Below the pieces are notes generated by a model that was not told the DNA's origin, did not search any database, and saw only the letters and a program-made list of their open reading frames with translations. The position numbers and the translations under genes are program-made. From a virus, in IMG/VR virus record IMGVR_UViG_3300038701_001533, positions 1 to 49,466 of that record: a stretch of DNA of 49,466 bases; one strand, 5' to 3'. Below, one piece after another: positions 1-49,466 of this stretch; the stretch's first letter is position 1; every line of letters begins with the position of its first letter.

Positions 1-2
1 GA

Positions 3-128
3 GCCGCGTGGTCTACGGTCGGCCTGTCAGTGTCCAAGCGGATCAGCGACAAGGCCCTGTTCGATAACATGGCCCGTCCCGATTATGTGCTGTCGATCGA
101 GGGGGCGGGCACCGACGAAGCCCAGCGA
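3..128. repeat. Terminal overlap, left copy
   Basis: Bases 3-128 are identical to 49340-49465 (126 bases), and the portal reading frame continues across the joint. I read this as the overlap of a circular assembly, or terminal redundancy, rather than a biological internal repeat. Confidence 0.95.
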
Positions 129-2930
129 ACCGACGCGCGGATCAACGCACTGCACCGGGGCGTGCGGAAGGTCGGCCGGGCGCTGGTCACGACAGGCCGG
201 GCAAGGGTGCAGACCTTGCAATTCCCGCCGAAAGACGTGGGCGAGTTTGCGGAGATTCTCGAAGAACTGGCGGGCATTTTCGGGTATCCGATCCAGAAAT
301 TGAAGGCGGCGTATGAGCCTAAGGCCAACGCGGAAACGGCCGACTACTCCTGGATGAAAGACACGATCCTGCCGATGCTGCGGCATGACGAGGAAACGCT
401 AAACCAGGGCGGGTATCTCGCACTGTTCGGCGATGGGGCATTGTTGGATGACGCGGTGTTTGCTTACGACGATCCGGTCCCGGCCAACGCAGAAAGCGAG
501 CGGCTGGATACCGGCGTGTATGTCCCGCAGGGCGTGTGGACGCTGAACGAGCGGCGTGCGGAGATGGGTCTACCCCCGGTCGAGGGCGGCGACGAACCCC
601 GCATCAACGGCGTGGCGATCAGCGCCTTGGACGCACAGGCCCGTGCGCAAGCGGAGGCGGCGTCTCAGCCGTTCGGGAGCATTATGGGGCCGGTCGCCCC
701 GGTTGTGCCGGAGACGCCGGTACAGGCCCCGGACGTGGCCGAGATCGTTGAGGCGATGCGGGCCGAGGCCAAGGGCAGCGAGCGGGCCAAGCAGCCCGCG
801 GCCGACACCGGCGAGACCACGAAGGCGTCAGACAACGACACGATTGAAGCGTTCGCGACCTTTGACGTCCACGACAAGGCCCCGGCCAAGTACGACGACA
901 TCGACTTCAAGCCGACCCGCAGCATGGCCGAGGCCGCGCAGCAAGGACTTGACTACCGCGATGAGTACGGACGCGGCGGGACCGACGTCGGCATCGCCCG
1001 CGCGCGCGACATCGCCAACCGGCGGAACCTGTCGCCGGACACCGTCGGCCGCATGGCTTCATTCTTTGCGCGGCACGAGCAGAACCGCAACCCCGACGCC
1101 GAAGAATCCGACGGTGGGCCGAGCAACGGCTGGATCGCATGGCTGTTATGGGGCGGCGACGCGGGCAAGGCGTGGGCCCAGAAGGTCACCGGGCAGATGG
1201 AGCGGGCCGACGAGCAGGCCAAGCGCACGCGGTCCAGCACGCAGACCAAGGCGATAAACCTCGCCAAGCGGATGCGGGAGCTGCACAAGGCCAGCGCCGT
1301 CATGCTCACCGTCAACGGCGACGCCCGCGACTTGGCCGAGGCGTTCGGGTACGGCATCATCGACCCCGATGACCTGACCGCGGAGGGATTCGAGTACGAC
1401 CCGCATGTCACCATCAAGTGGGGCCTCAAGACCGACCATTTCGAGGACATCGCCGCGCCGCTCCGCATGGCCCAGCCGATCCGCGTCCGGTTCGGCAAGA
1501 CCGCGATCTTCGAGGCCGACGAGCACGACGTGGTGTATGTCGCGGTCGAGTCCGAGCAGCTAGAGGCCCTGCACCGGGCGCTCGGCGAATTGCCTAACGA
1601 TGAGCCGGAGCGTGAGTACACGCCGCATATGACCCTGGCATACGTCGAGTCGGGTAAGGGCCAGCAGTACGCGGGCCGCGATGACTTCGACGGGCTGGAG
1701 GCGATTTTGCACACGGTTGTATTCTCGGCGTCCAACGGGGATGCCAGCACAATGACGCTGCGAAGTAAGCCGACCGAGCCGGACCACGACCAGCCAAAGG
1801 GGAAGGTGGTAGATGGCGAGTGCGGCTGCAAGTCCACCGACCAGCCCGAAGGCGACGCAGACGAACTGGCCGAAGCGGTTAAGCAATTCGGCCCCGACGC
1901 GGCGTACATGCCGATCGGATTCAAGGGCTACACCACCAAGGCCAACGCCGACGGCGAAGCCACCGAACCAGCCGAGAATGACATCCGCGACGGCGAGCCG
2001 GAGACGCCGATCAACCGCATGGCACGGCTCATGGCCGATGCGTTCCGCGAGCAGGAGGCAGCCGTCCTGTCCGCGATTAAGTCGGCCAAGGGTAAGCGGG
2101 TTAAGGTCAAGGCGGATGAGACGGACGAGCAGAGGCTTGCCGCCGCCCGCAACGACCCCCGCATCACGGCGATGATTGAAGCGTTGAAGCCCGACCCGCT
2201 GATAGATGCCGCGTCGCAGGGCTTGCCTCCGATGGTGGCAGCGGGCGCACAGAGCGGCAGTGAAGCACTGGGGCTGGATGTCAGCTTCGACGTGGCGAAC
2301 CCGCTGGTCGAACAAGCCGCACGCCAACGCTCGATACAACTGGCGGGAGACCTGAATCAGACCACGATCAACCGCTTGCGGGATTCGCTAGCCGATGGCA
2401 TCGCAGCGGGCGAGACCCCGGCCAAGCTAACCCAGCGGGTACGGGACCAATTCGCCAGCTTCAGCGATGCGCGGGCCGAGACGATCGCCCGCACCGAATC
2501 CGCGATGGCATATGAGACGGGCCAGCAAGCCGCGTGGCAGGATTCGGGCGTCGTCGAGGGCAAGGAGTTCTTGGTTGCTCCGGGCGCGTGCCAATTCTGC
2601 CAAGCCGTAGACAAAGCTTACAAGGGCAAGTCCATCGGGCTACAAGACGTGTTTGTTCCAAAAGGCGAGACAATTCGTGGCGCGGCAGGCGGTACAATGA
2701 AGGCGGATTACCGGGCATTGGACGCGCCGCCGATCCATCCCGCGTGTCGGTGCGACCTCATCCCCGTGCTCGGTGGCGAGTTCAAGCAACTCAAGGAAGC
2801 TCTGGCCAAGAATGACCGACCGGCCATCGCCAAGTTCTGGAGGCGGCAGGCCGAGCCGGGATCGCCTAAGCATGTCGATAACGGTGGGGTTCAGCCCGGC
2901 GATGTCGGAACTGCTGGCGTTCCTGGATGA
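3..2930 (+). CDS. Portal / 2H phosphoesterase-like / MuF-type head morphogenesis fusion, 3' part
   Basis: This is the C-terminal 975 residues of a protein of about 1,222 residues whose first 247 codons lie at 48599-49339. Roughly in order (full-length numbering): portal domain to about 440, ending in the typical portal tail NERRAEMGLPPV; a conserved phage module at about 540-655 with EYGRGGT and FARHE; a 2H phosphoesterase-like domain with the paired motifs HVT (715) and HMT (789); and an SPP1 gp7/Mu F-like domain at about 1010-1165 ending in HPACRC. The portal would form the dodecameric DNA gate of the capsid, and MuF-type proteins are minor head or injected proteins. The GTG at 30 is internal and is not the start. 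An HxT-pair domain within a portal polypeptide is unusual. The fold assignments come from motifs only. Confidence 0.9.
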   Translation, partial: AAWSTVGLSVSKRISDKALFDNMARPDYVLSIEGAGTDEAQRTDARINALHRGVRKVGRALVTTGRARVQTLQFPPKDVGEFAEILEELAGIFGYPIQKLKAAYEPKANAETADYSWMKDTILPMLRHDEETLNQGGYLALFGDGALLDDAVFAYDDPVPANAESERLDTGVYVPQGVWTLNERRAEMGLPPVEGGDEPRINGVAISALDAQARAQAEAASQPFGSIMGPVAPVVPETPVQAPDVAEIVEAMRAEAKGSERAKQPAADTGETTKASDNDTIEAFATFDVHDKAPAKYDDIDFKPTRSMAEAAQQGLDYRDEYGRGGTDVGIARARDIANRRNLSPDTVGRMASFFARHEQNRNPDAEESDGGPSNGWIAWLLWGGDAGKAWAQKVTGQMERADEQAKRTRSSTQTKAINLAKRMRELHKASAVMLTVNGDARDLAEAFGYGIIDPDDLTAEGFEYDPHVTIKWGLKTDHFEDIAAPLRMAQPIRVRFGKTAIFEADEHDVVYVAVESEQLEALHRALGELPNDEPEREYTPHMTLAYVESGKGQQYAGRDDFDGLEAILHTVVFSASNGDASTMTLRSKPTEPDHDQPKGKVVDGECGCKSTDQPEGDADELAEAVKQFGPDAAYMPIGFKGYTTKANADGEATEPAENDIRDGEPETPINRMARLMADAFREQEAAVLSAIKSAKGKRVKVKADETDEQRLAAARNDPRITAMIEALKPDPLIDAASQGLPPMVAAGAQSGSEALGLDVSFDVANPLVEQAARQRSIQLAGDLNQTTINRLRDSLADGIAAGETPAKLTQRVRDQFASFSDARAETIARTESAMAYETGQQAAWQDSGVVEGKEFLVAPGACQFCQAVDKAYKGKSIGLQDVFVPKGETIRGAAGGTMKADYRALDAPPIHPACRCDLIPVLGGEFKQLKEALAKNDRPAIAKFWRRQAEPGSPKHVDNGGVQPGDVGTAGVPG

Positions 2931-3084
2931 GGTCGATGCTCTGTGTGAGGAACTCCCCGATTGGTTGCCCGAACAGGCCGAGCGGATTGAACGGATCAAG
3001 GAACACGCACTAAGGCTATGCCGCGAGTGCATACGACAAAGCAAGGATGTGAACGATGGCAACAACCCTAAGCCCGACGATTGA
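2903..3084 (+). CDS. Small acidic hypothetical protein
   Basis: A 60-residue acidic, helix-rich protein (MSELLAFLDEVDALCEELPD...) with a CREC pair. It overlaps the end of the portal fusion and the start of the protease gene, as is common in compact head operons. An in-frame ATG at 2873 would add 10 residues; neither start has a strong Shine-Dalgarno. No family is recognised. Being wedged between portal and protease suggests a head-assembly accessory, but that is only position. Confidence 0.5.
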
Positions 3085-3961
3085 GCGGCCCGGCACTAAG
3101 GCATGGCACGACCGCGTGCTATCCAAGCTCCGCAGCAAGTACGGCGAGAACGCGGGGCTCAAGTCTATCAATGCGAAGATGGACACTGACCCCGCCGACC
3201 CGCTGTTGTTTACCGCGAGGATCACCAAGTCGGTACTCGACCGCGACGGCGAGGTGCTGCTCCCCGGTGGCATGGACGCAAGCGAGTTTGATGTATCTGG
3301 CGGCATCTTCTGGAATCACGACTACGACCGGCCAGTTGCCGTACCCGTCGGCAAGATGCAGAAGAACGCCGACGCGGTGATTGCCAAGGCTCGATTCATG
3401 GAGCGGGTCGAGGGCGACAACGGATCATTCCTCCCCGACTACGCACGGTCCTACGTCACGGCAATGGCGAAGGCCGGACGGTCTGCCGGCGTGTCGGTCG
3501 GCTTCATCGGGCTGGACTACCGCAACCCGACGAAGAAGGACCGCGAGGATTTTGGCGAGTCGGTGACCCGTGTCTACACCCGGTGGAAGCTGCTTGAGTG
3601 GTCGATCGCTCCGGTGCAGGCGAACCAGGACGCCTATGTGACCGCGATGGGCAAGTCGCTGGACCCGGTAGTGTGCAAGTCGCTGTTTGGTTTTGAGCCG
3701 GAGGTCGTGGCCCCGGCTGATGCCCCGGCGTCGTCGGCGGAGACGGTGGCCGTTGCCGACCCGGACCTGTCGATGGTCAAGGCGCTGGTGGACTTGCGGC
3801 GCGAGGTCAAGGCGATGCGACGCGAGCAGCGGGCCGAGCGGTTGCGTGAGCAGAAGGCGGCAGACGCTCGTCGTGCAGCTCAGTTGAAGATGCTCCCGCG
3901 TCTGGCGATGGCTAAAGCGCGGGGCGAGTTGTGGGTGGGGCAGTATGATAAGGCGGTATAA
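3056..3961 (+). CDS. HK97-type prohead protease
   Basis: This 301-residue protein resembles the U35 phage prohead protease family, which matures the capsid by cleaving scaffold and capsid N-termini. The visible signature is the N-terminal RDGEVLLPGG segment, the likely catalytic His88 in FWNHDYDRPVA, and Ser147 in VSVGF. The C-terminal third is a charged helix (about 240-295) that could act as scaffold or bind the shell. AGGA lies 8 bases before the ATG. Its position between portal and major capsid protein is the standard HK97 order. Confidence 0.9.
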   Translation: MATTLSPTIERPGTKAWHDRVLSKLRSKYGENAGLKSINAKMDTDPADPLLFTARITKSVLDRDGEVLLPGGMDASEFDVSGGIFWNHDYDRPVAVPVGKMQKNADAVIAKARFMERVEGDNGSFLPDYARSYVTAMAKAGRSAGVSVGFIGLDYRNPTKKDREDFGESVTRVYTRWKLLEWSIAPVQANQDAYVTAMGKSLDPVVCKSLFGFEPEVVAPADAPASSAETVAVADPDLSMVKALVDLRREVKAMRREQRAERLREQKAADARRAAQLKMLPRLAMAKARGELWVGQYDKAV

Positions 3962-3982
3962 TCACGATATATTGGAGACGCT

Positions 3983-4591
3983 ATGAAGGTTGAGCAATGG
4001 CCCATCAAAAACGTCAAGCCCTACGACAAGAACCCCCGCAAGAACGACGACGCGGTGGGTAAGGTGGCCTTGTCGATCAAGACCTACGGCTTCCGTCAGC
4101 CGATTGTGGTCGATAAGGATGGCATTGTCATCGTCGGCCATACACGGTTGAAGGCGGCTAAGACGCTGGGCATGACGAAGGTGCCGGTTCACGTTGCGGA
4201 CCTGACGCCGGACGAGGCTCGTGCATATCGCATCGCAGACAATCGCACGGGTGAGGACGCATCCTGGGATGCGTTGTTGCTTGGCGATGAGATCGAGCTA
4301 TTGAACGATGCCGAGTTTGATATCGACCTGCTGGGGTTTGAAGATGGCGAGATCGAGAGGATGCTGGAGAATGACGGCGTATTTGATGTTGAGCCGGTCG
4401 AGCCACCCGCGATGCGCGACGGGGACCGCGAGCCTTTTACGCAGATGACGTTCACGTTGCACGACGACCAGGCCGCCGACGTGAAGGCGGCTATCGACAA
4501 GGCGAAGGCGGCGGGGCCATTCGGCGATGGCCCCAACGAGAACAGCAACGGCAACGCTCTGGCCCGGATCGTGGAGGCATACCTTGGGTGA
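3983..4591 (+). CDS. ParB-like N-terminal domain protein
   Basis: This 202-residue protein has a ParB/sulfiredoxin-type N-terminal domain (about residues 1-95): the opening IKNVKPYDKNPRKN, then QPIVVDKDG and GHTRLKAAKTLG, which fill the place of the usual GxxR box. The rest is an acidic helical region with no recognised motif. Phage proteins with this domain are often encoded beside DNA methyltransferases or Mom-like enzymes and are thought to bind or nick DNA. Here the Mom-like gene is two genes downstream. GGAG sits 5 bases before the ATG. A partition role is unlikely since no ParA is present. Confidence 0.8.
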   Translation: MKVEQWPIKNVKPYDKNPRKNDDAVGKVALSIKTYGFRQPIVVDKDGIVIVGHTRLKAAKTLGMTKVPVHVADLTPDEARAYRIADNRTGEDASWDALLLGDEIELLNDAEFDIDLLGFEDGEIERMLENDGVFDVEPVEPPAMRDGDREPFTQMTFTLHDDQAADVKAAIDKAKAAGPFGDGPNENSNGNALARIVEAYLG

Positions 4592-4594
4592 TTG

Positions 4595-4801
4595 CTACAC
4601 CGAGAACGGAGTGAGGTCGTGGCGTCCATCGGCGTCTACCCTGCTGACGCGATACTGCCCCGGCTTAGATGCGGCGGCGGCTACGGCGTCACCCTCGGAC
4701 GGGTACGCGGTCTTGCCATCCTTCCACGTAAACGATCGGGGGCAGAACGCGGCGAGCTTGAAGTATCCGGCGGTCTTGCGGTCGATTAGGCTGGGCGTCA
4801 T
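4595..4801 (-). CDS. Small leftward hypothetical protein
   Basis: A 68-residue protein on the strand opposite to its neighbours. The start at 4801 is chosen because AGGAG lies 7 bases upstream; an upstream in-frame ATG at 4825 lacks one. The C-terminal half (PGQYRVSRVDADGRHDLTPF) looks like a small beta-structured domain. A weak promoter (TTGCAA, 17 bases, TACTGT) lies upstream on the same strand. It ends just past the ParB-like gene. No function is recognised; a lone leftward gene in a late operon suggests a separately expressed accessory gene. Confidence 0.6.
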   Translation of the reverse strand: MTPSLIDRKTAGYFKLAAFCPRSFTWKDGKTAYPSEGDAVAAAASKPGQYRVSRVDADGRHDLTPFSV

Positions 4802-4863
4802 GGTATGGCTCCTGTGCTGGCTCAACAGTACACATTGCCGGGGCGGGTTGCAAGGGGGAATCC

Positions 4864-5595
4864 GTGGGTGACGCCAAGCGATTGATTGTGAAGACGATAT
4901 CGGCGCAGGATGCCTCCAAAGTCGTCAAGGGCCTTCATTACAGCGGAAAGGCCGCGATCAATTCCAACATTCATTTGGGCGTATTCCTTGACGGCAAGTG
5001 CGGTGGGGCGATGCAATTTGGCCCGTCGCTTCAAAAGTCAAAAACGATCGCGCTGGTTGAGGGGACAAAGTGGCACGAGTTTATCGAATTGAACCGCATG
5101 GCCTTCGCTGACTGGCTGCCTCGTAACGGGGAGTCGCGGGCGTTAGGTTATGCCTTCCGGTGGATGCGCAAGGAATACCCGCAGATCAAGTGGTGCGTAT
5201 CGTTTGCGGACGGTACACAATGCGGCGACGGTACGATCTACCGGGCGAGCGGGTTCAGACTAACCGCCATAAAGCAGAACACCACAATGTACCGTCATCC
5301 TAATGGCGAGATATTCGCCGACGTAGGGCTTCGTGCATCTTCATCACTGCTACGCAAGAGGGTAGGATATAAGCTAGGCGAGCCGTTTAGCGTTTTTGCA
5401 AGACGTGAAGGTGTCGAGAAAGTCCCCGGCTACCAACTCCGCTATATTTACTTCCTCGACCCCACCGCCAAGGACCGCCTAACCGTCCCGATCCTGCCGT
5501 TCAGCGAGATTGACAGACGGGGGGCGGGCATGTACAAAGGTAAACCACGCGCCGGAAGCATAGCCAGCGATGCGACCGACTCCCAGTTGGAATAG
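4864..5595 (+). CDS. mom: Mom-like DNA adenine hypermodification protein (GNAT fold)
   Basis: This 243-residue protein carries the hallmarks of the phage Mu Mom family, GNAT-fold enzymes that convert adenine in phage DNA to a methylcarbamoyl-type derivative and so block restriction. The hallmarks are HYSGKAA near the N-terminus, GVFLDGKCGGAMQFGP, ELNRMAF, and CVSFADGTQCGDGTIYRASGF. The start is GTG, preceded by AAGGGGG. The ParB-like gene upstream and two methyltransferases at 25.9 and 26.8 kb suggest heavy DNA modification. Its last 47 bases overlap a tRNA-Gly-like element. Family membership is likely; the exact chemistry is inference. Confidence 0.8.
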   Translation: MGDAKRLIVKTISAQDASKVVKGLHYSGKAAINSNIHLGVFLDGKCGGAMQFGPSLQKSKTIALVEGTKWHEFIELNRMAFADWLPRNGESRALGYAFRWMRKEYPQIKWCVSFADGTQCGDGTIYRASGFRLTAIKQNTTMYRHPNGEIFADVGLRASSSLLRKRVGYKLGEPFSVFARREGVEKVPGYQLRYIYFLDPTAKDRLTVPILPFSEIDRRGAGMYKGKPRAGSIASDATDSQLE

Positions 5596-5621
5596 GGCGG
5601 TGCAAATCCGACCCCGGCGCT
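5549..5621 (+). tRNA. tRNA-Gly(CCC)-like element, degenerate D arm
   Basis: A cloverleaf can be drawn. The acceptor stem pairs GCGCCGG (5549-5555) perfectly with CCGGCGC (5614-5620); the D stem is GCAT/ATGC (5558-5561/5570-5573); the anticodon loop CTCCCAG (5580-5586) has U33, anticodon CCC and A37; and the T arm is GGGCGG-TGCAAAT-CCGACC with one G.A mismatch. The glycine identity bases G1:C72, C2:G71, C35, C36 and U73 are all present. Against it: position 8 is A, the D loop lacks G18-G19, the first anticodon-stem pair is A.A, and CCA is not encoded. It overlaps the end of the mom-like gene and is followed by TTTTT. It may be a divergent tRNA, a tRNA mimic or a terminator. Confidence 0.45.
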
Positions 5622-5637
5622 TTTTAGATCAACCCGC

Positions 5638-5665
5638 TTGAATTTGGCATCGGCCCGCGTATAAT
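5638..5665 (+). promoter_or_regulatory. Sigma70-type promoter of structured RNA 1
   Basis: TTGAAT (5638-5643), a 16-base spacer and a perfect TATAAT (5660-5665). The predicted transcript starts near 5672, exactly where the structured element begins. Confidence 0.8.
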
Positions 5666-5671
5666 ACGCAC

Positions 5672-5743
5672 ATGCCTGCAAGCTACAATCCATCCCCGAA
5701 TAAGCCCCGTCGCATGCTTGCAGGCAAAAGCGGCGGGGTTTTT
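5672..5743 (+). ncRNA. Structured RNA 1: short terminated RNA or attenuator
   Basis: The transcript would begin with TGCCTGCAAGC (5673-5683), the exact complement of GCTTGCAGGCA (5716-5726). A terminator hairpin, CCCCGTCGC (5705-5713) with GCGGCGGGG (5730-5738), is followed by TTTTT (5739-5743). The 5716-5726 strand lies in the loop of that terminator, so the two stems compete, as antiterminator and terminator do. If termination occurs the RNA is about 72 nt. The first loop is C/A-rich and contains CTACAATCC, similar to CTACAACCC in structured RNA 2. An ATG at 5672 opens a 34-codon frame that may be incidental. Confidence 0.65.
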
Positions 5744-6058
5744 ATTCGCGCGGATGGCGGGTTTAATCTGCGGTAAGCTACCCCGAAAAGCCTCCCGTCG
5801 GATGAGAGGCCAAAAGCACCAGCAACGTCAAGGGCCACGAGTACCGCCATTACTGGCGGCTTGGGGATGCGTATCACACAACGCGGCCCGACCCAGTAAG
5901 TTTGACGCCCCGTCTTAATCAGGCTCTGCCCCACCCTGGCAACCTGTACCCGACGTATTTAGGGGTGGTTTGCACTGGAGCCTTTAAATGCCCGATAGCC
6001 TATGTCGGGGATAAAGGGGTGTGGTACGCTTGCTTCACGAGCTGCAACCATGTGACGC
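5744..6058. other. Stretch with no recognised gene
   Basis: About 315 bases between the RNA 1 terminator and the capsid promoter. Short open frames exist (for example 5902-6150 rightward) but they lack ribosome sites, resemble no protein family I know, and the last runs through the capsid promoter. Small inverted repeats such as CCGCC/GGCGG near 5850-5866 are present. I see no clear function. Confidence 0.5.
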
Positions 6059-6087
6059 TTGACAACCACCCGAAAGTAGTGTATATA
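6059..6087 (+). promoter_or_regulatory. Consensus promoter for major capsid gene
   Basis: Perfect TTGACA (6059-6064), 17-base spacer and TATATA (6082-6087). This is the best promoter match on the forward strand and would start transcription near 6094, giving a leader of about 195 bases before the capsid ATG at 6289. A strong host-type promoter dedicated to the capsid would explain high capsid output. Confidence 0.85.
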
Positions 6088-6140
6088 GACAGTAGAGGCA
6101 CCACGCCACCACTGTCGGGACAACCAAATATCAGGCCACG

Positions 6141-6181
6141 CCCGGCCTGACTGGACACCAAGCCAGAGAGCCGGGCCAGTC
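6141..6181 (+). promoter_or_regulatory. H-type pseudoknot in the capsid leader
   Basis: Stem 1 pairs CCCGGC (6141-6146) with GCCGGG (6170-6175). Stem 2 pairs GACTGG (6149-6154) with CCAGTC (6176-6181). Loop 1 is 2 bases, loop 3 is 15 bases, and no base separates the two 3' strands, so the stems can stack coaxially. This is the classic H-type geometry. It lies about 110 bases before the capsid start codon and could stabilise the mRNA or control its translation. Confidence 0.65.
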
Positions 6182-6288
6182 CCATCGGGCCGGAGAATCC
6201 GCAAGGATCGAGCCGGTGAATGGAACGAAGCCAACGAGACGCAAGCCGTCCCGCTGATTTCGCACACCAATCACCAGGAACTCGAACC

Positions 6289-7740
6289 ATGCCGGAACTC
6301 ACCAAGAACAAGATCACCGCCGAAGACTTGGCCGTCGAGCACCTGCTCGGCGTCAAGGCCAAGTCTGTCGATGAGTGGAAGAAGAACGCCAAGAAGCTCA
6401 TCCGCGCCAAGATGCTGCAAGTCGTCGATGCCGAGGGCAACGAGATCGACGCGACGCTGGTTATCAACGCGGTAGCCCCGACCGAAGAAGAAATGGCCGA
6501 CGACATGGAAGATGTCGAAGGCAAAATGGACGGCGAGGACGATGAAGAAACCAAGGCCAGCCAGAAGGCCATCACCGCCGAACTCGTGAAGGGCATCCTC
6601 AAGGAGGCCCGCCGCGAGACCGACGCCCGCATCAAGTCGATGCCGGTCGTGGTCGGCCCCCGCAACGATGACAAGCAGAAGTGCGGCTTTAAGCACTTCG
6701 GCGAGTACTGCACCGCCGTCAAGGACTGGGCACTGACGCAGACCCGCGACGAACGGCTGCTCGCCCCGCAGATCATGAAGGGGCCGGACAAGGAAGGGAT
6801 TCAGACCAAAGCACCCACCACGTTCGGCTCGGCCGGCATCGGTGCGGACGGCGGCTTCCTCATCCCCGATGAGTTCCGCGCCGCCATCAACGAATACGTG
6901 TTCGGCGACCAGGCCCTGCTCCCGCTCACTGATGTCGTGACTGTCTCGGGCAATACCCTTGTGGTCCCCCGTGACGAAACGACCCCATGGGGTAGCGACG
7001 GCGTGCAGGCCAACTGGACCGGCGAGACCGGCACAATCAGCCAGTCCAAGCCCAAGCTCGGCGAGAACACGATCAAGCTCAACAAGCTGGCCGTGCTGGT
7101 CCCGATGACCGAGGAATTGGTCAGTGACTCGGCGGTCGGCATCGAGTCGTACCTTAACTCAAAGGTAGGCCCGAAGATTGACTTCGCCGTGAGCGACGCG
7201 ATCATCAACGGCGATGGGAACGGCAAGCCTGATGGCATCATCAACTCGGGTGCGTTGGTCACCATCGCCAAGGAAGCCGCTCAGACCGCCGACACCATCG
7301 TCACGGCGAACCTGCTGAAGATGATGGCCGGGCTGCACGTCCTCAACGCCGGGTCGGTCCGATGGCTGCATCACCGTACCGCGTTCCCGCAACTGGCGAC
7401 CCTGACCCTTGGCGATCAGCCGATGTTCATCCCTGCCGGTCGTATCGCTGAAACACCCGGCGGCACGCTGCTAGGCTACGGGCTGCTAGGCCACCAGGCT
7501 TGCCAGATCGTCGGCGACCTAAACGACATCCTCGCCATCGACTTCTCGGCTTACCAGTCGGTCGTCAAGGGCGAGGGCGTGCGGCAGGACATGAGCATCC
7601 ACCTGTACTTCGACACCGATGACTTGGCATTCCGCTACGTGTTCCGAGTCGGGGGCCAGCCGAAGTTCACCGCACCGATCACGGACAACAACGGCAGCGG
7701 CACTAGCTCGCCGTTCGTGACCCTCGCGGCCCGCACCTAA
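6289..7740 (+). CDS. Major capsid protein, HK97 fold
   Basis: This 483-residue protein is the HK97-type shell subunit. Residues 1 to about 185 form a charged, helical, acid-rich region (EEEMADDMEDVEGKM) typical of the scaffold-like delta domain that the prohead protease removes. The capsid domain begins near FGSAGIGADGGFLIP and includes the family-typical stretches NGDGNGKPDGI and WLHHRTAFPQL. The start at 6289 is preferred over an upstream frame at 6220 because AGGA precedes it and the pattern MPELTKNK is protein-like. It has its own strong promoter and structured leader, and a strong hairpin follows. Confidence 0.95.
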   Translation: MPELTKNKITAEDLAVEHLLGVKAKSVDEWKKNAKKLIRAKMLQVVDAEGNEIDATLVINAVAPTEEEMADDMEDVEGKMDGEDDEETKASQKAITAELVKGILKEARRETDARIKSMPVVVGPRNDDKQKCGFKHFGEYCTAVKDWALTQTRDERLLAPQIMKGPDKEGIQTKAPTTFGSAGIGADGGFLIPDEFRAAINEYVFGDQALLPLTDVVTVSGNTLVVPRDETTPWGSDGVQANWTGETGTISQSKPKLGENTIKLNKLAVLVPMTEELVSDSAVGIESYLNSKVGPKIDFAVSDAIINGDGNGKPDGIINSGALVTIAKEAAQTADTIVTANLLKMMAGLHVLNAGSVRWLHHRTAFPQLATLTLGDQPMFIPAGRIAETPGGTLLGYGLLGHQACQIVGDLNDILAIDFSAYQSVVKGEGVRQDMSIHLYFDTDDLAFRYVFRVGGQPKFTAPITDNNGSGTSSPFVTLAART

Positions 7741-7756
7741 TCCATGACGTGACGTA

Positions 7757-7803
7757 GGGGGCCGAGCTACACGCTCGGCCCCCACGGTCGCGGTTTTGTT
7801 TTT
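7757..7803 (+). terminator. Strong hairpin after the capsid gene
   Basis: GGGGGCCGAGC (7757-7767) pairs perfectly with GCTCGGCCCCC (7773-7783) around a TACAC loop, and TTTTGTTTTT follows 10 bases later. The distance to the T tract is longer than usual, so it may be a partial terminator or mRNA 3' stabiliser that tunes capsid against downstream expression. Confidence 0.65.
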
Positions 7804-7845
7804 CACCATTGAACCACACGCGGCACGGCCGCAAGGAATTGAACC

Positions 7846-8301
7846 ATGAGCACTAATGCACTCGCCTCTGAACAGGTCGCCCTGCTTGCGACCATTGACC
7901 CCGACGTGACCACCGCGTCTACCGTGACTTCCGACTGGGTATCGGTTGCAGAGTACTACAACTTCGCCGCTATCGTGATGGCAGGCACCCTCGGCTCGTC
8001 CGCCACGGTCGATGCCAAGCTGGAACAGGCTACGGATTCCAGCGGCACCGGCGCGAAGGACATCAGCGGCAAGGCGATCACACAGATGACTCAGGCCGGT
8101 ACGGACCAGTCGGACACCCAGGCCGTCATCAACGCCAAGCCTGACGAACTGGACATCGCTAACGACTTTACGCACTTCCGCCTGTCGGTCACGGTCGGCA
8201 CTGCGACCAGTGACCTCGGCGCGTTCGTGGTCGGCGTCAATCCCCGCAACGCCCCGGCGTCCGACACAGACCTTGCCAGCGTTGGCGAGATCGTCAGCTA
8301 A
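7846..8301 (+). CDS. Putative head decoration or structural protein
   Basis: A 151-residue, Ala/Thr/Val-rich, beta-sheet-like protein with no membrane segment, encoded directly after the major capsid protein, where HK97-type phages often place a decoration protein. Its composition and the pattern of a virion-surface fold (GTLGSSATVDAKLEQATDSS, then FRLSVTVG) resemble the protein at 43686-44045. AAGGA lies 8 bases before the ATG. Assignment is by position and composition, without a recognised catalytic or binding motif. Confidence 0.6.
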   Translation: MSTNALASEQVALLATIDPDVTTASTVTSDWVSVAEYYNFAAIVMAGTLGSSATVDAKLEQATDSSGTGAKDISGKAITQMTQAGTDQSDTQAVINAKPDELDIANDFTHFRLSVTVGTATSDLGAFVVGVNPRNAPASDTDLASVGEIVS

Positions 8302-8327
8302 TCGTTCAGGTCTCCACCGCCGCTCGG

Positions 8328-8355
8328 CACCGGCTAACCCCGTTGCCGGGCTTTT
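8328..8355 (+). terminator. Weak terminator-like hairpin
   Basis: CCGGC (8330-8334) pairs with GCCGG (8345-8349) and is followed by GCTTTT. The stem is short, so it would pause or partly terminate transcription at most. Confidence 0.35.
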
Positions 8356-8381
8356 ACTGACCCCTAATTGGAGACGCAGAC

Positions 8382-8597
8382 ATGCCGAAGATCACCTTTA
8401 CCCGCGACACGCTCCCGCACGAGGGCGGCCCACACGTCAAGGGCGAGACGCTCGATTGCAGCGACGCCAGCGCCCAGCGATGGATCAACCGCAACGCGGC
8501 CCAGATTGCAAAGCAGACCGCCCCCAAGCCCGAGGCTAAGGCCGTGGACGCTCCGCCGAAGGACAAGGCCGTCAAGTTGCCCCCCAAAAAGAAATAG
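8382..8597 (+). CDS. Small head-region protein
   Basis: A 71-residue protein with a compact N-terminal part (MPKITFTRDTLPHEGGPHVKGE) and a Lys/Pro/Ala-rich tail. Small proteins of this form, opening with a short strand followed by G-x-xhyxKGdxhxxxxxxA, are common between capsid and connector genes in siphoviruses. GGAG lies 8 bases before the ATG. No specific function is known to me. The low-complexity basic tail may be unstructured or contact DNA. Confidence 0.65.
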   Translation: MPKITFTRDTLPHEGGPHVKGETLDCSDASAQRWINRNAAQIAKQTAPKPEAKAVDAPPKDKAVKLPPKKK

Positions 8598-8602
8598 CCC
8601 CG

Positions 8603-8851
8603 ATGCCGGACACGATCAAGACCACGCTTGACCGCATGAGCATCGACGCGGGCGACGTGTTGCTGGTCACGGTAGACGCGGCAGACGACCTGCTCAACGT
8701 GGGGCAGAGATTGCAAAAAGAACTACGCGAGTGGGGCTATCAGAACCTGGTCATCGTGACCTACCCCGGCTCGACGGTTGAAAAGCTAGACCCCGACACG
8801 ATGGCCGTACACGGCTGGTATCGCAAGGCGACCCAAACAACCCCGGCGTAA
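8603..8851 (+). CDS. Hypothetical head-module protein
   Basis: An 82-residue protein with alternating strands and helices (IDAGDVLLVTVDAADDLLNVGQRLQKEL) that starts 5 bases after the preceding stop. No Shine-Dalgarno is obvious, so it is probably translated by coupling. No family is recognised. Its place between two head genes, in frame with typical codon use, supports it as a real gene. Confidence 0.65.
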   Translation: MPDTIKTTLDRMSIDAGDVLLVTVDAADDLLNVGQRLQKELREWGYQNLVIVTYPGSTVEKLDPDTMAVHGWYRKATQTTPA

Positions 8852-8854
8852 CCG

Positions 8855-9784
8855 ATGGCTACCACGCTCGACACCTCGATTGCAAAGACCACGCTGGCGG
8901 CAGTAAAGCGGCAGGCGAACATCGTATCCAGTGATGCGGCGTATGACGACAGCATCACCGAATACATAAACGTCGTCTCGCAGCGGATTACCACGCTGCT
9001 CGACGGCCGCGAACTGGTCGCTAATGAATATGTGCAGTGGGTCGACGGGCTGGGTGAGGATGTGCTGTCCCTGCCGCAGTACCCGCTCCAGCGCGTCAAC
9101 CTGCTGGCGTCTGGACGCGACCCGTCGATGACCATCCGCTACACCGGGTCGGGCGTCCGAGCGACGGCACAAGTAACCAGCACCGCACTACGGCTCACCT
9201 CGTGGGGCACTGGCGGCGTCACGGCTACCGATGTGGCATGGGCGGACTATGAGACGGTCGGCGAGGTCGTGAGCTACGTCAACGCTAGCGTGACCGACTG
9301 GACCGCCACGCTTGTTACCGACAACCCAAGCAAGTGGATGCGGCCTTTGGGTGGCCGCGACGCTAAGACAGCGGCCATCGACATCGACGGGCCAAACACC
9401 TTTGATACCCAGTACGAGATTAAGCGCGATACCGGCATGATCCTGTTCCCCTTCGGCGGGCAGGATGTTGACTACTTCGAGCCGGTGAGCGGCCAGCGGC
9501 CTACGAACGGCATGGGGCTAGGCGGCAACTACCTTGGCGGCGCTTCGCCCTTTGGAGGTCTGTCCGTGCTCGTGGACTACCGGGCGGGCTTTGAGACGGT
9601 CCCCGCAGACATCGAACAAGTCGCGCGAGAGATGGCGGTAATGGCGTTCGACGGCAGCTACCGCGACGGGTCGGTGAAATCTGAATCGCTTGGCGGGTAC
9701 AGTTACACGCTGGTTGACCAGGCCGTCGAGTCGGGCCGCTTTGACGCGGTACTCAACCGCTATCGCCGGGAGGTGATGGCATGA
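8855..9784 (+). CDS. Head-tail connector (gp6/gp15-like adaptor)
   Basis: A 309-residue protein. The N-terminal helices (about 1-60, ITEYINVVSQRITTLLDGREL) and the C-terminal segment DYRAGFETVPADIEQVAREM followed by SESLGGYSYTL are the conserved ends of the HK97 gp6/SPP1 gp15 adaptor family, which forms the ring under the portal. The middle 150 residues are an insertion rich in Thr and Gly, making the protein much larger than the usual 100-200 residues. It overlaps the next gene by ATGA. Confidence 0.75.
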   Translation: MATTLDTSIAKTTLAAVKRQANIVSSDAAYDDSITEYINVVSQRITTLLDGRELVANEYVQWVDGLGEDVLSLPQYPLQRVNLLASGRDPSMTIRYTGSGVRATAQVTSTALRLTSWGTGGVTATDVAWADYETVGEVVSYVNASVTDWTATLVTDNPSKWMRPLGGRDAKTAAIDIDGPNTFDTQYEIKRDTGMILFPFGGQDVDYFEPVSGQRPTNGMGLGGNYLGGASPFGGLSVLVDYRAGFETVPADIEQVAREMAVMAFDGSYRDGSVKSESLGGYSYTLVDQAVESGRFDAVLNRYRREVMA

Positions 9785-10158
9785 GCACCACGCGATCCCT
9801 AAGCAACCCGCGAGGACTGTCGGGTCCATCCGGAATCATGCTGGACACCACGATCAGCACCGAGCGCTCCACAAAGACCAGCACCAAAGGCGACGTAGTT
9901 ACGACATTCGCCGCGAACCTGACCAGCGTTGCAGCGAGCGTGCAGCCGGGGCTTTCACGCGAGGCGATCCGCATCGGCGCGGAGCGGGCAGAAGAAACCT
10001 ACGACATCTACGTTATTGCCGGGGTGGACATCACCGTCGGCGACCGCATCGTACACGGCTCGGATAAGTACAACGTGCTGGGCAAACGGGACATGGCGGG
10101 CCGGGGTCGAGCCGAACACTACATTGCATCGCGGATGCCGGGGGTAACGTCGCTATGA
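9781..10158 (+). CDS. Putative head-closure (stopper) protein
   Basis: A 125-residue protein whose core (AERAEETYDIYVIAGVDITV, GDRIVHGSDKYNVLGKRD) resembles phage head-closure proteins, small beta-barrels with a Gly-Asp-x-Ile turn that plug the connector. It has a strong AGGTGATG ribosome site, overlaps the previous gene by ATGA, and sits in the usual order adaptor, stopper, gp10-like, tail terminator. Confidence 0.7.
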   Translation: MSTTRSLSNPRGLSGPSGIMLDTTISTERSTKTSTKGDVVTTFAANLTSVAASVQPGLSREAIRIGAERAEETYDIYVIAGVDITVGDRIVHGSDKYNVLGKRDMAGRGRAEHYIASRMPGVTSL

Positions 10159-10748
10159 CGTATCAAAGCAACCGAGCCAAGATAGACCGAGCGATCGACA
10201 AGGGCATCCGCAATGGCGTGCTCGCGGCCGGCGTGCATTATCAGTCGTCGGTCAAAAAGGCCATGAGCAAGCACGCGAGCAATCGCGGCAACGGCGGGCG
10301 ATCATCGCCTGCGGGCGGTCCGCCCGGCGTCGCTACCGGAACGCTGCGGCGTTCGGTACAGATTGACATCGGCGGGCTGACCCGTGGCGATACGGCAAGG
10401 GTACGGGTTGGAACCAATGTTGAGTACGCGCGGATTCATGAGTTCGGCGGGGTCATCACGGCCAAGGGCGGCGGGCTGACCGTGCCGATCCATCCTGACG
10501 CACGACGGGCCAGTGACCAGGGGCGAAGCGCCCGCGACTTCCCCGACCTCGTGCTGGTCCCGCGACCGGGCAAGCCGCCGCTACTGATCCGTGACCGGGG
10601 CGGGGTGTGGGACATTATGTATGTACTGCCCAAGTCGGTCGTGATGCCCGCTCGTCCGGTGTGGCGTCCGGTGTTCAAGCGGGAGAACAAGCAGATGCAA
10701 GACCTGATCCGTCGCGGCGTCGATGCCGCGCTTGGGGGTGTGGCATGA
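10155..10748 (+). CDS. HK97 gp10-like tail-completion protein
   Basis: A 197-residue protein with the HK97 gp10 family signature: a helical N-terminus with many Lys/Arg, the segment SPAGGPPGVATGTLRRSV and the motif VEYARIHEFGG, then a C-terminal PARPVWRPVF helix. Members connect head to tail or complete the tail. It contains an insertion (about 110-160) with PRPGKPPLLIRDRGG that typical members lack. It overlaps both neighbours by four bases. Confidence 0.8.
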   Translation: MTYQSNRAKIDRAIDKGIRNGVLAAGVHYQSSVKKAMSKHASNRGNGGRSSPAGGPPGVATGTLRRSVQIDIGGLTRGDTARVRVGTNVEYARIHEFGGVITAKGGGLTVPIHPDARRASDQGRSARDFPDLVLVPRPGKPPLLIRDRGGVWDIMYVLPKSVVMPARPVWRPVFKRENKQMQDLIRRGVDAALGGVA

Positions 10749-11158
10749 GCCAGTCTGCTCTGTCGGCCGCGATCTACGACGCGCTTGCGGCGGTGCAAAC
10801 CAGCGGCACGCTATTCAGCGACGTGGGCGGACGCCTCCGATGGGTTGTCGGTGAAACCGCGTTGGACCTGCCGATGTTCGCCTGGCAGTTTGTTGGCGAC
10901 GTGCCCGAGCGGTTCTTTCTCGCGGCGGATGAGACCCGCGATGTGGATGTGCAATACGACCTGTACACGAACCGGGCCGACGGGTTAGCGGCACACGACG
11001 CGATCCGGGGCAAGGCCCGCACGCTGCTAGACCGCGTGACGCTCACCGCTTCGGGCTTTACGCAGGTTCAAAGCTGGATCGACGACTACGGGGCTTCACC
11101 TGTCGCCGAGGGCGACGCCTACAGAACCACGATGACCGGCACGCTGCTGGTCCAATAA
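10745..11158 (+). CDS. Tail terminator-like protein (DUF3168 type)
   Basis: A 137-residue protein that starts MSQSALSAAIYDAL, the usual opening helix of the tail-terminator/DUF3168 family, and has the central sheet DVDVQYDLYTN, the helix GLAAHDAIRGKARTLLD, and a closing strand that repeats the fold. Members cap the tail tube. The start at 10745 overlaps the previous stop by ATGA; the longer upstream frame has no ribosome site. Confidence 0.75.
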   Translation: MSQSALSAAIYDALAAVQTSGTLFSDVGGRLRWVVGETALDLPMFAWQFVGDVPERFFLAADETRDVDVQYDLYTNRADGLAAHDAIRGKARTLLDRVTLTASGFTQVQSWIDDYGASPVAEGDAYRTTMTGTLLVQ

Positions 11159-11173
11159 CGCAAAGGAAACGCT

Positions 11174-11602
11174 ATGGCAACGATTCAAGGACTCGGCGGC
11201 AACATCGCACTCCCGACTGGCTGGAACTTCAAGGTCAGCGGATGGTCATTCACCTACACCGTCGGCACCGAGGAGACGACCGGTTTTGATGATGGCGGAT
11301 TCGAGACGCACGAGCCTGTGTTCGTGCGGTTTGAAGGCTCCGCGACCGGGACGCTGGAGTTCGACGCAACAACCACCGCTCCGATCCCGGCAGCTATGGC
11401 CGACGGCGGCGGCATGGCAGTGGGCGACCTCGCCAGTGCTAAAGGCACCGCGACGTTTACGGCGACAGCCGGCTGCACGCTTGAGGGAACGGTGGTTGTG
11501 ACCAGCCTTCCGATGAACCGCACAGCCAAGGGTCGCGGCGAAGTTACGATCAACCTGCTCGGAAGCGGCGCACTGACGCAGACGTGGGATGAAACCGCGT
11601 AG
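11174..11602 (+). CDS. Major tail tube-like protein
   Basis: A 142-residue, Thr/Gly-rich beta protein (MATIQGLGGNIALPTGWNFKV) with the FDDGGFETHEPV and GEVTINLLGSGALTQTW segments expected of a small tail-tube subunit. It lies directly after the tail terminator and before the tail-assembly chaperone pair, the conserved siphovirus order. AAGGA lies 7 bases upstream. Function is inferred mainly from fold-like pattern and position. Confidence 0.7.
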   Translation: MATIQGLGGNIALPTGWNFKVSGWSFTYTVGTEETTGFDDGGFETHEPVFVRFEGSATGTLEFDATTTAPIPAAMADGGGMAVGDLASAKGTATFTATAGCTLEGTVVVTSLPMNRTAKGRGEVTINLLGSGALTQTWDETA

Positions 11603-11632
11603 ACAAACCCCCAGCCCCGGAGACACTGCACT

Positions 11633-12031
11633 ATGACCCTAGCAGACGACGCAAACCTGCCCGTCAAGTACCTCGGCCAGTCCTACCCGGCACTGACCGT
11701 TGCTGACATCGGGACGCTGATTGAATCACTACCCACGCGGCTTGTGCCACGGCAGCTCATCCCGTTCGTCAGCGTGCATGAGGCGCTGAAGTTTGGGCGG
11801 TCGCCGTACGGCTTGACCTCACTGATGCGGATCGTGTCAGACAAGGCCGGGCATGACCACGCGATGAAACTCAATCCCGGCCAGCAGCTTACGCTCGCGG
11901 GGCGATTGACCGACCGCTTTTATGGGGCGGACGACATCATGGACGATGACGAAGTCGACGACGCGGGCGACCCATCCGAGCCGGAATCTTTTACGGACGC
12001 CCCGGCGAGCTTGCCCACCTCGCCAACGTGA
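11633..12031 (+). CDS. Tail-assembly chaperone, upstream frame
   Basis: A 132-residue acidic protein between tail tube and tape measure, the position of the lambda G-type chaperone. Its last 35 residues are acidic and low-complexity. The next frame, reached by a -1 shift, remains open from 11950 and continues as a protein-like sequence, so a G-GT type fusion is possible; the only obvious slip candidate in that window is TCTTTTAC at 11987-11994. GGAG lies upstream of the ATG. Confidence 0.65.
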   Translation: MTLADDANLPVKYLGQSYPALTVADIGTLIESLPTRLVPRQLIPFVSVHEALKFGRSPYGLTSLMRIVSDKAGHDHAMKLNPGQQLTLAGRLTDRFYGADDIMDDDEVDDAGDPSEPESFTDAPASLPTSPT

Positions 12032-12225
12032 TACAGCGGTTCTACGGGTGCGACCCGTGGGCGCTAAGCATGGGGCAGTGGATGACAAAGCTGCGATCAA
12101 TCAGCGACATCGCAGCAGCAGAGTCGGGCCAGACCAATCACGCGGCCGCAAGCAAGCGGCTTGCTGAGCAAGGAAGGATCGAACGTGGCAGACAGCGTGC
12201 TCTCCAAACTCTCGGTGCAGATTGA
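12028..12225 (+). CDS. Tail-assembly chaperone, second frame
   Basis: A 65-residue frame with a GTG start overlapping the previous stop. The in-frame sequence upstream of the GTG (GELAHLANVIQRFYGCDPW) reads like natural protein, which favours expression as a -1 frameshift extension of the 11633 gene rather than, or as well as, independent initiation. Its C-terminus overlaps the start of the tape measure gene. The role would be to recruit tape measure and tail tube during assembly. Confidence 0.6.
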   Translation: MIQRFYGCDPWALSMGQWMTKLRSISDIAAAESGQTNHAAASKRLAEQGRIERGRQRALQTLGAD

Positions 12226-13456
12226 GGCTGAGCAGGCCCGTCTTGACCGAGACCTGGACCAGGCCGAGCGCAAGGCCAAGAAGTCCGGCGACAAAATAGA
12301 GGAATCGCTGTCACTCGGCGGCGTCGCGTCCAAGCTGCTCGCGGCGTTCGCGGCGCTTGGCGCGATTGAAGCCGGGTTTAAGGGCATCACGTCCGTCACG
12401 CAAGTATTAGCTGGCGACCTACAATCGGCATTAGATACGATCGAGACTTTGCCATTTGGGTTGGGCCCAGCCATCGGTGCGGCGCGTGATTTCTTCGAGG
12501 TCATCAGCGGGTCGCGGGAGGAGGCCGAGCGGCTGGCCGCAGAGTGGGCCAAGGTCGCCGAGGAAATCAAGGGTGCGCAGTCCGAGATCGACGCGCTCGC
12601 CAAGGCTCAGCAGGAAGCCGATACGAGCGCCGTGGATTCGATCGAGCAGCGACGCCAGCGCGTACAGGACGCGATCAATCAATACACGGACCTCATTAAC
12701 CAACTGAAGGCGTTTGACGCGGCCCAGCGGAGCGGCCTGCGGTTCGAGGGCGGCGAGCAAGGCCCGACGGCGGTGCGGGGGTTCGCCGGTGCGGACGTGC
12801 TGAAGCAGATCGGTATTGAGGCCGAAGACGTAGATCAAGCAATTCGCGAATTGCGGGAGCGTATCGAGAAAGGTCTCAAGACCGGAACACGCGCGACGCT
12901 GGAAGACTTTCTAGACTTTGAGGCGAGCAAGAAATCCCGCACGGATGACGTAAACCTGCAACGCCGCCGCGAACAGTTGCAGGCAGACGGCAGAGATATT
13001 GCACTCGCTCGGCTCGACGCCTTGGAAGAACGCCGCAAGGCGCTGATCCAAGCTCAATCCGACCTAGAGCGCGAGGCCATCGAAGACCTGTATCAAGAGC
13101 GGTTGAAACGGATTGACGATGAGCTAGCCGCCCGCAAGCGTGCCCAAGAGGAAGCGTTCGAAGACGAGCGACGCCGGGCGTTCGAGCAGAGCCAGCGGCG
13201 GGTCGAACAGTTCAAACGTGAACAAGAGCAGCGGGCACGCGAGGCCAAGGCCGAAGCGGAGCAGGCCAAGCGTGACAGCTTCATCCGCGCCCAAGGATTC
13301 GGGGCCGATGAGTTCCTGCGGACCAGCTTTGAGGCGGGAACCGTCGGCAAGCCGCAGGAAGTGAAAGACCCCGCCGCGTTACAGGAACTTCAGCAAATCA
13401 ACGTAAACCTTGAAAACCTCGGACGGGTGAGCGCCCAGCCCGCCGTCCTGACGTGA
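12185..13456 (+). CDS. Short tail tape measure-like protein
   Basis: A 423-residue protein that is mostly long charged helices (about 10-45 and 120-390, rich in Glu, Arg, Gln) with one hydrophobic, Gly/Ala-rich segment near 50-85 and another near 95-115, a tape-measure pattern. The GTG at 12185 is preferred because AAGGA lies 8 bases before it; a TTG at 12161 would add 8 residues. It is far shorter than most tape measures, implying a short tail or a split function. It lies after the chaperone pair, as expected. Confidence 0.7.
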   Translation: MADSVLSKLSVQIEAEQARLDRDLDQAERKAKKSGDKIEESLSLGGVASKLLAAFAALGAIEAGFKGITSVTQVLAGDLQSALDTIETLPFGLGPAIGAARDFFEVISGSREEAERLAAEWAKVAEEIKGAQSEIDALAKAQQEADTSAVDSIEQRRQRVQDAINQYTDLINQLKAFDAAQRSGLRFEGGEQGPTAVRGFAGADVLKQIGIEAEDVDQAIRELRERIEKGLKTGTRATLEDFLDFEASKKSRTDDVNLQRRREQLQADGRDIALARLDALEERRKALIQAQSDLEREAIEDLYQERLKRIDDELAARKRAQEEAFEDERRRAFEQSQRRVEQFKREQEQRAREAKAEAEQAKRDSFIRAQGFGADEFLRTSFEAGTVGKPQEVKDPAALQELQQINVNLENLGRVSAQPAVLT

Positions 13457-13463
13457 GATAGCC

Positions 13464-14375
13464 ATGCCCTCGGTAGTCGAAAAAGAAACCATCATCGGCA
13501 GCAATATCAGTCGGACCCTCGACGGGTTCGCCGATACCGCCGTGTTCTATGTAACCGGCCTCGACGCAGTGGGTTCGCAGAAGAAGTTCCAGGCCATTAC
13601 CACTCCCGGCATCCCCCAACCCGGCAACCCGCACCCGTTCATTTCAGGCATTCAGGTACTAAGCATCCCGTCGGTCAAGCTGCACAAGGGCGGATTCTCC
13701 GCGATGGTTACCGTCAACTATGGAGTGCCACCGGACGAAGACAGCAGCGGCGGCGGGGGCGGGCCGGACGGCAGCGGTTCGCTCGCGGGTACGGTTCGGC
13801 TAGGGGCGGTGTACGAGCGATTAAGCAGCAACTACGCGGTCAACACCGACGGCAGCCGGGGCGACCTTATCAAAGTCGGTGCTGACCTTGGCGTGGTCGC
13901 GGACCTAGCGGCGGGCCAGTCTTACAGCCAAGCCGAGGAATTGACAGAAGCGAACACGCAGGTCGGCGAGGTAGACATATTTGTTCCGCGAGTGACGGTT
14001 ATCAAGCGCGGTAACACGATTAAGTGCCCGTTACTTAAAGCTCAAAAAACCGGATTTACAAACAGCGACGCGTTCCTAAATGGCATCGCGGGACTATTCG
14101 ACGGCGCGCCCGACGGCACCGCTGATACATGGCTGCTTATCCGGTCCTCGGCGAACAGTACCGACAACAACGCAAGTTTTGATTTTGAGTTTGAGTGGGC
14201 GTACAACCCGGCTAAGTGGTACGGCGTCGCCACATTCATCGACCCGGCCAGCGGCCGGCCACCGGCCAACACGGGCACGCCCCAGCCCTTTGAGCCTGGC
14301 GCTCGCGGCAACGGAACCCTTGTAGTGCGGATCGCGGGACAAACCGCATTCGCCCCGTATGTGAGCTTGAGCTAA
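13464..14375 (+). CDS. Tail structural protein, unrecognised
   Basis: A 303-residue protein with an N-terminal beta-rich region (1-95), a Gly-rich linker near 96-108 (SSGGGGGPDGSG) and a C-terminal domain (about 110-303) rich in Asn, Thr and Ala. No membrane segment or enzymatic motif is visible. It starts 7 bases after the tape measure gene and overlaps the next gene by TAATG, so it is part of the distal-tail operon. Confidence 0.65.
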   Translation: MPSVVEKETIIGSNISRTLDGFADTAVFYVTGLDAVGSQKKFQAITTPGIPQPGNPHPFISGIQVLSIPSVKLHKGGFSAMVTVNYGVPPDEDSSGGGGGPDGSGSLAGTVRLGAVYERLSSNYAVNTDGSRGDLIKVGADLGVVADLAAGQSYSQAEELTEANTQVGEVDIFVPRVTVIKRGNTIKCPLLKAQKTGFTNSDAFLNGIAGLFDGAPDGTADTWLLIRSSANSTDNNASFDFEFEWAYNPAKWYGVATFIDPASGRPPANTGTPQPFEPGARGNGTLVVRIAGQTAFAPYVSLS

Positions 14376-15268
14376 TGCCCGAAGTGCGAACCAACTGGAA
14401 CAGAGGCCAGCCGATCCCGGCGTCGGACATGCGCCGCAACTCCGAAGCTTTAGATGCGTTGGTCAAGTCCAATGAGCGGGCGCGGGCAAGTGTGCCCTAC
14501 GCCGATGCTCGCCTCACCGTTAAACTCACGGCCCGCGATAGTGAGGGCAAGTTCGAGTTTGAGCAAGTTCGCTTCAATGTAACCGAAGCCAAGTTTGAGA
14601 CGGTAACGCAAGGCGTGACGCACGCGACGCTCGGTCTAGCCGTGGCGTGGGGCGGACAAATCGACGGCGAAGCGGGCATGATCTACGTCGGCGACATCGT
14701 AGAGCTTCGCCCCGGTGGTTACATCGACGCGGAAAAAAAGCGGCGGCTGTGGGGGTTTTCGCCATCTTCGAAGATCATGCACGTCACGGTGACCGGCTCG
14801 GGCTTTGCTGGCGACGATGACAACCCTTGCGAGTTTGTGTACGACGTGTTTGCTCAGGACGGCGAGCAGTTGCTTTCCGGGGTGAGCCCAACGAACCAGC
14901 GAACGCAAAACGGCGAGCGTGTGGCAGGGACGGAGGGGTATGTCTACTACAAGCTGGTCGCTGGCGTGCCCGCCGTTACGCTCGGGTGGGTTAATGAAGA
15001 ATATGTGCGTCCGGCAGACTTGCCCCCCCCATACACGCCCGGCACGCCCGACCCGCCGTATGTGCCGGACGGCAGCAGCGGGGACATCCTGCGGCACGAC
15101 GGGGATCGGTGGGTAGCCCAAGCCCCGGTAACGCAAGAGGTCGTGACCGACTACCGCGTAGACACTGCGACGAACAAGCTTCAAAAGAAAACGATCACCT
15201 TGACCGTCATTGCCAAGGGTGCCGAGTCGGGCTGGACCGACGTACATACCGGCGTGGAGTGTGCGTAA
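14375..15268 (+). CDS. Tail structural protein, unrecognised
   Basis: A 297-residue protein opening with NWNRGQPIPASDMRRNSEALD, a short helix like those that anchor phage fibre or hub proteins, then beta-rich sequence and a proline-rich linker near 218-235 (PPPYTPGTPDPPYVP) before SSGDILRHDGDRWVA, a repeat unit often seen in fibre proteins. It overlaps both neighbours by TAATG junctions. A distal tail or fibre-linker role is likely by position. Confidence 0.65.
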   Translation: MPEVRTNWNRGQPIPASDMRRNSEALDALVKSNERARASVPYADARLTVKLTARDSEGKFEFEQVRFNVTEAKFETVTQGVTHATLGLAVAWGGQIDGEAGMIYVGDIVELRPGGYIDAEKKRRLWGFSPSSKIMHVTVTGSGFAGDDDNPCEFVYDVFAQDGEQLLSGVSPTNQRTQNGERVAGTEGYVYYKLVAGVPAVTLGWVNEEYVRPADLPPPYTPGTPDPPYVPDGSSGDILRHDGDRWVAQAPVTQEVVTDYRVDTATNKLQKKTITLTVIAKGAESGWTDVHTGVECA

Positions 15269-15834
15269 TGGGCGTGATACTTTTCAAAGACGACGCGATC
15301 CAGTTCGACGCGACGGGGAAAGTGATCTTCACGCAGGCGGGGGATGACCCGGCGGACTGTGCGTGCTGTGGCGATGTAGTTGCCCCGTGTGTGGACTGCC
15401 CCGACACCGCCAATGGCGGGGCTGATCCAAAGGTCGCAACCGTGAGTGGGGTCGGTGAAATTGTCGCAGCTTCGCAATGTGCGACAGCCAACGGTGCCTA
15501 TGCATACTCCAGTTTTAATGGATTCAGCGACACGACGGACTATTGTGAATGGACCTGGACCCGCGACAGCGGCGCGCACCAGTTTAGATTGCGATATACA
15601 AAAAATGCTTACACATGGACTACAGGGCTGTGTTCGACTTCCTTAGTGGCGGGCGAGTGGGCGGTACAACTTGTAACAAGTGGCACGCCGCAAAACGGTT
15701 CCACTTGGCAAGAAAAAACGACTGGCTTTTCGTGTGATCCGACAACAAATAGGGTTTCAGGAACGCACATATTTGGAGCCGCGTGCATATCGAATAACTG
15801 CACCGGAACCCCCACCGTCACCGTTGACCCATGA
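15268..15834 (+). CDS. Cysteine-rich tail protein
   Basis: A 188-residue protein with at least eleven cysteines, including CACC and CVDC near residues 30-50, then an Asn/Thr/Gly-rich beta region. The start at 15268 overlaps the previous stop by TAATG; the longer open frame upstream is a shadow. The N-terminus (MGVILFKDDAIQFDATGKV) suggests assembly onto the preceding tail protein. Paired cysteines could bind metal or form disulfides in the mature virion. Confidence 0.65.
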   Translation: MGVILFKDDAIQFDATGKVIFTQAGDDPADCACCGDVVAPCVDCPDTANGGADPKVATVSGVGEIVAASQCATANGAYAYSSFNGFSDTTDYCEWTWTRDSGAHQFRLRYTKNAYTWTTGLCSTSLVAGEWAVQLVTSGTPQNGSTWQEKTTGFSCDPTTNRVSGTHIFGAACISNNCTGTPTVTVDP

Positions 15835-16307
15835 CCCACACCCTCCCCCAACTACTCCCGCACTGCCAGCACTCGCACTTCTGCGGGCCATGCCGCGACC
15901 GCGAGCAGGGCCAGGCGTTCCGCGCTGGCGTGTTGGAGCGGCAGGGGATCGAAGGCGTCGATGTTGATTTTGATTGCCCGAAGAAGAAGCCGTGGAAGTC
16001 TCGCGGCCGCGGCGACACCATCGCCAAAGGGATCGGCGACCACTTCCACGACCTGCTCACCGAAAGATACGGCATCCCCGCGTGCTCAAGGTGCCGCGAA
16101 ATCATAGACGAGATGAACACATTGGGGCGAGATGGATGCTGGGAACACCGCGACCGCATTATCAATGACATGTGGGGCCGACGCGGCCAACTTAAAGGCT
16201 GGCGAGCCGTGGCGGCAAAGCTCCCGGCGATTGAGACGCTGGCAAAAATGGAATTGGCCACTTTAATGAACGCAGCGATCCGCCGCTACAACCGAGGTCA
16301 ATCTTGA
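15831..16307 (+). CDS. Hypothetical protein with Cys/His clusters
   Basis: A 158-residue basic protein. The N-terminus holds HCQHSHFCGPC, and a second pair CSRC (about 84-87) precedes a helix and CWEHRDRI, so one or two zinc sites are plausible. The C-terminal 40 residues form a basic helix. ATGA overlap with the tail gene shows co-translation. Such small proteins occur at the end of tail operons in related phages, with no assigned role known to me. Confidence 0.6.
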   Translation: MTHTLPQLLPHCQHSHFCGPCRDREQGQAFRAGVLERQGIEGVDVDFDCPKKKPWKSRGRGDTIAKGIGDHFHDLLTERYGIPACSRCREIIDEMNTLGRDGCWEHRDRIINDMWGRRGQLKGWRAVAAKLPAIETLAKMELATLMNAAIRRYNRGQS

Positions 16308-16678
16308 GCATCCGCCAACACAAACGAGTAGTCCATGCGCCGGGCCGAAACGGTCACGGCGTACTCGCCCGCTGGCAGCGTGAACTTGCCGGTTATCTCC
16401 GGCTGATTGTCGCGAAAGGCCATACGCAACTCACGGATTTGACGCCAGCCGCCTTGGGGAGAGCGCTCATAGAAGTACACCCGCAAGTGCCCGGCACCGC
16501 GAGCGTTGCGGGAACACGACACTGTGACCTCTACCTCGGTGTTTTGCGCAAGCCGGAAGTTGTAATCCTCACGCTCTTCGCTGCTTGCCGAACCGCTGGC
16601 TCGGACGTGCGTTGCGGCCATCGACGGCGCGGCGAGAAGCAGAGCAACCAGAGCGATAAGGGCGGGGAGTCTCAACAT
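16298..16678 (-). CDS. Secreted small protein in a leftward accessory pair
   Basis: A 126-residue protein with a clear N-terminal signal peptide: a basic start, hydrophobic run LIALVALLLAA, and likely cleavage after SMAA or nearby. The mature part is beta-rich (EVEVTVSC, GHLRVYFYERSP, GEYAVTVSARRMDYSFVL), like a small jelly-roll or PPC-type domain, which would act in the periplasm or outside the cell. It is 6 bases downstream of the immunity-like membrane protein gene, so the two are one operon. AGGA is found upstream. Confidence 0.75.
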   Translation of the reverse strand: MLRLPALIALVALLLAAPSMAATHVRASGSASSEEREDYNFRLAQNTEVEVTVSCSRNARGAGHLRVYFYERSPQGGWRQIRELRMAFRDNQPEITGKFTLPAGEYAVTVSARRMDYSFVLADAQD

Positions 16679-16684
16679 AGGGAT

Positions 16685-16978
16685 TCATCCTGCAAGGTCG
16701 TCAAGGGCATCGGCAGCGTCGGAACGCTCCACACTCGCCCGCGTCACACGGCGGCGACCACGACGGCCACGCGCCCGCTTAATCCGAGGCTGGACATCAT
16801 CGGTCATCGCCCACACAAGGGCGGCGATCCACGCGGGGAAGAACAGAATCCCGCAAAGCCCGCACGCCATGATCGCCCCCGCGTTGCGATGCCCGCGAGA
16901 CGCGGCGACCACGCCGGGTATCCAGCCAATCGCCGCACCCCCGACAAGCACAACCATGATGACCACAACCAAGTCCAT
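16685..16978 (-). CDS. Superinfection immunity-like membrane protein
   Basis: A 97-residue protein with two hydrophobic segments (about 3-25 and 36-59) separated by ASRGHRNAGAI, and ending in a very basic tail (RARGRRGRRRV). The HxNAGAI ... FPAWIAALVWA pattern matches the T4 Imm-type superinfection immunity family, small inner-membrane proteins that block DNA entry of a second phage. The start at 16978 is chosen over 17113 because the upstream part is Cys-rich and unlike the family. A promoter-like TTGCGT-17-CATACT ends about 6 bases before the ATG, so the mRNA could be leaderless. Confidence 0.7.
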   Translation of the reverse strand: MDLVVVIMVVLVGGAAIGWIPGVVAASRGHRNAGAIMACGLCGILFFPAWIAALVWAMTDDVQPRIKRARGRRGRRRVTRASVERSDAADALDDLAG

Positions 16979-16983
16979 GTAAA

Positions 16984-17012
16984 CAGTATGCAGCCCTGCG
17001 CGGCAGCACGCA
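16984..17012 (-). promoter_or_regulatory. Possible promoter of the leftward accessory pair
   Basis: Read leftward: TTGCGT, 17 bases, CATACT, then six bases (GTTTAC) to the ATG of the immunity-like gene at 16978. The match is moderate. The short distance would place the transcript start at or next to the A of the ATG. Confidence 0.4.
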
Positions 17013-17089
17013 AGGCAATCCGGCACTAACTCCCCAGACCCGCAACACCAGCCGGGCATATTCCCGGAAATGACACAAGGAACACCACA

Positions 17090-17950
17090 ATGGCTACCCG
17101 ATTTTGGGATCACGGAGCAGCAACCGGCAACCTCGGCACCGCCGCGAACTGGTCGGCGGACACCGTACCCGTCGCCAATGACATCGCCTGGTTTGAGGGC
17201 ATCACGTCGGGCGGTGACATCACGCTGGGCCTCACCGCCCTGAATAACGCCACGCTCACCGGCAACCTCGACGCGGTGTACATCAGCGCTGCCGCGACGT
17301 ACAAGTTTGGGTCCGCGACGGCCTACGTCGAACTCGGCACCGATGAGTGCGAGATCGGATTCTGGCGACGCCAGGGCAGTCGGCCAAACGGATCGCCCCG
17401 GATTAAGCTCGACTTCGGCAGCCAGGCCACCGAGTGCCGGGTCTACGGCACTGCGGGCACCACGACCGATACCAACCTTGAGCCGTGCCGCTTGCTGTTT
17501 AACAGCGGAACTGCCCGGCTAGACGTATTCAGCCCGCAGGTGCAGAGCCGCGTCGGGGTCGCCACTACGGACCCGGCAGAGACATCAACCCTCGGCACGC
17601 TCAACGTCGATGGCCTGAACGCGGGCGTGACGTGCGGGCCGGGCGTGACGCTGACCACCGCCAACGTCTACGCTGGGAACGCCCTGCTCCAGTCAGCCCC
17701 GACGAACGCCTACGCCTACGGCGGAACTATCAAGATCGCCGCGTACACCGGCACGGTCACGAACGCCAAGGTTGGGGCGGGCGCGACCCTTGACATCAGC
17801 GGCAGTAACCTGACCTTTACCAACGCGATCGAGTTAGACGACGGGGCGACCCTGAACGCAAAGGGGTTCACCGGCTCACTGTCGGGCAAGATTAAACTTA
17901 TGCAAAGCGGAGCGGTCACGATCCTGACCGACGCCGAGGTGACGATCTGA
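17090..17950 (+). CDS. Beta-helix-like tail or fibre protein
   Basis: A 286-residue protein. The opening (NWSADTVPVANDIAWFEG) is the NW-x-x-x-x-x-P-x-x-x-D motif that begins many beta-helix surface proteins, and the rest is a ladder of short strands with regularly spaced Asn, Thr and Gly, up to GATLNAKGFTGSLSG. It is probably a virion surface protein. AAGGA lies 9 bases upstream. It resumes the rightward direction after the leftward accessory pair. Confidence 0.7.
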   Translation: MATRFWDHGAATGNLGTAANWSADTVPVANDIAWFEGITSGGDITLGLTALNNATLTGNLDAVYISAAATYKFGSATAYVELGTDECEIGFWRRQGSRPNGSPRIKLDFGSQATECRVYGTAGTTTDTNLEPCRLLFNSGTARLDVFSPQVQSRVGVATTDPAETSTLGTLNVDGLNAGVTCGPGVTLTTANVYAGNALLQSAPTNAYAYGGTIKIAAYTGTVTNAKVGAGATLDISGSNLTFTNAIELDDGATLNAKGFTGSLSGKIKLMQSGAVTILTDAEVTI

Positions 17951-17952
17951 CG

Positions 17953-18243
17953 ATGCCCCGCACCTACCCCCTCCATCACGGCAAGTACCGCGTCGAGTAC
18001 GCCACGATAGACGGGCTGTGCGAGTTGCCGTTGCACCTGTTCCGCAAAGACCCGCCGCCGAAGTACCTGACCATCACCATCGACCCGAGGCTGCGGGGCC
18101 GGGCAAAGCTAGAGGCGATTTTGCACGAGTCGCTACACGCGGCGAATCCGACGATGAGCGAGGCGGACGTTAGCCGCATCGCCAAAGAGCAGGCCGACAT
18201 TGCCTGGGGCGAGGGCTACCGGAACAAAGCGGAGATTAAGTGA
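17953..18243 (+). CDS. Small zincin-like metallopeptidase candidate
   Basis: A 96-residue protein with the zinc-binding signature HESLH at residues 58-62 (AILHESLHAANP), preceded by the strand YLTITIDPRL and followed by a helical segment that includes EADVSRIAKEQ. HExxH on a helix is the hallmark of zincins, but the protein is very short, and the third ligand is not obvious. Similar small proteins occur in phage tail or late regions. A peptidase role is family-based inference; no endolysin is recognised elsewhere in the genome. Confidence 0.65.
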   Translation: MPRTYPLHHGKYRVEYATIDGLCELPLHLFRKDPPPKYLTITIDPRLRGRAKLEAILHESLHAANPTMSEADVSRIAKEQADIAWGEGYRNKAEIK

Positions 18244-19124
18244 TGCAGTGGACCACCGACCGCGTATCCAAGTCTGTTTTGAAAGTGAAGGTTCACACCG
18301 AATCCGCCGAGGACTTCGAGCAGTGGTTCCTGCTCAAGTCTGACGACCACTGGGACAATCCGAAGTGCCGCCGCGACCTGCTCAAAAGACACCTTGACAT
18401 GGCGGTGGATCGCGGGGCCGGCATCATCGGCGGCGGCGACCTGTACTGCGCGATGCAGGGCAAGTATGACAAGCGGTCGAGCAAAGACGACGTGAGGCCC
18501 GAGCACCAGAACGGGCGATACCTTGACTCGCTAGTGGACACGGCTGCGGACTGGTACGAGCCGTACTCAAAGCACATGGTCTGTGAGGGTCAAGGCAACC
18601 ACGAAACCGCAATCAAGAAAAACCACGAGACAGACCTGAACGAGCGTCTTGTGTCGGCGTTGCGCGCGAGAGGTAGCGGCGTTGAGGCGATGGGCTACGG
18701 GTACTGGATCCGGTTCCAGTTGAGCCGGGGTTCACAACGCCAGTCGTTTTTAATGAAGGTGTTTCACGGTTCGGGCGGCGGCGGCCCCGTAACCAAGGGC
18801 GTGATTCAGACCAACCGGCGGGCGGTGTTTCTGCCGGACGCGCACATTGTGATGGGCGGGCACGTTCACGAGGCCTGGTCGGTTTGTCTCCGCCGCGAGC
18901 GGTTATCGCAGTCGGGTCGGCTCTACCACGATTCGCAGTGGCACGTCTGCACCGGGACATACAAGGAAGAATACGGCGACGGCAGCGGCGGCTGGCACGT
19001 TGAACGCGGGGCACCGCCGAAGCCGGTCGGCGCGTGGTGGCTACGGTTCTACTTCCAAGACCCGAAGTTTGTCTATGAGCTGATCCCGGCGTTTGAGAAC
19101 CACACCGAGATTCGGCAGGCCTAA
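18243..19124 (+). CDS. Calcineurin-like metallophosphoesterase
   Basis: A 293-residue protein with all main metallophosphoesterase motifs in order: SDDHWDN near residue 33, GGGDLY near 60, EGQGNHE near 118, FHGSGG near 170, and GGHVHEA near 205. These bind two metal ions for phosphodiester or phosphomonoester cleavage. Phage members act on DNA, RNA or nucleotides. A GTG at 18240 directly precedes the chosen ATG and would add one residue. It is the last gene of the rightward late operon, before the early promoter. Confidence 0.85.
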   Translation: MQWTTDRVSKSVLKVKVHTESAEDFEQWFLLKSDDHWDNPKCRRDLLKRHLDMAVDRGAGIIGGGDLYCAMQGKYDKRSSKDDVRPEHQNGRYLDSLVDTAADWYEPYSKHMVCEGQGNHETAIKKNHETDLNERLVSALRARGSGVEAMGYGYWIRFQLSRGSQRQSFLMKVFHGSGGGGPVTKGVIQTNRRAVFLPDAHIVMGGHVHEAWSVCLRRERLSQSGRLYHDSQWHVCTGTYKEEYGDGSGGWHVERGAPPKPVGAWWLRFYFQDPKFVYELIPAFENHTEIRQA

Positions 19125-19140
19125 TCCCCGCGAGGGCGAT

Positions 19141-19173
19141 TTTCCGTAACCGGAAAGTTTCCCGTCCGGGAAA
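19141..19173. promoter_or_regulatory. Tandem palindromes, operator-like
   Basis: Two inverted repeats stand side by side: TTTCCG-TAAC-CGGAAA (19141-19156) and TTTCCCG-TC-CGGGAAA (19158-19173), with centres 17 bases apart. They end 15 bases before the -35 box of the early promoter. Similar half-sites at this spacing suggest a cooperative dimeric regulator. Confidence 0.6.
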
Positions 19174-19188
19174 ATCCGCACAAGCGTA

Positions 19189-19217
19189 TTGACCCCGCCC
19201 GATTCGCTCGGTAGACT
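19189..19217 (+). promoter_or_regulatory. Early promoter of structured RNA 3 and the 19.4-23.4 kb operon
   Basis: TTGACC (19189-19194), 17-base spacer and TAGACT (19212-19217). The start point would be near 19224, giving a leader of about 150 bases before the first gene at 19377. Confidence 0.8.
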
Positions 19218-19235
19218 TGGGCTACTCAACAAAAT

Positions 19236-19268
19236 GGGACCGGCGAGTGCGTCAACACTCCCGGTCCC
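19236..19268 (+). promoter_or_regulatory. Strong hairpin at the start of the early leader
   Basis: GGGACCGG (19236-19243) pairs with CCGGTCCC (19261-19268), extended inward by GAGTG/CACTC around the loop CGTCAA. No T tract follows, so it is not a terminator. It is the 5' cap-like stem of the leader RNA. Confidence 0.65.
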
Positions 19269-19275
19269 GTGGCCA

Positions 19276-19362
19276 GTACAGGGCTGGCAAACATGACCTT
19301 ACCACATTCACAATCAGAATCAACCCGGCTGACGCGCCCTGTACGCGCTGGCCGGGTTGTTT
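19276..19362 (+). promoter_or_regulatory. Structured RNA 3: attenuator-like leader
   Basis: GTACAGGGC (19276-19284) is complementary to GCCCTGTAC (19336-19344). A second stem, AACCCGGC (19322-19329) with GCCGGGTT (19351-19358), is followed by GTTT and would place the 19336-19344 strand in its loop. The stems are therefore mutually exclusive, as in an antiterminator/terminator switch. The long first loop is C/A-rich and contains TCACAATC, comparable to the loops of RNAs 1 and 2. GGAG and the first early gene follow directly. Confidence 0.6.
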
Positions 19363-19376
19363 CGTTGGAGCATGGC

Positions 19377-19781
19377 ATGAGCGACTACCGCGACAAAACG
19401 ATGAACATTCAACCGCCCAAGCCGTCCGAGAAGGGCAACAGTCCGGGCGTCGAGTACAAGTTGGGCCACCGCGACGCCCGCCACGCTGCGGCGGAGATTG
19501 CTTGCGAGGCCGACGCCGAACTCACATCCCTCCGCGACAAGCTGGCGGAGGCGGAGGCGATCATCGGGAAGCTGCCTAAGACGGCGGACGGCGTGACGGT
19601 GGTTCCGGGGATGGTCGTATACGACGAAGAAGGACACTCATTCCGGGCTAGCGCGTGGCTATCAACAAACGGGTACTGGACATCCGGCAAGTACGAAGAT
19701 GAGTCCGATTCGATACGCGCCGAATCGTTTTTTGCAGACCAATCCGCCGCCCTTGCCTCCCAGAAAGCGAGCAAGCCATGA
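19377..19781 (+). CDS. Early hypothetical protein, KLPKTADG family
   Basis: A 134-residue acidic protein, first in the early operon. It has an N-terminal helix with ADAELTSLRDKLAEAEAI, the motif KLPKTADGVTVVPGM near residue 65, and a C-terminal FFADQSAALAS. The motif and C-terminus recur in the protein at 35776-36210, and the first helix recurs at 33775, so these small proteins share modules. The start follows GGAG. A longer upstream frame at 19269 would read through the leader structure and is rejected. Function unknown. Confidence 0.75.
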   Translation: MSDYRDKTMNIQPPKPSEKGNSPGVEYKLGHRDARHAAAEIACEADAELTSLRDKLAEAEAIIGKLPKTADGVTVVPGMVVYDEEGHSFRASAWLSTNGYWTSGKYEDESDSIRAESFFADQSAALASQKASKP

Positions 19782-20233
19782 AGAATCTAAAAGTAAAGTT
19801 CGTCCCACTCGAAGACCCCAAGCCGGTGACGCTGGACATGATGCCGTACGCCGTGCCTTGCGTGGTCAGCTACCAAGGATCGCTGGCGGTCAGGCTTCGA
19901 GTCGCCCACGGCGTCCACCGCGTCAAACCTGACGGCAATGGGCACGGATGCCACGCTAACGATAATCAAGACCCGAGTTTTTACACTGTCCTCTCCCGTC
20001 TCGACGGCCTCCCCCTCCCCTCTGGAGACGGCGAGCCGGTCCCGCTGGACACGCTGGAGACTTGGCCGGTGTGGTATCGGGACGCCGAGATTATGGGTGA
20101 GGGATATGTGTCGCAGGGGGCGGACGGAGACACGGTACACGATGACGGGGCCACAAGCAGCGAACCGAGTAATGTCCGCGTCTACCCCCGCCCCTACATG
20201 ATGGTAACGGAGGTGGAAGATGCCGACGACTAA
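19778..20233 (+). CDS. Early hypothetical protein
   Basis: A 151-residue protein in the early operon, overlapping its neighbour by ATGA. The N-terminus KNLKVKFVPLEDPKPVTLDM reads as a beta-strand and the protein contains HANDNQDP and PVWYRDAEI segments. No membrane segment, cysteine cluster or catalytic signature is visible. It is likely an early accessory protein; I do not recognise a family. Confidence 0.65.
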   Translation: MKNLKVKFVPLEDPKPVTLDMMPYAVPCVVSYQGSLAVRLRVAHGVHRVKPDGNGHGCHANDNQDPSFYTVLSRLDGLPLPSGDGEPVPLDTLETWPVWYRDAEIMGEGYVSQGADGDTVHDDGATSSEPSNVRVYPRPYMMVTEVEDADD

Positions 20234-20549
20234 GACCCAGACCCCCCGCATCCAGCCCGCGTACACCGACGACGCTCAGGAGATCGCCAATGCTGCGGCG
20301 TCGGCGGCGACCGTGTACTGCGACGGCTTCACCGAGCGCGGCGACGGCGGGGTGGATATTGACCTGTCCTGCTACCTCAACGCGGGCAATGAGTTGGGCA
20401 TCCCGCCGACGCTTGTGGGCCGGGTCTGCCGGGAGTTTCGCAACGGCGGATTCTGCGAGGCCGAGGTATTCCTGCGGCTGATTGAGTTTCGCTGGGACGG
20501 GAGCAGCCCGGTGTACACCTACTGCGTTCACAAGATTAAGCACGTTTAA
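20220..20549 (+). CDS. Early hypothetical protein
   Basis: A 109-residue protein with a very strong GGAGGT ribosome site located in the end of the preceding gene, which it overlaps by 14 bases. It carries several cysteines (YCDG, LSCYL, VCREF, GGFCE) and helices typical of a small globular protein. No family is recognised. The strong ribosome site suggests it is made in larger amounts than its neighbours. Confidence 0.65.
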   Translation: MPTTKTQTPRIQPAYTDDAQEIANAAASAATVYCDGFTERGDGGVDIDLSCYLNAGNELGIPPTLVGRVCREFRNGGFCEAEVFLRLIEFRWDGSSPVYTYCVHKIKHV

Positions 20550-20639
20550 CCACCGGCCGCGCGTCAGGCGTCGCCAGGCCGCTCGCCTTCCCCATCGTAG
20601 GGGCGGGCGGGATTACCAAACCCCCTACAGAGAGACACC

Positions 20640-21224
20640 ATGAAAACGATAGACATCAACCTACACCTTTCCCCTGAAACTTTGGCCGAGTACGAGGCCA
20701 AGCTGCGAGACGCGACCCGCCGCGCGATCGCATCGGTGCTGACAGACTTCGCGCCCGACGACTCCACGAACGTCAAGCCCCCCAAGACCGAGGGCATGAA
20801 CTGGGAGGAAGCGAAGGCGGCGATGGAGGGCGGGGCGTGCTGTGCGCGATATTGCCGCTTTACTACCGGCGAGATCACCCCGCACCGGTTGCATAAGGGC
20901 GTACCTGAATGGTGGGTGTGCGGATCGTGGAGTAAAACCTTTATCGGCGCGTGTGATACCCACGCCACCGACTGGCGTATCGTCCCCGACCCCAGCAAGC
21001 CTGCCGAGGAAGCGAAGCCCGACCCCTACCCCCTGACCCGCGAGCAAGCCCTGGACCTGCTGGCGGGGGGCAAGCGGGTGAGGCACCACGGCATGGACGA
21101 TGGTAGCTATTGCACCTTGAACCACCGGGCGGAGGTCGTTATCAAAGACAGGTGCGACGAGGTTGTCAACGAATACATTGAAAAGTCTTTCCTCACCGCC
21201 ACCCGCTGGCAAGTGCTCGACTAA
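20640..21224 (+). CDS. Tandem Tad2-like (DUF2829-type) domain protein
   Basis: A 194-residue protein. After an N-terminal helix, residues about 53-120 start MNWEEAKAAMEGG and end ATDWRIV; residues about 132-194 start LTREQALDLLAGGKRVR and end ATRWQVLD. Both have the form hxxxEAhxxhxxGxxVxR ... DWxhh of the DUF2829/Tad2 fold. Tad2 proteins sequester the cyclic ADP-ribose-type signal of Thoeris defence. Two copies in one chain are notable. The similarity is a pattern seen by eye, so anti-Thoeris activity is a hypothesis. Confidence 0.55.
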   Translation: MKTIDINLHLSPETLAEYEAKLRDATRRAIASVLTDFAPDDSTNVKPPKTEGMNWEEAKAAMEGGACCARYCRFTTGEITPHRLHKGVPEWWVCGSWSKTFIGACDTHATDWRIVPDPSKPAEEAKPDPYPLTREQALDLLAGGKRVRHHGMDDGSYCTLNHRAEVVIKDRCDEVVNEYIEKSFLTATRWQVLD

Positions 21225-21294
21225 CCCACAGCCCTTGCCCCGCCGCTCTGTAATAGGTAGGCGTGGATTCACAACCCTTACCGGAGACAACAAG

Positions 21295-21774
21295 ATGAGC
21301 CTCACAAACGAAATCACAAGAGCCGCGACCGAGAACATCAGCAGCATCGACTGCGACAGCACGCCCGAGCAGATCGCCGAGGTGGTGCTAGCTATGGAAG
21401 CCTGGTCCGACGCGGTCAAGGAATCGCAAAAGATGCTGAAAGAAGCCCTGCACGAATGGCTGAATCAGCAGGACAAAGGCACCCAACTCATCATCGGGAC
21501 CAAGAAGTATTACATCGGCTCGACCGTCACGAAGAAGGCCAACGACAACGCGGCGGCATTGCAGGCGTTGTTTGAAGCGACCGGCGGCGACATGGAGGAA
21601 GTTGGCAAGTGCATCAGCAGCGGGGCGTCGGCGTTCAAGCTTGCCAAGTGCAAGCAAGTCCTAGGCGACGAGGCTTACAAGGAGCAGTTCACTGAGCTTG
21701 TGAAGAAAGACGTTAAAGGCGAGACGGTTAAAACGCTCAAGGCTGTAGACACCCGATTCCTACCACAAGGATAA
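21295..21774 (+). CDS. Conserved early protein next to the annealase
   Basis: A 160-residue, helix-rich protein with GGAG 8 bases upstream. It reads like a phage recombination-associated protein: helix AEVVLAMEAWSDAVKESQKMLKEAL, a central strand TQLIIGTKKYYIGS, and a C-terminal helix with KDVKGETVKTLKAVDTRFL. It is only 3 bases upstream of the Rad52-like gene, so it is probably co-expressed with single-strand annealing. I do not know its biochemical role. Confidence 0.65.
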   Translation: MSLTNEITRAATENISSIDCDSTPEQIAEVVLAMEAWSDAVKESQKMLKEALHEWLNQQDKGTQLIIGTKKYYIGSTVTKKANDNAAALQALFEATGGDMEEVGKCISSGASAFKLAKCKQVLGDEAYKEQFTELVKKDVKGETVKTLKAVDTRFLPQG

Positions 21775-21777
21775 GCC

Positions 21778-22431
21778 ATGTTTACCGACGAACAAAAGAG
21801 AATGTTGGATGCTCCGCTGGTGAGCGATAAAGTAAAAAGCCGCCAAGGGCTTTCGTATATCGAAGGATGGCACGCGATCGCCGAGGCCAACCGGATATTC
21901 GGCTTCGACGGCTGGGTACGCGAGACGGTGTTGATGCAGGAAACCAACCGCGAGCTATTGGAGTTAAGCGAGCGGGGCCAGAAGTATGAGCAGTGGCGCG
22001 TCGGCTACATGGCAAAGGTGCGCATCACGGCGGGCGGCGTGGTCCGCGAGGGCGTCGGCTTTGGCATCGGGATCAGCAAGCCTGACAGCCTAAGCAACGC
22101 TATCGAGTCGGCCTGCAAAGAAGCAGAGACGGATGCCATGAAGCGGGCCATGATGACGTTTGGCAACCCGTTCGGCCTGGCGTTGTACGACAAAGATAAA
22201 AAGAACGTGGTCGATCCTGATCCGCTTGAACACACCGAGCAGGCAAAGAGAATCATCGCCAGCGCCATGAAGGGGTGCGGCGTGCCGCATGACAAGATGG
22301 CGGGTTTGTTCAAGCATTGGCTCGGCGAGCTTGGCATCACAGAGTTTGAAGATACGTCGGTGGCTCAACGTAAAGAGTTCATCGAATCCATTCAGAGCGG
22401 GAAATACACCCCGCAGAAAGCAGAGGCTTGA
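21778..22431 (+). CDS. Rad52-family single-strand annealing protein
   Basis: A 217-residue protein with the Rad52/22 core: GLSYIEGWHAIAEANRIFGFDGW near residue 25, ITAGGVVREGVGFGIG, and the highly typical KEAETDAMKRAMMTFGNPFGLALYDK near 115. These proteins form rings that anneal complementary single strands during phage recombination and replication. The last 70 residues form a separate helical tail. AAGGA lies 6 bases before the ATG, and the SSB gene follows immediately. Confidence 0.92.
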   Translation: MFTDEQKRMLDAPLVSDKVKSRQGLSYIEGWHAIAEANRIFGFDGWVRETVLMQETNRELLELSERGQKYEQWRVGYMAKVRITAGGVVREGVGFGIGISKPDSLSNAIESACKEAETDAMKRAMMTFGNPFGLALYDKDKKNVVDPDPLEHTEQAKRIIASAMKGCGVPHDKMAGLFKHWLGELGITEFEDTSVAQRKEFIESIQSGKYTPQKAEA

Positions 22432-22432
22432 T

Positions 22433-22957
22433 ATGAGTTTTAGTTGGAAAGACAAAGCAGAGGAAGGCGGCACCGCCGCGTCGATGCCCGAAGGCTACCA
22501 CAAGGTAACCTGCGTCAAGGTGCAGCGCAGCACGAAGAAGGTAGACGACCTGCGGGCCAAAGACGGCTCGCCACAAGTGCTGACCGTGTGGCGCAACTCG
22601 ATGGATCAAGAGGCGGCGGTATACTTCACCCTAAGCGAGAAGGCGGTCGGCATCCTTGCCAGCATGTTGAAATACAGCGGCGCGGACCTCGACAAAATGG
22701 ATCAAGCTGGCGTGACGTTGGATCGGTTCGCCGACGAGAGTTTTGCCGAAAAGCAATTGCTCAACCGCCAGTGCTGGTGCTGGGCCGAGCAGGACGGCAA
22801 GTACACGAACCTTAGTTTCGTGTCCGAGGAAAACGCCAAGGCGGGGATGAAGAACTTGCAGCCCGTTGGCGGCGGCTCGGCGACCCCTGACGGCTACAGC
22901 GGATCAGGCTACCAAGACAACCACCAGGCGGTTGAGGACGACGACATCCCCTTCTAA
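22433..22957 (+). CDS. ssb: Single-stranded DNA-binding protein
   Basis: A 174-residue protein that starts MSFSWKDKAEEGG and ends in an acidic tail closed by DDDIPF, the classic SSB C-terminus that recruits partner proteins. The middle (YHKVTCVKVQRSTKKV, QVLTVWRN) matches the beta-barrel of phage DUF669-type SSBs. The start at 22433 overlaps the stop of the annealase gene; the longer frame is a shadow. It would coat single strands in replication and feed the Rad52-like annealase. Confidence 0.85.
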   Translation: MSFSWKDKAEEGGTAASMPEGYHKVTCVKVQRSTKKVDDLRAKDGSPQVLTVWRNSMDQEAAVYFTLSEKAVGILASMLKYSGADLDKMDQAGVTLDRFADESFAEKQLLNRQCWCWAEQDGKYTNLSFVSEENAKAGMKNLQPVGGGSATPDGYSGSGYQDNHQAVEDDDIPF

Positions 22958-23001
22958 GCCTCCTTCTACTTCGGCCCGTCCTAACCGGCGTGCCGGGGTT
23001 T

Positions 23002-23412
23002 ATGCCCGAGATCATCGTCAACATGGATGACGCGGCCAAGCGGACGCGGATCGCCAACCGCATCAACGACCTGCGGGGCATGTACCGCATCGAAGTGACG
23101 CGGTATCGGCGGCGGCGGTCGGATCGCCAGAATCGCTTTTACTGGCCTTGCATGGTCAAGCCGTTCGGCGACTTCCTCCGCGAGCAGGGCGAGGGCGTGA
23201 CAGACCTGGAAGCCCACGAGATACTCAAGTCTCGGTTCCTGCGCAAGACCATCACAGACCCCAAGACGGGCACGATGATGGACTACACGCGGAGCACGAC
23301 GGAGCTTGATACCGCCGAGTTCAATGCCTACTTGGATATGTGCTCCGCATGGCTGGCGAATATGTTCGGGTTTATCATGCCTGATCCAGCGGACTACCAC
23401 GAACGAGACTAA
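23002..23412 (+). CDS. NinB-like recombination protein
   Basis: A 136-residue protein with the pattern RSDRQNRFYWPCMVKPFGDFL near residue 35, EAHEILKSRFL near 70, and TRSTTELDTAEFNAYLDMCSAWLANMFGFIMPDP at the end, seen in phage NinB/Orf-like recombination proteins. It closes the early recombination operon, right before a strong terminator. A GTG at 22990 would add four residues; the ATG at 23002 follows GGGG and is preferred. Confidence 0.7.
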   Translation: MPEIIVNMDDAAKRTRIANRINDLRGMYRIEVTRYRRRRSDRQNRFYWPCMVKPFGDFLREQGEGVTDLEAHEILKSRFLRKTITDPKTGTMMDYTRSTTELDTAEFNAYLDMCSAWLANMFGFIMPDPADYHERD

Positions 23413-23463
23413 CCCCCGCAGCCCTGTTGCCCCTGTCCCGCTTCGGTGGGGCGGGGGTTTTTT
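23413..23463 (+). terminator. Intrinsic terminator of the first early operon
   Basis: CCCCCGC (23413-23419) pairs with GCGGGGG (23451-23457), with an inner CCC-GCTTCGGT-GGG stem, followed by TTTTTT (23458-23463). It ends the recombination operon. Confidence 0.85.
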
Positions 23464-23476
23464 AGAATCGTTCTAA
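23462..23476. promoter_or_regulatory. Perfect palindrome, possible operator
   Basis: TTAGAA-TCG-TTCTAA forms a 6-3-6 inverted repeat between the terminator and the next early promoter. TTAGAAT also occurs twice in tandem at 32508-32522, overlapping the -10 box of the third early promoter. Confidence 0.5.
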
Positions 23477-23511
23477 TGTAAGAAAAAACATAGAAAAGCG
23501 GCGGAAAAGTA

Positions 23512-23539
23512 TTGACACGCCACCATCCGAGTTTATGAT
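23512..23539 (+). promoter_or_regulatory. Early promoter of structured RNA 2 and the 23.7-32.2 kb operon
   Basis: Perfect TTGACA (23512-23517), 16-base spacer and TATGAT (23534-23539). The start point is predicted near 23546. Confidence 0.85.
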
Positions 23540-23545
23540 CTGTCC

Positions 23546-23635
23546 ATGCGAGCCTCGTCCTACAACCCGACCTATCCCGGCGAGGCTCGCACCCCCGGAC
23601 AGGCACCGTGCCCCTTAACCGGGCGCGGTGTTTTT
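23546..23635 (+). ncRNA. Structured RNA 2: promoter-proximal hairpin plus terminator
   Basis: The transcript starts almost directly with GCGAGCCTCG (23548-23557), perfectly complementary to CGAGGCTCGC (23581-23590), around a C-rich loop containing CTACAACCC. A second hairpin, CACCGTGCCC (23604-23613) with GGGCGCGGTG (23621-23630), is followed by TTTTT, an intrinsic terminator. Termination would yield a 90-nt RNA; read-through enters the operon. Layout and loop resemble structured RNA 1 (CTACAATCC). An in-frame ATG at 23546 exists but has no ribosome site. Confidence 0.65.
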
Positions 23636-23659
23636 ATGCACACTAACCCAGGAGCGACC

Positions 23660-23935
23660 ATGCAAGACCTCGACGACGAACTACTCGACCGGATGCACAC
23701 CCGCGTATTGGCGGAGCGGCTTGGACTGCTTGACGACTGCCCGCCGATGAAAGAGTCTGCCGCGTATGACGACCCGAGCACTCCGCTTTGCTACTACGGC
23801 CAAGCACGGCACCGCGAGGATGACCAGGACCATGCCCCGCCGTCGTCGCGTGACGGGGACGCGGTGCGGTTTGGGCTGGCGTTGGTCGTGATATTCGGGT
23901 TGATGAGCTTGCTGGTGTGGCTTGCTGGTTACTAA
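23660..23935 (+). CDS. Small protein with C-terminal membrane anchor
   Basis: A 91-residue protein, first gene after structured RNA 2. The N-terminal two-thirds is soluble and acidic (MQDLDDELLDRMHTRVLAERLGLLDD), and residues about 71-90 form one transmembrane helix (LALVVIFGLMSLLVWLAG). GGAG lies 5 bases before the ATG; another ATG at 23636 would add 8 residues. It is likely a membrane-anchored early host-interaction protein. No family is recognised. Confidence 0.7.
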   Translation: MQDLDDELLDRMHTRVLAERLGLLDDCPPMKESAAYDDPSTPLCYYGQARHREDDQDHAPPSSRDGDAVRFGLALVVIFGLMSLLVWLAGY

Positions 23936-23994
23936 TCGAAACAGGGCTGGGGTCCGGCTCACTCGACAGAGGGGCCGGGCCATTGGATAGAAAC

Positions 23995-24720
23995 ATGAGC
24001 AAGTCACACGCAAAATACCTGCCGATCATCCGCGACCACTGGGAAGCCGCGAACGTCACCACGTTTATCGAGCCGAGCTTTGGACCCAAGGGCGAGCGGC
24101 CCGACACGCTGGGCCTTGTTGAGCGGGGCATAGACGGGCTGTGGGGCGACGTGGAGCTTTACCCCGGCACGCTGATCGTCTCGGACTACAAGCACTCTGT
24201 AGCCGACCTGCGGCACGATGAGCTAAAGGTGTGGCGGCACACCAGCGGCATCGGCGACTACCGATTTTACTGGCTGCTCAAGGATGGCGACGTGAGGCCG
24301 GAGCACGTCAACGAAGATTCATGGTGGGGCGTGGTGATGTTCGACGCGGCGGGCTGGGAAGTGGTACGCGAGCCGCGCGGGTTTAAGCAGACACGCAAGC
24401 TCACCGAGCGATTGTTGCTCTGGCGTTTGGCTCTGGACGCTGGCCGGGATCGGATGCAGGGGCACGGAAGCCCCGCCCGGTCACCGTCTAGGGCCGTGCG
24501 CCAGCCTCAAGGCGTGCCTAAGCTCGCCAAGGCTATCGCGGAGTGGATGGGCGAGACGCCGGCCACGACGGGCGAGTGCAAGCGGTTCCTGCGGTCTGTC
24601 GGCGACGAGCGATCGCCTCGTCAGATTGAAAAGTTTATGAGAGATTCCGGCCTGTTTATCCCGCCTGAATGTGACGGCGGCGTGTGGCAAGTCAAGACCA
24701 ATGCTGCGGAGTCGGCGTAA
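23995..24720 (+). CDS. Hypothetical protein, possible PD-(D/E)XK nuclease-like
   Basis: A 241-residue early protein. The N-terminal region contains GDVELYPGTLIVSDYKHS followed by DLRHDELKVWRHTSG and RFYWLLKDGDV. This resembles the restriction-like core D...(D/E)xK with a following helix and strand, as in MmcB-like DNA-repair nucleases, with D-Y-K as the candidate motif. The C-terminal 70 residues have a helical pattern that may bind DNA (AIAEWMGETPATTGECKRFL). Nuclease activity is a guess from the pattern. It ends at a TAATG overlap. Confidence 0.65.
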   Translation: MSKSHAKYLPIIRDHWEAANVTTFIEPSFGPKGERPDTLGLVERGIDGLWGDVELYPGTLIVSDYKHSVADLRHDELKVWRHTSGIGDYRFYWLLKDGDVRPEHVNEDSWWGVVMFDAAGWEVVREPRGFKQTRKLTERLLLWRLALDAGRDRMQGHGSPARSPSRAVRQPQGVPKLAKAIAEWMGETPATTGECKRFLRSVGDERSPRQIEKFMRDSGLFIPPECDGGVWQVKTNAAESA

Positions 24721-24989
24721 TGCAAGCAACCCTGACCATCCATCACGACGGCGAGGGCGGGTTAGATGCCGCGTTCAGCCACACGTTCAACACGGACAAC
24801 CCCGTACTCATGGCCTGCGCCCACGCGAAGCTGAAAGCTGAAATCTCCCGGCAGGTGGTGGAATACACGCGGCTGTTGAGCGAGCAAGACCTTGAGACGT
24901 ACCGGGCTGCGGAGATACCTGCCGCTATTAAGTTCGGAAACAAGCTGACGATTGACGCGAACATGGCACTTTGGGAGGACGGACGATGA
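24720..24989 (+). CDS. Small early hypothetical protein
   Basis: An 89-residue protein that starts on a TAATG overlap with the previous gene. It has an N-terminal strand pair (QATLTIHHDGEGG, AFSHTFNTDNP) and two helices. There are no catalytic or metal motifs. It is likely translated by coupling to the gene upstream and is of unknown function. Confidence 0.65.
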   Translation: MQATLTIHHDGEGGLDAAFSHTFNTDNPVLMACAHAKLKAEISRQVVEYTRLLSEQDLETYRAAEIPAAIKFGNKLTIDANMALWEDGR

Positions 24990-25576
24990 CCACGACAGCA
25001 ACAAAAGAGCGACCGATCATATTCAGCGCGCCGATGGTCCGCGCTATCCTCAACGGGTCCAAGACGCAGTCGCGGCGGGTGATGAAGCCGCAGCCGCTTT
25101 CTGCTGGTCCGGGCGTCTGTCCGCATGGACGGATTGGCGACCGTTTATGGGTGCGGGAGACTTGGAATACAGTCAATCCCGAGGGCGAGCCGACCAGCAT
25201 CCTGTACAAGTCGGACGGGGCCTTGATGTACCGCCCTTTCCCGTCGGCTGAGGCGGGATGGAAAGCCGAGCAAGACGCCGAAGCGATCGACGCCCAGCGG
25301 TGGAACACCCCGATCTTCATGCCCCGATGGGCCAGCCGCATCACGCTCGAAGTCACCGACGTGCGGGTGGAGCGGGTGCAGGAGATTAGCCAAGAAGACA
25401 TCGTTAGCGAAGGGGTTGACGGTACACATGCGTCGTGGGGGCTTGGTTCAGACCATTCGGTGACCAAGTGCTTTGCCGAGCTGTGGGACTCCATCAACGC
25501 CAAGCGCGGCTACTCATGGGAGAGCAACCCATGGGTATGGGCTATCACTTTCCGCAAGCTGGAGGACGGACGATGA
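24986..25576 (+). CDS. ASCH-domain protein
   Basis: A 196-residue protein with the phage ASCH opening PIIFSAPMVRAILNGSKTQSRRV, then GDRLWVRETW, and late motifs RITLEVTDVRVERVQEISQEDIVSEGV and NPWVWAITFRKLE. The fold is a small beta-barrel that binds RNA or modified nucleosides. Phage copies are widespread, but their roles are unproven. It overlaps neighbours by four bases at both ends. Confidence 0.85.
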   Translation: MTTTATKERPIIFSAPMVRAILNGSKTQSRRVMKPQPLSAGPGVCPHGRIGDRLWVRETWNTVNPEGEPTSILYKSDGALMYRPFPSAEAGWKAEQDAEAIDAQRWNTPIFMPRWASRITLEVTDVRVERVQEISQEDIVSEGVDGTHASWGLGSDHSVTKCFAELWDSINAKRGYSWESNPWVWAITFRKLEDGR

Positions 25577-25887
25577 ACCTTTTCGACACGATACAACCTA
25601 CCGCCGCCGCAAGACGGACGGACCCGCACACATCGCACGAAGCCGCCGAGCTTGTCGAGTCCACCGGGACCGCCGCCGACCACCGCGCGATGATCCTGCA
25701 GGCGATCCACGATGGACCGGGCCGGACCTCTGGCGAGCTTGCCGCGTCGCTGGGGCTGACTAACGTCCAGACCAGCCGGAGATTGCCGGAGCTTGAGCGT
25801 GACAACCTGATACGCCGGGGCAAGGCCCGGACCTGCAAGCACAAGGGCACTTCCATGTTGACTTGGTGGGCTGGGGGTGCAGCTTGA
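25573..25887 (+). CDS. Winged-helix protein
   Basis: A 104-residue protein with the common phage opening ARRTDPHTSHEAAE, then HRAMILQAIHDGPGRTSGELAASLGLTNVQTSRRLPELERDNLI, a winged-helix DNA-binding fold of the MarR/LysM-regulator type. The C-terminal CKHKGTSMLTWW is the usual ending. It may regulate or mark DNA next to the methyltransferase that follows. It is common among phages, and its exact role is not known. Confidence 0.75.
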   Translation: MNLFDTIQPTAAARRTDPHTSHEAAELVESTGTAADHRAMILQAIHDGPGRTSGELAASLGLTNVQTSRRLPELERDNLIRRGKARTCKHKGTSMLTWWAGGAA

Positions 25888-26561
25888 AGCCCTACTACGA
25901 AGACACCGAAAGCGGGATCGTTATATATCACGGGGATTGCAGGGAAGTGCTGCCGACGCTGCCGACTGTTGACCTTGTGCTGACCGATCCGCCGTATGGG
26001 ATGAATTGGGACACAGATTCCTCGCGTTTTACAGCCGGTTCCCAGCAATCCCAGAACCGGCGCGGAGCAGGCGGCGGACGGTTCAGGGGGAATGTCGTGG
26101 CTGGCGATGACCAACCGTTCAACCCCTCGCCGTGGCTCAAATACCCAAAGGTGATCCTGTGGGGTTGCAATCACTTTGCAGCCCGGTTGCCGGTAGGCAC
26201 CACGCTTGTTTGGGTCAAACGAAACGACGCCGCGTTTGGCACTTTTCTTAGCGATGCCGAGCTTGCATGGATGAAGGGCGGGCACGGAGTCTATTGCCGC
26301 CGTGATCTTTCAATGAAGGCGATCGAACGTGGACGGCTACACCCTACGCAGAAGCCCGAGACACTTATGCGGTGGTGTATCGAGAAGTCTGGAGTTGAAG
26401 CGGGTGGCTCCGTCCTCGACCCGTTCATGGGTTCCGGCACCACGCTCCGCGCCGCGAAAGACCTTGGGCGGAAGGCGATCGGTATTGAGGTCGAAGAACG
26501 CTACTGCGAGATAGCCGCCAACCGCCTCGCGCAAGGCGTGCTGTTCGGGGGTGCAAAATGA
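25884..26561 (+). CDS. DNA methyltransferase, beta class
   Basis: A 225-residue enzyme with motif IV DPPY at residues 35-38 (LTDPPYGM) and motif I DPFMGSGTT near 179. The IV-before-I order defines the beta class of amino-methyltransferases (N6-adenine or N4-cytosine). A long loop between motifs probably recognises the DNA target. The start is TTG, overlapping the previous stop. No cognate restriction endonuclease is nearby, so the role is probably to protect phage DNA or regulate it. Confidence 0.88.
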   Translation: MKPYYEDTESGIVIYHGDCREVLPTLPTVDLVLTDPPYGMNWDTDSSRFTAGSQQSQNRRGAGGGRFRGNVVAGDDQPFNPSPWLKYPKVILWGCNHFAARLPVGTTLVWVKRNDAAFGTFLSDAELAWMKGGHGVYCRRDLSMKAIERGRLHPTQKPETLMRWCIEKSGVEAGGSVLDPFMGSGTTLRAAKDLGRKAIGIEVEERYCEIAANRLAQGVLFGGAK

Positions 26562-26845
26562 CCGCTATCTTCCAACACCTAGCCCGCACCGGAATGCCCC
26601 GCTGGTTGCTGCTCAGTGACCGTCAGGATGCTTACATCGTCCGTGACCGGGCAGTAGCCGCGATCGTCGCCCACGACTACATGGGCATGACCTGGACCTC
26701 CATCGGCCAAGAGTTGAAGCGTAGCCGAACGTCGGTGATGCGATTGGCTCAATCACACGGCGGTGATTCATCGGTGATTGAGGCGGTGGGCGAGGCGTGC
26801 AAATCTCTGAACATTCAACTGGCCATCTGCACGGAGGCGGCATGA
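26558..26845 (+). CDS. DnaA C-terminal-like HTH protein
   Basis: A 95-residue protein with DRQDAYIVRDRAVAAIVAHDYMGMTWTSIGQELKRSRTSVMRLAQ, the shape of the DnaA domain IV helix-turn-helix (a basic loop, a long helix, then S/T-SVM contact helix). It lies between two methyltransferase genes, overlapping both by ATGA-type joints. Phage proteins of this form are thought to bind DNA, but the target is unknown. Confidence 0.65.
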   Translation: MTAIFQHLARTGMPRWLLLSDRQDAYIVRDRAVAAIVAHDYMGMTWTSIGQELKRSRTSVMRLAQSHGGDSSVIEAVGEACKSLNIQLAICTEAA

Positions 26846-28521
26846 CCTACGGCGAATACAACATCCTAGAAGGCGACTGCCGCGAGGTGCTGGCGACCCT
26901 GCCCGAGCAGCACTTCCACTGTTGCGTGACCAGCCCGCCTTACTTTGGGCTTAGAAATTATGGACACGCTGACCAGATCGGGCTTGAGCCTACGCCCGAC
27001 GACTTCGTGGCCGCGATGGTCGCTGTGTTCGGCGAGGTGTGGCGGGTGCTGCGGGATGATGGGGTGCTGTGGCTGAATCTGGGGGATAGTTACACCGGGA
27101 ACGCATCGTCGGGCGGCAGGGGTAAGTCCGTGGATTATTGCGAGCGAAAACTGCCCGACAAGATTACACCCGGCCTGAAACCCAAAGACCTCATCGGCAT
27201 CCCCTGGCGTGTCGCGTTCGCCCTGCAAGCCGAGGGCTGGTATCTCCGCGATGCCGTGGTTTGGCACAAACCCGCTCCCATGCCGGGTTCCCAGCGCGAC
27301 CGCTGCACGTCCAGCTACGAGTTCATCTTCCAACTGACGAAGGGCCAGTGGTCATGCGGTGCAACGCCTGCGCCAATGAGCGAGAAAGACGCTGCGTGGC
27401 TTGCCGCGCTGATAGACGGCGAAGGAACTATCTCGATTTCGCGGGCGAAGCGGAACGGTAGCCGCGACGTTTTTTCGGCCCGCATTACCATTCCTAACAC
27501 ATGCAAGGCGTTGGTTGATAGAGCTCGTGACTTGTGCGGGTTTGGGAACGTAACGGAGCAGGCCATCAAGCCGCCGTCTAAAAAACAAGGGTATAGGTGG
27601 CAGATAGGCAACCGCCGAGCGGTGTCTGTTTTACTGGCGGTGCTCCCACACCTGATAGCTAAACGCGAGCAGGCGCTTGTTGCTCTTTCATGCCAGAGCT
27701 TCAACTCCTATCGCGGCGGCGGCAAGGCCGGGCCATCTGATACGGGTCCGCGATACAAAGAGTCCGACTATCAATACAAGGTTCGATGCTGGGAAACAAT
27801 TAAACAACTGAATCAGTGTGCGAATCCAGACTTGTCTTGGGTAAAACCACATAAAGCCAGAAGGCCGCTTGGATGTAAGTACTTCTTTGACCTGGAGGCG
27901 GTGAAGGAACCGTGGTCCGACAGCCGCATGGGAGCAAGCGGAGTAGATAGGGACAAGTATTCGATCCCATCTGGCCGCAATGGTGATACGGGACTTGGAT
28001 CGCCGCCACCCTACGCCGGCCGCACCCCCCGCAACGTCTGGAAGATCGCCCACGAGGGGTTTAACGAGGCCCACTTCGCCACCTACCCCCGCGAGCTGCC
28101 GACCCGCTGCATCAAGGCCAGCACGAGCGAGAAGGGCTGCTGCCCGTTGTGCGGTGCGCCATGGGAACGCATCACCGACCGCGACCGCAAGCCGACCAGA
28201 CCGGGCAAGGCCAACGTCAGCGACGACACCGGCAAGGCCAACCGCGACGAACAGCGGCACGTCACCGAGACGCGGACCATCGGCTGGCAAAAGACCTGCG
28301 ACCACAACGAAAGCCCTAGCCCCTGCCGCGTACTCGACCCCTTCAACGGCGCGGGAACCACTGGGCTAGCCGCCTGTTTGCTCGGACGCGACTACACCGG
28401 CATCGAGTTAAACCCGGAGTACGCGGCGATGGCACGCAACCGTATCGCCCGCGAGCTGCGGCCGTCCACCACGATCACGAACAAGGCGGTGGATTCCCCG
28501 CTCTTTGGAGTAACCCCATGA
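26842..28521 (+). CDS. DNA methyltransferase with in-frame LAGLIDADG endonuclease insertion
   Basis: A 559-residue protein. The methyltransferase has motif IV SPPY at residues 31-34 and motif I DPFNGAGTT at 499-507, with a Zn-ribbon-like CPLCGAPW and CDHNESPSPC before it. Residues 168-345 (27343-27876) interrupt the normal join of SSYEFIFQLTK and KYFFDLEAVKEP. The insert contains LAALIDGEG (187-195), a single LAGLIDADG motif, and is lower in G+C than its surroundings. It lacks a Cys/Ser at its start and a His-Asn at its end, so it does not look like an intein. It may be a non-splicing homing-endonuclease insertion. Confidence 0.88.
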   Translation: MTYGEYNILEGDCREVLATLPEQHFHCCVTSPPYFGLRNYGHADQIGLEPTPDDFVAAMVAVFGEVWRVLRDDGVLWLNLGDSYTGNASSGGRGKSVDYCERKLPDKITPGLKPKDLIGIPWRVAFALQAEGWYLRDAVVWHKPAPMPGSQRDRCTSSYEFIFQLTKGQWSCGATPAPMSEKDAAWLAALIDGEGTISISRAKRNGSRDVFSARITIPNTCKALVDRARDLCGFGNVTEQAIKPPSKKQGYRWQIGNRRAVSVLLAVLPHLIAKREQALVALSCQSFNSYRGGGKAGPSDTGPRYKESDYQYKVRCWETIKQLNQCANPDLSWVKPHKARRPLGCKYFFDLEAVKEPWSDSRMGASGVDRDKYSIPSGRNGDTGLGSPPPYAGRTPRNVWKIAHEGFNEAHFATYPRELPTRCIKASTSEKGCCPLCGAPWERITDRDRKPTRPGKANVSDDTGKANRDEQRHVTETRTIGWQKTCDHNESPSPCRVLDPFNGAGTTGLAACLLGRDYTGIELNPEYAAMARNRIARELRPSTTITNKAVDSPLFGVTP

Positions 28522-28616
28522 ACTGCCCCGACTGTCACCGGCAAGTCTGCCCGGTCTGCTACGACAAGTACCTGTGCTGTGATGGAAATCCAAACGAAAG
28601 AAAACACAATGGGTAG
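28518..28616 (+). CDS. Zinc-knuckle microprotein
   Basis: A 32-residue frame that starts on an ATGA overlap with the methyltransferase stop. Its first 21 residues (MNCPDCHRQVCPVCYDKYLCC) hold CPDC, CPVC and CC, six cysteines that could hold one or two zinc ions. It overlaps the next gene by 8 bases, and both junctions fit the operon pattern. It is too short for most gene finders. Function unknown. Confidence 0.55.
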   Translation: MNCPDCHRQVCPVCYDKYLCCDGNPNERKHNG

Positions 28617-29049
28617 ATACTCACTTAACGACGAGCAGTTCATTCGCAAAAACTACGGCACCATGACAGCATCGCAGCTTGCCGAGCAACTTGGCAGAAC
28701 ACGCCGCAGCGTGCAAAGAAAGCTGCAAAACATGGGCGTCAAGCTTGACCCAGAAGAGGCAAAAGCCCGCCGCGCCGGGGGCTTGCGGTCCAGAGTGGAA
28801 CGCGGGATGTGCGTTACCTGCCCCGATTGTGGGGTCGGTCCGACTCGCGTCATTAGCTCGCGATGGGACGAGGGGGCTCGCGAAACGAAACGGCGTCGCC
28901 TTTGTGAAGCGTGCCTTGGCCGGTGGACCACGCGAGAGTTTATCGTGGAACCGGACAACCCCCAGGTGGTTGTTAGTCGCTCCGAGTACCAAGCCCTCAC
29001 TCGCCTGCGGGATGCCATCTGTTCTGTGCAGGAGGCCCCGAGTGAGTAA
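28609..29049 (+). CDS. Myb/SANT-like HTH plus NrdR-type zinc ribbon
   Basis: A 146-residue protein. Residues 3-45 (YSLNDEQFIRKNYGTMTASQLAEQLGRTRRSVQRKL) form a helix-turn-helix like those of phage SANT proteins. Residues about 66-105 (VTCPDCGVGPTRVISSRW ... KRRRLCEACLGRWTTREF) match the NrdR zinc ribbon with four cysteines. The ATP-cone of true NrdR is missing, so it is not a full ribonucleotide-reductase repressor. It is probably a DNA-binding regulator or host-control protein. Confidence 0.75.
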   Translation: MGRYSLNDEQFIRKNYGTMTASQLAEQLGRTRRSVQRKLQNMGVKLDPEEAKARRAGGLRSRVERGMCVTCPDCGVGPTRVISSRWDEGARETKRRRLCEACLGRWTTREFIVEPDNPQVVVSRSEYQALTRLRDAICSVQEAPSE

Positions 29050-29452
29050 GCCGTTCACAATAGAAATCCCCTGGCCCGGCAAGGGCTGCGATCCCAACGC
29101 CCGCGTCCACTGGCGCAAGAAGGCCAAGGATGTCGCTACAAGCCGCCGTGCTGCGTGGGCCGAGTGCATCCGACAGCCGGGCCACTGCCGGGGCTGGAAG
29201 GCGGCACGGGTCAACGTAGCGGCATTCCACAAGACTGCACGGATGCGGGACTCGCAAAACATCATCGCCTGCCTCAAGGGAGCGATTGACGGGGTGGAGG
29301 ATTCGGGCCTGCTTGAAGACGACGCCGGGCTTGAGTGGGGCATCGTGGACCGCCAGAAGGACGCGGCCAACCCCCGCATTGTCCTGACGTTTACGGAGGT
29401 GGAGGATGGGCAAGGTGATGAACCACAACAACCGGCAAAGTCCCGAAAATGA
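29042..29452 (+). CDS. RusA-like Holliday-junction resolvase
   Basis: A 136-residue protein with GTG start, overlapping the previous gene. The opening EIPWPGKGCDPNARVHWRKKAK and the segment ARMRDSQNIIACLKGAIDGVEDSGLLEDD match RusA, whose conserved D...D(x)N...K...D residues bind magnesium. Here R-D-S-Q-N replaces the more common R-D-x-D-N, so one acidic position may differ. RusA resolves recombination intermediates, fitting the Rad52-like protein and SSB. Confidence 0.8.
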   Translation: MSKPFTIEIPWPGKGCDPNARVHWRKKAKDVATSRRAAWAECIRQPGHCRGWKAARVNVAAFHKTARMRDSQNIIACLKGAIDGVEDSGLLEDDAGLEWGIVDRQKDAANPRIVLTFTEVEDGQGDEPQQPAKSRK

Positions 29453-29544
29453 ACAGTTGTCCACGGTTTGAACGACATTTTCATGAAAGACGGCGACGCA
29501 GCATCAGAGCGGGTACAAGTTAGTGCAGAAAGCAGGACGCAATA

Positions 29545-30402
29545 ATGCCGAATCGAATCATTAGAGAATCCATCATCGACAGCGAGCGGGTCAACCGCTT
29601 GCAGCCAGAGCACGAAGTGTTTTATCGTCGCCTGCTGAACAAGGTCGATGACTTCGCGCGATATGACGGGCGGCTCACGATCCTGCGGACGCAGTTGTTT
29701 GCGCTGCAGCTTGACGCATGGCCGGAGGATCGCGTCAAAGAGGCCGTCGATGCGTGTGTCGCCGAGGACCTGGTAACGCTCTACGAGGTCGATGGCAAGC
29801 CATACCTAGAGCTGCATACATTCAATCAGCAGAAGCGGGCCAAGACCAGCAAGTACCCCGACCCGCCAGCATGTGCGCAGCAGACGCACAGCACATGCGA
29901 GCAGACGCCAAGCACGCCCAAAAGCGACAAAACCGCGATTGTGGACAATGGCGGGGGTTCTGCGCAGCACATGCGCAGCACATGCGCATCGTCTGCGCAC
30001 TTAGGCGTAGGCGAAGGCGTAGTCGAAGACGTAGGCGTAGGCGAAGTCGGGGCCAGCCAGCCAGACGCGGATGACCGGCAACGCACCAAGGCCCTCGACG
30101 CCATCGGTCGGCTGATGGGCAGGTCGCTAGCCTTTGGGCAACTTTCGGCCGTTGACAACTTCGCGGCATCGCTGCCCGCCGAGGTGGACATTGGGGGCAA
30201 GCCCTGGTCCGCGTGGCGTCTGATCGAAGCTGCGGCGTCGTCGGGGGTGCAGTCGTCGGCCCAGCCTCACTCGGTGAATGGGGCCGTCAAGTATCTCAAG
30301 GCGGTGATTGAGCGGTGCATCGGCGACGGGTTACCGCCGGGGCGGTTCGAGCGGGAAAAAGCTGGCGGCGGTGAAGTCATCCTCGGGAGTACCGACCGAT
30401 GA
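29545..30402 (+). CDS. Replication initiator-like protein with ori-like repeats in the gene
   Basis: A 285-residue protein. Residues 1-95 match phage replisome-organiser N-termini (RIIRESIIDSERVNRLQPEHEVFYRRLLNKVDDF and LELHTFNQQKR), a winged-helix-like fold. Residues about 100-180 are low complexity (AQQTHSTCEQTPSTP, GVGEGVVEDVGVGEV) and are encoded by repeated DNA at 29868-30050 that looks like iterons. Residues about 190-270 form a helical domain that may contact DnaB. The next gene is dnaB, as lambda O precedes P. Confidence 0.75.
   Translation: MPNRIIRESIIDSERVNRLQPEHEVFYRRLLNKVDDFARYDGRLTILRTQLFALQLDAWPEDRVKEAVDACVAEDLVTLYEVDGKPYLELHTFNQQKRAKTSKYPDPPACAQQTHSTCEQTPSTPKSDKTAIVDNGGGSAQHMRSTCASSAHLGVGEGVVEDVGVGEVGASQPDADDRQRTKALDAIGRLMGRSLAFGQLSAVDNFAASLPAEVDIGGKPWSAWRLIEAAASSGVQSSAQPHSVNGAVKYLKAVIERCIGDGLPPGRFEREKAGGGEVILGSTDR
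29866..29999 (+). repeat. Iteron-like repeats, candidate replication origin
   Basis: AGCACATGCGC occurs twice in direct tandem (29966-29976 and 29977-29987), with a further copy AGCACATGCGA at 29890-29900 and an inverted GCATGTGC at 29869-29876. Variants of GCAGACGC and TCTGCGCA lie between them. They sit inside the initiator gene, the same place as the lambda origin inside O. The region codes for a low-complexity linker, as expected when DNA function dominates. Confidence 0.55.
30003..30050 (+). repeat. GTAGGCGAAGGC-type hexamer repeat
   Basis: About eight six-base units of the form GTAGGC, GAAGGC or GAAGTC run in tandem and encode alternating Gly/Val/Glu. They adjoin the iteron-like repeats and could be slippage products or part of the origin. 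Confidence 0.6.
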
Positions 30403-31742
30403 TCGCAAAAACCACCGACAACCCAACCCCGCTGGTGGACAAGGAATCCGAGCGGATACTGCTCGGGTCCATCGCTTACGCTCCGGAAGAATGTTTTGCC
30501 CACCTGGACGCGACCGACTTCAAAGTCTCGGACCTGTTCCACGTCAAGCACCAGAAAATTTACGCGGCTATGCGTGCGGTGCATGACGAAGACCCGCCGC
30601 TGGATTACATCAAGCTCGTACACAAGCTGGACAAGCTCGGCGTGCTAGACCTTGACACGATCGAGTACGTGAGCGTTGCGTCGAATGATTCGGCCGGTAT
30701 GTCAACCTGCATGTACGTTGCGTCTGCGGTGCGAAAGCTGGCCCGCCAGAGACGGCTTGCCGACCAACTCGAAGACCTGGCCCGGCGTGCGTTGAAGGGC
30801 GAGGAAGACCCCGACGCGATCGCGGACGACGCGATGAAGGCGATGATTGACGCGACCGGCAACGCCCCAATTCGCAAGACGCGGAGCATCGGGAGCATCG
30901 CACAAGACGTGCGGGCCGACTTCGATCATCGGCTTGAGCATGGCGCGATGCGAGGCCCGGCAGTGGGCTTTGAGCCGATTGACGAAATGCTCAAGGGCTT
31001 GCGGGGCGGGGAGAATTACATATTGGCCGCACGCCCGGCAATGGGCAAGACACAACTGGCGTTGCAGATGGCCGAGCACCTGGCACTGTTTGGAACGCCG
31101 ACCGTTTTCTTCTCGCTTGAAATGGCTGACCTGCAACTTGGCGATCGGTTCATCGCGTCGCGGGCTGGCATCCAGTCCCGCATCATGCGCGACCCGCGAG
31201 CGAACGCCGGACCCGACGACATCCAGCACGTTTACGAGGCTTGCGTTGGGGCGAACGACATCCCGCTTTACGTCGTTGACGCGGTGGGCATGTCTATCGG
31301 CTCGATACGCAGCGAGGCTCGCCGACTGCACGCGACGCGGGGGGCAAGGGCAGTGTTTATCGACTACCTCGGCCTGATCGCTCGCACGCCGGGCCTCAAC
31401 GCAAACGATGCGGTCGGGGAGAACTCGCGCGGTGTGAAGGGCCTGGCCCGTGAGTTGAATATCCCGGTCGTATGTCTCGCACAGTTAAGCCGGAAGGTTG
31501 AGAGCCGCGAGGTGAAGATGCCCATGCTGTCAGACCTGCGCGATTCTGGCGAGATCGAGCAGGACGCGGACGCGGTGATGTTCATCCACCGGCCCGACTA
31601 CTACCGCCAGCAGGTGGACCCGACCGCCGTACCAGATAACAAAGCATTTATCGGGATCGCCAAGCACCGCAACGGGCCGACCGGCAACGTCGAGATCGGC
31701 TTCAACGCGGGGAGATTCTTTCAGCCGGATTGGAGGGTGTGA
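30399..31742 (+). CDS. dnaB: Replicative DNA helicase, DnaB family
   Basis: A 447-residue helicase with an N-terminal DnaB domain (about 10-110), linker, and RecA-like motor. Walker A is ARPAMGKT (211-218), the Walker B/DnaB motif is ARAVFIDYLGLI near 320, and SDLRDSGEIEQDADAVMFIHR and the C-terminal GNVEIGFN are family-typical. It unwinds DNA at the phage fork. It overlaps the initiator gene by ATGA and the following small gene by TGATG. Confidence 0.95.
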   Translation: MIAKTTDNPTPLVDKESERILLGSIAYAPEECFAHLDATDFKVSDLFHVKHQKIYAAMRAVHDEDPPLDYIKLVHKLDKLGVLDLDTIEYVSVASNDSAGMSTCMYVASAVRKLARQRRLADQLEDLARRALKGEEDPDAIADDAMKAMIDATGNAPIRKTRSIGSIAQDVRADFDHRLEHGAMRGPAVGFEPIDEMLKGLRGGENYILAARPAMGKTQLALQMAEHLALFGTPTVFFSLEMADLQLGDRFIASRAGIQSRIMRDPRANAGPDDIQHVYEACVGANDIPLYVVDAVGMSIGSIRSEARRLHATRGARAVFIDYLGLIARTPGLNANDAVGENSRGVKGLARELNIPVVCLAQLSRKVESREVKMPMLSDLRDSGEIEQDADAVMFIHRPDYYRQQVDPTAVPDNKAFIGIAKHRNGPTGNVEIGFNAGRFFQPDWRV

Positions 31743-32212
31743 TGATCGACTGGCCCCCCGACGTACCGAGGCCGAGCGTGGAGCAGATACGCGCGGCGAT
31801 ACTGGCGCACGTGGCACCCGACCGCAAGGCGTGGCCCGTCTCAAGCGAGCGGAGTTTCATTGCCGGGTTCATGCGGCAGTTGTGCGCGGGGGTCGCCCGC
31901 GACGTGCTGCACATGCGGGCCGACGAACTCGCCGAGGCTTGTGGCTATCGCGCGCACAGCAGCATCTACCAGCCGGGCCGAACAGCGGCAATGTGTGAGT
32001 CCCCGGCGGGCATAGCGATGCGTTCGGCGGTCCTGTACCGCCTGGTCCGTGAGCAGCGAGAACAGATGCGTGCGATGCCGTCGCGGGTCGAGCAGACGGC
32101 GGAAGAGCGCCGTCGGGACTACAGCGAGCGTATGCGGCAGATCAGCCGAGACGCGATGCGTAAGCGTGTGGTGGCGTTCCCCGACGCCCGCAACCGGAGG
32201 GGGGAGCGGTGA
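31742..32212 (+). CDS. DnaA-like HTH / replication-associated protein
   Basis: A 156-residue basic protein after dnaB. The segment SSERSFIAGFMRQLCAGVARDVLHMRADELAEACGYRAHSSIY reads as a helical bundle ending in a DnaA-domain-IV-like recognition turn, and the C-terminus is a long basic helix (EERRRDYSERMRQI). It may help load DnaB or bind DNA near the origin. The start at 31742 overlaps the dnaB stop. The role is inferred from position. Confidence 0.65.
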   Translation: MIDWPPDVPRPSVEQIRAAILAHVAPDRKAWPVSSERSFIAGFMRQLCAGVARDVLHMRADELAEACGYRAHSSIYQPGRTAAMCESPAGIAMRSAVLYRLVREQREQMRAMPSRVEQTAEERRRDYSERMRQISRDAMRKRVVAFPDARNRRGER

Positions 32213-32247
32213 AGTACCTACTTCTTGGGCTTGGGGCCGGGCGGATG

Positions 32248-32460
32248 TCAGGCATCGCGTGGTGCCGCTCGGTCGCTGGGTTGCCAAGCCTCGCCCGCCT
32301 TGCGTGGGATCAGCACCTTGCCGCAGAGCGTGGTCGTGGTCTTGATCGTGCCCCGCGTGACCGCCATTTGCACGACGGCATCGCTCACGTTCTTTTTACG
32401 GGCGAGTCCGGCAATGGTGTAGTAGGGGGCGAGTTTGGACACGGTTAGATTGTCCAACAT
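32248..32460 (-). CDS. Small leftward HTH protein
   Basis: A 70-residue protein. LTVSKLAPYYTIAGLARKKNVSDAVVQMAVTRGTIKT reads as a small helix-turn-helix, like excisionase or MerR-type DNA-binding domains, followed by a wing (CGKVLIPRKAGEAW). No Shine-Dalgarno is visible upstream of the ATG. It lies opposite the early operons and its start is 27 bases from the third early promoter, so it may control that promoter. Confidence 0.65.
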   Translation of the reverse strand: MLDNLTVSKLAPYYTIAGLARKKNVSDAVVQMAVTRGTIKTTTTLCGKVLIPRKAGEAWQPSDRAAPRDA

Positions 32461-32486
32461 TTTTTGCCAAAATCAAGGGGAAAGTC

Positions 32487-32514
32487 TTGAACGGGTTGCG
32501 GGGCGGGTTAGAAT
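32487..32514 (+). promoter_or_regulatory. Third early promoter
   Basis: TTGAAC (32487-32492), 16-base spacer and TAGAAT (32509-32514). The -10 is part of a tandem TTAGAATGTTAGAAT (32508-32522), which may be an operator. It drives the accessory-gene block from 32610. Confidence 0.75.
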
Positions 32515-32556
32515 GTTAGAATACCGAACGCCGGACACGCAGCATTAACCACTCGA

Positions 32557-32580
32557 CCCGCCCGGCCAACGCTGGGCGGG
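32557..32580 (+). promoter_or_regulatory. Hairpin in the third early leader
   Basis: CCCGCCC (32557-32563) pairs with GGGCGGG (32574-32580). GCCGG (32530-32534) could pair with CCGGC (32562-32566), overlapping the first stem. No T tract follows. The element resembles, less clearly, the leader structures at 5.7, 19.3 and 23.6 kb. Confidence 0.45.
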
Positions 32581-32609
32581 GAGATTGAAAACCTAACGAA
32601 AGGATGATA

Positions 32610-32939
32610 ATGCGAGACAGATTACTAAAGTGGTTCGCCGGCCCTGATGTCGGGCTTAGCTCTAAGGCGATGGCGATGGCCGCTCTAGGCATAGACTTTG
32701 ATCCAGACTATCCACACGACCCGTCAGACTTTAACCGCTGTCTTTTGCTGCTCTTGCATGTCCCTGAGGTCAAGCCTCACATGCACAAGCTCGCGGCAGT
32801 TTCTCCGCAGTGGTCACGCCTGATTGCAAGGTGGGACGAAATTGAAGCCAGCTTTCTGTGTGAAGTCGGGCTGAATTGGAGCAAGGGCGGCTCGGCACCA
32901 AAAACTTATCAGTTAATGCGTGACGTTTTGAAGGATTAA
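32610..32939 (+). CDS. Conserved small phage protein
   Basis: A 109-residue protein first in the accessory block. The pattern GPDVGLSSKAMAMAALG, HPSDFNRCLLLLLHVPE and LAAVSPQWSRLIARWDEI is conserved among small phage and plasmid proteins of unknown function. The ATG at 32610 is preferred because AAAGGA precedes it at good spacing; an ATG at 32604 lies within that ribosome site. No catalytic motif is visible. Confidence 0.75.
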   Translation: MRDRLLKWFAGPDVGLSSKAMAMAALGIDFDPDYPHDPSDFNRCLLLLLHVPEVKPHMHKLAAVSPQWSRLIARWDEIEASFLCEVGLNWSKGGSAPKTYQLMRDVLKD

Positions 32940-32973
32940 CCCCCTCCCCGCCCCGCGGGGGAAAGGACCGACC

Positions 32974-33375
32974 ATGCCTGACCAACCAAACGAGACGCAC
33001 TCGCCGGGGCCGCTTGAGTACACGCCGGGCTGCCTGAGCATCGTAGACGCCAAGGGCAACTACATCGCCACCATCGGCGCATCGCAAGACGACGCGGTGT
33101 ATGCGATGCAGGCTATGGATGCCCGGCTTTTGTGCGCCGCGTACAACTCCTACGACAAGCACTTCGGCCCATCCGCCGTCTCCGCCGCCGAGGGGGACAA
33201 GCTGGGGGACTTGATGAAGGTCGCAGAAATGACCGACGAACTTCAGCGTCGCATGACAGAGTTCCCGGACCGCGACAGCCTGGCCGCAGCGGTAGAGCTA
33301 ATTGCGGGCTTGGCTCGGAAAGCCCTCTCCACCACCCACGCCGCGACCCGGCAGGAGCAGCCCGATGAACGATGA
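32974..33375 (+). CDS. Small accessory hypothetical protein
   Basis: A 133-residue protein whose first half (SPGPLEYTPGCLSIVDAKGNYIATIGAS, DARLLCAAYNSYDKHFG) has the form of the small phage beta-alpha proteins that show a sample label such as PGPW...I.da.G..ia, followed by a helical tail. AAAGGA lies upstream. Function unknown. It belongs to the run of small early genes under the third early promoter. Confidence 0.65.
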   Translation: MPDQPNETHSPGPLEYTPGCLSIVDAKGNYIATIGASQDDAVYAMQAMDARLLCAAYNSYDKHFGPSAVSAAEGDKLGDLMKVAEMTDELQRRMTEFPDRDSLAAAVELIAGLARKALSTTHAATRQEQPDER

Positions 33376-33778
33376 CCTCCCCGACGAAATCTTCGCCGGA
33401 CCCGATTGCCAGTGGAACGCCGACCCGATCGAGCCGTGCATGACGCAGTACGTTCGGTGTGATGTGGCTTATGCCCGCCAGTCCGAGGAACTGGCAGAGG
33501 CGAAAGCGTGGGCCAAGCGTGTCAATTCTGGCGAGTGCTTTGGCTGGGACGAATGCGAGGCCGCTGCGTGTTGCCCTAATTGCGAACTGGCAGAGGCAAA
33601 GCGGGAGATTGAGCGGTTGAAGGGCGAACTGGGTATAGCAGTGGGGAAGTTTTCTTACATCCGCGACCACACTCACTACTGCGACTGCCGCGAGTGTGGC
33701 GGATACCACCTAAGCACCCAATACCAGTTTGAGACAGAACAAGCCCTCACCCCACCCCAGCCAAAGGATGAACGATGA
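33365..33778 (+). CDS. Cysteine-rich accessory protein
   Basis: A 137-residue protein with clusters CFGWDECEAAACCPNC (about 59-74) and HYCDCRECGGYH (about 102-113), which could bind two zinc ions, linked by a coiled-coil segment (ELAEAKREIERLKGEL). AGGAG precedes the ATG. It overlaps both neighbours. Unknown function; the cluster spacing suggests protein or nucleic-acid contact. Confidence 0.65.
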   Translation: MNDDLPDEIFAGPDCQWNADPIEPCMTQYVRCDVAYARQSEELAEAKAWAKRVNSGECFGWDECEAAACCPNCELAEAKREIERLKGELGIAVGKFSYIRDHTHYCDCRECGGYHLSTQYQFETEQALTPPQPKDER

Positions 33779-34629
33779 AATACGAAAAGCAAATGACAGT
33801 CCGATCTATTGGCGCTACCGAAAGCCACGGAACAAGGACCCTGATTGTGGAGTTCTCCGACGCCCTTCAGATTGCACGAGATGCCGACGCCGAACTCGCC
33901 ACACTCCGCCGCGAGATCACCGCCTACGACATCCGCATGGACAACGACGCCAAGACGATTTCCGACCTCCGCCAGCAACTCGCCGACGCCGAGTCTCACC
34001 TGCCTTCGACCTTCTACGCCGACCGCGACCTCGCCTTTCGTGTAAAAAAGATAACCAATCAGTGGCGTAAGCTGATGGTGTTTCAAGAGAAGGTCGAGCA
34101 GCAGATCGCCGCCAAGGAAGCTGCGTTGGAGGCGGCGGTCCAGCGATTGCGGGCGGCGAAGTTCGATTATGACAAGAAGTGGGACGCCGAGGGTGAAGCA
34201 ACATCTCGGCTAGTCGCTGCTGTTGATACCTTCCTTGCCGCCCGCACCGCCAAACTCAATCAGGGGCCCGACAACCTGAACGAGAGAGCGGCGAGGGCGA
34301 TGGGGCGCGAAGCCCGCGACGCCGAATGGGGTCCGATGCTATGGCTTAACGGCGACTGGCTGAAAGACCAGTGGGGTGACGCGATTCTTGTTCGCAACTT
34401 CGAGCCTGAGAGTGACTACAACCACGCCCGCCTGCTCTACGACCGGGTGGTGGAGATGGATTTGCGGGACGTACTAGCATGGCAATGTGCCCGCAAAGGC
34501 ATGCTTAACAGCGAGTCTGGTAGTGCAGAGGTTGGTTTTGTTCAAGCCCTCGACCTCACCGCCACCCAACTCACCACCGCCTGCGTGGAAGTGATGGAAA
34601 AACACGAACGAAAGGAACGCGATGAGTGA
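33775..34629 (+). CDS. Coiled-coil accessory protein
   Basis: A 284-residue protein with a long coiled coil at about 33-155 (IARDADAELATLRREI ... VEQQIAAKEAALEAAVQRLRAAK) and a mixed C-terminal domain. The DNA for ADAEL (33883-33897) is identical to a stretch in the 19377 gene, so the first helix is shared. AAGGATG ribosome site; ATGA overlaps on both sides. Function unknown. Confidence 0.65.
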   Translation: MKYEKQMTVRSIGATESHGTRTLIVEFSDALQIARDADAELATLRREITAYDIRMDNDAKTISDLRQQLADAESHLPSTFYADRDLAFRVKKITNQWRKLMVFQEKVEQQIAAKEAALEAAVQRLRAAKFDYDKKWDAEGEATSRLVAAVDTFLAARTAKLNQGPDNLNERAARAMGREARDAEWGPMLWLNGDWLKDQWGDAILVRNFEPESDYNHARLLYDRVVEMDLRDVLAWQCARKGMLNSESGSAEVGFVQALDLTATQLTTACVEVMEKHERKERDE

Positions 34630-34909
34630 GTCCCACCCCGTATTCGGCAAGCCCAGCATGACCCTCGGCCCCGGCAATCCGCCCGAGTACATCGAGTATC
34701 GCGGCAACCGATACACCACCGCCCCCGACGCCCACGGCCACCCGAGCGTGGAGGACTGGCTGTGGAATAAGCACAAGGTAATCATTGACCATAGCCCCGG
34801 CGGTTGGTACGTCACGCGTACCAGCCTGCACGGATTCCCCACCTACCCCGAAGCCCTCGCCGCCGCCGTCGCCTGGGCCAAGCAACAGGAGCAGCAAGAT
34901 GCCAAGTGA
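34622..34909 (+). CDS. Small accessory protein
   Basis: A 95-residue protein with the pattern PPEYIEYRGNRYTTAPD, WLWNKHKVIIDH and GGWYVTRTSLHGFPTYPEALAAAVAWAK, a short alpha/beta domain that may be a nucleic-acid or ligand-binding module. AAAGGA precedes the ATG. It overlaps genes on both sides. No function known. Confidence 0.6.
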   Translation: MSESHPVFGKPSMTLGPGNPPEYIEYRGNRYTTAPDAHGHPSVEDWLWNKHKVIIDHSPGGWYVTRTSLHGFPTYPEALAAAVAWAKQQEQQDAK

Positions 34910-35264
34910 ACCATCCGGAAATTCCGGACAGTTGCCCGACCTTGAACTCCGCCGCCGAGTCGCGGAGGTTTTAGGGTGGACTCAACTCCACAAATGGGGC
35001 GAAAACATCGACGGCATCCCGCCCGGCAGCCCTGACACCGACGCAAACATCCGGTCCGTCCCCGCCTACGAACTCGACATCGCGGCGGCGTGGGGTTTGC
35101 TTGAGGGCCTCCGATATGACGTTGACAACACCACCGACGCCCCGGATGTTTGCGTCATCCTCTGGTTAGAGGACGGAACGCCGACATCAGCGATTGCCCC
35201 CACAGCCCCGCGCGCCATCTGCCTTGCCTACCTTGCGTGGAAGGAGTCAAGCGATGCCAAGTGA
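34899..35264 (+). CDS. Phage ABA-sandwich domain-like protein
   Basis: A 121-residue protein. LELRRRVAEVLGWTQLHKW at the start, PAYELDIAAAWGLLEGLRYD in the middle and TAPRAICLAYLAWK at the end match the small phage ABA-sandwich family, a fold of unknown function common among phages. AGGAG precedes the ATG. The first codons (ATGCCAAGTGA) are nearly repeated at the start of the next gene. Confidence 0.75.
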   Translation: MPSEPSGNSGQLPDLELRRRVAEVLGWTQLHKWGENIDGIPPGSPDTDANIRSVPAYELDIAAAWGLLEGLRYDVDNTTDAPDVCVILWLEDGTPTSAIAPTAPRAICLAYLAWKESSDAK

Positions 35265-35460
35265 CCCCTGCGGCTACTGCTCCGGCCCCGCCCACGCCAC
35301 ACGCCTCGAAGCGATCATCTGCGAGGTGCAGTCGCGGCGGGTCACGATGTATCGCGGCCGCGATCCGCGCAACGATGAACTGCTCGTGGCGGAGATCGTG
35401 CGCCTTCGGAAGTTGTTGGCGGAACCGTGCGAGGTTTGCGAGGGGGGAGGCCCGGCATGA
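35254..35460 (+). CDS. Small zinc-binding accessory protein
   Basis: A 68-residue protein with CGYC near the start and CEVC near the end, four cysteines that can bind one zinc, around a helix (IVRLRKLLAE). AAGGAG precedes the ATG, and the first bases repeat those of the upstream gene. It overlaps the next gene by ATGA. Function unknown. Confidence 0.6.
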   Translation: MPSDPCGYCSGPAHATRLEAIICEVQSRRVTMYRGRDPRNDELLVAEIVRLRKLLAEPCEVCEGGGPA

Positions 35461-35789
35461 TCCTAGTCATCGACGACGACCCCCGACGCATCAAAGGATT
35501 CCGACGTGCGTTGGGCAAGACGCTGGTGGCTATGGACTTCCTCACCGCCACATTCCATTTGTCACATTACGCCGACCAGATCGCTACGGCTTACCTCGAC
35601 TACGATGGGGTTGAGGGCGAGCGGATTGCCGACGGCATGGCGCGGACGGGCGTTTGCAAGTCCGCCAAAATCATCATCCACAGCAGCAACTACACCGGGG
35701 CGATCCAGATGCGTGACATTTTGTCACAAGCCGGTTACGACGTAGAACTTAAATCCTTTGCGGAGATTGTTGGCGATGAAACAGACTGA
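35457..35789 (+). CDS. Receiver-like domain protein
   Basis: A 110-residue protein that opens with MILVIDDDPRRIKGF, the acidic pocket of response-regulator receivers, and contains AYLDYDG and IIIHSSNYTGAIQMRDILSQAGYDV. The HSxN-x-x-G pattern is characteristic of the cyclic-phosphate-processing receiver (cREC) group rather than of true two-component regulators. There is no output domain. A role in nucleotide or RNA-end metabolism is possible. GGGAGG precedes the ATG. Confidence 0.65.
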   Translation: MILVIDDDPRRIKGFRRALGKTLVAMDFLTATFHLSHYADQIATAYLDYDGVEGERIADGMARTGVCKSAKIIIHSSNYTGAIQMRDILSQAGYDVELKSFAEIVGDETD

Positions 35790-36210
35790 CACGAAAGACC
35801 TGGTGGTGGCGCTAAAAAGAGCCGCGTCCACGGGCGACCGATATGACCGCTTGATTATGCTTAAAGCCGCCGCCCGCCTTGAGCAGTTGCAGGCGGTGGT
35901 GGATAAGCTGCCGAAGACGGCGGACGGGTTGCCGGTGGTGCCCAACGCCGATCCCATATGGATCGACCCCGAACACAATGGGTGGATAGGCGAAGACCCC
36001 TTTATCCGCCAGTATGATGAAAACGACGAAGCAATCCGAGCAAAGCCGATCCGCATTGATACATGGGTCGCGCACAAAGGGATCGACGGCACGATTGACC
36101 ACTTGTGGCTGGTGTGCCCCGGCTGCGAAGAAGGCGACCACTGGGAAGGCCCGTTTTTCTCCACCGAATCCGCCGCCCTTGCCGCGAAATCGAATAGTAA
36201 CACTGACTGA
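35776..36210 (+). CDS. KLPKTADG-family accessory protein
   Basis: A 144-residue protein. After an N-terminal helix it has DKLPKTADGLPVVPNADPIW near residue 43, a central CPGCEEGDHW metal-binding-like stretch and FFSTESAALAA at the end. Motif and ending are shared with the 19377 protein, and 23 of 24 bases around KLPKTADG are identical, indicating a recent common origin or gene conversion. Function unknown. Confidence 0.7.
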   Translation: MKQTDTKDLVVALKRAASTGDRYDRLIMLKAAARLEQLQAVVDKLPKTADGLPVVPNADPIWIDPEHNGWIGEDPFIRQYDENDEAIRAKPIRIDTWVAHKGIDGTIDHLWLVCPGCEEGDHWEGPFFSTESAALAAKSNSNTD

Positions 36211-36222
36211 TTAAACCACACA

Positions 36223-36447
36223 TTGCCCCGAACACCCAAAAACAAGCGTGCCATCGACCGACCGACGCCCGACATGCTGACCGACCGCCAGCTAGAGCGT
36301 GTCGCGGAGTGTTGCGTGATAGCCTTGGACGATTGCCGGGACTACCCGGACGCATGGAACGGACCCCACACGCCCGAGTATTTCCGCCAGCGTTTGGCGG
36401 AGGTGCGGGCGGAGCAACGATGCCGCGATGTCGGCGGAAAGAAATAG
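36223..36447 (+). CDS. Small hypothetical protein
   Basis: A 74-residue basic protein (DMLTDRQLERVAECCVIALDDCRDYPDAWNGPHTPEYFRQRL). The TTG at 36223 is the longest start but has no ribosome site; an ATG at 36274 would give a 57-residue form. The helical pattern and ending resemble small phage proteins of unknown role. The start is uncertain. Confidence 0.5.
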   Translation: MPRTPKNKRAIDRPTPDMLTDRQLERVAECCVIALDDCRDYPDAWNGPHTPEYFRQRLAEVRAEQRCRDVGGKK

Positions 36448-36449
36448 TG

Positions 36450-36698
36450 ATGGAATATAAGCCCATGCCGCCCACATTAGACTCGGTGACTCACCGCTAT
36501 GTCCAGGACGAGGATTCGTCCGGGCGAGTTGGTCACGAAATTCAAGACCTAACCGTCTCTACGCAGGATGCGGGCGGCGGCCACTACTTGATTATCAAGA
36601 CCGAGCGATGGGCCGTAGACTTCGATGACATCGACACGTTTGTCGCCATGTTGCGTAAGGTTATTCAGGCCGCTGAACCCACCCCGGAGAGCGAGTGA
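36450..36698 (+). CDS. Small hypothetical protein
   Basis: An 82-residue acidic protein with a strand-rich core (HYLIIKTERWAVDFDDIDTFVAMLRKVI). GGAAAG lies upstream. It ends in PTPESE, and its last codons plus the following start lie in a 22-base direct repeat (36679-36700). Unknown function. Confidence 0.6.
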   Translation: MEYKPMPPTLDSVTHRYVQDEDSSGRVGHEIQDLTVSTQDAGGGHYLIIKTERWAVDFDDIDTFVAMLRKVIQAAEPTPESE

Positions 36699-36924
36699 TG
36701 GAAGATAAGACCTGCAAGACATGCCGGTGGTGGACCGACCGAGGCTCGTGCATGAAGTTCTACAACGTCCTATCCCGCGACACGATGGTAGCGACGCACG
36801 AAATCGAGTGCGAAGATTGCGGCGGGGCGATGGGCGGTCCATCAATTCTTCGCACCGGCCCCGACTTCGGGTGCATCCACCACGAACCCAAAGCCCCCGC
36901 CACCACCCCGGAGAGCGAGTGATG
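36679..36924 (+). repeat. 22-base direct repeat at two gene junctions
   Basis: CCACCCCGGAGAGCGAGTGA plus TG occurs at 36679-36700 and 36903-36924. Each copy holds the end of one gene, the ribosome site GGAG and the start codon of the next. The repeat brackets the cysteine-rich gene, which could thus be lost or gained by recombination. Confidence 0.8.
36698..36922 (+). CDS. Cysteine-rich small protein
   Basis: A 74-residue protein with CKTCRWW, SCMKF, CEDCGG and a late CIHHEPK, seven cysteine/histidine positions suited to a zinc ribbon (family-typical opening TCKTCRWWTDRGSC). GGAG in the first copy of the 22-base repeat is its ribosome site. Its end lies in the second copy of the repeat. Function unknown. 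Confidence 0.65.
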   Translation: MEDKTCKTCRWWTDRGSCMKFYNVLSRDTMVATHEIECEDCGGAMGGPSILRTGPDFGCIHHEPKAPATTPESE

Positions 36925-37032
36925 ACCCTACTTATCGCCTGTCTGTTAATCCACCACGCCGGACTTGGAGCCTGGTGGTACGCGTTGGCGACTCTGTTGT
37001 GGGTCGCCCACCTCGCCGCCCACGACGCTTAA
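36922..37032 (+). CDS. Membrane microprotein
   Basis: A 36-residue protein (MTLLIACLLIHHAGLGAWWYALATLLWVAHL...) that is almost entirely hydrophobic, with one long or two short membrane helices. Its start is set by the second copy of the 22-base repeat with GGAG at good spacing. It is not coiled-coil or charged, so it is a small membrane insertion, possibly holin-like or host-interaction. Confidence 0.55.
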   Translation: MTLLIACLLIHHAGLGAWWYALATLLWVAHLAAHDA

Positions 37033-37052
37033 CCCCCCACGGCAAGGACGCC

Positions 37053-37319
37053 ATGCTAAACGACAAGATCGCCCCAAAGACATCCACGCGGCTATCCTCG
37101 CCCGACTCTGTGCTCATCGCCGAGCAGGACTTCCACGAGGTGGCGATCGCGTTTGCCAAGATGCTAGTTCACAACCCGTACTCCCCCCGCATGGAGGGGA
37201 TGATAAAGCTCGTCGAGCAAAAGTATGAGCGACTGGAATCCGCGATCGCTTTTGAGCGTGCGGATGATGCTGCGGCGTCGGCGGAAAAGTCTAAAACACG
37301 CACCCCATCTACCCCATAG
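37053..37319 (+). CDS. Small hypothetical protein
   Basis: An 88-residue protein, helical, with AEQDFHEVAIAFAKMLVHNPYSPRMEGMIKLVEQKYERL. AAGGA lies before the ATG. No metal or catalytic motif is seen. It is the last gene of the accessory block before the lysis-like genes. Function unknown. Confidence 0.6.
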   Translation: MLNDKIAPKTSTRLSSPDSVLIAEQDFHEVAIAFAKMLVHNPYSPRMEGMIKLVEQKYERLESAIAFERADDAAASAEKSKTRTPSTP

Positions 37320-37363
37320 AGCGTGGTAAAATCGGTGGTTGTCTGTAGTGATGCGTCGTCGCC

Positions 37364-37867
37364 ATGCCCACCGCCGAACCCGACCAACTCGACCGACCCG
37401 CGAACGCACACCCGAGCTACGGGCCGCGCGGTATTTTGCTCCGACACTGGGGGCCAGACGTTGCAGAGTTTGCCGAGGACTGGCAGACCCCACGAGGCAA
37501 GTTCATCCGCAAGGGCTACCAGACTGACGGGGCAAGCTCGCCACGCTGGGCTTACATCCTGGTTGACCCGTTCGGCGTCGCTGGGCCCGCGAGCTACAAC
37601 CACGACGACAACTACGACCCGATCCCCGGCCCGGACGGGATTAAGCAGCGCACAGTGACCCGGCGCGAGGCTGACCGCCGCTGGCGTCAAGACTTCATCC
37701 GCGACCTCGACCTGTATTACAACCGCAAGACCCGCGTTGGCAAGGCTGTACAGCGCGGGCTGAATCGTGCGCGGGCCGGTGTTGGCTGGGCGGCGATCCG
37801 GCTCGGCGGCTGGAAACCCTGGAACGCAGGCACGAAAAACGGCACCCGCAATGTGGAGTTTCACTAA
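37364..37867 (+). CDS. DUF1353-family protein
   Basis: A 167-residue protein with the DUF1353 core KGYQTDGASSPRWAYILVD and YNHDDNYD. DUF1353 proteins are common in phages near tail or lysis genes, and conserved TDGAS and HD suggest a hydrolase pocket. Here it opens a group with a lipoprotein-like and two membrane proteins. It is a candidate lytic enzyme, but that is unproven. The ribosome site is weak. Confidence 0.75.
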   Translation: MPTAEPDQLDRPANAHPSYGPRGILLRHWGPDVAEFAEDWQTPRGKFIRKGYQTDGASSPRWAYILVDPFGVAGPASYNHDDNYDPIPGPDGIKQRTVTRREADRRWRQDFIRDLDLYYNRKTRVGKAVQRGLNRARAGVGWAAIRLGGWKPWNAGTKNGTRNVEFH

Positions 37868-38187
37868 TGCTTCCACGTCGTCAACTTGACTCCCCCGCGT
37901 TCACCTACATTTTGTGGGCGATCATAAATGCGACCGCGATTGGCTTACTGCTGATCGCGGCCAGCGGCTGCGAGTCCCGCCACCTGACGCACACTTGGCC
38001 CGACGGCAGCGTGAGCGAGTACCAGCGGACCACGGTAGGCCGGAGCAACACCGAGGGCGTCACGCTTGAGTACGGCGACCTGCGGGCGTCGCTTGAGGCC
38101 AGCGGCAGTCGAGAGGGCGAGCTTGTCCAGTCTGCGGTAGGTGCGGCAGTCCGCGAAGCTCTTAATGCTGGGGGGCCGGGCCAGTGA
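37867..38187 (+). CDS. Lipoprotein-like small protein
   Basis: A 106-residue protein with an N-terminal membrane helix (YILWAIINATAIGLLLIAA) ending in SGC at residue 35, a possible lipobox, then a soluble tail with DLRASLEASGSREGELVQSAV. It overlaps its neighbours by TAATG and GTGA. A lipoprotein with a short periplasmic part next to membrane genes recalls an Rz1-like spanin, but the sequence is not proline-rich. Function is uncertain. Confidence 0.6.
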   Translation: MLPRRQLDSPAFTYILWAIINATAIGLLLIAASGCESRHLTHTWPDGSVSEYQRTTVGRSNTEGVTLEYGDLRASLEASGSREGELVQSAVGAAVREALNAGGPGQ

Positions 38188-38447
38188 TTGCGACCGACTG
38201 GATAAACCTCGTCGGAATTGTTTTGACCGTGGCTATCAGCGTGTGCGGTTCCGCGTTTGGCGTCGCCAAGTATCTCGGAAAAGGCATCGTGGATAAAGCG
38301 GTTTCCGACTCGGAGCTTGCTTCTTCGATCAACCGGCTCGCCGAGTCCATTACGGAGATGTCCGAGGGCATCAAGCACATGGACGACCGGCTCGACCAAC
38401 ACGATATCGACATTGCGATTTTGAAAGACCGGCAAACGCACGCATGA
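38184..38447 (+). CDS. Holin-like or XhlA-like membrane protein
   Basis: An 87-residue protein with GTG start, one N-terminal membrane helix (LVGIVLTVAISVCGSAFGVAKYL) and a C-terminal coiled coil (SINRLAESITEMSEGIKHMDDRLDQHDIDIAIL). This form matches small phage lysis proteins that pair with holins. It lies in a group with membrane and lipoprotein-like genes. The exact class is not assignable. Confidence 0.65.
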   Translation: MIATDWINLVGIVLTVAISVCGSAFGVAKYLGKGIVDKAVSDSELASSINRLAESITEMSEGIKHMDDRLDQHDIDIAILKDRQTHA

Positions 38448-39541
38448 CCCGACCGCACCTCGACACCCTGATGATCCCGCTGCTGGTCGCCGTCGCCTGC
38501 GTGTGGTGCGTCGTGGACCTAGTTCGGCAGTACTGGATCATCCCCGCCGCGATCGTGCTGGGGCTGCTTGCGGGGCGGGCCAGTGCCGACGCCCAACTCA
38601 TCGAGCAGGGGACCAAGCTCGGCCAGCGGGTTACGCCGACCCTTGGCCCAGTCGGTGACCGTGGCCGGCCTGACCGAGCAGAGCCGGGCGATCTCGGCGT
38701 GGGTGTAGCCGACGGATCGGGCTTGTGCGATGAGTTTTTGGGTAGGTGTCATAAATCCGCACTCCCCGCCGTTTCCGGCGAGGGGCGGAGTGAAAGACGG
38801 TTACTCGGACTCGGCGGGCAGCGGCCGGAAGTCGGCGTGAATGTTGTTTGTTATTTCGTGGAGAGCCGCGTCCATCTTTTGTTCGGTGGCTTTGTCGCAG
38901 TCGTCAAACGTGCCCCAGCCCGCGCCTCGTTTGGTCCAGCCCTGCGTTCCGCTCCAGCCGTGGTACATCTGACGCTGCCCGCCGGGTCGCACAGGATCAA
39001 GGCCCAGGCCTATCACGGCCCCAAACGCGCGGTTGCTCCATTCTTCGGCTGCGTCGTCGGCCAGCGATTCGTCAAGCCACTCGGCGACCAAGATGTGTTC
39101 GCGAATGTACTCGACGTTGGTGCAGATTTCGATTTCCATGGTCAGTCCCTTTCACTGGACTTGGTTGTTGAGGCCAGTACACTCCCGGCCGAATCCGCCC
39201 CGGCCCGCGTTAGCGAGTGGGGCGAGGGGTTAGGATATTTCCGCGAACTTGGCCATGCAGCGGTCGTACTCGCTTTGCGTGACCTCGAAGCAGGTGATTG
39301 CGGCATCGGCTCCGTCAAAATCGACCTCGAACTCGGTGCCGATGTTTTTGTCAAACCAGCGGGCGAACTGGCGAATTGTGTCACTGTTGCCTTCGATAGT
39401 CATCATGGCGGGGTCCGTTCTTTCGGGTCTCGTTCCGGGCTGGCGACCTCCGCCAACCACACCCACATATTACGCGACCGCGTAAGCACTGTCAACCCCT
39501 TTAGGCAAAAATCTGAAAATATTTTAAGGGGGGCAGCATGA
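38444..39541 (+). CDS. Holin-like membrane protein with doubtful C-terminal extension
   Basis: The first 60 codons encode a plausible lysis-region membrane protein with two hydrophobic segments (TLMIPLLVAVACVWCVVDLV and WIIPAAIVLGLLAG), overlapping the previous gene by ATGA. The frame then stays open to 39541, but from about 38640 it is antisense to three leftward genes and reads as a shadow. The stop overlaps the next start by ATGA, a possible coincidence. The real 3' end of the gene may be lost, or a frameshift may exist. Confidence 0.45.
   Translation: MTRPHLDTLMIPLLVAVACVWCVVDLVRQYWIIPAAIVLGLLAGRASADAQLIEQGTKLGQRVTPTLGPVGDRGRPDRAEPGDLGVGVADGSGLCDEFLGRCHKSALPAVSGEGRSERRLLGLGGQRPEVGVNVVCYFVESRVHLLFGGFVAVVKRAPARASFGPALRSAPAVVHLTLPAGSHRIKAQAYHGPKRAVAPFFGCVVGQRFVKPLGDQDVFANVLDVGADFDFHGQSLSLDLVVEASTLPAESAPARVSEWGEGLGYFRELGHAAVVLALRDLEAGDCGIGSVKIDLELGADVFVKPAGELANCVTVAFDSHHGGVRSFGSRSGLATSANHTHILRDRVSTVNPFRQKSENILRGAA
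38519..38752 (-). CDS. Small helix-turn-helix regulator candidate
   Basis: A 77-residue protein whose first half (QKLIAQARSVGYTHAEIARLCSVRPATVTDWAKGRRNP) is a clear helix-turn-helix of the Cro/XRE or sigma-like type. GGGGAG lies 9 bases before the ATG. The C-terminal 20 residues (GPPRKQPQHD...) are antisense to the membrane protein gene and look disordered. Third gene of the leftward operon; candidate repressor or activator of phage genes. Confidence 0.75.
   Translation of the reverse strand: MTPTQKLIAQARSVGYTHAEIARLCSVRPATVTDWAKGRRNPLAELGPLLDELGVGTGPPRKQPQHDRGGDDPVLPN
38801..39139 (-). CDS. Leftward operon hypothetical protein
   Basis: A 112-residue acidic protein (MEIEICTNVEYIREHILVAEWLDESLADDAAEEW). 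AAAGGGA lies before the ATG. It has Trp-rich turns (MYHGWSGTQGWTKR) and helical segments and reads as a normal globular protein. Middle gene of a three-gene leftward operon. Function unknown. Confidence 0.7.
   Translation of the reverse strand: MEIEICTNVEYIREHILVAEWLDESLADDAAEEWSNRAFGAVIGLGLDPVRPGGQRQMYHGWSGTQGWTKRGAGWGTFDDCDKATEQKMDAALHEITNNIHADFRPLPAESE
39230..39406 (-). CDS. Leftward operon small protein
   Basis: A 58-residue protein (MMTIEGNSDTIRQFARWFDKNIGTEFEVDFDG...). The start at 39406 (a second ATG follows at 39403) is the first plausible one downstream of the promoter; an upstream start at 39466 would fall at the promoter itself. The protein is acidic and short, with a helix and two strands. 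First gene of the leftward operon. Function unknown. Confidence 0.65.
   Translation of the reverse strand: MMTIEGNSDTIRQFARWFDKNIGTEFEVDFDGADAAITCFEVTQSEYDRCMAKFAEIS
39467..39495 (-). promoter_or_regulatory. Consensus leftward promoter
   Basis: Read leftward: perfect TTGACA (39495-39490), 17 bases, TAATAT (39472-39467). This drives the leftward operon 39406-38519. Its transcript leader (39460-39407) can form GGTTGGCG/CGCCAGCC. Confidence 0.85.
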
Positions 39542-40908
39542 GCGAGATTGACGACATCCGAGCCGAGGCGATCCGGTCCCGCGCTTTTATTCGCGGGGCC
39601 GAGACCCAACTGTCCAAGGTCATCGCCCTGATTGACGATGCACCGGTCGGTCCCCCGCCCGACCCCGTAGACCCGCCCGTAGTCGATCCTGACCCGCCGA
39701 CGACCACCGAGGGCTTCCTCGCCCGCCAGCCCCGCCCCGACGCCATCCGCGTGCCCGGGGGCGGCGACCTGGCCTCGGCCATCGCCACCGGCAAGGACGT
39801 GCTTCTCCAAGCCGACGCGACCTACCGCCTCGGCAACCGGGTAGACCTGCGGGACGGCCAACTCATCGACGTCTACGGCGAGGGCGACCGGCCCGTTGTA
39901 ATCTGCACCCGCGCGTTCGGCATCGACGGCGTGAGCAACGTCCAGATTGTCGGGCTGCACCTGTACTGCGAGGTCGGCAATCCTTGGTCCCCCGCGTACG
40001 ACTTCAAATCCGACCGCTCCAACGCGATCAGCGTCACGGACGGGGCGAGCAACGTGCTCATCGAAGATTGCCTCATCGACTTCTTCGAGAAGGGCATCGT
40101 CGCGGTAGACGAGGCCAACGCCCAGACCCGCGACATCCTCGTTCACCGCTGCATCATCCGCTACAACTGGAACAAAGGCGACCGTGGCGCGGGCATCTAC
40201 ACAAACCGCGTCCGCGACTTCGCCGTCACCGAATCCGTCATCGACCACAACGGCTGGCACCCGCTCATCGACAACTACCGGCGGGGTGTTCAGGCTCACG
40301 GCTGCTATTTCTCGGGCCGGTACAACTCGGGCGTGCCGGACAAGTGGCCCGCCGCCGACAATGACCCGTCTTTCGTCATCGAGTTCCACCGCAACATCGT
40401 GAGCCGGTCTTCGGCCAACGGGTGCCAATTCCGGCTTGGCGGCAACGTGACGGACTGCGTGTTCGTCGGCAACCCAATGGGCCTGTACACCTGGACCAAC
40501 GACTCCACCGTCCGCCGCACCGCGATCCTCGACGGCACACACATACCGGGCCGTGAGCGTGGCTGGGGCATCCAGATCATCGCGGGCGGCGAGTACAGCG
40601 ACCTGCTGATTGCCAACGTCACGCGGGCTACAGCGAGCAGCCACGCGATTGTCTATGAACATCCCAACGCGATCCTCGACGACATCCGAATCTACAACTG
40701 GAAAGCCGAGCAACGCGATAGCGGGGTCTACGACAAAAACAACGTGAACCCGGACGTGTCGGGCGTGACGGAAACCCACGGCGGCGACCGTGACGCGACG
40801 CTGACCGACGATGAGATCGAGTTCCACGCTGACCGGCCTCGCGGTGTGTGGGGCGAGCAGTACGACGCTGGGAAGATCAGCGAGCGATTGCGGGAGGCGT
40901 ATCCATGA
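39538..40908 (+). CDS. Tailspike-like right-handed beta-helix protein
   Basis: A 456-residue protein. Residues 1-45 form an N-terminal helix, then a proline-rich linker (about 38-58, PPDPVDPPVVDPDPP), then a long beta-helix (about 65-400) with repeating turns such as VSNVQIVGLHLYCEVG, ASNVLIEDCLIDF and DILVHRCIIRY. The fold matches pectate-lyase-type tailspikes that bind or cleave host polysaccharide. It begins a block of receptor-binding genes and is followed by an esterase, a common pairing. AAGGGGGG lies before the ATG. Confidence 0.85.
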   Translation: MSEIDDIRAEAIRSRAFIRGAETQLSKVIALIDDAPVGPPPDPVDPPVVDPDPPTTTEGFLARQPRPDAIRVPGGGDLASAIATGKDVLLQADATYRLGNRVDLRDGQLIDVYGEGDRPVVICTRAFGIDGVSNVQIVGLHLYCEVGNPWSPAYDFKSDRSNAISVTDGASNVLIEDCLIDFFEKGIVAVDEANAQTRDILVHRCIIRYNWNKGDRGAGIYTNRVRDFAVTESVIDHNGWHPLIDNYRRGVQAHGCYFSGRYNSGVPDKWPAADNDPSFVIEFHRNIVSRSSANGCQFRLGGNVTDCVFVGNPMGLYTWTNDSTVRRTAILDGTHIPGRERGWGIQIIAGGEYSDLLIANVTRATASSHAIVYEHPNAILDDIRIYNWKAEQRDSGVYDKNNVNPDVSGVTETHGGDRDATLTDDEIEFHADRPRGVWGEQYDAGKISERLREAYP

Positions 40909-41558
40909 GAATCTACGCCACACACAACCAACACGGCAGCGGCATCCGGGAGATCGACTTCTGGAACGATAGCCGCCTGCTCAACCCTCACAAGGGCTGG
41001 GCCGCACGCGAGACATCGGACCTTGCCGACCGCCTTGGCGACTCGCACGCCCCCATCTGGCTCGACTGCGAGCAGGGCACGGTGGATGAGCAAATCAAGG
41101 CCATCAACCGGCTACGCGGCATCACCGAGCGGCGTATCGGCGTTTACTACCGGGCGGTCGATGAGACAGAAACGTACCCGCTACACACTACGCTCAACAA
41201 GGCGCACTCACTTTGGTGGGGGCATCGACGCGACTTCGAGAACCGTACCGACTACGCGACAGTTACGCTGTACGACCGGCTAAACGACCGCGACATGCTC
41301 CAAGCATCTGCCAAGTTCCAAAGCGGGTTCGCAGGCAGCCACTTGCCCAAGCACGTTTACGGCGTAGACATGATCGAAATCCCGCACCGCGACGGCGAGT
41401 CCAAGTGGCCGCGATGGGGCGACGCACGATTCTGCACGGCCGATGATCTGCAATGGCGGATCGAGAACATTTACAGCCTGTTCGACGGCGTGATCCTGCT
41501 CACGCCGACACCGCTGCCTGACGACCTGCTCGCACTGCTTACGGAGGCCGCAACATGA
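40905..41558 (+). CDS. Tail-associated protein, glycosidase-like pattern
   Basis: A 217-residue protein with SHAPIWLDCEQGTVDEQIKAINRLRGITERRIGVYYRAVDE, an arrangement of strand, acidic residues and helix like half of a TIM-barrel glycoside hydrolase. Overlaps of ATGA type link it with the tailspike and esterase genes. It could be a sugar-active enzyme for host envelope attack, but no canonical motif is fully clear. Confidence 0.6.
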   Translation: MRIYATHNQHGSGIREIDFWNDSRLLNPHKGWAARETSDLADRLGDSHAPIWLDCEQGTVDEQIKAINRLRGITERRIGVYYRAVDETETYPLHTTLNKAHSLWWGHRRDFENRTDYATVTLYDRLNDRDMLQASAKFQSGFAGSHLPKHVYGVDMIEIPHRDGESKWPRWGDARFCTADDLQWRIENIYSLFDGVILLTPTPLPDDLLALLTEAAT

Positions 41559-42835
41559 CGCTCAAAAACGTGTCGGGCAATGTGTCGGCCAAGACCATCT
41601 ACGACAAGTTCGTAGCCGGGCCGAGCTGCGTACTCATCGGCGACTCGCTATCTGCCGGCCAGCCCGCGACCAACATTCAGGACTGGGACAACGGTTACTA
41701 CGGCATCCTCCGCAAGTTCCGCTTCGCCCCGATCGAATCCTTCACCGTCGATCACCGGCTCGAAACCGCAAGCTACACGCCCTCGCCCGATGTCGGCGGC
41801 GAAGTAACGTTCCCCACCACCGCCAGCCACACCTACAAAAAGCCCAACGCCAGCGGCGGTAACACCTGGTCGCCGGGCGGCATCGACGAAGGCGCACTCG
41901 GCTGGCTGAGCGGCCTGGAAATTCAGGGGCTCAACACCGTAACCGCCAACATCGTGGACGTGACTTGGGCACTCGACGCGGCGGCGTTCGCTGGTACAGC
42001 CATAAACCCCGTACTCAACAGCGACAACCTGTACGCGGGGCTGATCGACCACCGGCATACCAACGGCCTGACCTCGCAACTGATCCTGACCGCGTCGGGC
42101 CAGTCGTCTATCGCCGCACTGGTTGACAGCAGCAGCGGGACCGGCGTTGCCAAGACCGAACTCGGCCCGCTGGATTCGTCCGGTTCGCCCGCGTCGCTCA
42201 TCATCCGCAACCGCTACCGGGCCGCCGAGGGCGACCAGACCGGCAAGTACCAGCGGATCGGTCACTTCTACTTCCGCAACGGCAACGTAAGCAACGGCCT
42301 TAAGTTGTGGGGCTTAGCCATCGGCAACTCGACGCTCGAAGAATGGACAAGCAGCGTCGCGTCCGGCGGCCTGTTCGACGATGCCGACTTCGCCGCGTAC
42401 TTGACGCTCGTGGACGCCGACACCGCGATCGTATGGCTCGGGCAAAACAACAGCGGCGAAACAAAGGCCGCGCTCAAAACCAAGTTCGGCAACCTGCTCA
42501 CCCGGCTCAACGGTCGCGGCATCACGGACATCTTGACGATCGGCACGTTTTGGAATCAGGCGGTGGGCCAGTCCGAGGCGGACGTGATCGCCATCAACGA
42601 AGCCTGCCAAGAGGCCAGCGAAGAACACGTCGGGGCCAACGTCGTGAACGTCAGCCTGCTCGCCGCAATGGACGGCAACCGGATTAGCAGTAGCCTGCTC
42701 GAAGGTGACGTTCACCCGAATCAGGCCGGAGCGGATTACCTCACCGAGCTTTGGCAGACCAAGCTAAACGCGGCGGCGTCTGACGCGATGCCCCGCCCCA
42801 ACCTAATCCCCACCGGAGGCTTGATACCGGCATGA
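41555..42835 (+). CDS. SGNH/GDSL-family esterase
   Basis: A 426-residue protein with the SGNH motifs: block I GDSLSAG with nucleophile Ser31, block III WLGQNNSG near 292, and block V GDVHPNQAG with Asp385 and His387. The large N-terminal insertion is beta-rich. It would remove acyl groups from host polysaccharide. It lies beside the tailspike, a combination known in phages with depolymerising tails. It overlaps both neighbours by ATGA. Confidence 0.88.
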   Translation: MTLKNVSGNVSAKTIYDKFVAGPSCVLIGDSLSAGQPATNIQDWDNGYYGILRKFRFAPIESFTVDHRLETASYTPSPDVGGEVTFPTTASHTYKKPNASGGNTWSPGGIDEGALGWLSGLEIQGLNTVTANIVDVTWALDAAAFAGTAINPVLNSDNLYAGLIDHRHTNGLTSQLILTASGQSSIAALVDSSSGTGVAKTELGPLDSSGSPASLIIRNRYRAAEGDQTGKYQRIGHFYFRNGNVSNGLKLWGLAIGNSTLEEWTSSVASGGLFDDADFAAYLTLVDADTAIVWLGQNNSGETKAALKTKFGNLLTRLNGRGITDILTIGTFWNQAVGQSEADVIAINEACQEASEEHVGANVVNVSLLAAMDGNRISSSLLEGDVHPNQAGADYLTELWQTKLNAAASDAMPRPNLIPTGGLIPA

Positions 42836-43215
42836 GTTTCAACCTCCCCTACAACGCGACCGATGTCATTGTGCCGCTTACCCCGATCGACAGCGACGGT
42901 GCTGCGATTACCGGCCTGGCGTTCAACAGTGCCGACCTCACCATCGAGTACATGAAAGCCGGGCAAACCAGCTTCACCGAGATCACGCTGGTCACGGCCA
43001 CGGTCGGCACCTACACGTCAAGCGGTTTTGTCGAGATCGACGGCGGCATCTACGAATTGGGCTTGCCGTCGGCGGCGGTCAACCCCGGCAGCTACACGCT
43101 GTTGCGGTTCACCTACGACACGAACCCGGCCCAGCCCTCGACGATCCTGTTCACCCAGCCCAGCCAGACCAACGGCTCGGTCGCTGTTTTGCCCGGCAGT
43201 CCGGGCGCGTTTTAA
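42832..43215 (+). CDS. Beta-sandwich tail protein
   Basis: A 127-residue protein with strand-rich, Thr/Ser/Gly-rich sequence (NATDVIVPLTPIDSDGAAITG, DLTIEYMKAGQTSFTEITL, GIYELGLPSAAVNPGSYTLLRF). The pattern resembles the N-terminal domain of baseplate or fibre proteins such as BppU; a related form starts the 666-residue protein at 44852. It lies between esterase and small tail proteins, so a receptor-binding part is likely. Confidence 0.65.
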   Translation: MSFNLPYNATDVIVPLTPIDSDGAAITGLAFNSADLTIEYMKAGQTSFTEITLVTATVGTYTSSGFVEIDGGIYELGLPSAAVNPGSYTLLRFTYDTNPAQPSTILFTQPSQTNGSVAVLPGSPGAF

Positions 43216-43236
43216 CCCCTACGAACGGAAATAGCA

Positions 43237-43686
43237 ATGGCATTGCTGAAAACGACATACACCGATTGGCTGGCGACCTCGCCGGACCCCGCAACAGACG
43301 CGGCGTTTTTGGCGTACATGGCCGAGAGTGTGACCGAAACCGTCGAGACGCGCCTGACCGCCGAAGAACTGGTAGCCCGTGCTGGCATCGACATCGCGCG
43401 GCGGGTGATCGACTCGCTCAAAGCGGTGGCCGCGAGTGACAGCGTTATCGAGCTTGCCCTTGAACGGTTGAAGAACAGCGACGCCGGGTTAAACGCTGCG
43501 GATCCCGCAACGGCTGGGATGCTGACCGCGTTTGCCAACAACGACCAACTGCCGATGACCCTGACCGACCTTGCCGCCGTCGCTGCATTGACCCAGCGGA
43601 CGCGTCCCCGCTCACAAACCCTCGGCCTCGGCATCATTGGACAACCGCAACTCGACCGGCTCCGGCTGGATGGGGAGATTGAGTAA
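43237..43686 (+). CDS. Small tail-region hypothetical protein
   Basis: A 149-residue Ala/Thr/Leu-rich, mostly helical protein (TDAAFLAYMAESVTETVETRLTAEELVARAGIDIARRVI). It differs from the beta-rich neighbours, so it may be a coiled-coil fibre linker or assembly chaperone. GGAAA precedes the ATG, and it ends in a TAATG overlap. No family is recognised. Confidence 0.6.
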   Translation: MALLKTTYTDWLATSPDPATDAAFLAYMAESVTETVETRLTAEELVARAGIDIARRVIDSLKAVAASDSVIELALERLKNSDAGLNAADPATAGMLTAFANNDQLPMTLTDLAAVAALTQRTRPRSQTLGLGIIGQPQLDRLRLDGEIE

Positions 43687-44045
43687 TGGCAGACGCCACA
43701 CAGACAGCAGGTGCATTGACGCAGGTCACGGCGACCGGCAACACGGCAGAGATCGCGACCGCCAGCAAGCTCGGCCTTGTTTGCTCGATTCAGCACGTCA
43801 ACGGCACCGGCACGATCACGGTCGGGGCGGTCATTCAGCCGCAGATCGAGCACAACGCGAACTGGTTTGATTTTGGCGGAGCATTTACCGCCAACCTCAC
43901 CGCCAGCAGCACGCAGACGTTCACGCTGGCATTACCCGCCGAGTCAATCCCGGCTAGTGCAGTACGTTTCGCTTACACCGCTCCCACCGGATCTACCGGC
44001 CACACGCTCGACGTTGAGTACACGACCTTGGACGCGATTGAGTAA
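43686..44045 (+). CDS. Small virion structural protein
   Basis: A 119-residue Ala/Thr-rich beta protein (QTAGALTQVTATGNTAEIATASKLGLVCSIQHVNG). Its composition and size are like the putative decoration protein at 7846. It starts and ends with TAATG overlaps in near-identical context. It is probably a virion surface component. Confidence 0.6.
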   Translation: MADATQTAGALTQVTATGNTAEIATASKLGLVCSIQHVNGTGTITVGAVIQPQIEHNANWFDFGGAFTANLTASSTQTFTLALPAESIPASAVRFAYTAPTGSTGHTLDVEYTTLDAIE

Positions 44046-44851
44046 TGAGCAGCTACCTCGTCCAGCCTGCGTATCCCGCCATCAACAGGGCTCACCCTCT
44101 AGCCAACGGGCTGGGGATGGCGGTCGTGCCTTTTGAGGGTAGCGGCCCGCTGAATGATTTGGCTTCCCTCCGCAGTTTTACGCCGAGCGGCACAACATCG
44201 TGGGGATCGGAAGCATACGGCACTACAAGGGTTTACGACGCCAACGGCGACGACACGCTAAACGCCAACGCCCTCCACGGATGGTTTGAGCAGTCGGTAG
44301 CTGTGGGCTTTCGTTCGATCGGGACGCAAGACTTCTCACCCGGTGAAACATCCGGGCGGCTAGTCGAGAAGGGTTCAAACAATGAATGGACGATGAGTTT
44401 TTCGGAGCCCAGCACGCCAAGCAACTCCGTTTCGTTGTTCCGCCGAACGCCGAACATTGTCACCGACCAGGTAAACACGGCCGGCGGCCTAAACGATGGC
44501 ATCTGGCACCACATCGTCGGCAATGTAGGGCGTGCCGGCGTCGAATTGTATCTGGACGGCAATTTATCAGGCACCGATTACACGGCCGGTACGCTTGGCG
44601 GAGCGAGAAACAATGCCCTGTACATAGGCAAGTTTGGCGGCGGGGGTTTCCGTGGTCGATTCATCCTCGGCTATTTGTACATCTACAACCGATGGCTGTC
44701 TGAATCAGACGCCGCCCAAATTGCACACGACCCCTTCGCCCTTGTCCGCCCCAAGCGATCCCTTGTGAGCATGTACGTTCCGCCTGTGGTGGGCGGCGGC
44801 GTAAGCGGTGCGGTAATGCGACGTAGATACATGATGGGAGCGGCAGCTTAA
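44045..44851 (+). CDS. LamG-like tail protein
   Basis: A 268-residue protein with a concanavalin/LamG core: QSVAVGFRSIGTQDF, DGIWHHIVGNVGRAGVELYLDGNL near 150-175 and ALYIGKFGGGGFRGRFILGYLYIYNRWLSESDAAQI, the last a signature of LamG_3 domains. Such domains bind carbohydrates. The C-terminus has an arginine-rich RRRYMMGA tail. Probable receptor-binding protein. Confidence 0.8.
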   Translation: MSSYLVQPAYPAINRAHPLANGLGMAVVPFEGSGPLNDLASLRSFTPSGTTSWGSEAYGTTRVYDANGDDTLNANALHGWFEQSVAVGFRSIGTQDFSPGETSGRLVEKGSNNEWTMSFSEPSTPSNSVSLFRRTPNIVTDQVNTAGGLNDGIWHHIVGNVGRAGVELYLDGNLSGTDYTAGTLGGARNNALYIGKFGGGGFRGRFILGYLYIYNRWLSESDAAQIAHDPFALVRPKRSLVSMYVPPVVGGGVSGAVMRRRYMMGAAA

Positions 44852-46852
44852 ATGTTCAAAAACACAGCCTCGCAAAAACTGACGGTCTTCGCATTCGCCG
44901 ACGAAGGACACGCCACGCTTGACGCTGGCGAGCCAGTCACCGGAGACGCTGCAAACATCACGCTCAAGATTGAGCAGGACGATGATGGCACACAGTCCGC
45001 CAGCAACGATGTCAACCCCACCGAGGTAGAGGACGGGCAGTATCGTTTCGACTTGACCCAAGCGGAGTCCAACGGCGACAAGCTGACGTTCTACCCCGAA
45101 TCCAGCACGGCAGGCGTGCAGGTCATCGCCCTGCCGAGCATGGTGATTTACACGCGGCCCGCCAATTTTACGTCGCTGGGAATCAACAGCAGCGGCCACG
45201 TCTCGCGCGTTGTGCTGGTTGATACGACGACGACAAACAGCGACATGCGGGGAACCGACTCCGCTCTCACCACCCTCGGCACCAACGCCCCGTCCGCATG
45301 GATCAACGCGGCGGCTATCGGCGCCGACGCGATCACGGCCGCCAAGGTTGCTCCGGGAGCGATTGCCAAGGGCGACCAGTTGACCGGGCTGAACGACCTT
45401 GACGCCGCCGCAATCCGAACCGCCCTCGGCCTCGCATCGGCTAACGTCGACACCCAACTAAGCGGCATCGCCACCGACGCGGCCCGCCTGACTGCCGCTC
45501 GTGCTGCTGTGTTGACCGACCTAATCGACGGCGGACGGCTGGACTTGCTGATTGATGCGATCCTCGCCGACACCAACGAATTGCAAAGCGACGACATACC
45601 CGCCTCACTGGCCGCGATTGACACCAAGATCGACACCATCGACGGCATTGCAGACGCGATCCTGCTTGACACCGGCACCACGATCCCCAACACGCTGACC
45701 ACCATCGACGGCATCGTGGACGACATTCTGGTGGACACAGGCACGACGCTACCGGCCACGCTTGGCACGCCGACCGATACGGACCTTGCTACGGACATCA
45801 GTAACATTTCGGCAGGAAGCGGGCTTACCCAGCAGCAAGTGGCGGACGCACTGAAACTCGCCCCGACCGCCGGCTCGCCCGCATCCGGATCTGCAATGGC
45901 CGAGCTTGACGCGATCCTCGAAGATACCGGCACAACGCTGCCCGCCTCTATCGCGGCTATTGATACGGTTAGCGGCGGCGACTCGATATCCACCATCGCC
46001 AGAGCACTCGACGACACCGAGGAAATCCGGTTCATCTTCCCGACCGATGGCGTGGCCGCTGCCCTGAACACAAACTCCCAAGTCGCGGTCAACGAGACTG
46101 CCGACGCCGGCGTAACCGGCACGATCACGCAGCTCAACGACCAGGCGGGTCTTTTTGTCTACCAGCTCGCCTACAACGCGGCAGACCGGCCCGCGTCGGG
46201 CGACGAGGGCTACGCCCTGTACACGTTCACCGATGGCACGAGTACGCGGTATGTTCGGTTGGTGCAGCAGGATGTGGGCGGGGGTGGTAGTTCGGGTTCT
46301 GGCACGGGGGCGCGTACGGTCACGATCACCGTAGATGACGGGACAACCGCTCTGGGCAGTGCCACCGTGCGCATGACTGCGGGGGTGAACTCCTTCACGG
46401 CAACGACGAACGTATCGGGCGTGTGTACATTTAACCTTGACGACGCCAGCTACACCGTTGCAATCACCAAGGGCGGGTACACCTTTGCCGGCACAACGCT
46501 GGTCGTCAACGGCACCGAGGCCGAGACGTACAGCATGACTGCAATCAGCCCGGCCGCCAGCGGAGCGGATTTCTCGACCGGCTACGGCTACGCCTACAGC
46601 GAAGCCGGGGTCGTTGAGGCGGGCGTCGCAATATATGCCCAGATTGTGACCGCCCCGACCGGGAGCGGCGACGTGTTCGATCAAAAGGTACGCACCGCGA
46701 CTACCGATGCAAACGGCTATTACGAGTTCACCGGCATGGCACGGGGCGGGGTTTACCGGGTCTGGCGTGGAGTCAGTCGCGAACGATTGTCGGTTACGGT
46801 GCCCGACGCGGCGAGCTTTGCGATCGGAAACTTCGTGGGGATTGACGGGTAG
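44852..46852 (+). CDS. Large tail fibre-like protein
   Basis: A 666-residue protein. It starts with a beta domain like that of the 42832 protein, has a helical repeat region at about 225-385 with recurring ILxDTGTTLPATL-type units (coiled-coil trimeric form), then a beta domain (about 485-570, TVDDGTTALGSATVRMTAG) and a carboxypeptidase-regulatory-like domain to the end. It resembles a trimeric fibre with domains for attachment. It starts one base after the previous stop. Confidence 0.8.
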   Translation: MFKNTASQKLTVFAFADEGHATLDAGEPVTGDAANITLKIEQDDDGTQSASNDVNPTEVEDGQYRFDLTQAESNGDKLTFYPESSTAGVQVIALPSMVIYTRPANFTSLGINSSGHVSRVVLVDTTTTNSDMRGTDSALTTLGTNAPSAWINAAAIGADAITAAKVAPGAIAKGDQLTGLNDLDAAAIRTALGLASANVDTQLSGIATDAARLTAARAAVLTDLIDGGRLDLLIDAILADTNELQSDDIPASLAAIDTKIDTIDGIADAILLDTGTTIPNTLTTIDGIVDDILVDTGTTLPATLGTPTDTDLATDISNISAGSGLTQQQVADALKLAPTAGSPASGSAMAELDAILEDTGTTLPASIAAIDTVSGGDSISTIARALDDTEEIRFIFPTDGVAAALNTNSQVAVNETADAGVTGTITQLNDQAGLFVYQLAYNAADRPASGDEGYALYTFTDGTSTRYVRLVQQDVGGGGSSGSGTGARTVTITVDDGTTALGSATVRMTAGVNSFTATTNVSGVCTFNLDDASYTVAITKGGYTFAGTTLVVNGTEAETYSMTAISPAASGADFSTGYGYAYSEAGVVEAGVAIYAQIVTAPTGSGDVFDQKVRTATTDANGYYEFTGMARGGVYRVWRGVSRERLSVTVPDAASFAIGNFVGIDG

Positions 46853-46917
46853 CAACTAACAGAAAGAAGCTTTAGGGCTCAACTGAGCCGAACACCATTC
46901 GGGCGAACAAAACCACA

Positions 46918-47334
46918 ATGGGAAGACGCAAAGGAAACAAGATACAGACGGCGAACGCAACGACCCAAGCGGTGAATGCGTTGAAGCTGTACATAGGCGG
47001 ATGCACGTTCCGGCAGATCGCGGACAAGCTCGAATGCTCGGTCAGTACCGCCCACGGCTACGTCAAGACCGCACTGCAAGAAGCGGCGGCACAACGGGCC
47101 GACCTTGCCGAGGCCGAGCTTGAGGCGCAGGTGGAACGGTTGCAAGACGCGATGCGCCGGGTCGCCGCAAGCAAGGCGTATCAGCAGGGCAACCCGCAGA
47201 GCGTGACGGCGTACATCAAGGCTTGTGAGTCGCTGCGGAAGCTGTTGGGCCTGGATCAGCCGAGCAAAGTCGAAGTGGACGCCCGGCACTCGGTGTACGA
47301 CGTGACCATCCCCGGAGTGACCGACGAAGAATGA
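46918..47334 (+). CDS. terS: Terminase small subunit
   Basis: A 138-residue protein with N-terminal basic region (MGRRKGNKIQ), a helix-turn-helix (FRQIADKLECSVSTAHGYVKTAL), a long helix and an acidic tail. The small subunit recognises the packaging site and recruits the large subunit, which overlaps by ATGA. A short hairpin (GGCTC/GAGCC) lies before the start; the ribosome site is weak. Confidence 0.75.
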   Translation: MGRRKGNKIQTANATTQAVNALKLYIGGCTFRQIADKLECSVSTAHGYVKTALQEAAAQRADLAEAELEAQVERLQDAMRRVAASKAYQQGNPQSVTAYIKACESLRKLLGLDQPSKVEVDARHSVYDVTIPGVTDEE

Positions 47335-48605
47335 GCACGGCAGCCGAACCCATCAAGGTCAACATGCCAGCCCTGTACACTAAGCAGCGGCGGGCTATCT
47401 TTTCGCCCGCACGCTACTCGGTCATTGAGGCGAGCACCAAGGCAGGAAAAACCTTAGGCTGCATCGTGTGGCAAGCCTACCGCGTCATGAGCGACGGTAA
47501 AGCCCGCGAGCATTGGTGGGTTGCCCCGGTCTACCCGCAGTCCAACATCGCCTACCGCCGGGCCAAGAAGATGTTTCGCGGGCTATGCAAGACCAATGAC
47601 AATGATATGTACCTGACGTTTGACAACGGCGCGCGTTGGGTGTTCAAGTCGGGCGAGAAACCGGATAACCTGTACGGCGAGGACGTGGCCGATGCGGTGT
47701 TGGACGAGTTTACGCGCTTGCGGGAGGAATCATGGCACGCGGTGCGATCCACTTTGACCGCGACACGCGGCCCTGTGCGGTTCATCGGCAACGTCAAGGG
47801 CCGGGGGAACTGGGGCTATCGCATCGCTCGGATGGCCGAGGATGAGTCCAACGCCAACTACGAGTATCACAAGATTATCGCGTGGGACGCAGTAGAGGCG
47901 GGCGTCTTGGACCGGGCAGAAATTGAGGATGCTCAGGGCGCACTTCCCGACAACGTGTTCCGCGAGTTGTACCTGTGCGAGCCGAGCGACGACGGCGGCA
48001 ACCCGTTCGGCATCGACGCGATCCGGGCGTGCAAAATTGCCCGCCAGTCTGTCGGCGCTCCCGTAGCCTATGGCGTTGACCTCGCGAAGTCACATGACTG
48101 GACATGGGTATACGGCATCGACGACCAGGGGCGTGAGGTGCATAGCGAGCGGTGGCAAGGCTCGTGGGGCGATACCCGCAAGCGGATTCTCGCCATCGTC
48201 GGGGACAAGCCTGCACTGATCGACTCGACCGGCGTCGGCGACCCGATCGTCGAAGACCTTATCGCGGTTCGCAAAAACATCCAAGGGTTCAAGTTCACAA
48301 GCCAAAGCAAGCAGCAGATCATGGAAGGCTTGGCGGTGGCGATCCAGCAGGGCAAGGCCGGGATTGCCGATGATAAGGCTATCGCTGAGCTGGAGGTTTT
48401 TGAGTACGAGTACACGCGGACCGGCGTTCGTTACACCGCTCCCGCCGGGCTACACGACGACGGCGTTTGTGCAATGGCCCTCGCCCACGAGTGCAAGCGG
48501 GCGTACATGCCGCAGACGATCTATATCGGCGGCTCAATGCTAGACAACGACCCTGCCCCCGTCGGCGACTGGTTCGACGATGATGACACGGAGGACCGAT
48601 GGTAA
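47331..48605 (+). CDS. terL: Terminase large subunit
   Basis: A 424-residue packaging motor. ATPase: Walker A TKAGKT (residues 36-41), Walker B DAVLDE near 121, and coupling region FIGNVKG. Nuclease: GVDLAKSHD near 246, LIDSTG and HDDGVCAMAL, the acidic residues of the RNase-H-like fold. It packages DNA into the prohead through the portal. Overlaps by four bases on one side and by seven (ATGGTAA) with the portal gene. Confidence 0.93.
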   Translation: MSTAAEPIKVNMPALYTKQRRAIFSPARYSVIEASTKAGKTLGCIVWQAYRVMSDGKAREHWWVAPVYPQSNIAYRRAKKMFRGLCKTNDNDMYLTFDNGARWVFKSGEKPDNLYGEDVADAVLDEFTRLREESWHAVRSTLTATRGPVRFIGNVKGRGNWGYRIARMAEDESNANYEYHKIIAWDAVEAGVLDRAEIEDAQGALPDNVFRELYLCEPSDDGGNPFGIDAIRACKIARQSVGAPVAYGVDLAKSHDWTWVYGIDDQGREVHSERWQGSWGDTRKRILAIVGDKPALIDSTGVGDPIVEDLIAVRKNIQGFKFTSQSKQQIMEGLAVAIQQGKAGIADDKAIAELEVFEYEYTRTGVRYTAPAGLHDDGVCAMALAHECKRAYMPQTIYIGGSMLDNDPAPVGDWFDDDDTEDRW

Positions 48606-49466
48606 AACTTTCCAACAAGCCCGCACCCTATCGCGGCCAGAAGGCCCAGCAGTCCCGCGACCTGTACACCGAGTCGGCCATCACGCCGTATGAGGGGATG
48701 GGCCACTACGGGGCTAAGCCGTGGCCGTTTGACTATGCTCGGGCGGTCAACCAGTACAGCGGATGGGTCTATCGGTGTGTGACCGGCAACGCCAATGCTG
48801 CGGCGTCGGTCCCGCTTCGGATGTATGTACGCAAACGCTCGGCGTCGCAACTCAAGGCGATGGGTATGGGGCCGGCCACCTATGACGGGCGGCCGGTCCC
48901 CCGCGGTCGCGTCAAGTATCTTCGCGGCGAGCATCACGACCACCGGCCCAGCGCGGCTGTCCGCCATAAGCTGGCTGAGTTCGGCGGCGACTTCGAGGAG
49001 GTTACGGACCACCCGGCGCTAAGCCTGCTCCGCACGGTAAACCCGATGCTTAACGGGTTCGACCTGGCGACTTTCCGCTTTGTCTCGCTGCAACTGACCG
49101 GCAACGCCTACATGCACCCGGTCATGTCACAATCGTTGATGCGGCCTAGCGAGCTTTGGCCGATGCCTCCGGACTGGACGCGGATCATCCCCGGAAAGCC
49201 TGACGGCGACGATATGATCGAGGGCTACACCTTCGGCAATGGGTACATGCGGGAACATCGGTTCGCACCGGATGAGGTGCTGCACTTTGCCATCAATCGC
49301 GGCGTGCGTGACCTGCACTATGGCTATGGCCCGATGGAGGCCGCGTGGTCTACGGTCGGCCTGTCAGTGTCCAAGCGGATCAGCGACAAGGCCCTGTTCG
49401 ATAACATGGCCCGTCCCGATTATGTGCTGTCGATCGAGGGGGCGGGCACCGACGAAGCCCAGCGAC
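48599..49466 (+). CDS. Portal / 2H / MuF fusion protein, 5' part
   Basis: The first 289 codons of the portal fusion continued at 3-2930 across the circular joint. The ATG overlaps the terminase stop. HK97-type portal features: PYEGMGHYGAKPWPFDYARAVNQYSGWVYRCVTGNANAAASVPL, an internal AVNPMLNGFDLATFRFVSLQL, LMRPSELWPMPPDWTRII and HRFAPDEVLHFAINRGVRDLHYGYGPMEAAW. The last base of the window disagrees with base 129, which marks the end of the overlap and not a frameshift. Confidence 0.92.
   Translation, partial: MVKLSNKPAPYRGQKAQQSRDLYTESAITPYEGMGHYGAKPWPFDYARAVNQYSGWVYRCVTGNANAAASVPLRMYVRKRSASQLKAMGMGPATYDGRPVPRGRVKYLRGEHHDHRPSAAVRHKLAEFGGDFEEVTDHPALSLLRTVNPMLNGFDLATFRFVSLQLTGNAYMHPVMSQSLMRPSELWPMPPDWTRIIPGKPDGDDMIEGYTFGNGYMREHRFAPDEVLHFAINRGVRDLHYGYGPMEAAWSTVGLSVSKRISDKALFDNMARPDYVLSIEGAGTDEAQR
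49340..49465. repeat. Terminal overlap, right copy
   Basis: Identical to bases 3-128. The two copies should be counted once in a closed genome of about 49,337 bases. Confidence 0.95.

Follow-up and report, generated by a model that had tools for sequence, protein, structure and literature searches.

A probable structured noncoding RNA beside the major capsid protein gene of two otherwise unrelated phages, with a short related element at a second operon

What is made when a phage promoter is followed within a few bases by a long perfect stem and then by a terminator-like hairpin, and when this arrangement recurs elsewhere in the same genome? The question arises in a 49,466-base stretch of virus DNA (positions 1-49,466 of IMG/VR record IMGVR_UViG_3300038701_001533; 61 % G+C), the whole of which we refer to as the window. 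A sequence-only reading had proposed three sites with a common layout, at 5.6, 19.2 and 23.5 kb, and had taken their products to be either short sRNAs or put-like or attenuator elements. The near-consensus promoter, the gap of a few bases, the perfect stem and the terminator-like hairpin are all present at 5.6 and 23.5 kb, and these two sites are related to one another; the 19.2-kb site does not belong with them. Although the put-like or attenuator reading may suit the first 75 nt at 5.6 kb, the main object there is a larger noncoding RNA. From a reading of the ORFs the genes of the window lie mostly on the + strand, as do all features described below, and the window's two ends overlap by about 125 bases.

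The 5.6-kb element begins with a sigma-70-like promoter (5638-5665; -35 TTGAAT, 16-nt spacer, -10 TATAAT), 6 nt after which stands ATGC at 5672, the predicted start site. A perfect 11-bp stem follows (5673-5683 with 5716-5726), its 5' arm beginning at the transcript's second base and its C/A-rich loop containing CTACAAYCC. This promoter and its counterpart at 23.5 kb are the top-scoring + strand promoters of the window. Stem length by itself is not improbable, perfect stems of at least 11 bp (loop of at most 60) numbering three in the window and from none to two in six Markov shuffles; the improbable part is the layout that 5.6 and 23.5 kb have in common. CTACAAYCC occurs just twice in the window, once at each of these sites, and ATGC lies six bases downstream of only two of 72 -10-like hexamers, again those at 5.6 and 23.5 kb.

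A search of IMG/VR with a pattern made from loop and terminator yielded one real relative, L163, and three unrelated matches. Comparison by blastn of the whole window with the whole of L163 gives a single match, in which window positions 5672-6025 align with L163 positions 9644-9289 at 82 % identity (87 % without gaps). The match begins at the predicted start and extends about 280 bases beyond the hairpin. The sequence-only reading had the transcript simply ending at 5743; the conserved RNA runs about 280 nt further, to 6025, and on this alignment the RNA first proposed is the opening 72 nt of a larger element. L163 carries a promoter at the equivalent place (TTGACG-17-TATAGT, then six bases and ATGC), with a promoter-to-start distance identical in the two phages. 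Their major capsid proteins (MCPs) are 26 % identical, and no match was found between their other head proteins at E 1e-3; at the sequence level, then, the long RNA is much more conserved than the MCP gene beside it. The insertions and deletions that separate the two copies are of 1, 2, 3, 4 and 10 bases, and since these are not multiples of three the element is not conserved as a protein.

The predicted fold of 5672-6025 is extensive. Its consensus structure contains 106 pairs, with 100 % of cells paired, seven two-sided changes, two one-sided changes and none broken, figures to be read in the knowledge that these two sequences themselves contributed to the structure and that the crossing helix H1 was added to it; when 3' partners were slid as a control, 35-42 % of cells were paired with at most one two-sided change. 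Paired columns hold 16 substitutions in 212 and no gaps, and unpaired columns 28 substitutions and 24 gaps in 155. The cleanest covariation evidence comes from helices H1 and H4, because both had been spotted in one sequence alone. Covariation of the stems in a relative was the test that the sequence-only reading had set for itself, and both helices covary in L163: H1 (5674-5683 with 5716-5725) with two two-sided compensatory changes, and H4, the terminator-like hairpin (5704-5713 with 5730-5739, and a T5 run at 5739-5743 that is identical in L163), with one two-sided and one one-sided change, none being broken in either. Together they account for seven changes without a broken pair, for which the probability by chance is 0.00015 with uniform substitution and 0.0026 with transition bias. 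Helix H3, whose 5' arm at 5691-5695 pairs with 5752-5756, adds one two-sided and one one-sided change and no broken pair.

Most of the remaining helices consist of pairs that never vary, so two copies give them no covariation test. The most conserved part of the RNA is a predicted multibranched core domain at 5773-5973, closed by 5773-5784 with 5962-5973 and defined by alignment, fold and our covariance model R1. In the consensus fold the RNA is closed by nt 13-15: the TAC at 5684-5686, within the CTACAATCC motif (5683-5691) that a motif search of the window found also at 23.5 kb, pairs with 6021-6023, the last conserved bases, where DNA similarity to L163 stops. Compensatory changes, together with insertions and deletions out of step with codons, are the pattern of a noncoding structured RNA. 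The blastn match, alignment, fold and pair counts make it very probable that a conserved structured RNA of about 355 nt lies at 5672-6025, its 5' end being the predicted start, and most likely it is a new noncoding RNA, apparently undescribed.

The first part of this RNA has an unusual topology. H4 is GC-rich and internal to the long RNA; the loop of H1 contains its 5' arm, and the 3' arm of H1 (5716-5725) in turn sits within the loop of H4, such that the two helices interleave and would be mutually exclusive in simple folding, or else form a pseudoknot. H1 is the minimum-energy fold of the nascent RNA from +55 to +66 in the window and to +62 in L163, and in both phages H4 becomes the best fold only as the nascent RNA approaches the U-run. 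In the full 72-nt RNA H4 is the more stable, at -25.5 kcal/mol versus -21.6 for H1 (-20.6 versus -17.6 for the L163 equivalent). The last dozen or so nucleotides of a nascent RNA are hidden by the polymerase, and since H1 folds first it should be formed by the time of the decision. H1 is thus probably a kinetic antiterminator, and the long RNA the read-through product. Some termination at 5743 is nevertheless likely, because H4 is in the end more stable than H1; given that difference in the 72-nt RNA, termination could even dominate. The 5.6-kb element has the hallmarks of an attenuator, with mutually exclusive stems, one of them an intrinsic terminator and both under selection, and on these folding models we put a front end that switches between stopping and continuing transcription at slightly less than even odds.

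The 23.5-kb unit is isolated from upstream genes by a strong intrinsic terminator (23429-23463). Its promoter (23512-23539; TTGACA-16-TATGAT) is followed after 6 nt by ATGC at 23546, by an 11-bp perfect stem (23547-23557 with 23581-23591) that likewise starts at the transcript's second base, by the CTACAACCC loop (23560-23568) and by a separate terminator (23604-23613 with 23621-23630, and T5). Alignment of the 5.6- and 23.5-kb elements gives a z score of 4.9, with none of 2000 dinucleotide shuffles as good, in a test that was post hoc; the L163 copy aligns with the 23.5-kb element at z 5.0, again with none of 2000 shuffles as good. By these sequence comparisons, 23546-23635 represents a short paralogue of the long RNA's 5' domain, with an ordinary terminator at its end. 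The next gene starts at 23660, and the 24-nt gap before it leaves no room for another promoter, from which we infer that the 23.5-kb RNA would serve either as a short sRNA or as an attenuated leader. Stem and terminator are not interleaved here, so a switch cannot work by the 5.6-kb route; exclusion of the upstream strand by the terminator loop, which the sequence-only reading had proposed for both sites, holds topologically at 5.6 kb and fails at 23.5 kb. We considered whether the 23.5-kb loop might pair in trans with the long RNA's 3' end and rejected the idea, as the pairing was no better than in shuffled sequences (p 0.15-0.18).

The third proposed site (19189-19362) has strong hairpins, with the stems present as described, and folds well (z -6.5). 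Its promoter, claimed as near-consensus, matches at 9 of 12 positions, a class about equally frequent in shuffles; its tail, TTGTTTCG, is no T-run, an ATGC start is lacking, and its similarity to the 5.6- and 23.5-kb elements is at chance level (p 0.23 and 0.12). We therefore reject it as a member of the family.

The scheme that we favour is as follows. A sigma-70-type promoter of its own, between the prohead protease and MCP genes, would give rise to an RNA of about 355 nt (5672-6025), of which the first 75 nt would act as a transcription switch. H1 would fold on emergence and block the GC-rich H4, so that polymerase would normally pass and complete the long RNA; where H1 was delayed or disrupted, H4 would halt the polymerase at about 5743. 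Once the RNA was complete, H1 and H4 may coexist as a pseudoknot or exchange with one another, and the 5' region would pair with the 3' end. The copy of the front domain at 23546-23635, with its ordinary terminator, would have been put to a second use, as an sRNA or as an attenuated leader of the 23660 operon, and the long RNA would probably serve head morphogenesis, either in trans or by leading a longer MCP transcript. To this scheme as a whole, a new RNA with a front switch, a copy at 23.5 kb and probable service at the head stage, we assign a probability of roughly 0.55.

How the long RNA might serve the head genes depends on its relation to the MCP gene (6289-7740; likely start MPELTKNK, in an ORF that opens at 6220). 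The gene order places the RNA between prohead protease and MCP in the window as in L163, and in each phage its start site precedes the MCP start by about 600 nt; in the window, ParB-like and Mom genes too stand between protease and MCP. Since we recognised no terminator in the stretch from 6025 to 6289, the long RNA may be the first part of an untranslated MCP leader of about 617 nt that acts in cis through attenuation, stability or translation, and the constant position and spacing also fit such a role. A promoter-like sequence between the RNA and the gene (6059-6087; TTGACA-17-TATATA), with a weaker counterpart at the same place in L163 (TTGACA-17-TAGCCT), points the other way; together with the RNA's own promoter it speaks more for an independent RNA than for a pure leader. 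Similarity, moreover, ends at 6025, about 260 nt before the gene, at the strand that closes the RNA by pairing with its 5' region, and conservation of the RNA far exceeds that of its would-be target. We regard the cis-acting leader as possible but somewhat unlikely.

A head-stage role is suggested by where the RNA lies and by how strongly it is conserved, and our proposal that the RNA acts there in trans is equally tentative. A bolder version would have a capsid-linked RNA, self-contained from start site to 3' closing strand, passing as a unit from one tailed phage to another unrelated one, working in trans in head assembly or genome packaging and gating itself by its switch, a copy of which starts a second operon; this is less likely again.

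The reading as short terminated sRNAs of 72 and 90 nt, with the downstream conservation at 5.6 kb belonging to a separate element, draws on the good intrinsic terminators at both sites, on the retention of T5 and hairpin in L163, and on the start, loop and terminator common to the two sites. It sits poorly with the unbroken conservation from 5672 to 6025 and the pairing of nt 13-15 with the 3' end, and with the prediction that H1 forms before H4 and blocks it; we think it improbable.

Slightly less probable still is put-like antitermination, in which a promoter-proximal RNA binds RNA polymerase, which then ignores the following and later terminators; put RNA does so through the zinc-binding domain of the beta' subunit. 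Placement at +2 is as in HK022 putL (PMC9378689), terminators follow at both sites, and no second promoter is visible in the 24-nt gap before the operon at 23660; the HK022 genome, too, has two related copies (putL and putR) of a 5'-end RNA structure with terminators after it. The put RNA, however, is described as a pair of neighbouring stem-loops close to the promoter, about 70 nt in all (PMC9378689), and neither element here has that form: each has one stem, interleaved with a terminator at 5.6 kb and followed by one at 23.5 kb.

Conservation of DNA to so exceptional a degree in phages that are otherwise unrelated might indicate a packaging, recombination or replication site that is conserved as DNA, but the boundary at a promoter-defined start, the independent retention of promoters and the substitutions that keep Watson-Crick pairs make this very unlikely. 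Leaderless leader peptides from the start-site ATG (MPASYNP..., MRASSYNP... and MLAGYNP...), though they would explain an ATG at +1 in all three elements and a common SYNP/GYNP reading, can be set aside, as the changes in the first 54 nt, read by eye, are mostly non-synonymous, later indels shift the frame and the remainder of the element is noncoding.

A long RNA with a front-end switch, as we favour, has only partial parallels among known systems. Searches with Rfam 15 gave no matches above a family's gathering threshold in the window or in L163, with only sub-threshold ones near 5.6 kb and not even these in L163 or over the 23.5-kb RNA. The phi29 pRNA, the RNA of the packaging motor, is a phage noncoding RNA tied to the head stage; it differs from the long RNA in size, context and genes, the comparison being made through the negative Rfam search. 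Lambdoid 6S- and oop-type RNAs place a promoter, a short RNA and a terminator before a phage operon, those at late promoters being under the control of Q-type proteins, but no Q-like gene was identified in an unsystematic look through the window. In attenuators and riboswitch expression platforms, as at 5.6 kb, mutually exclusive covarying stems are found of which the earlier blocks an intrinsic terminator; here, however, no ligand domain precedes the switch, which would front a noncoding RNA whose conserved sequence continues for about 280 nt beyond the terminator. GOLLD and ROOL are large, extensively paired noncoding RNAs of phages, of unknown function (PMC12286853), and resemble the long RNA in these respects, but they are of roughly 600-800 nt or more and lie in a tRNA island, whereas this RNA is of about 355 nt, lies beside capsid genes and was found in two copies; their Rfam covariance models have no match in the window or L163. 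A homo-oligomeric RNA cage is a further mark of the GOLLD/ROOL group. GOLLD/ROOL and HK022 put are the closest comparisons in the open-access literature, and neither fits as a family to which the element belongs.

The comparison of long copies is between two, the window and L163, and searches for a third gave none. In IMG/VR, the pattern of start, loop and terminator returned nothing in its strict form and, among the matches listed, chance AT-rich sequences in its loose form; patterns from the downstream core found only L163 there and chance matches in bacterial genomes. There was nothing meaningful by blastn against named phages and plasmids; 294 Planctomycetota genomes gave short chance DNA matches only and none with R1; and no copy was found in 399 Pseudomonadota genomes, 241 Verrucomicrobiota genomes and nine genomes of one planctomycete class. 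The patterns were exact and the genome samples small, some 940 bacterial genomes, and an empty result of this kind, obtained without a positive control, shows little. Run on the loci of TerL and MCP relatives and on 46 full records of such relatives, R1 recovered only L163, and the planctomycete loci with the best MCP matches are without the long RNA.

Large structured RNAs of phages are few and mostly unexplained. The long RNA described here, with its promoter-defined start, its covarying front, its constant place before the capsid gene and a conservation that exceeds that of the proteins, would make a role at the capsid stage, or the exchange of RNA modules between phages, open to test, and the front domain reused at a second operon would provide a natural control for the switch.

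The capsid protein (gene at 6289-7740) matches proteins encoded in Planctomycetota genomes at 36-40% identity, with E values down to 5e-64, and these matches hint at the phylum of the host, short of proving it. The approximately 355-nt structured noncoding RNA located upstream of the capsid gene (5672-6025) is absent from the Planctomycetota loci with capsid protein matches. Directly 3' of the capsid gene is a perfect 11-bp GC-rich hairpin (7757-7783) followed by a T-rich stretch, which is probably a terminator or mRNA end.

Between the protease and capsid genes are a gene for a Mom DNA-modification protein (4864-5595; PF25680, E 1.7e-51) and an adjoining ParB-like gene. Overlapping the Mom gene at its 3' end is a degenerate tRNA-Gly(UCC)-like sequence (5549-5625), which scores 18 bits with the Rfam tRNA model, below its 29-bit cut-off, and has a 79.5% DNA match to an annotated tRNA-Gly of a Salinibacter phage; an in-frame TAG is followed immediately by a GGANPTPALF-like reading.

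The promoter search of the window did not pick up a strong promoter-like sequence at 6059-6087 (TTGACA-17-TATATA) because its -10 element lacks the final T; a weaker counterpart is present in L163, a second phage contig with a related copy of the RNA. A fourth site resembling a promoter, TTGAAC-16-TAGAAT, lies between genes at 32487-32514 and lacks the layout of perfect stem and terminator-like hairpin seen at 5.6 and 23.5 kb.

Short intragenic DNA repeats are present at 19.4, 33.9 and 35.9 kb, and those at 19.5 and 35.9 kb code for related LPKTADG(V/L)-type proteins; a phage-database search with the 35.9-kb protein gave no match. The two ends of the window (1-125 and 49340-49466) share an overlap of about 125 bases that contains a single-base discrepancy, which points to a terminally redundant or circular assembly. 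The Rad52-family gene (21778-22431; PF04098) has, over part of its length, approximately 82% DNA identity to Microcystis phage Mvi-Yong1342-1, which suggests that it was exchanged recently.
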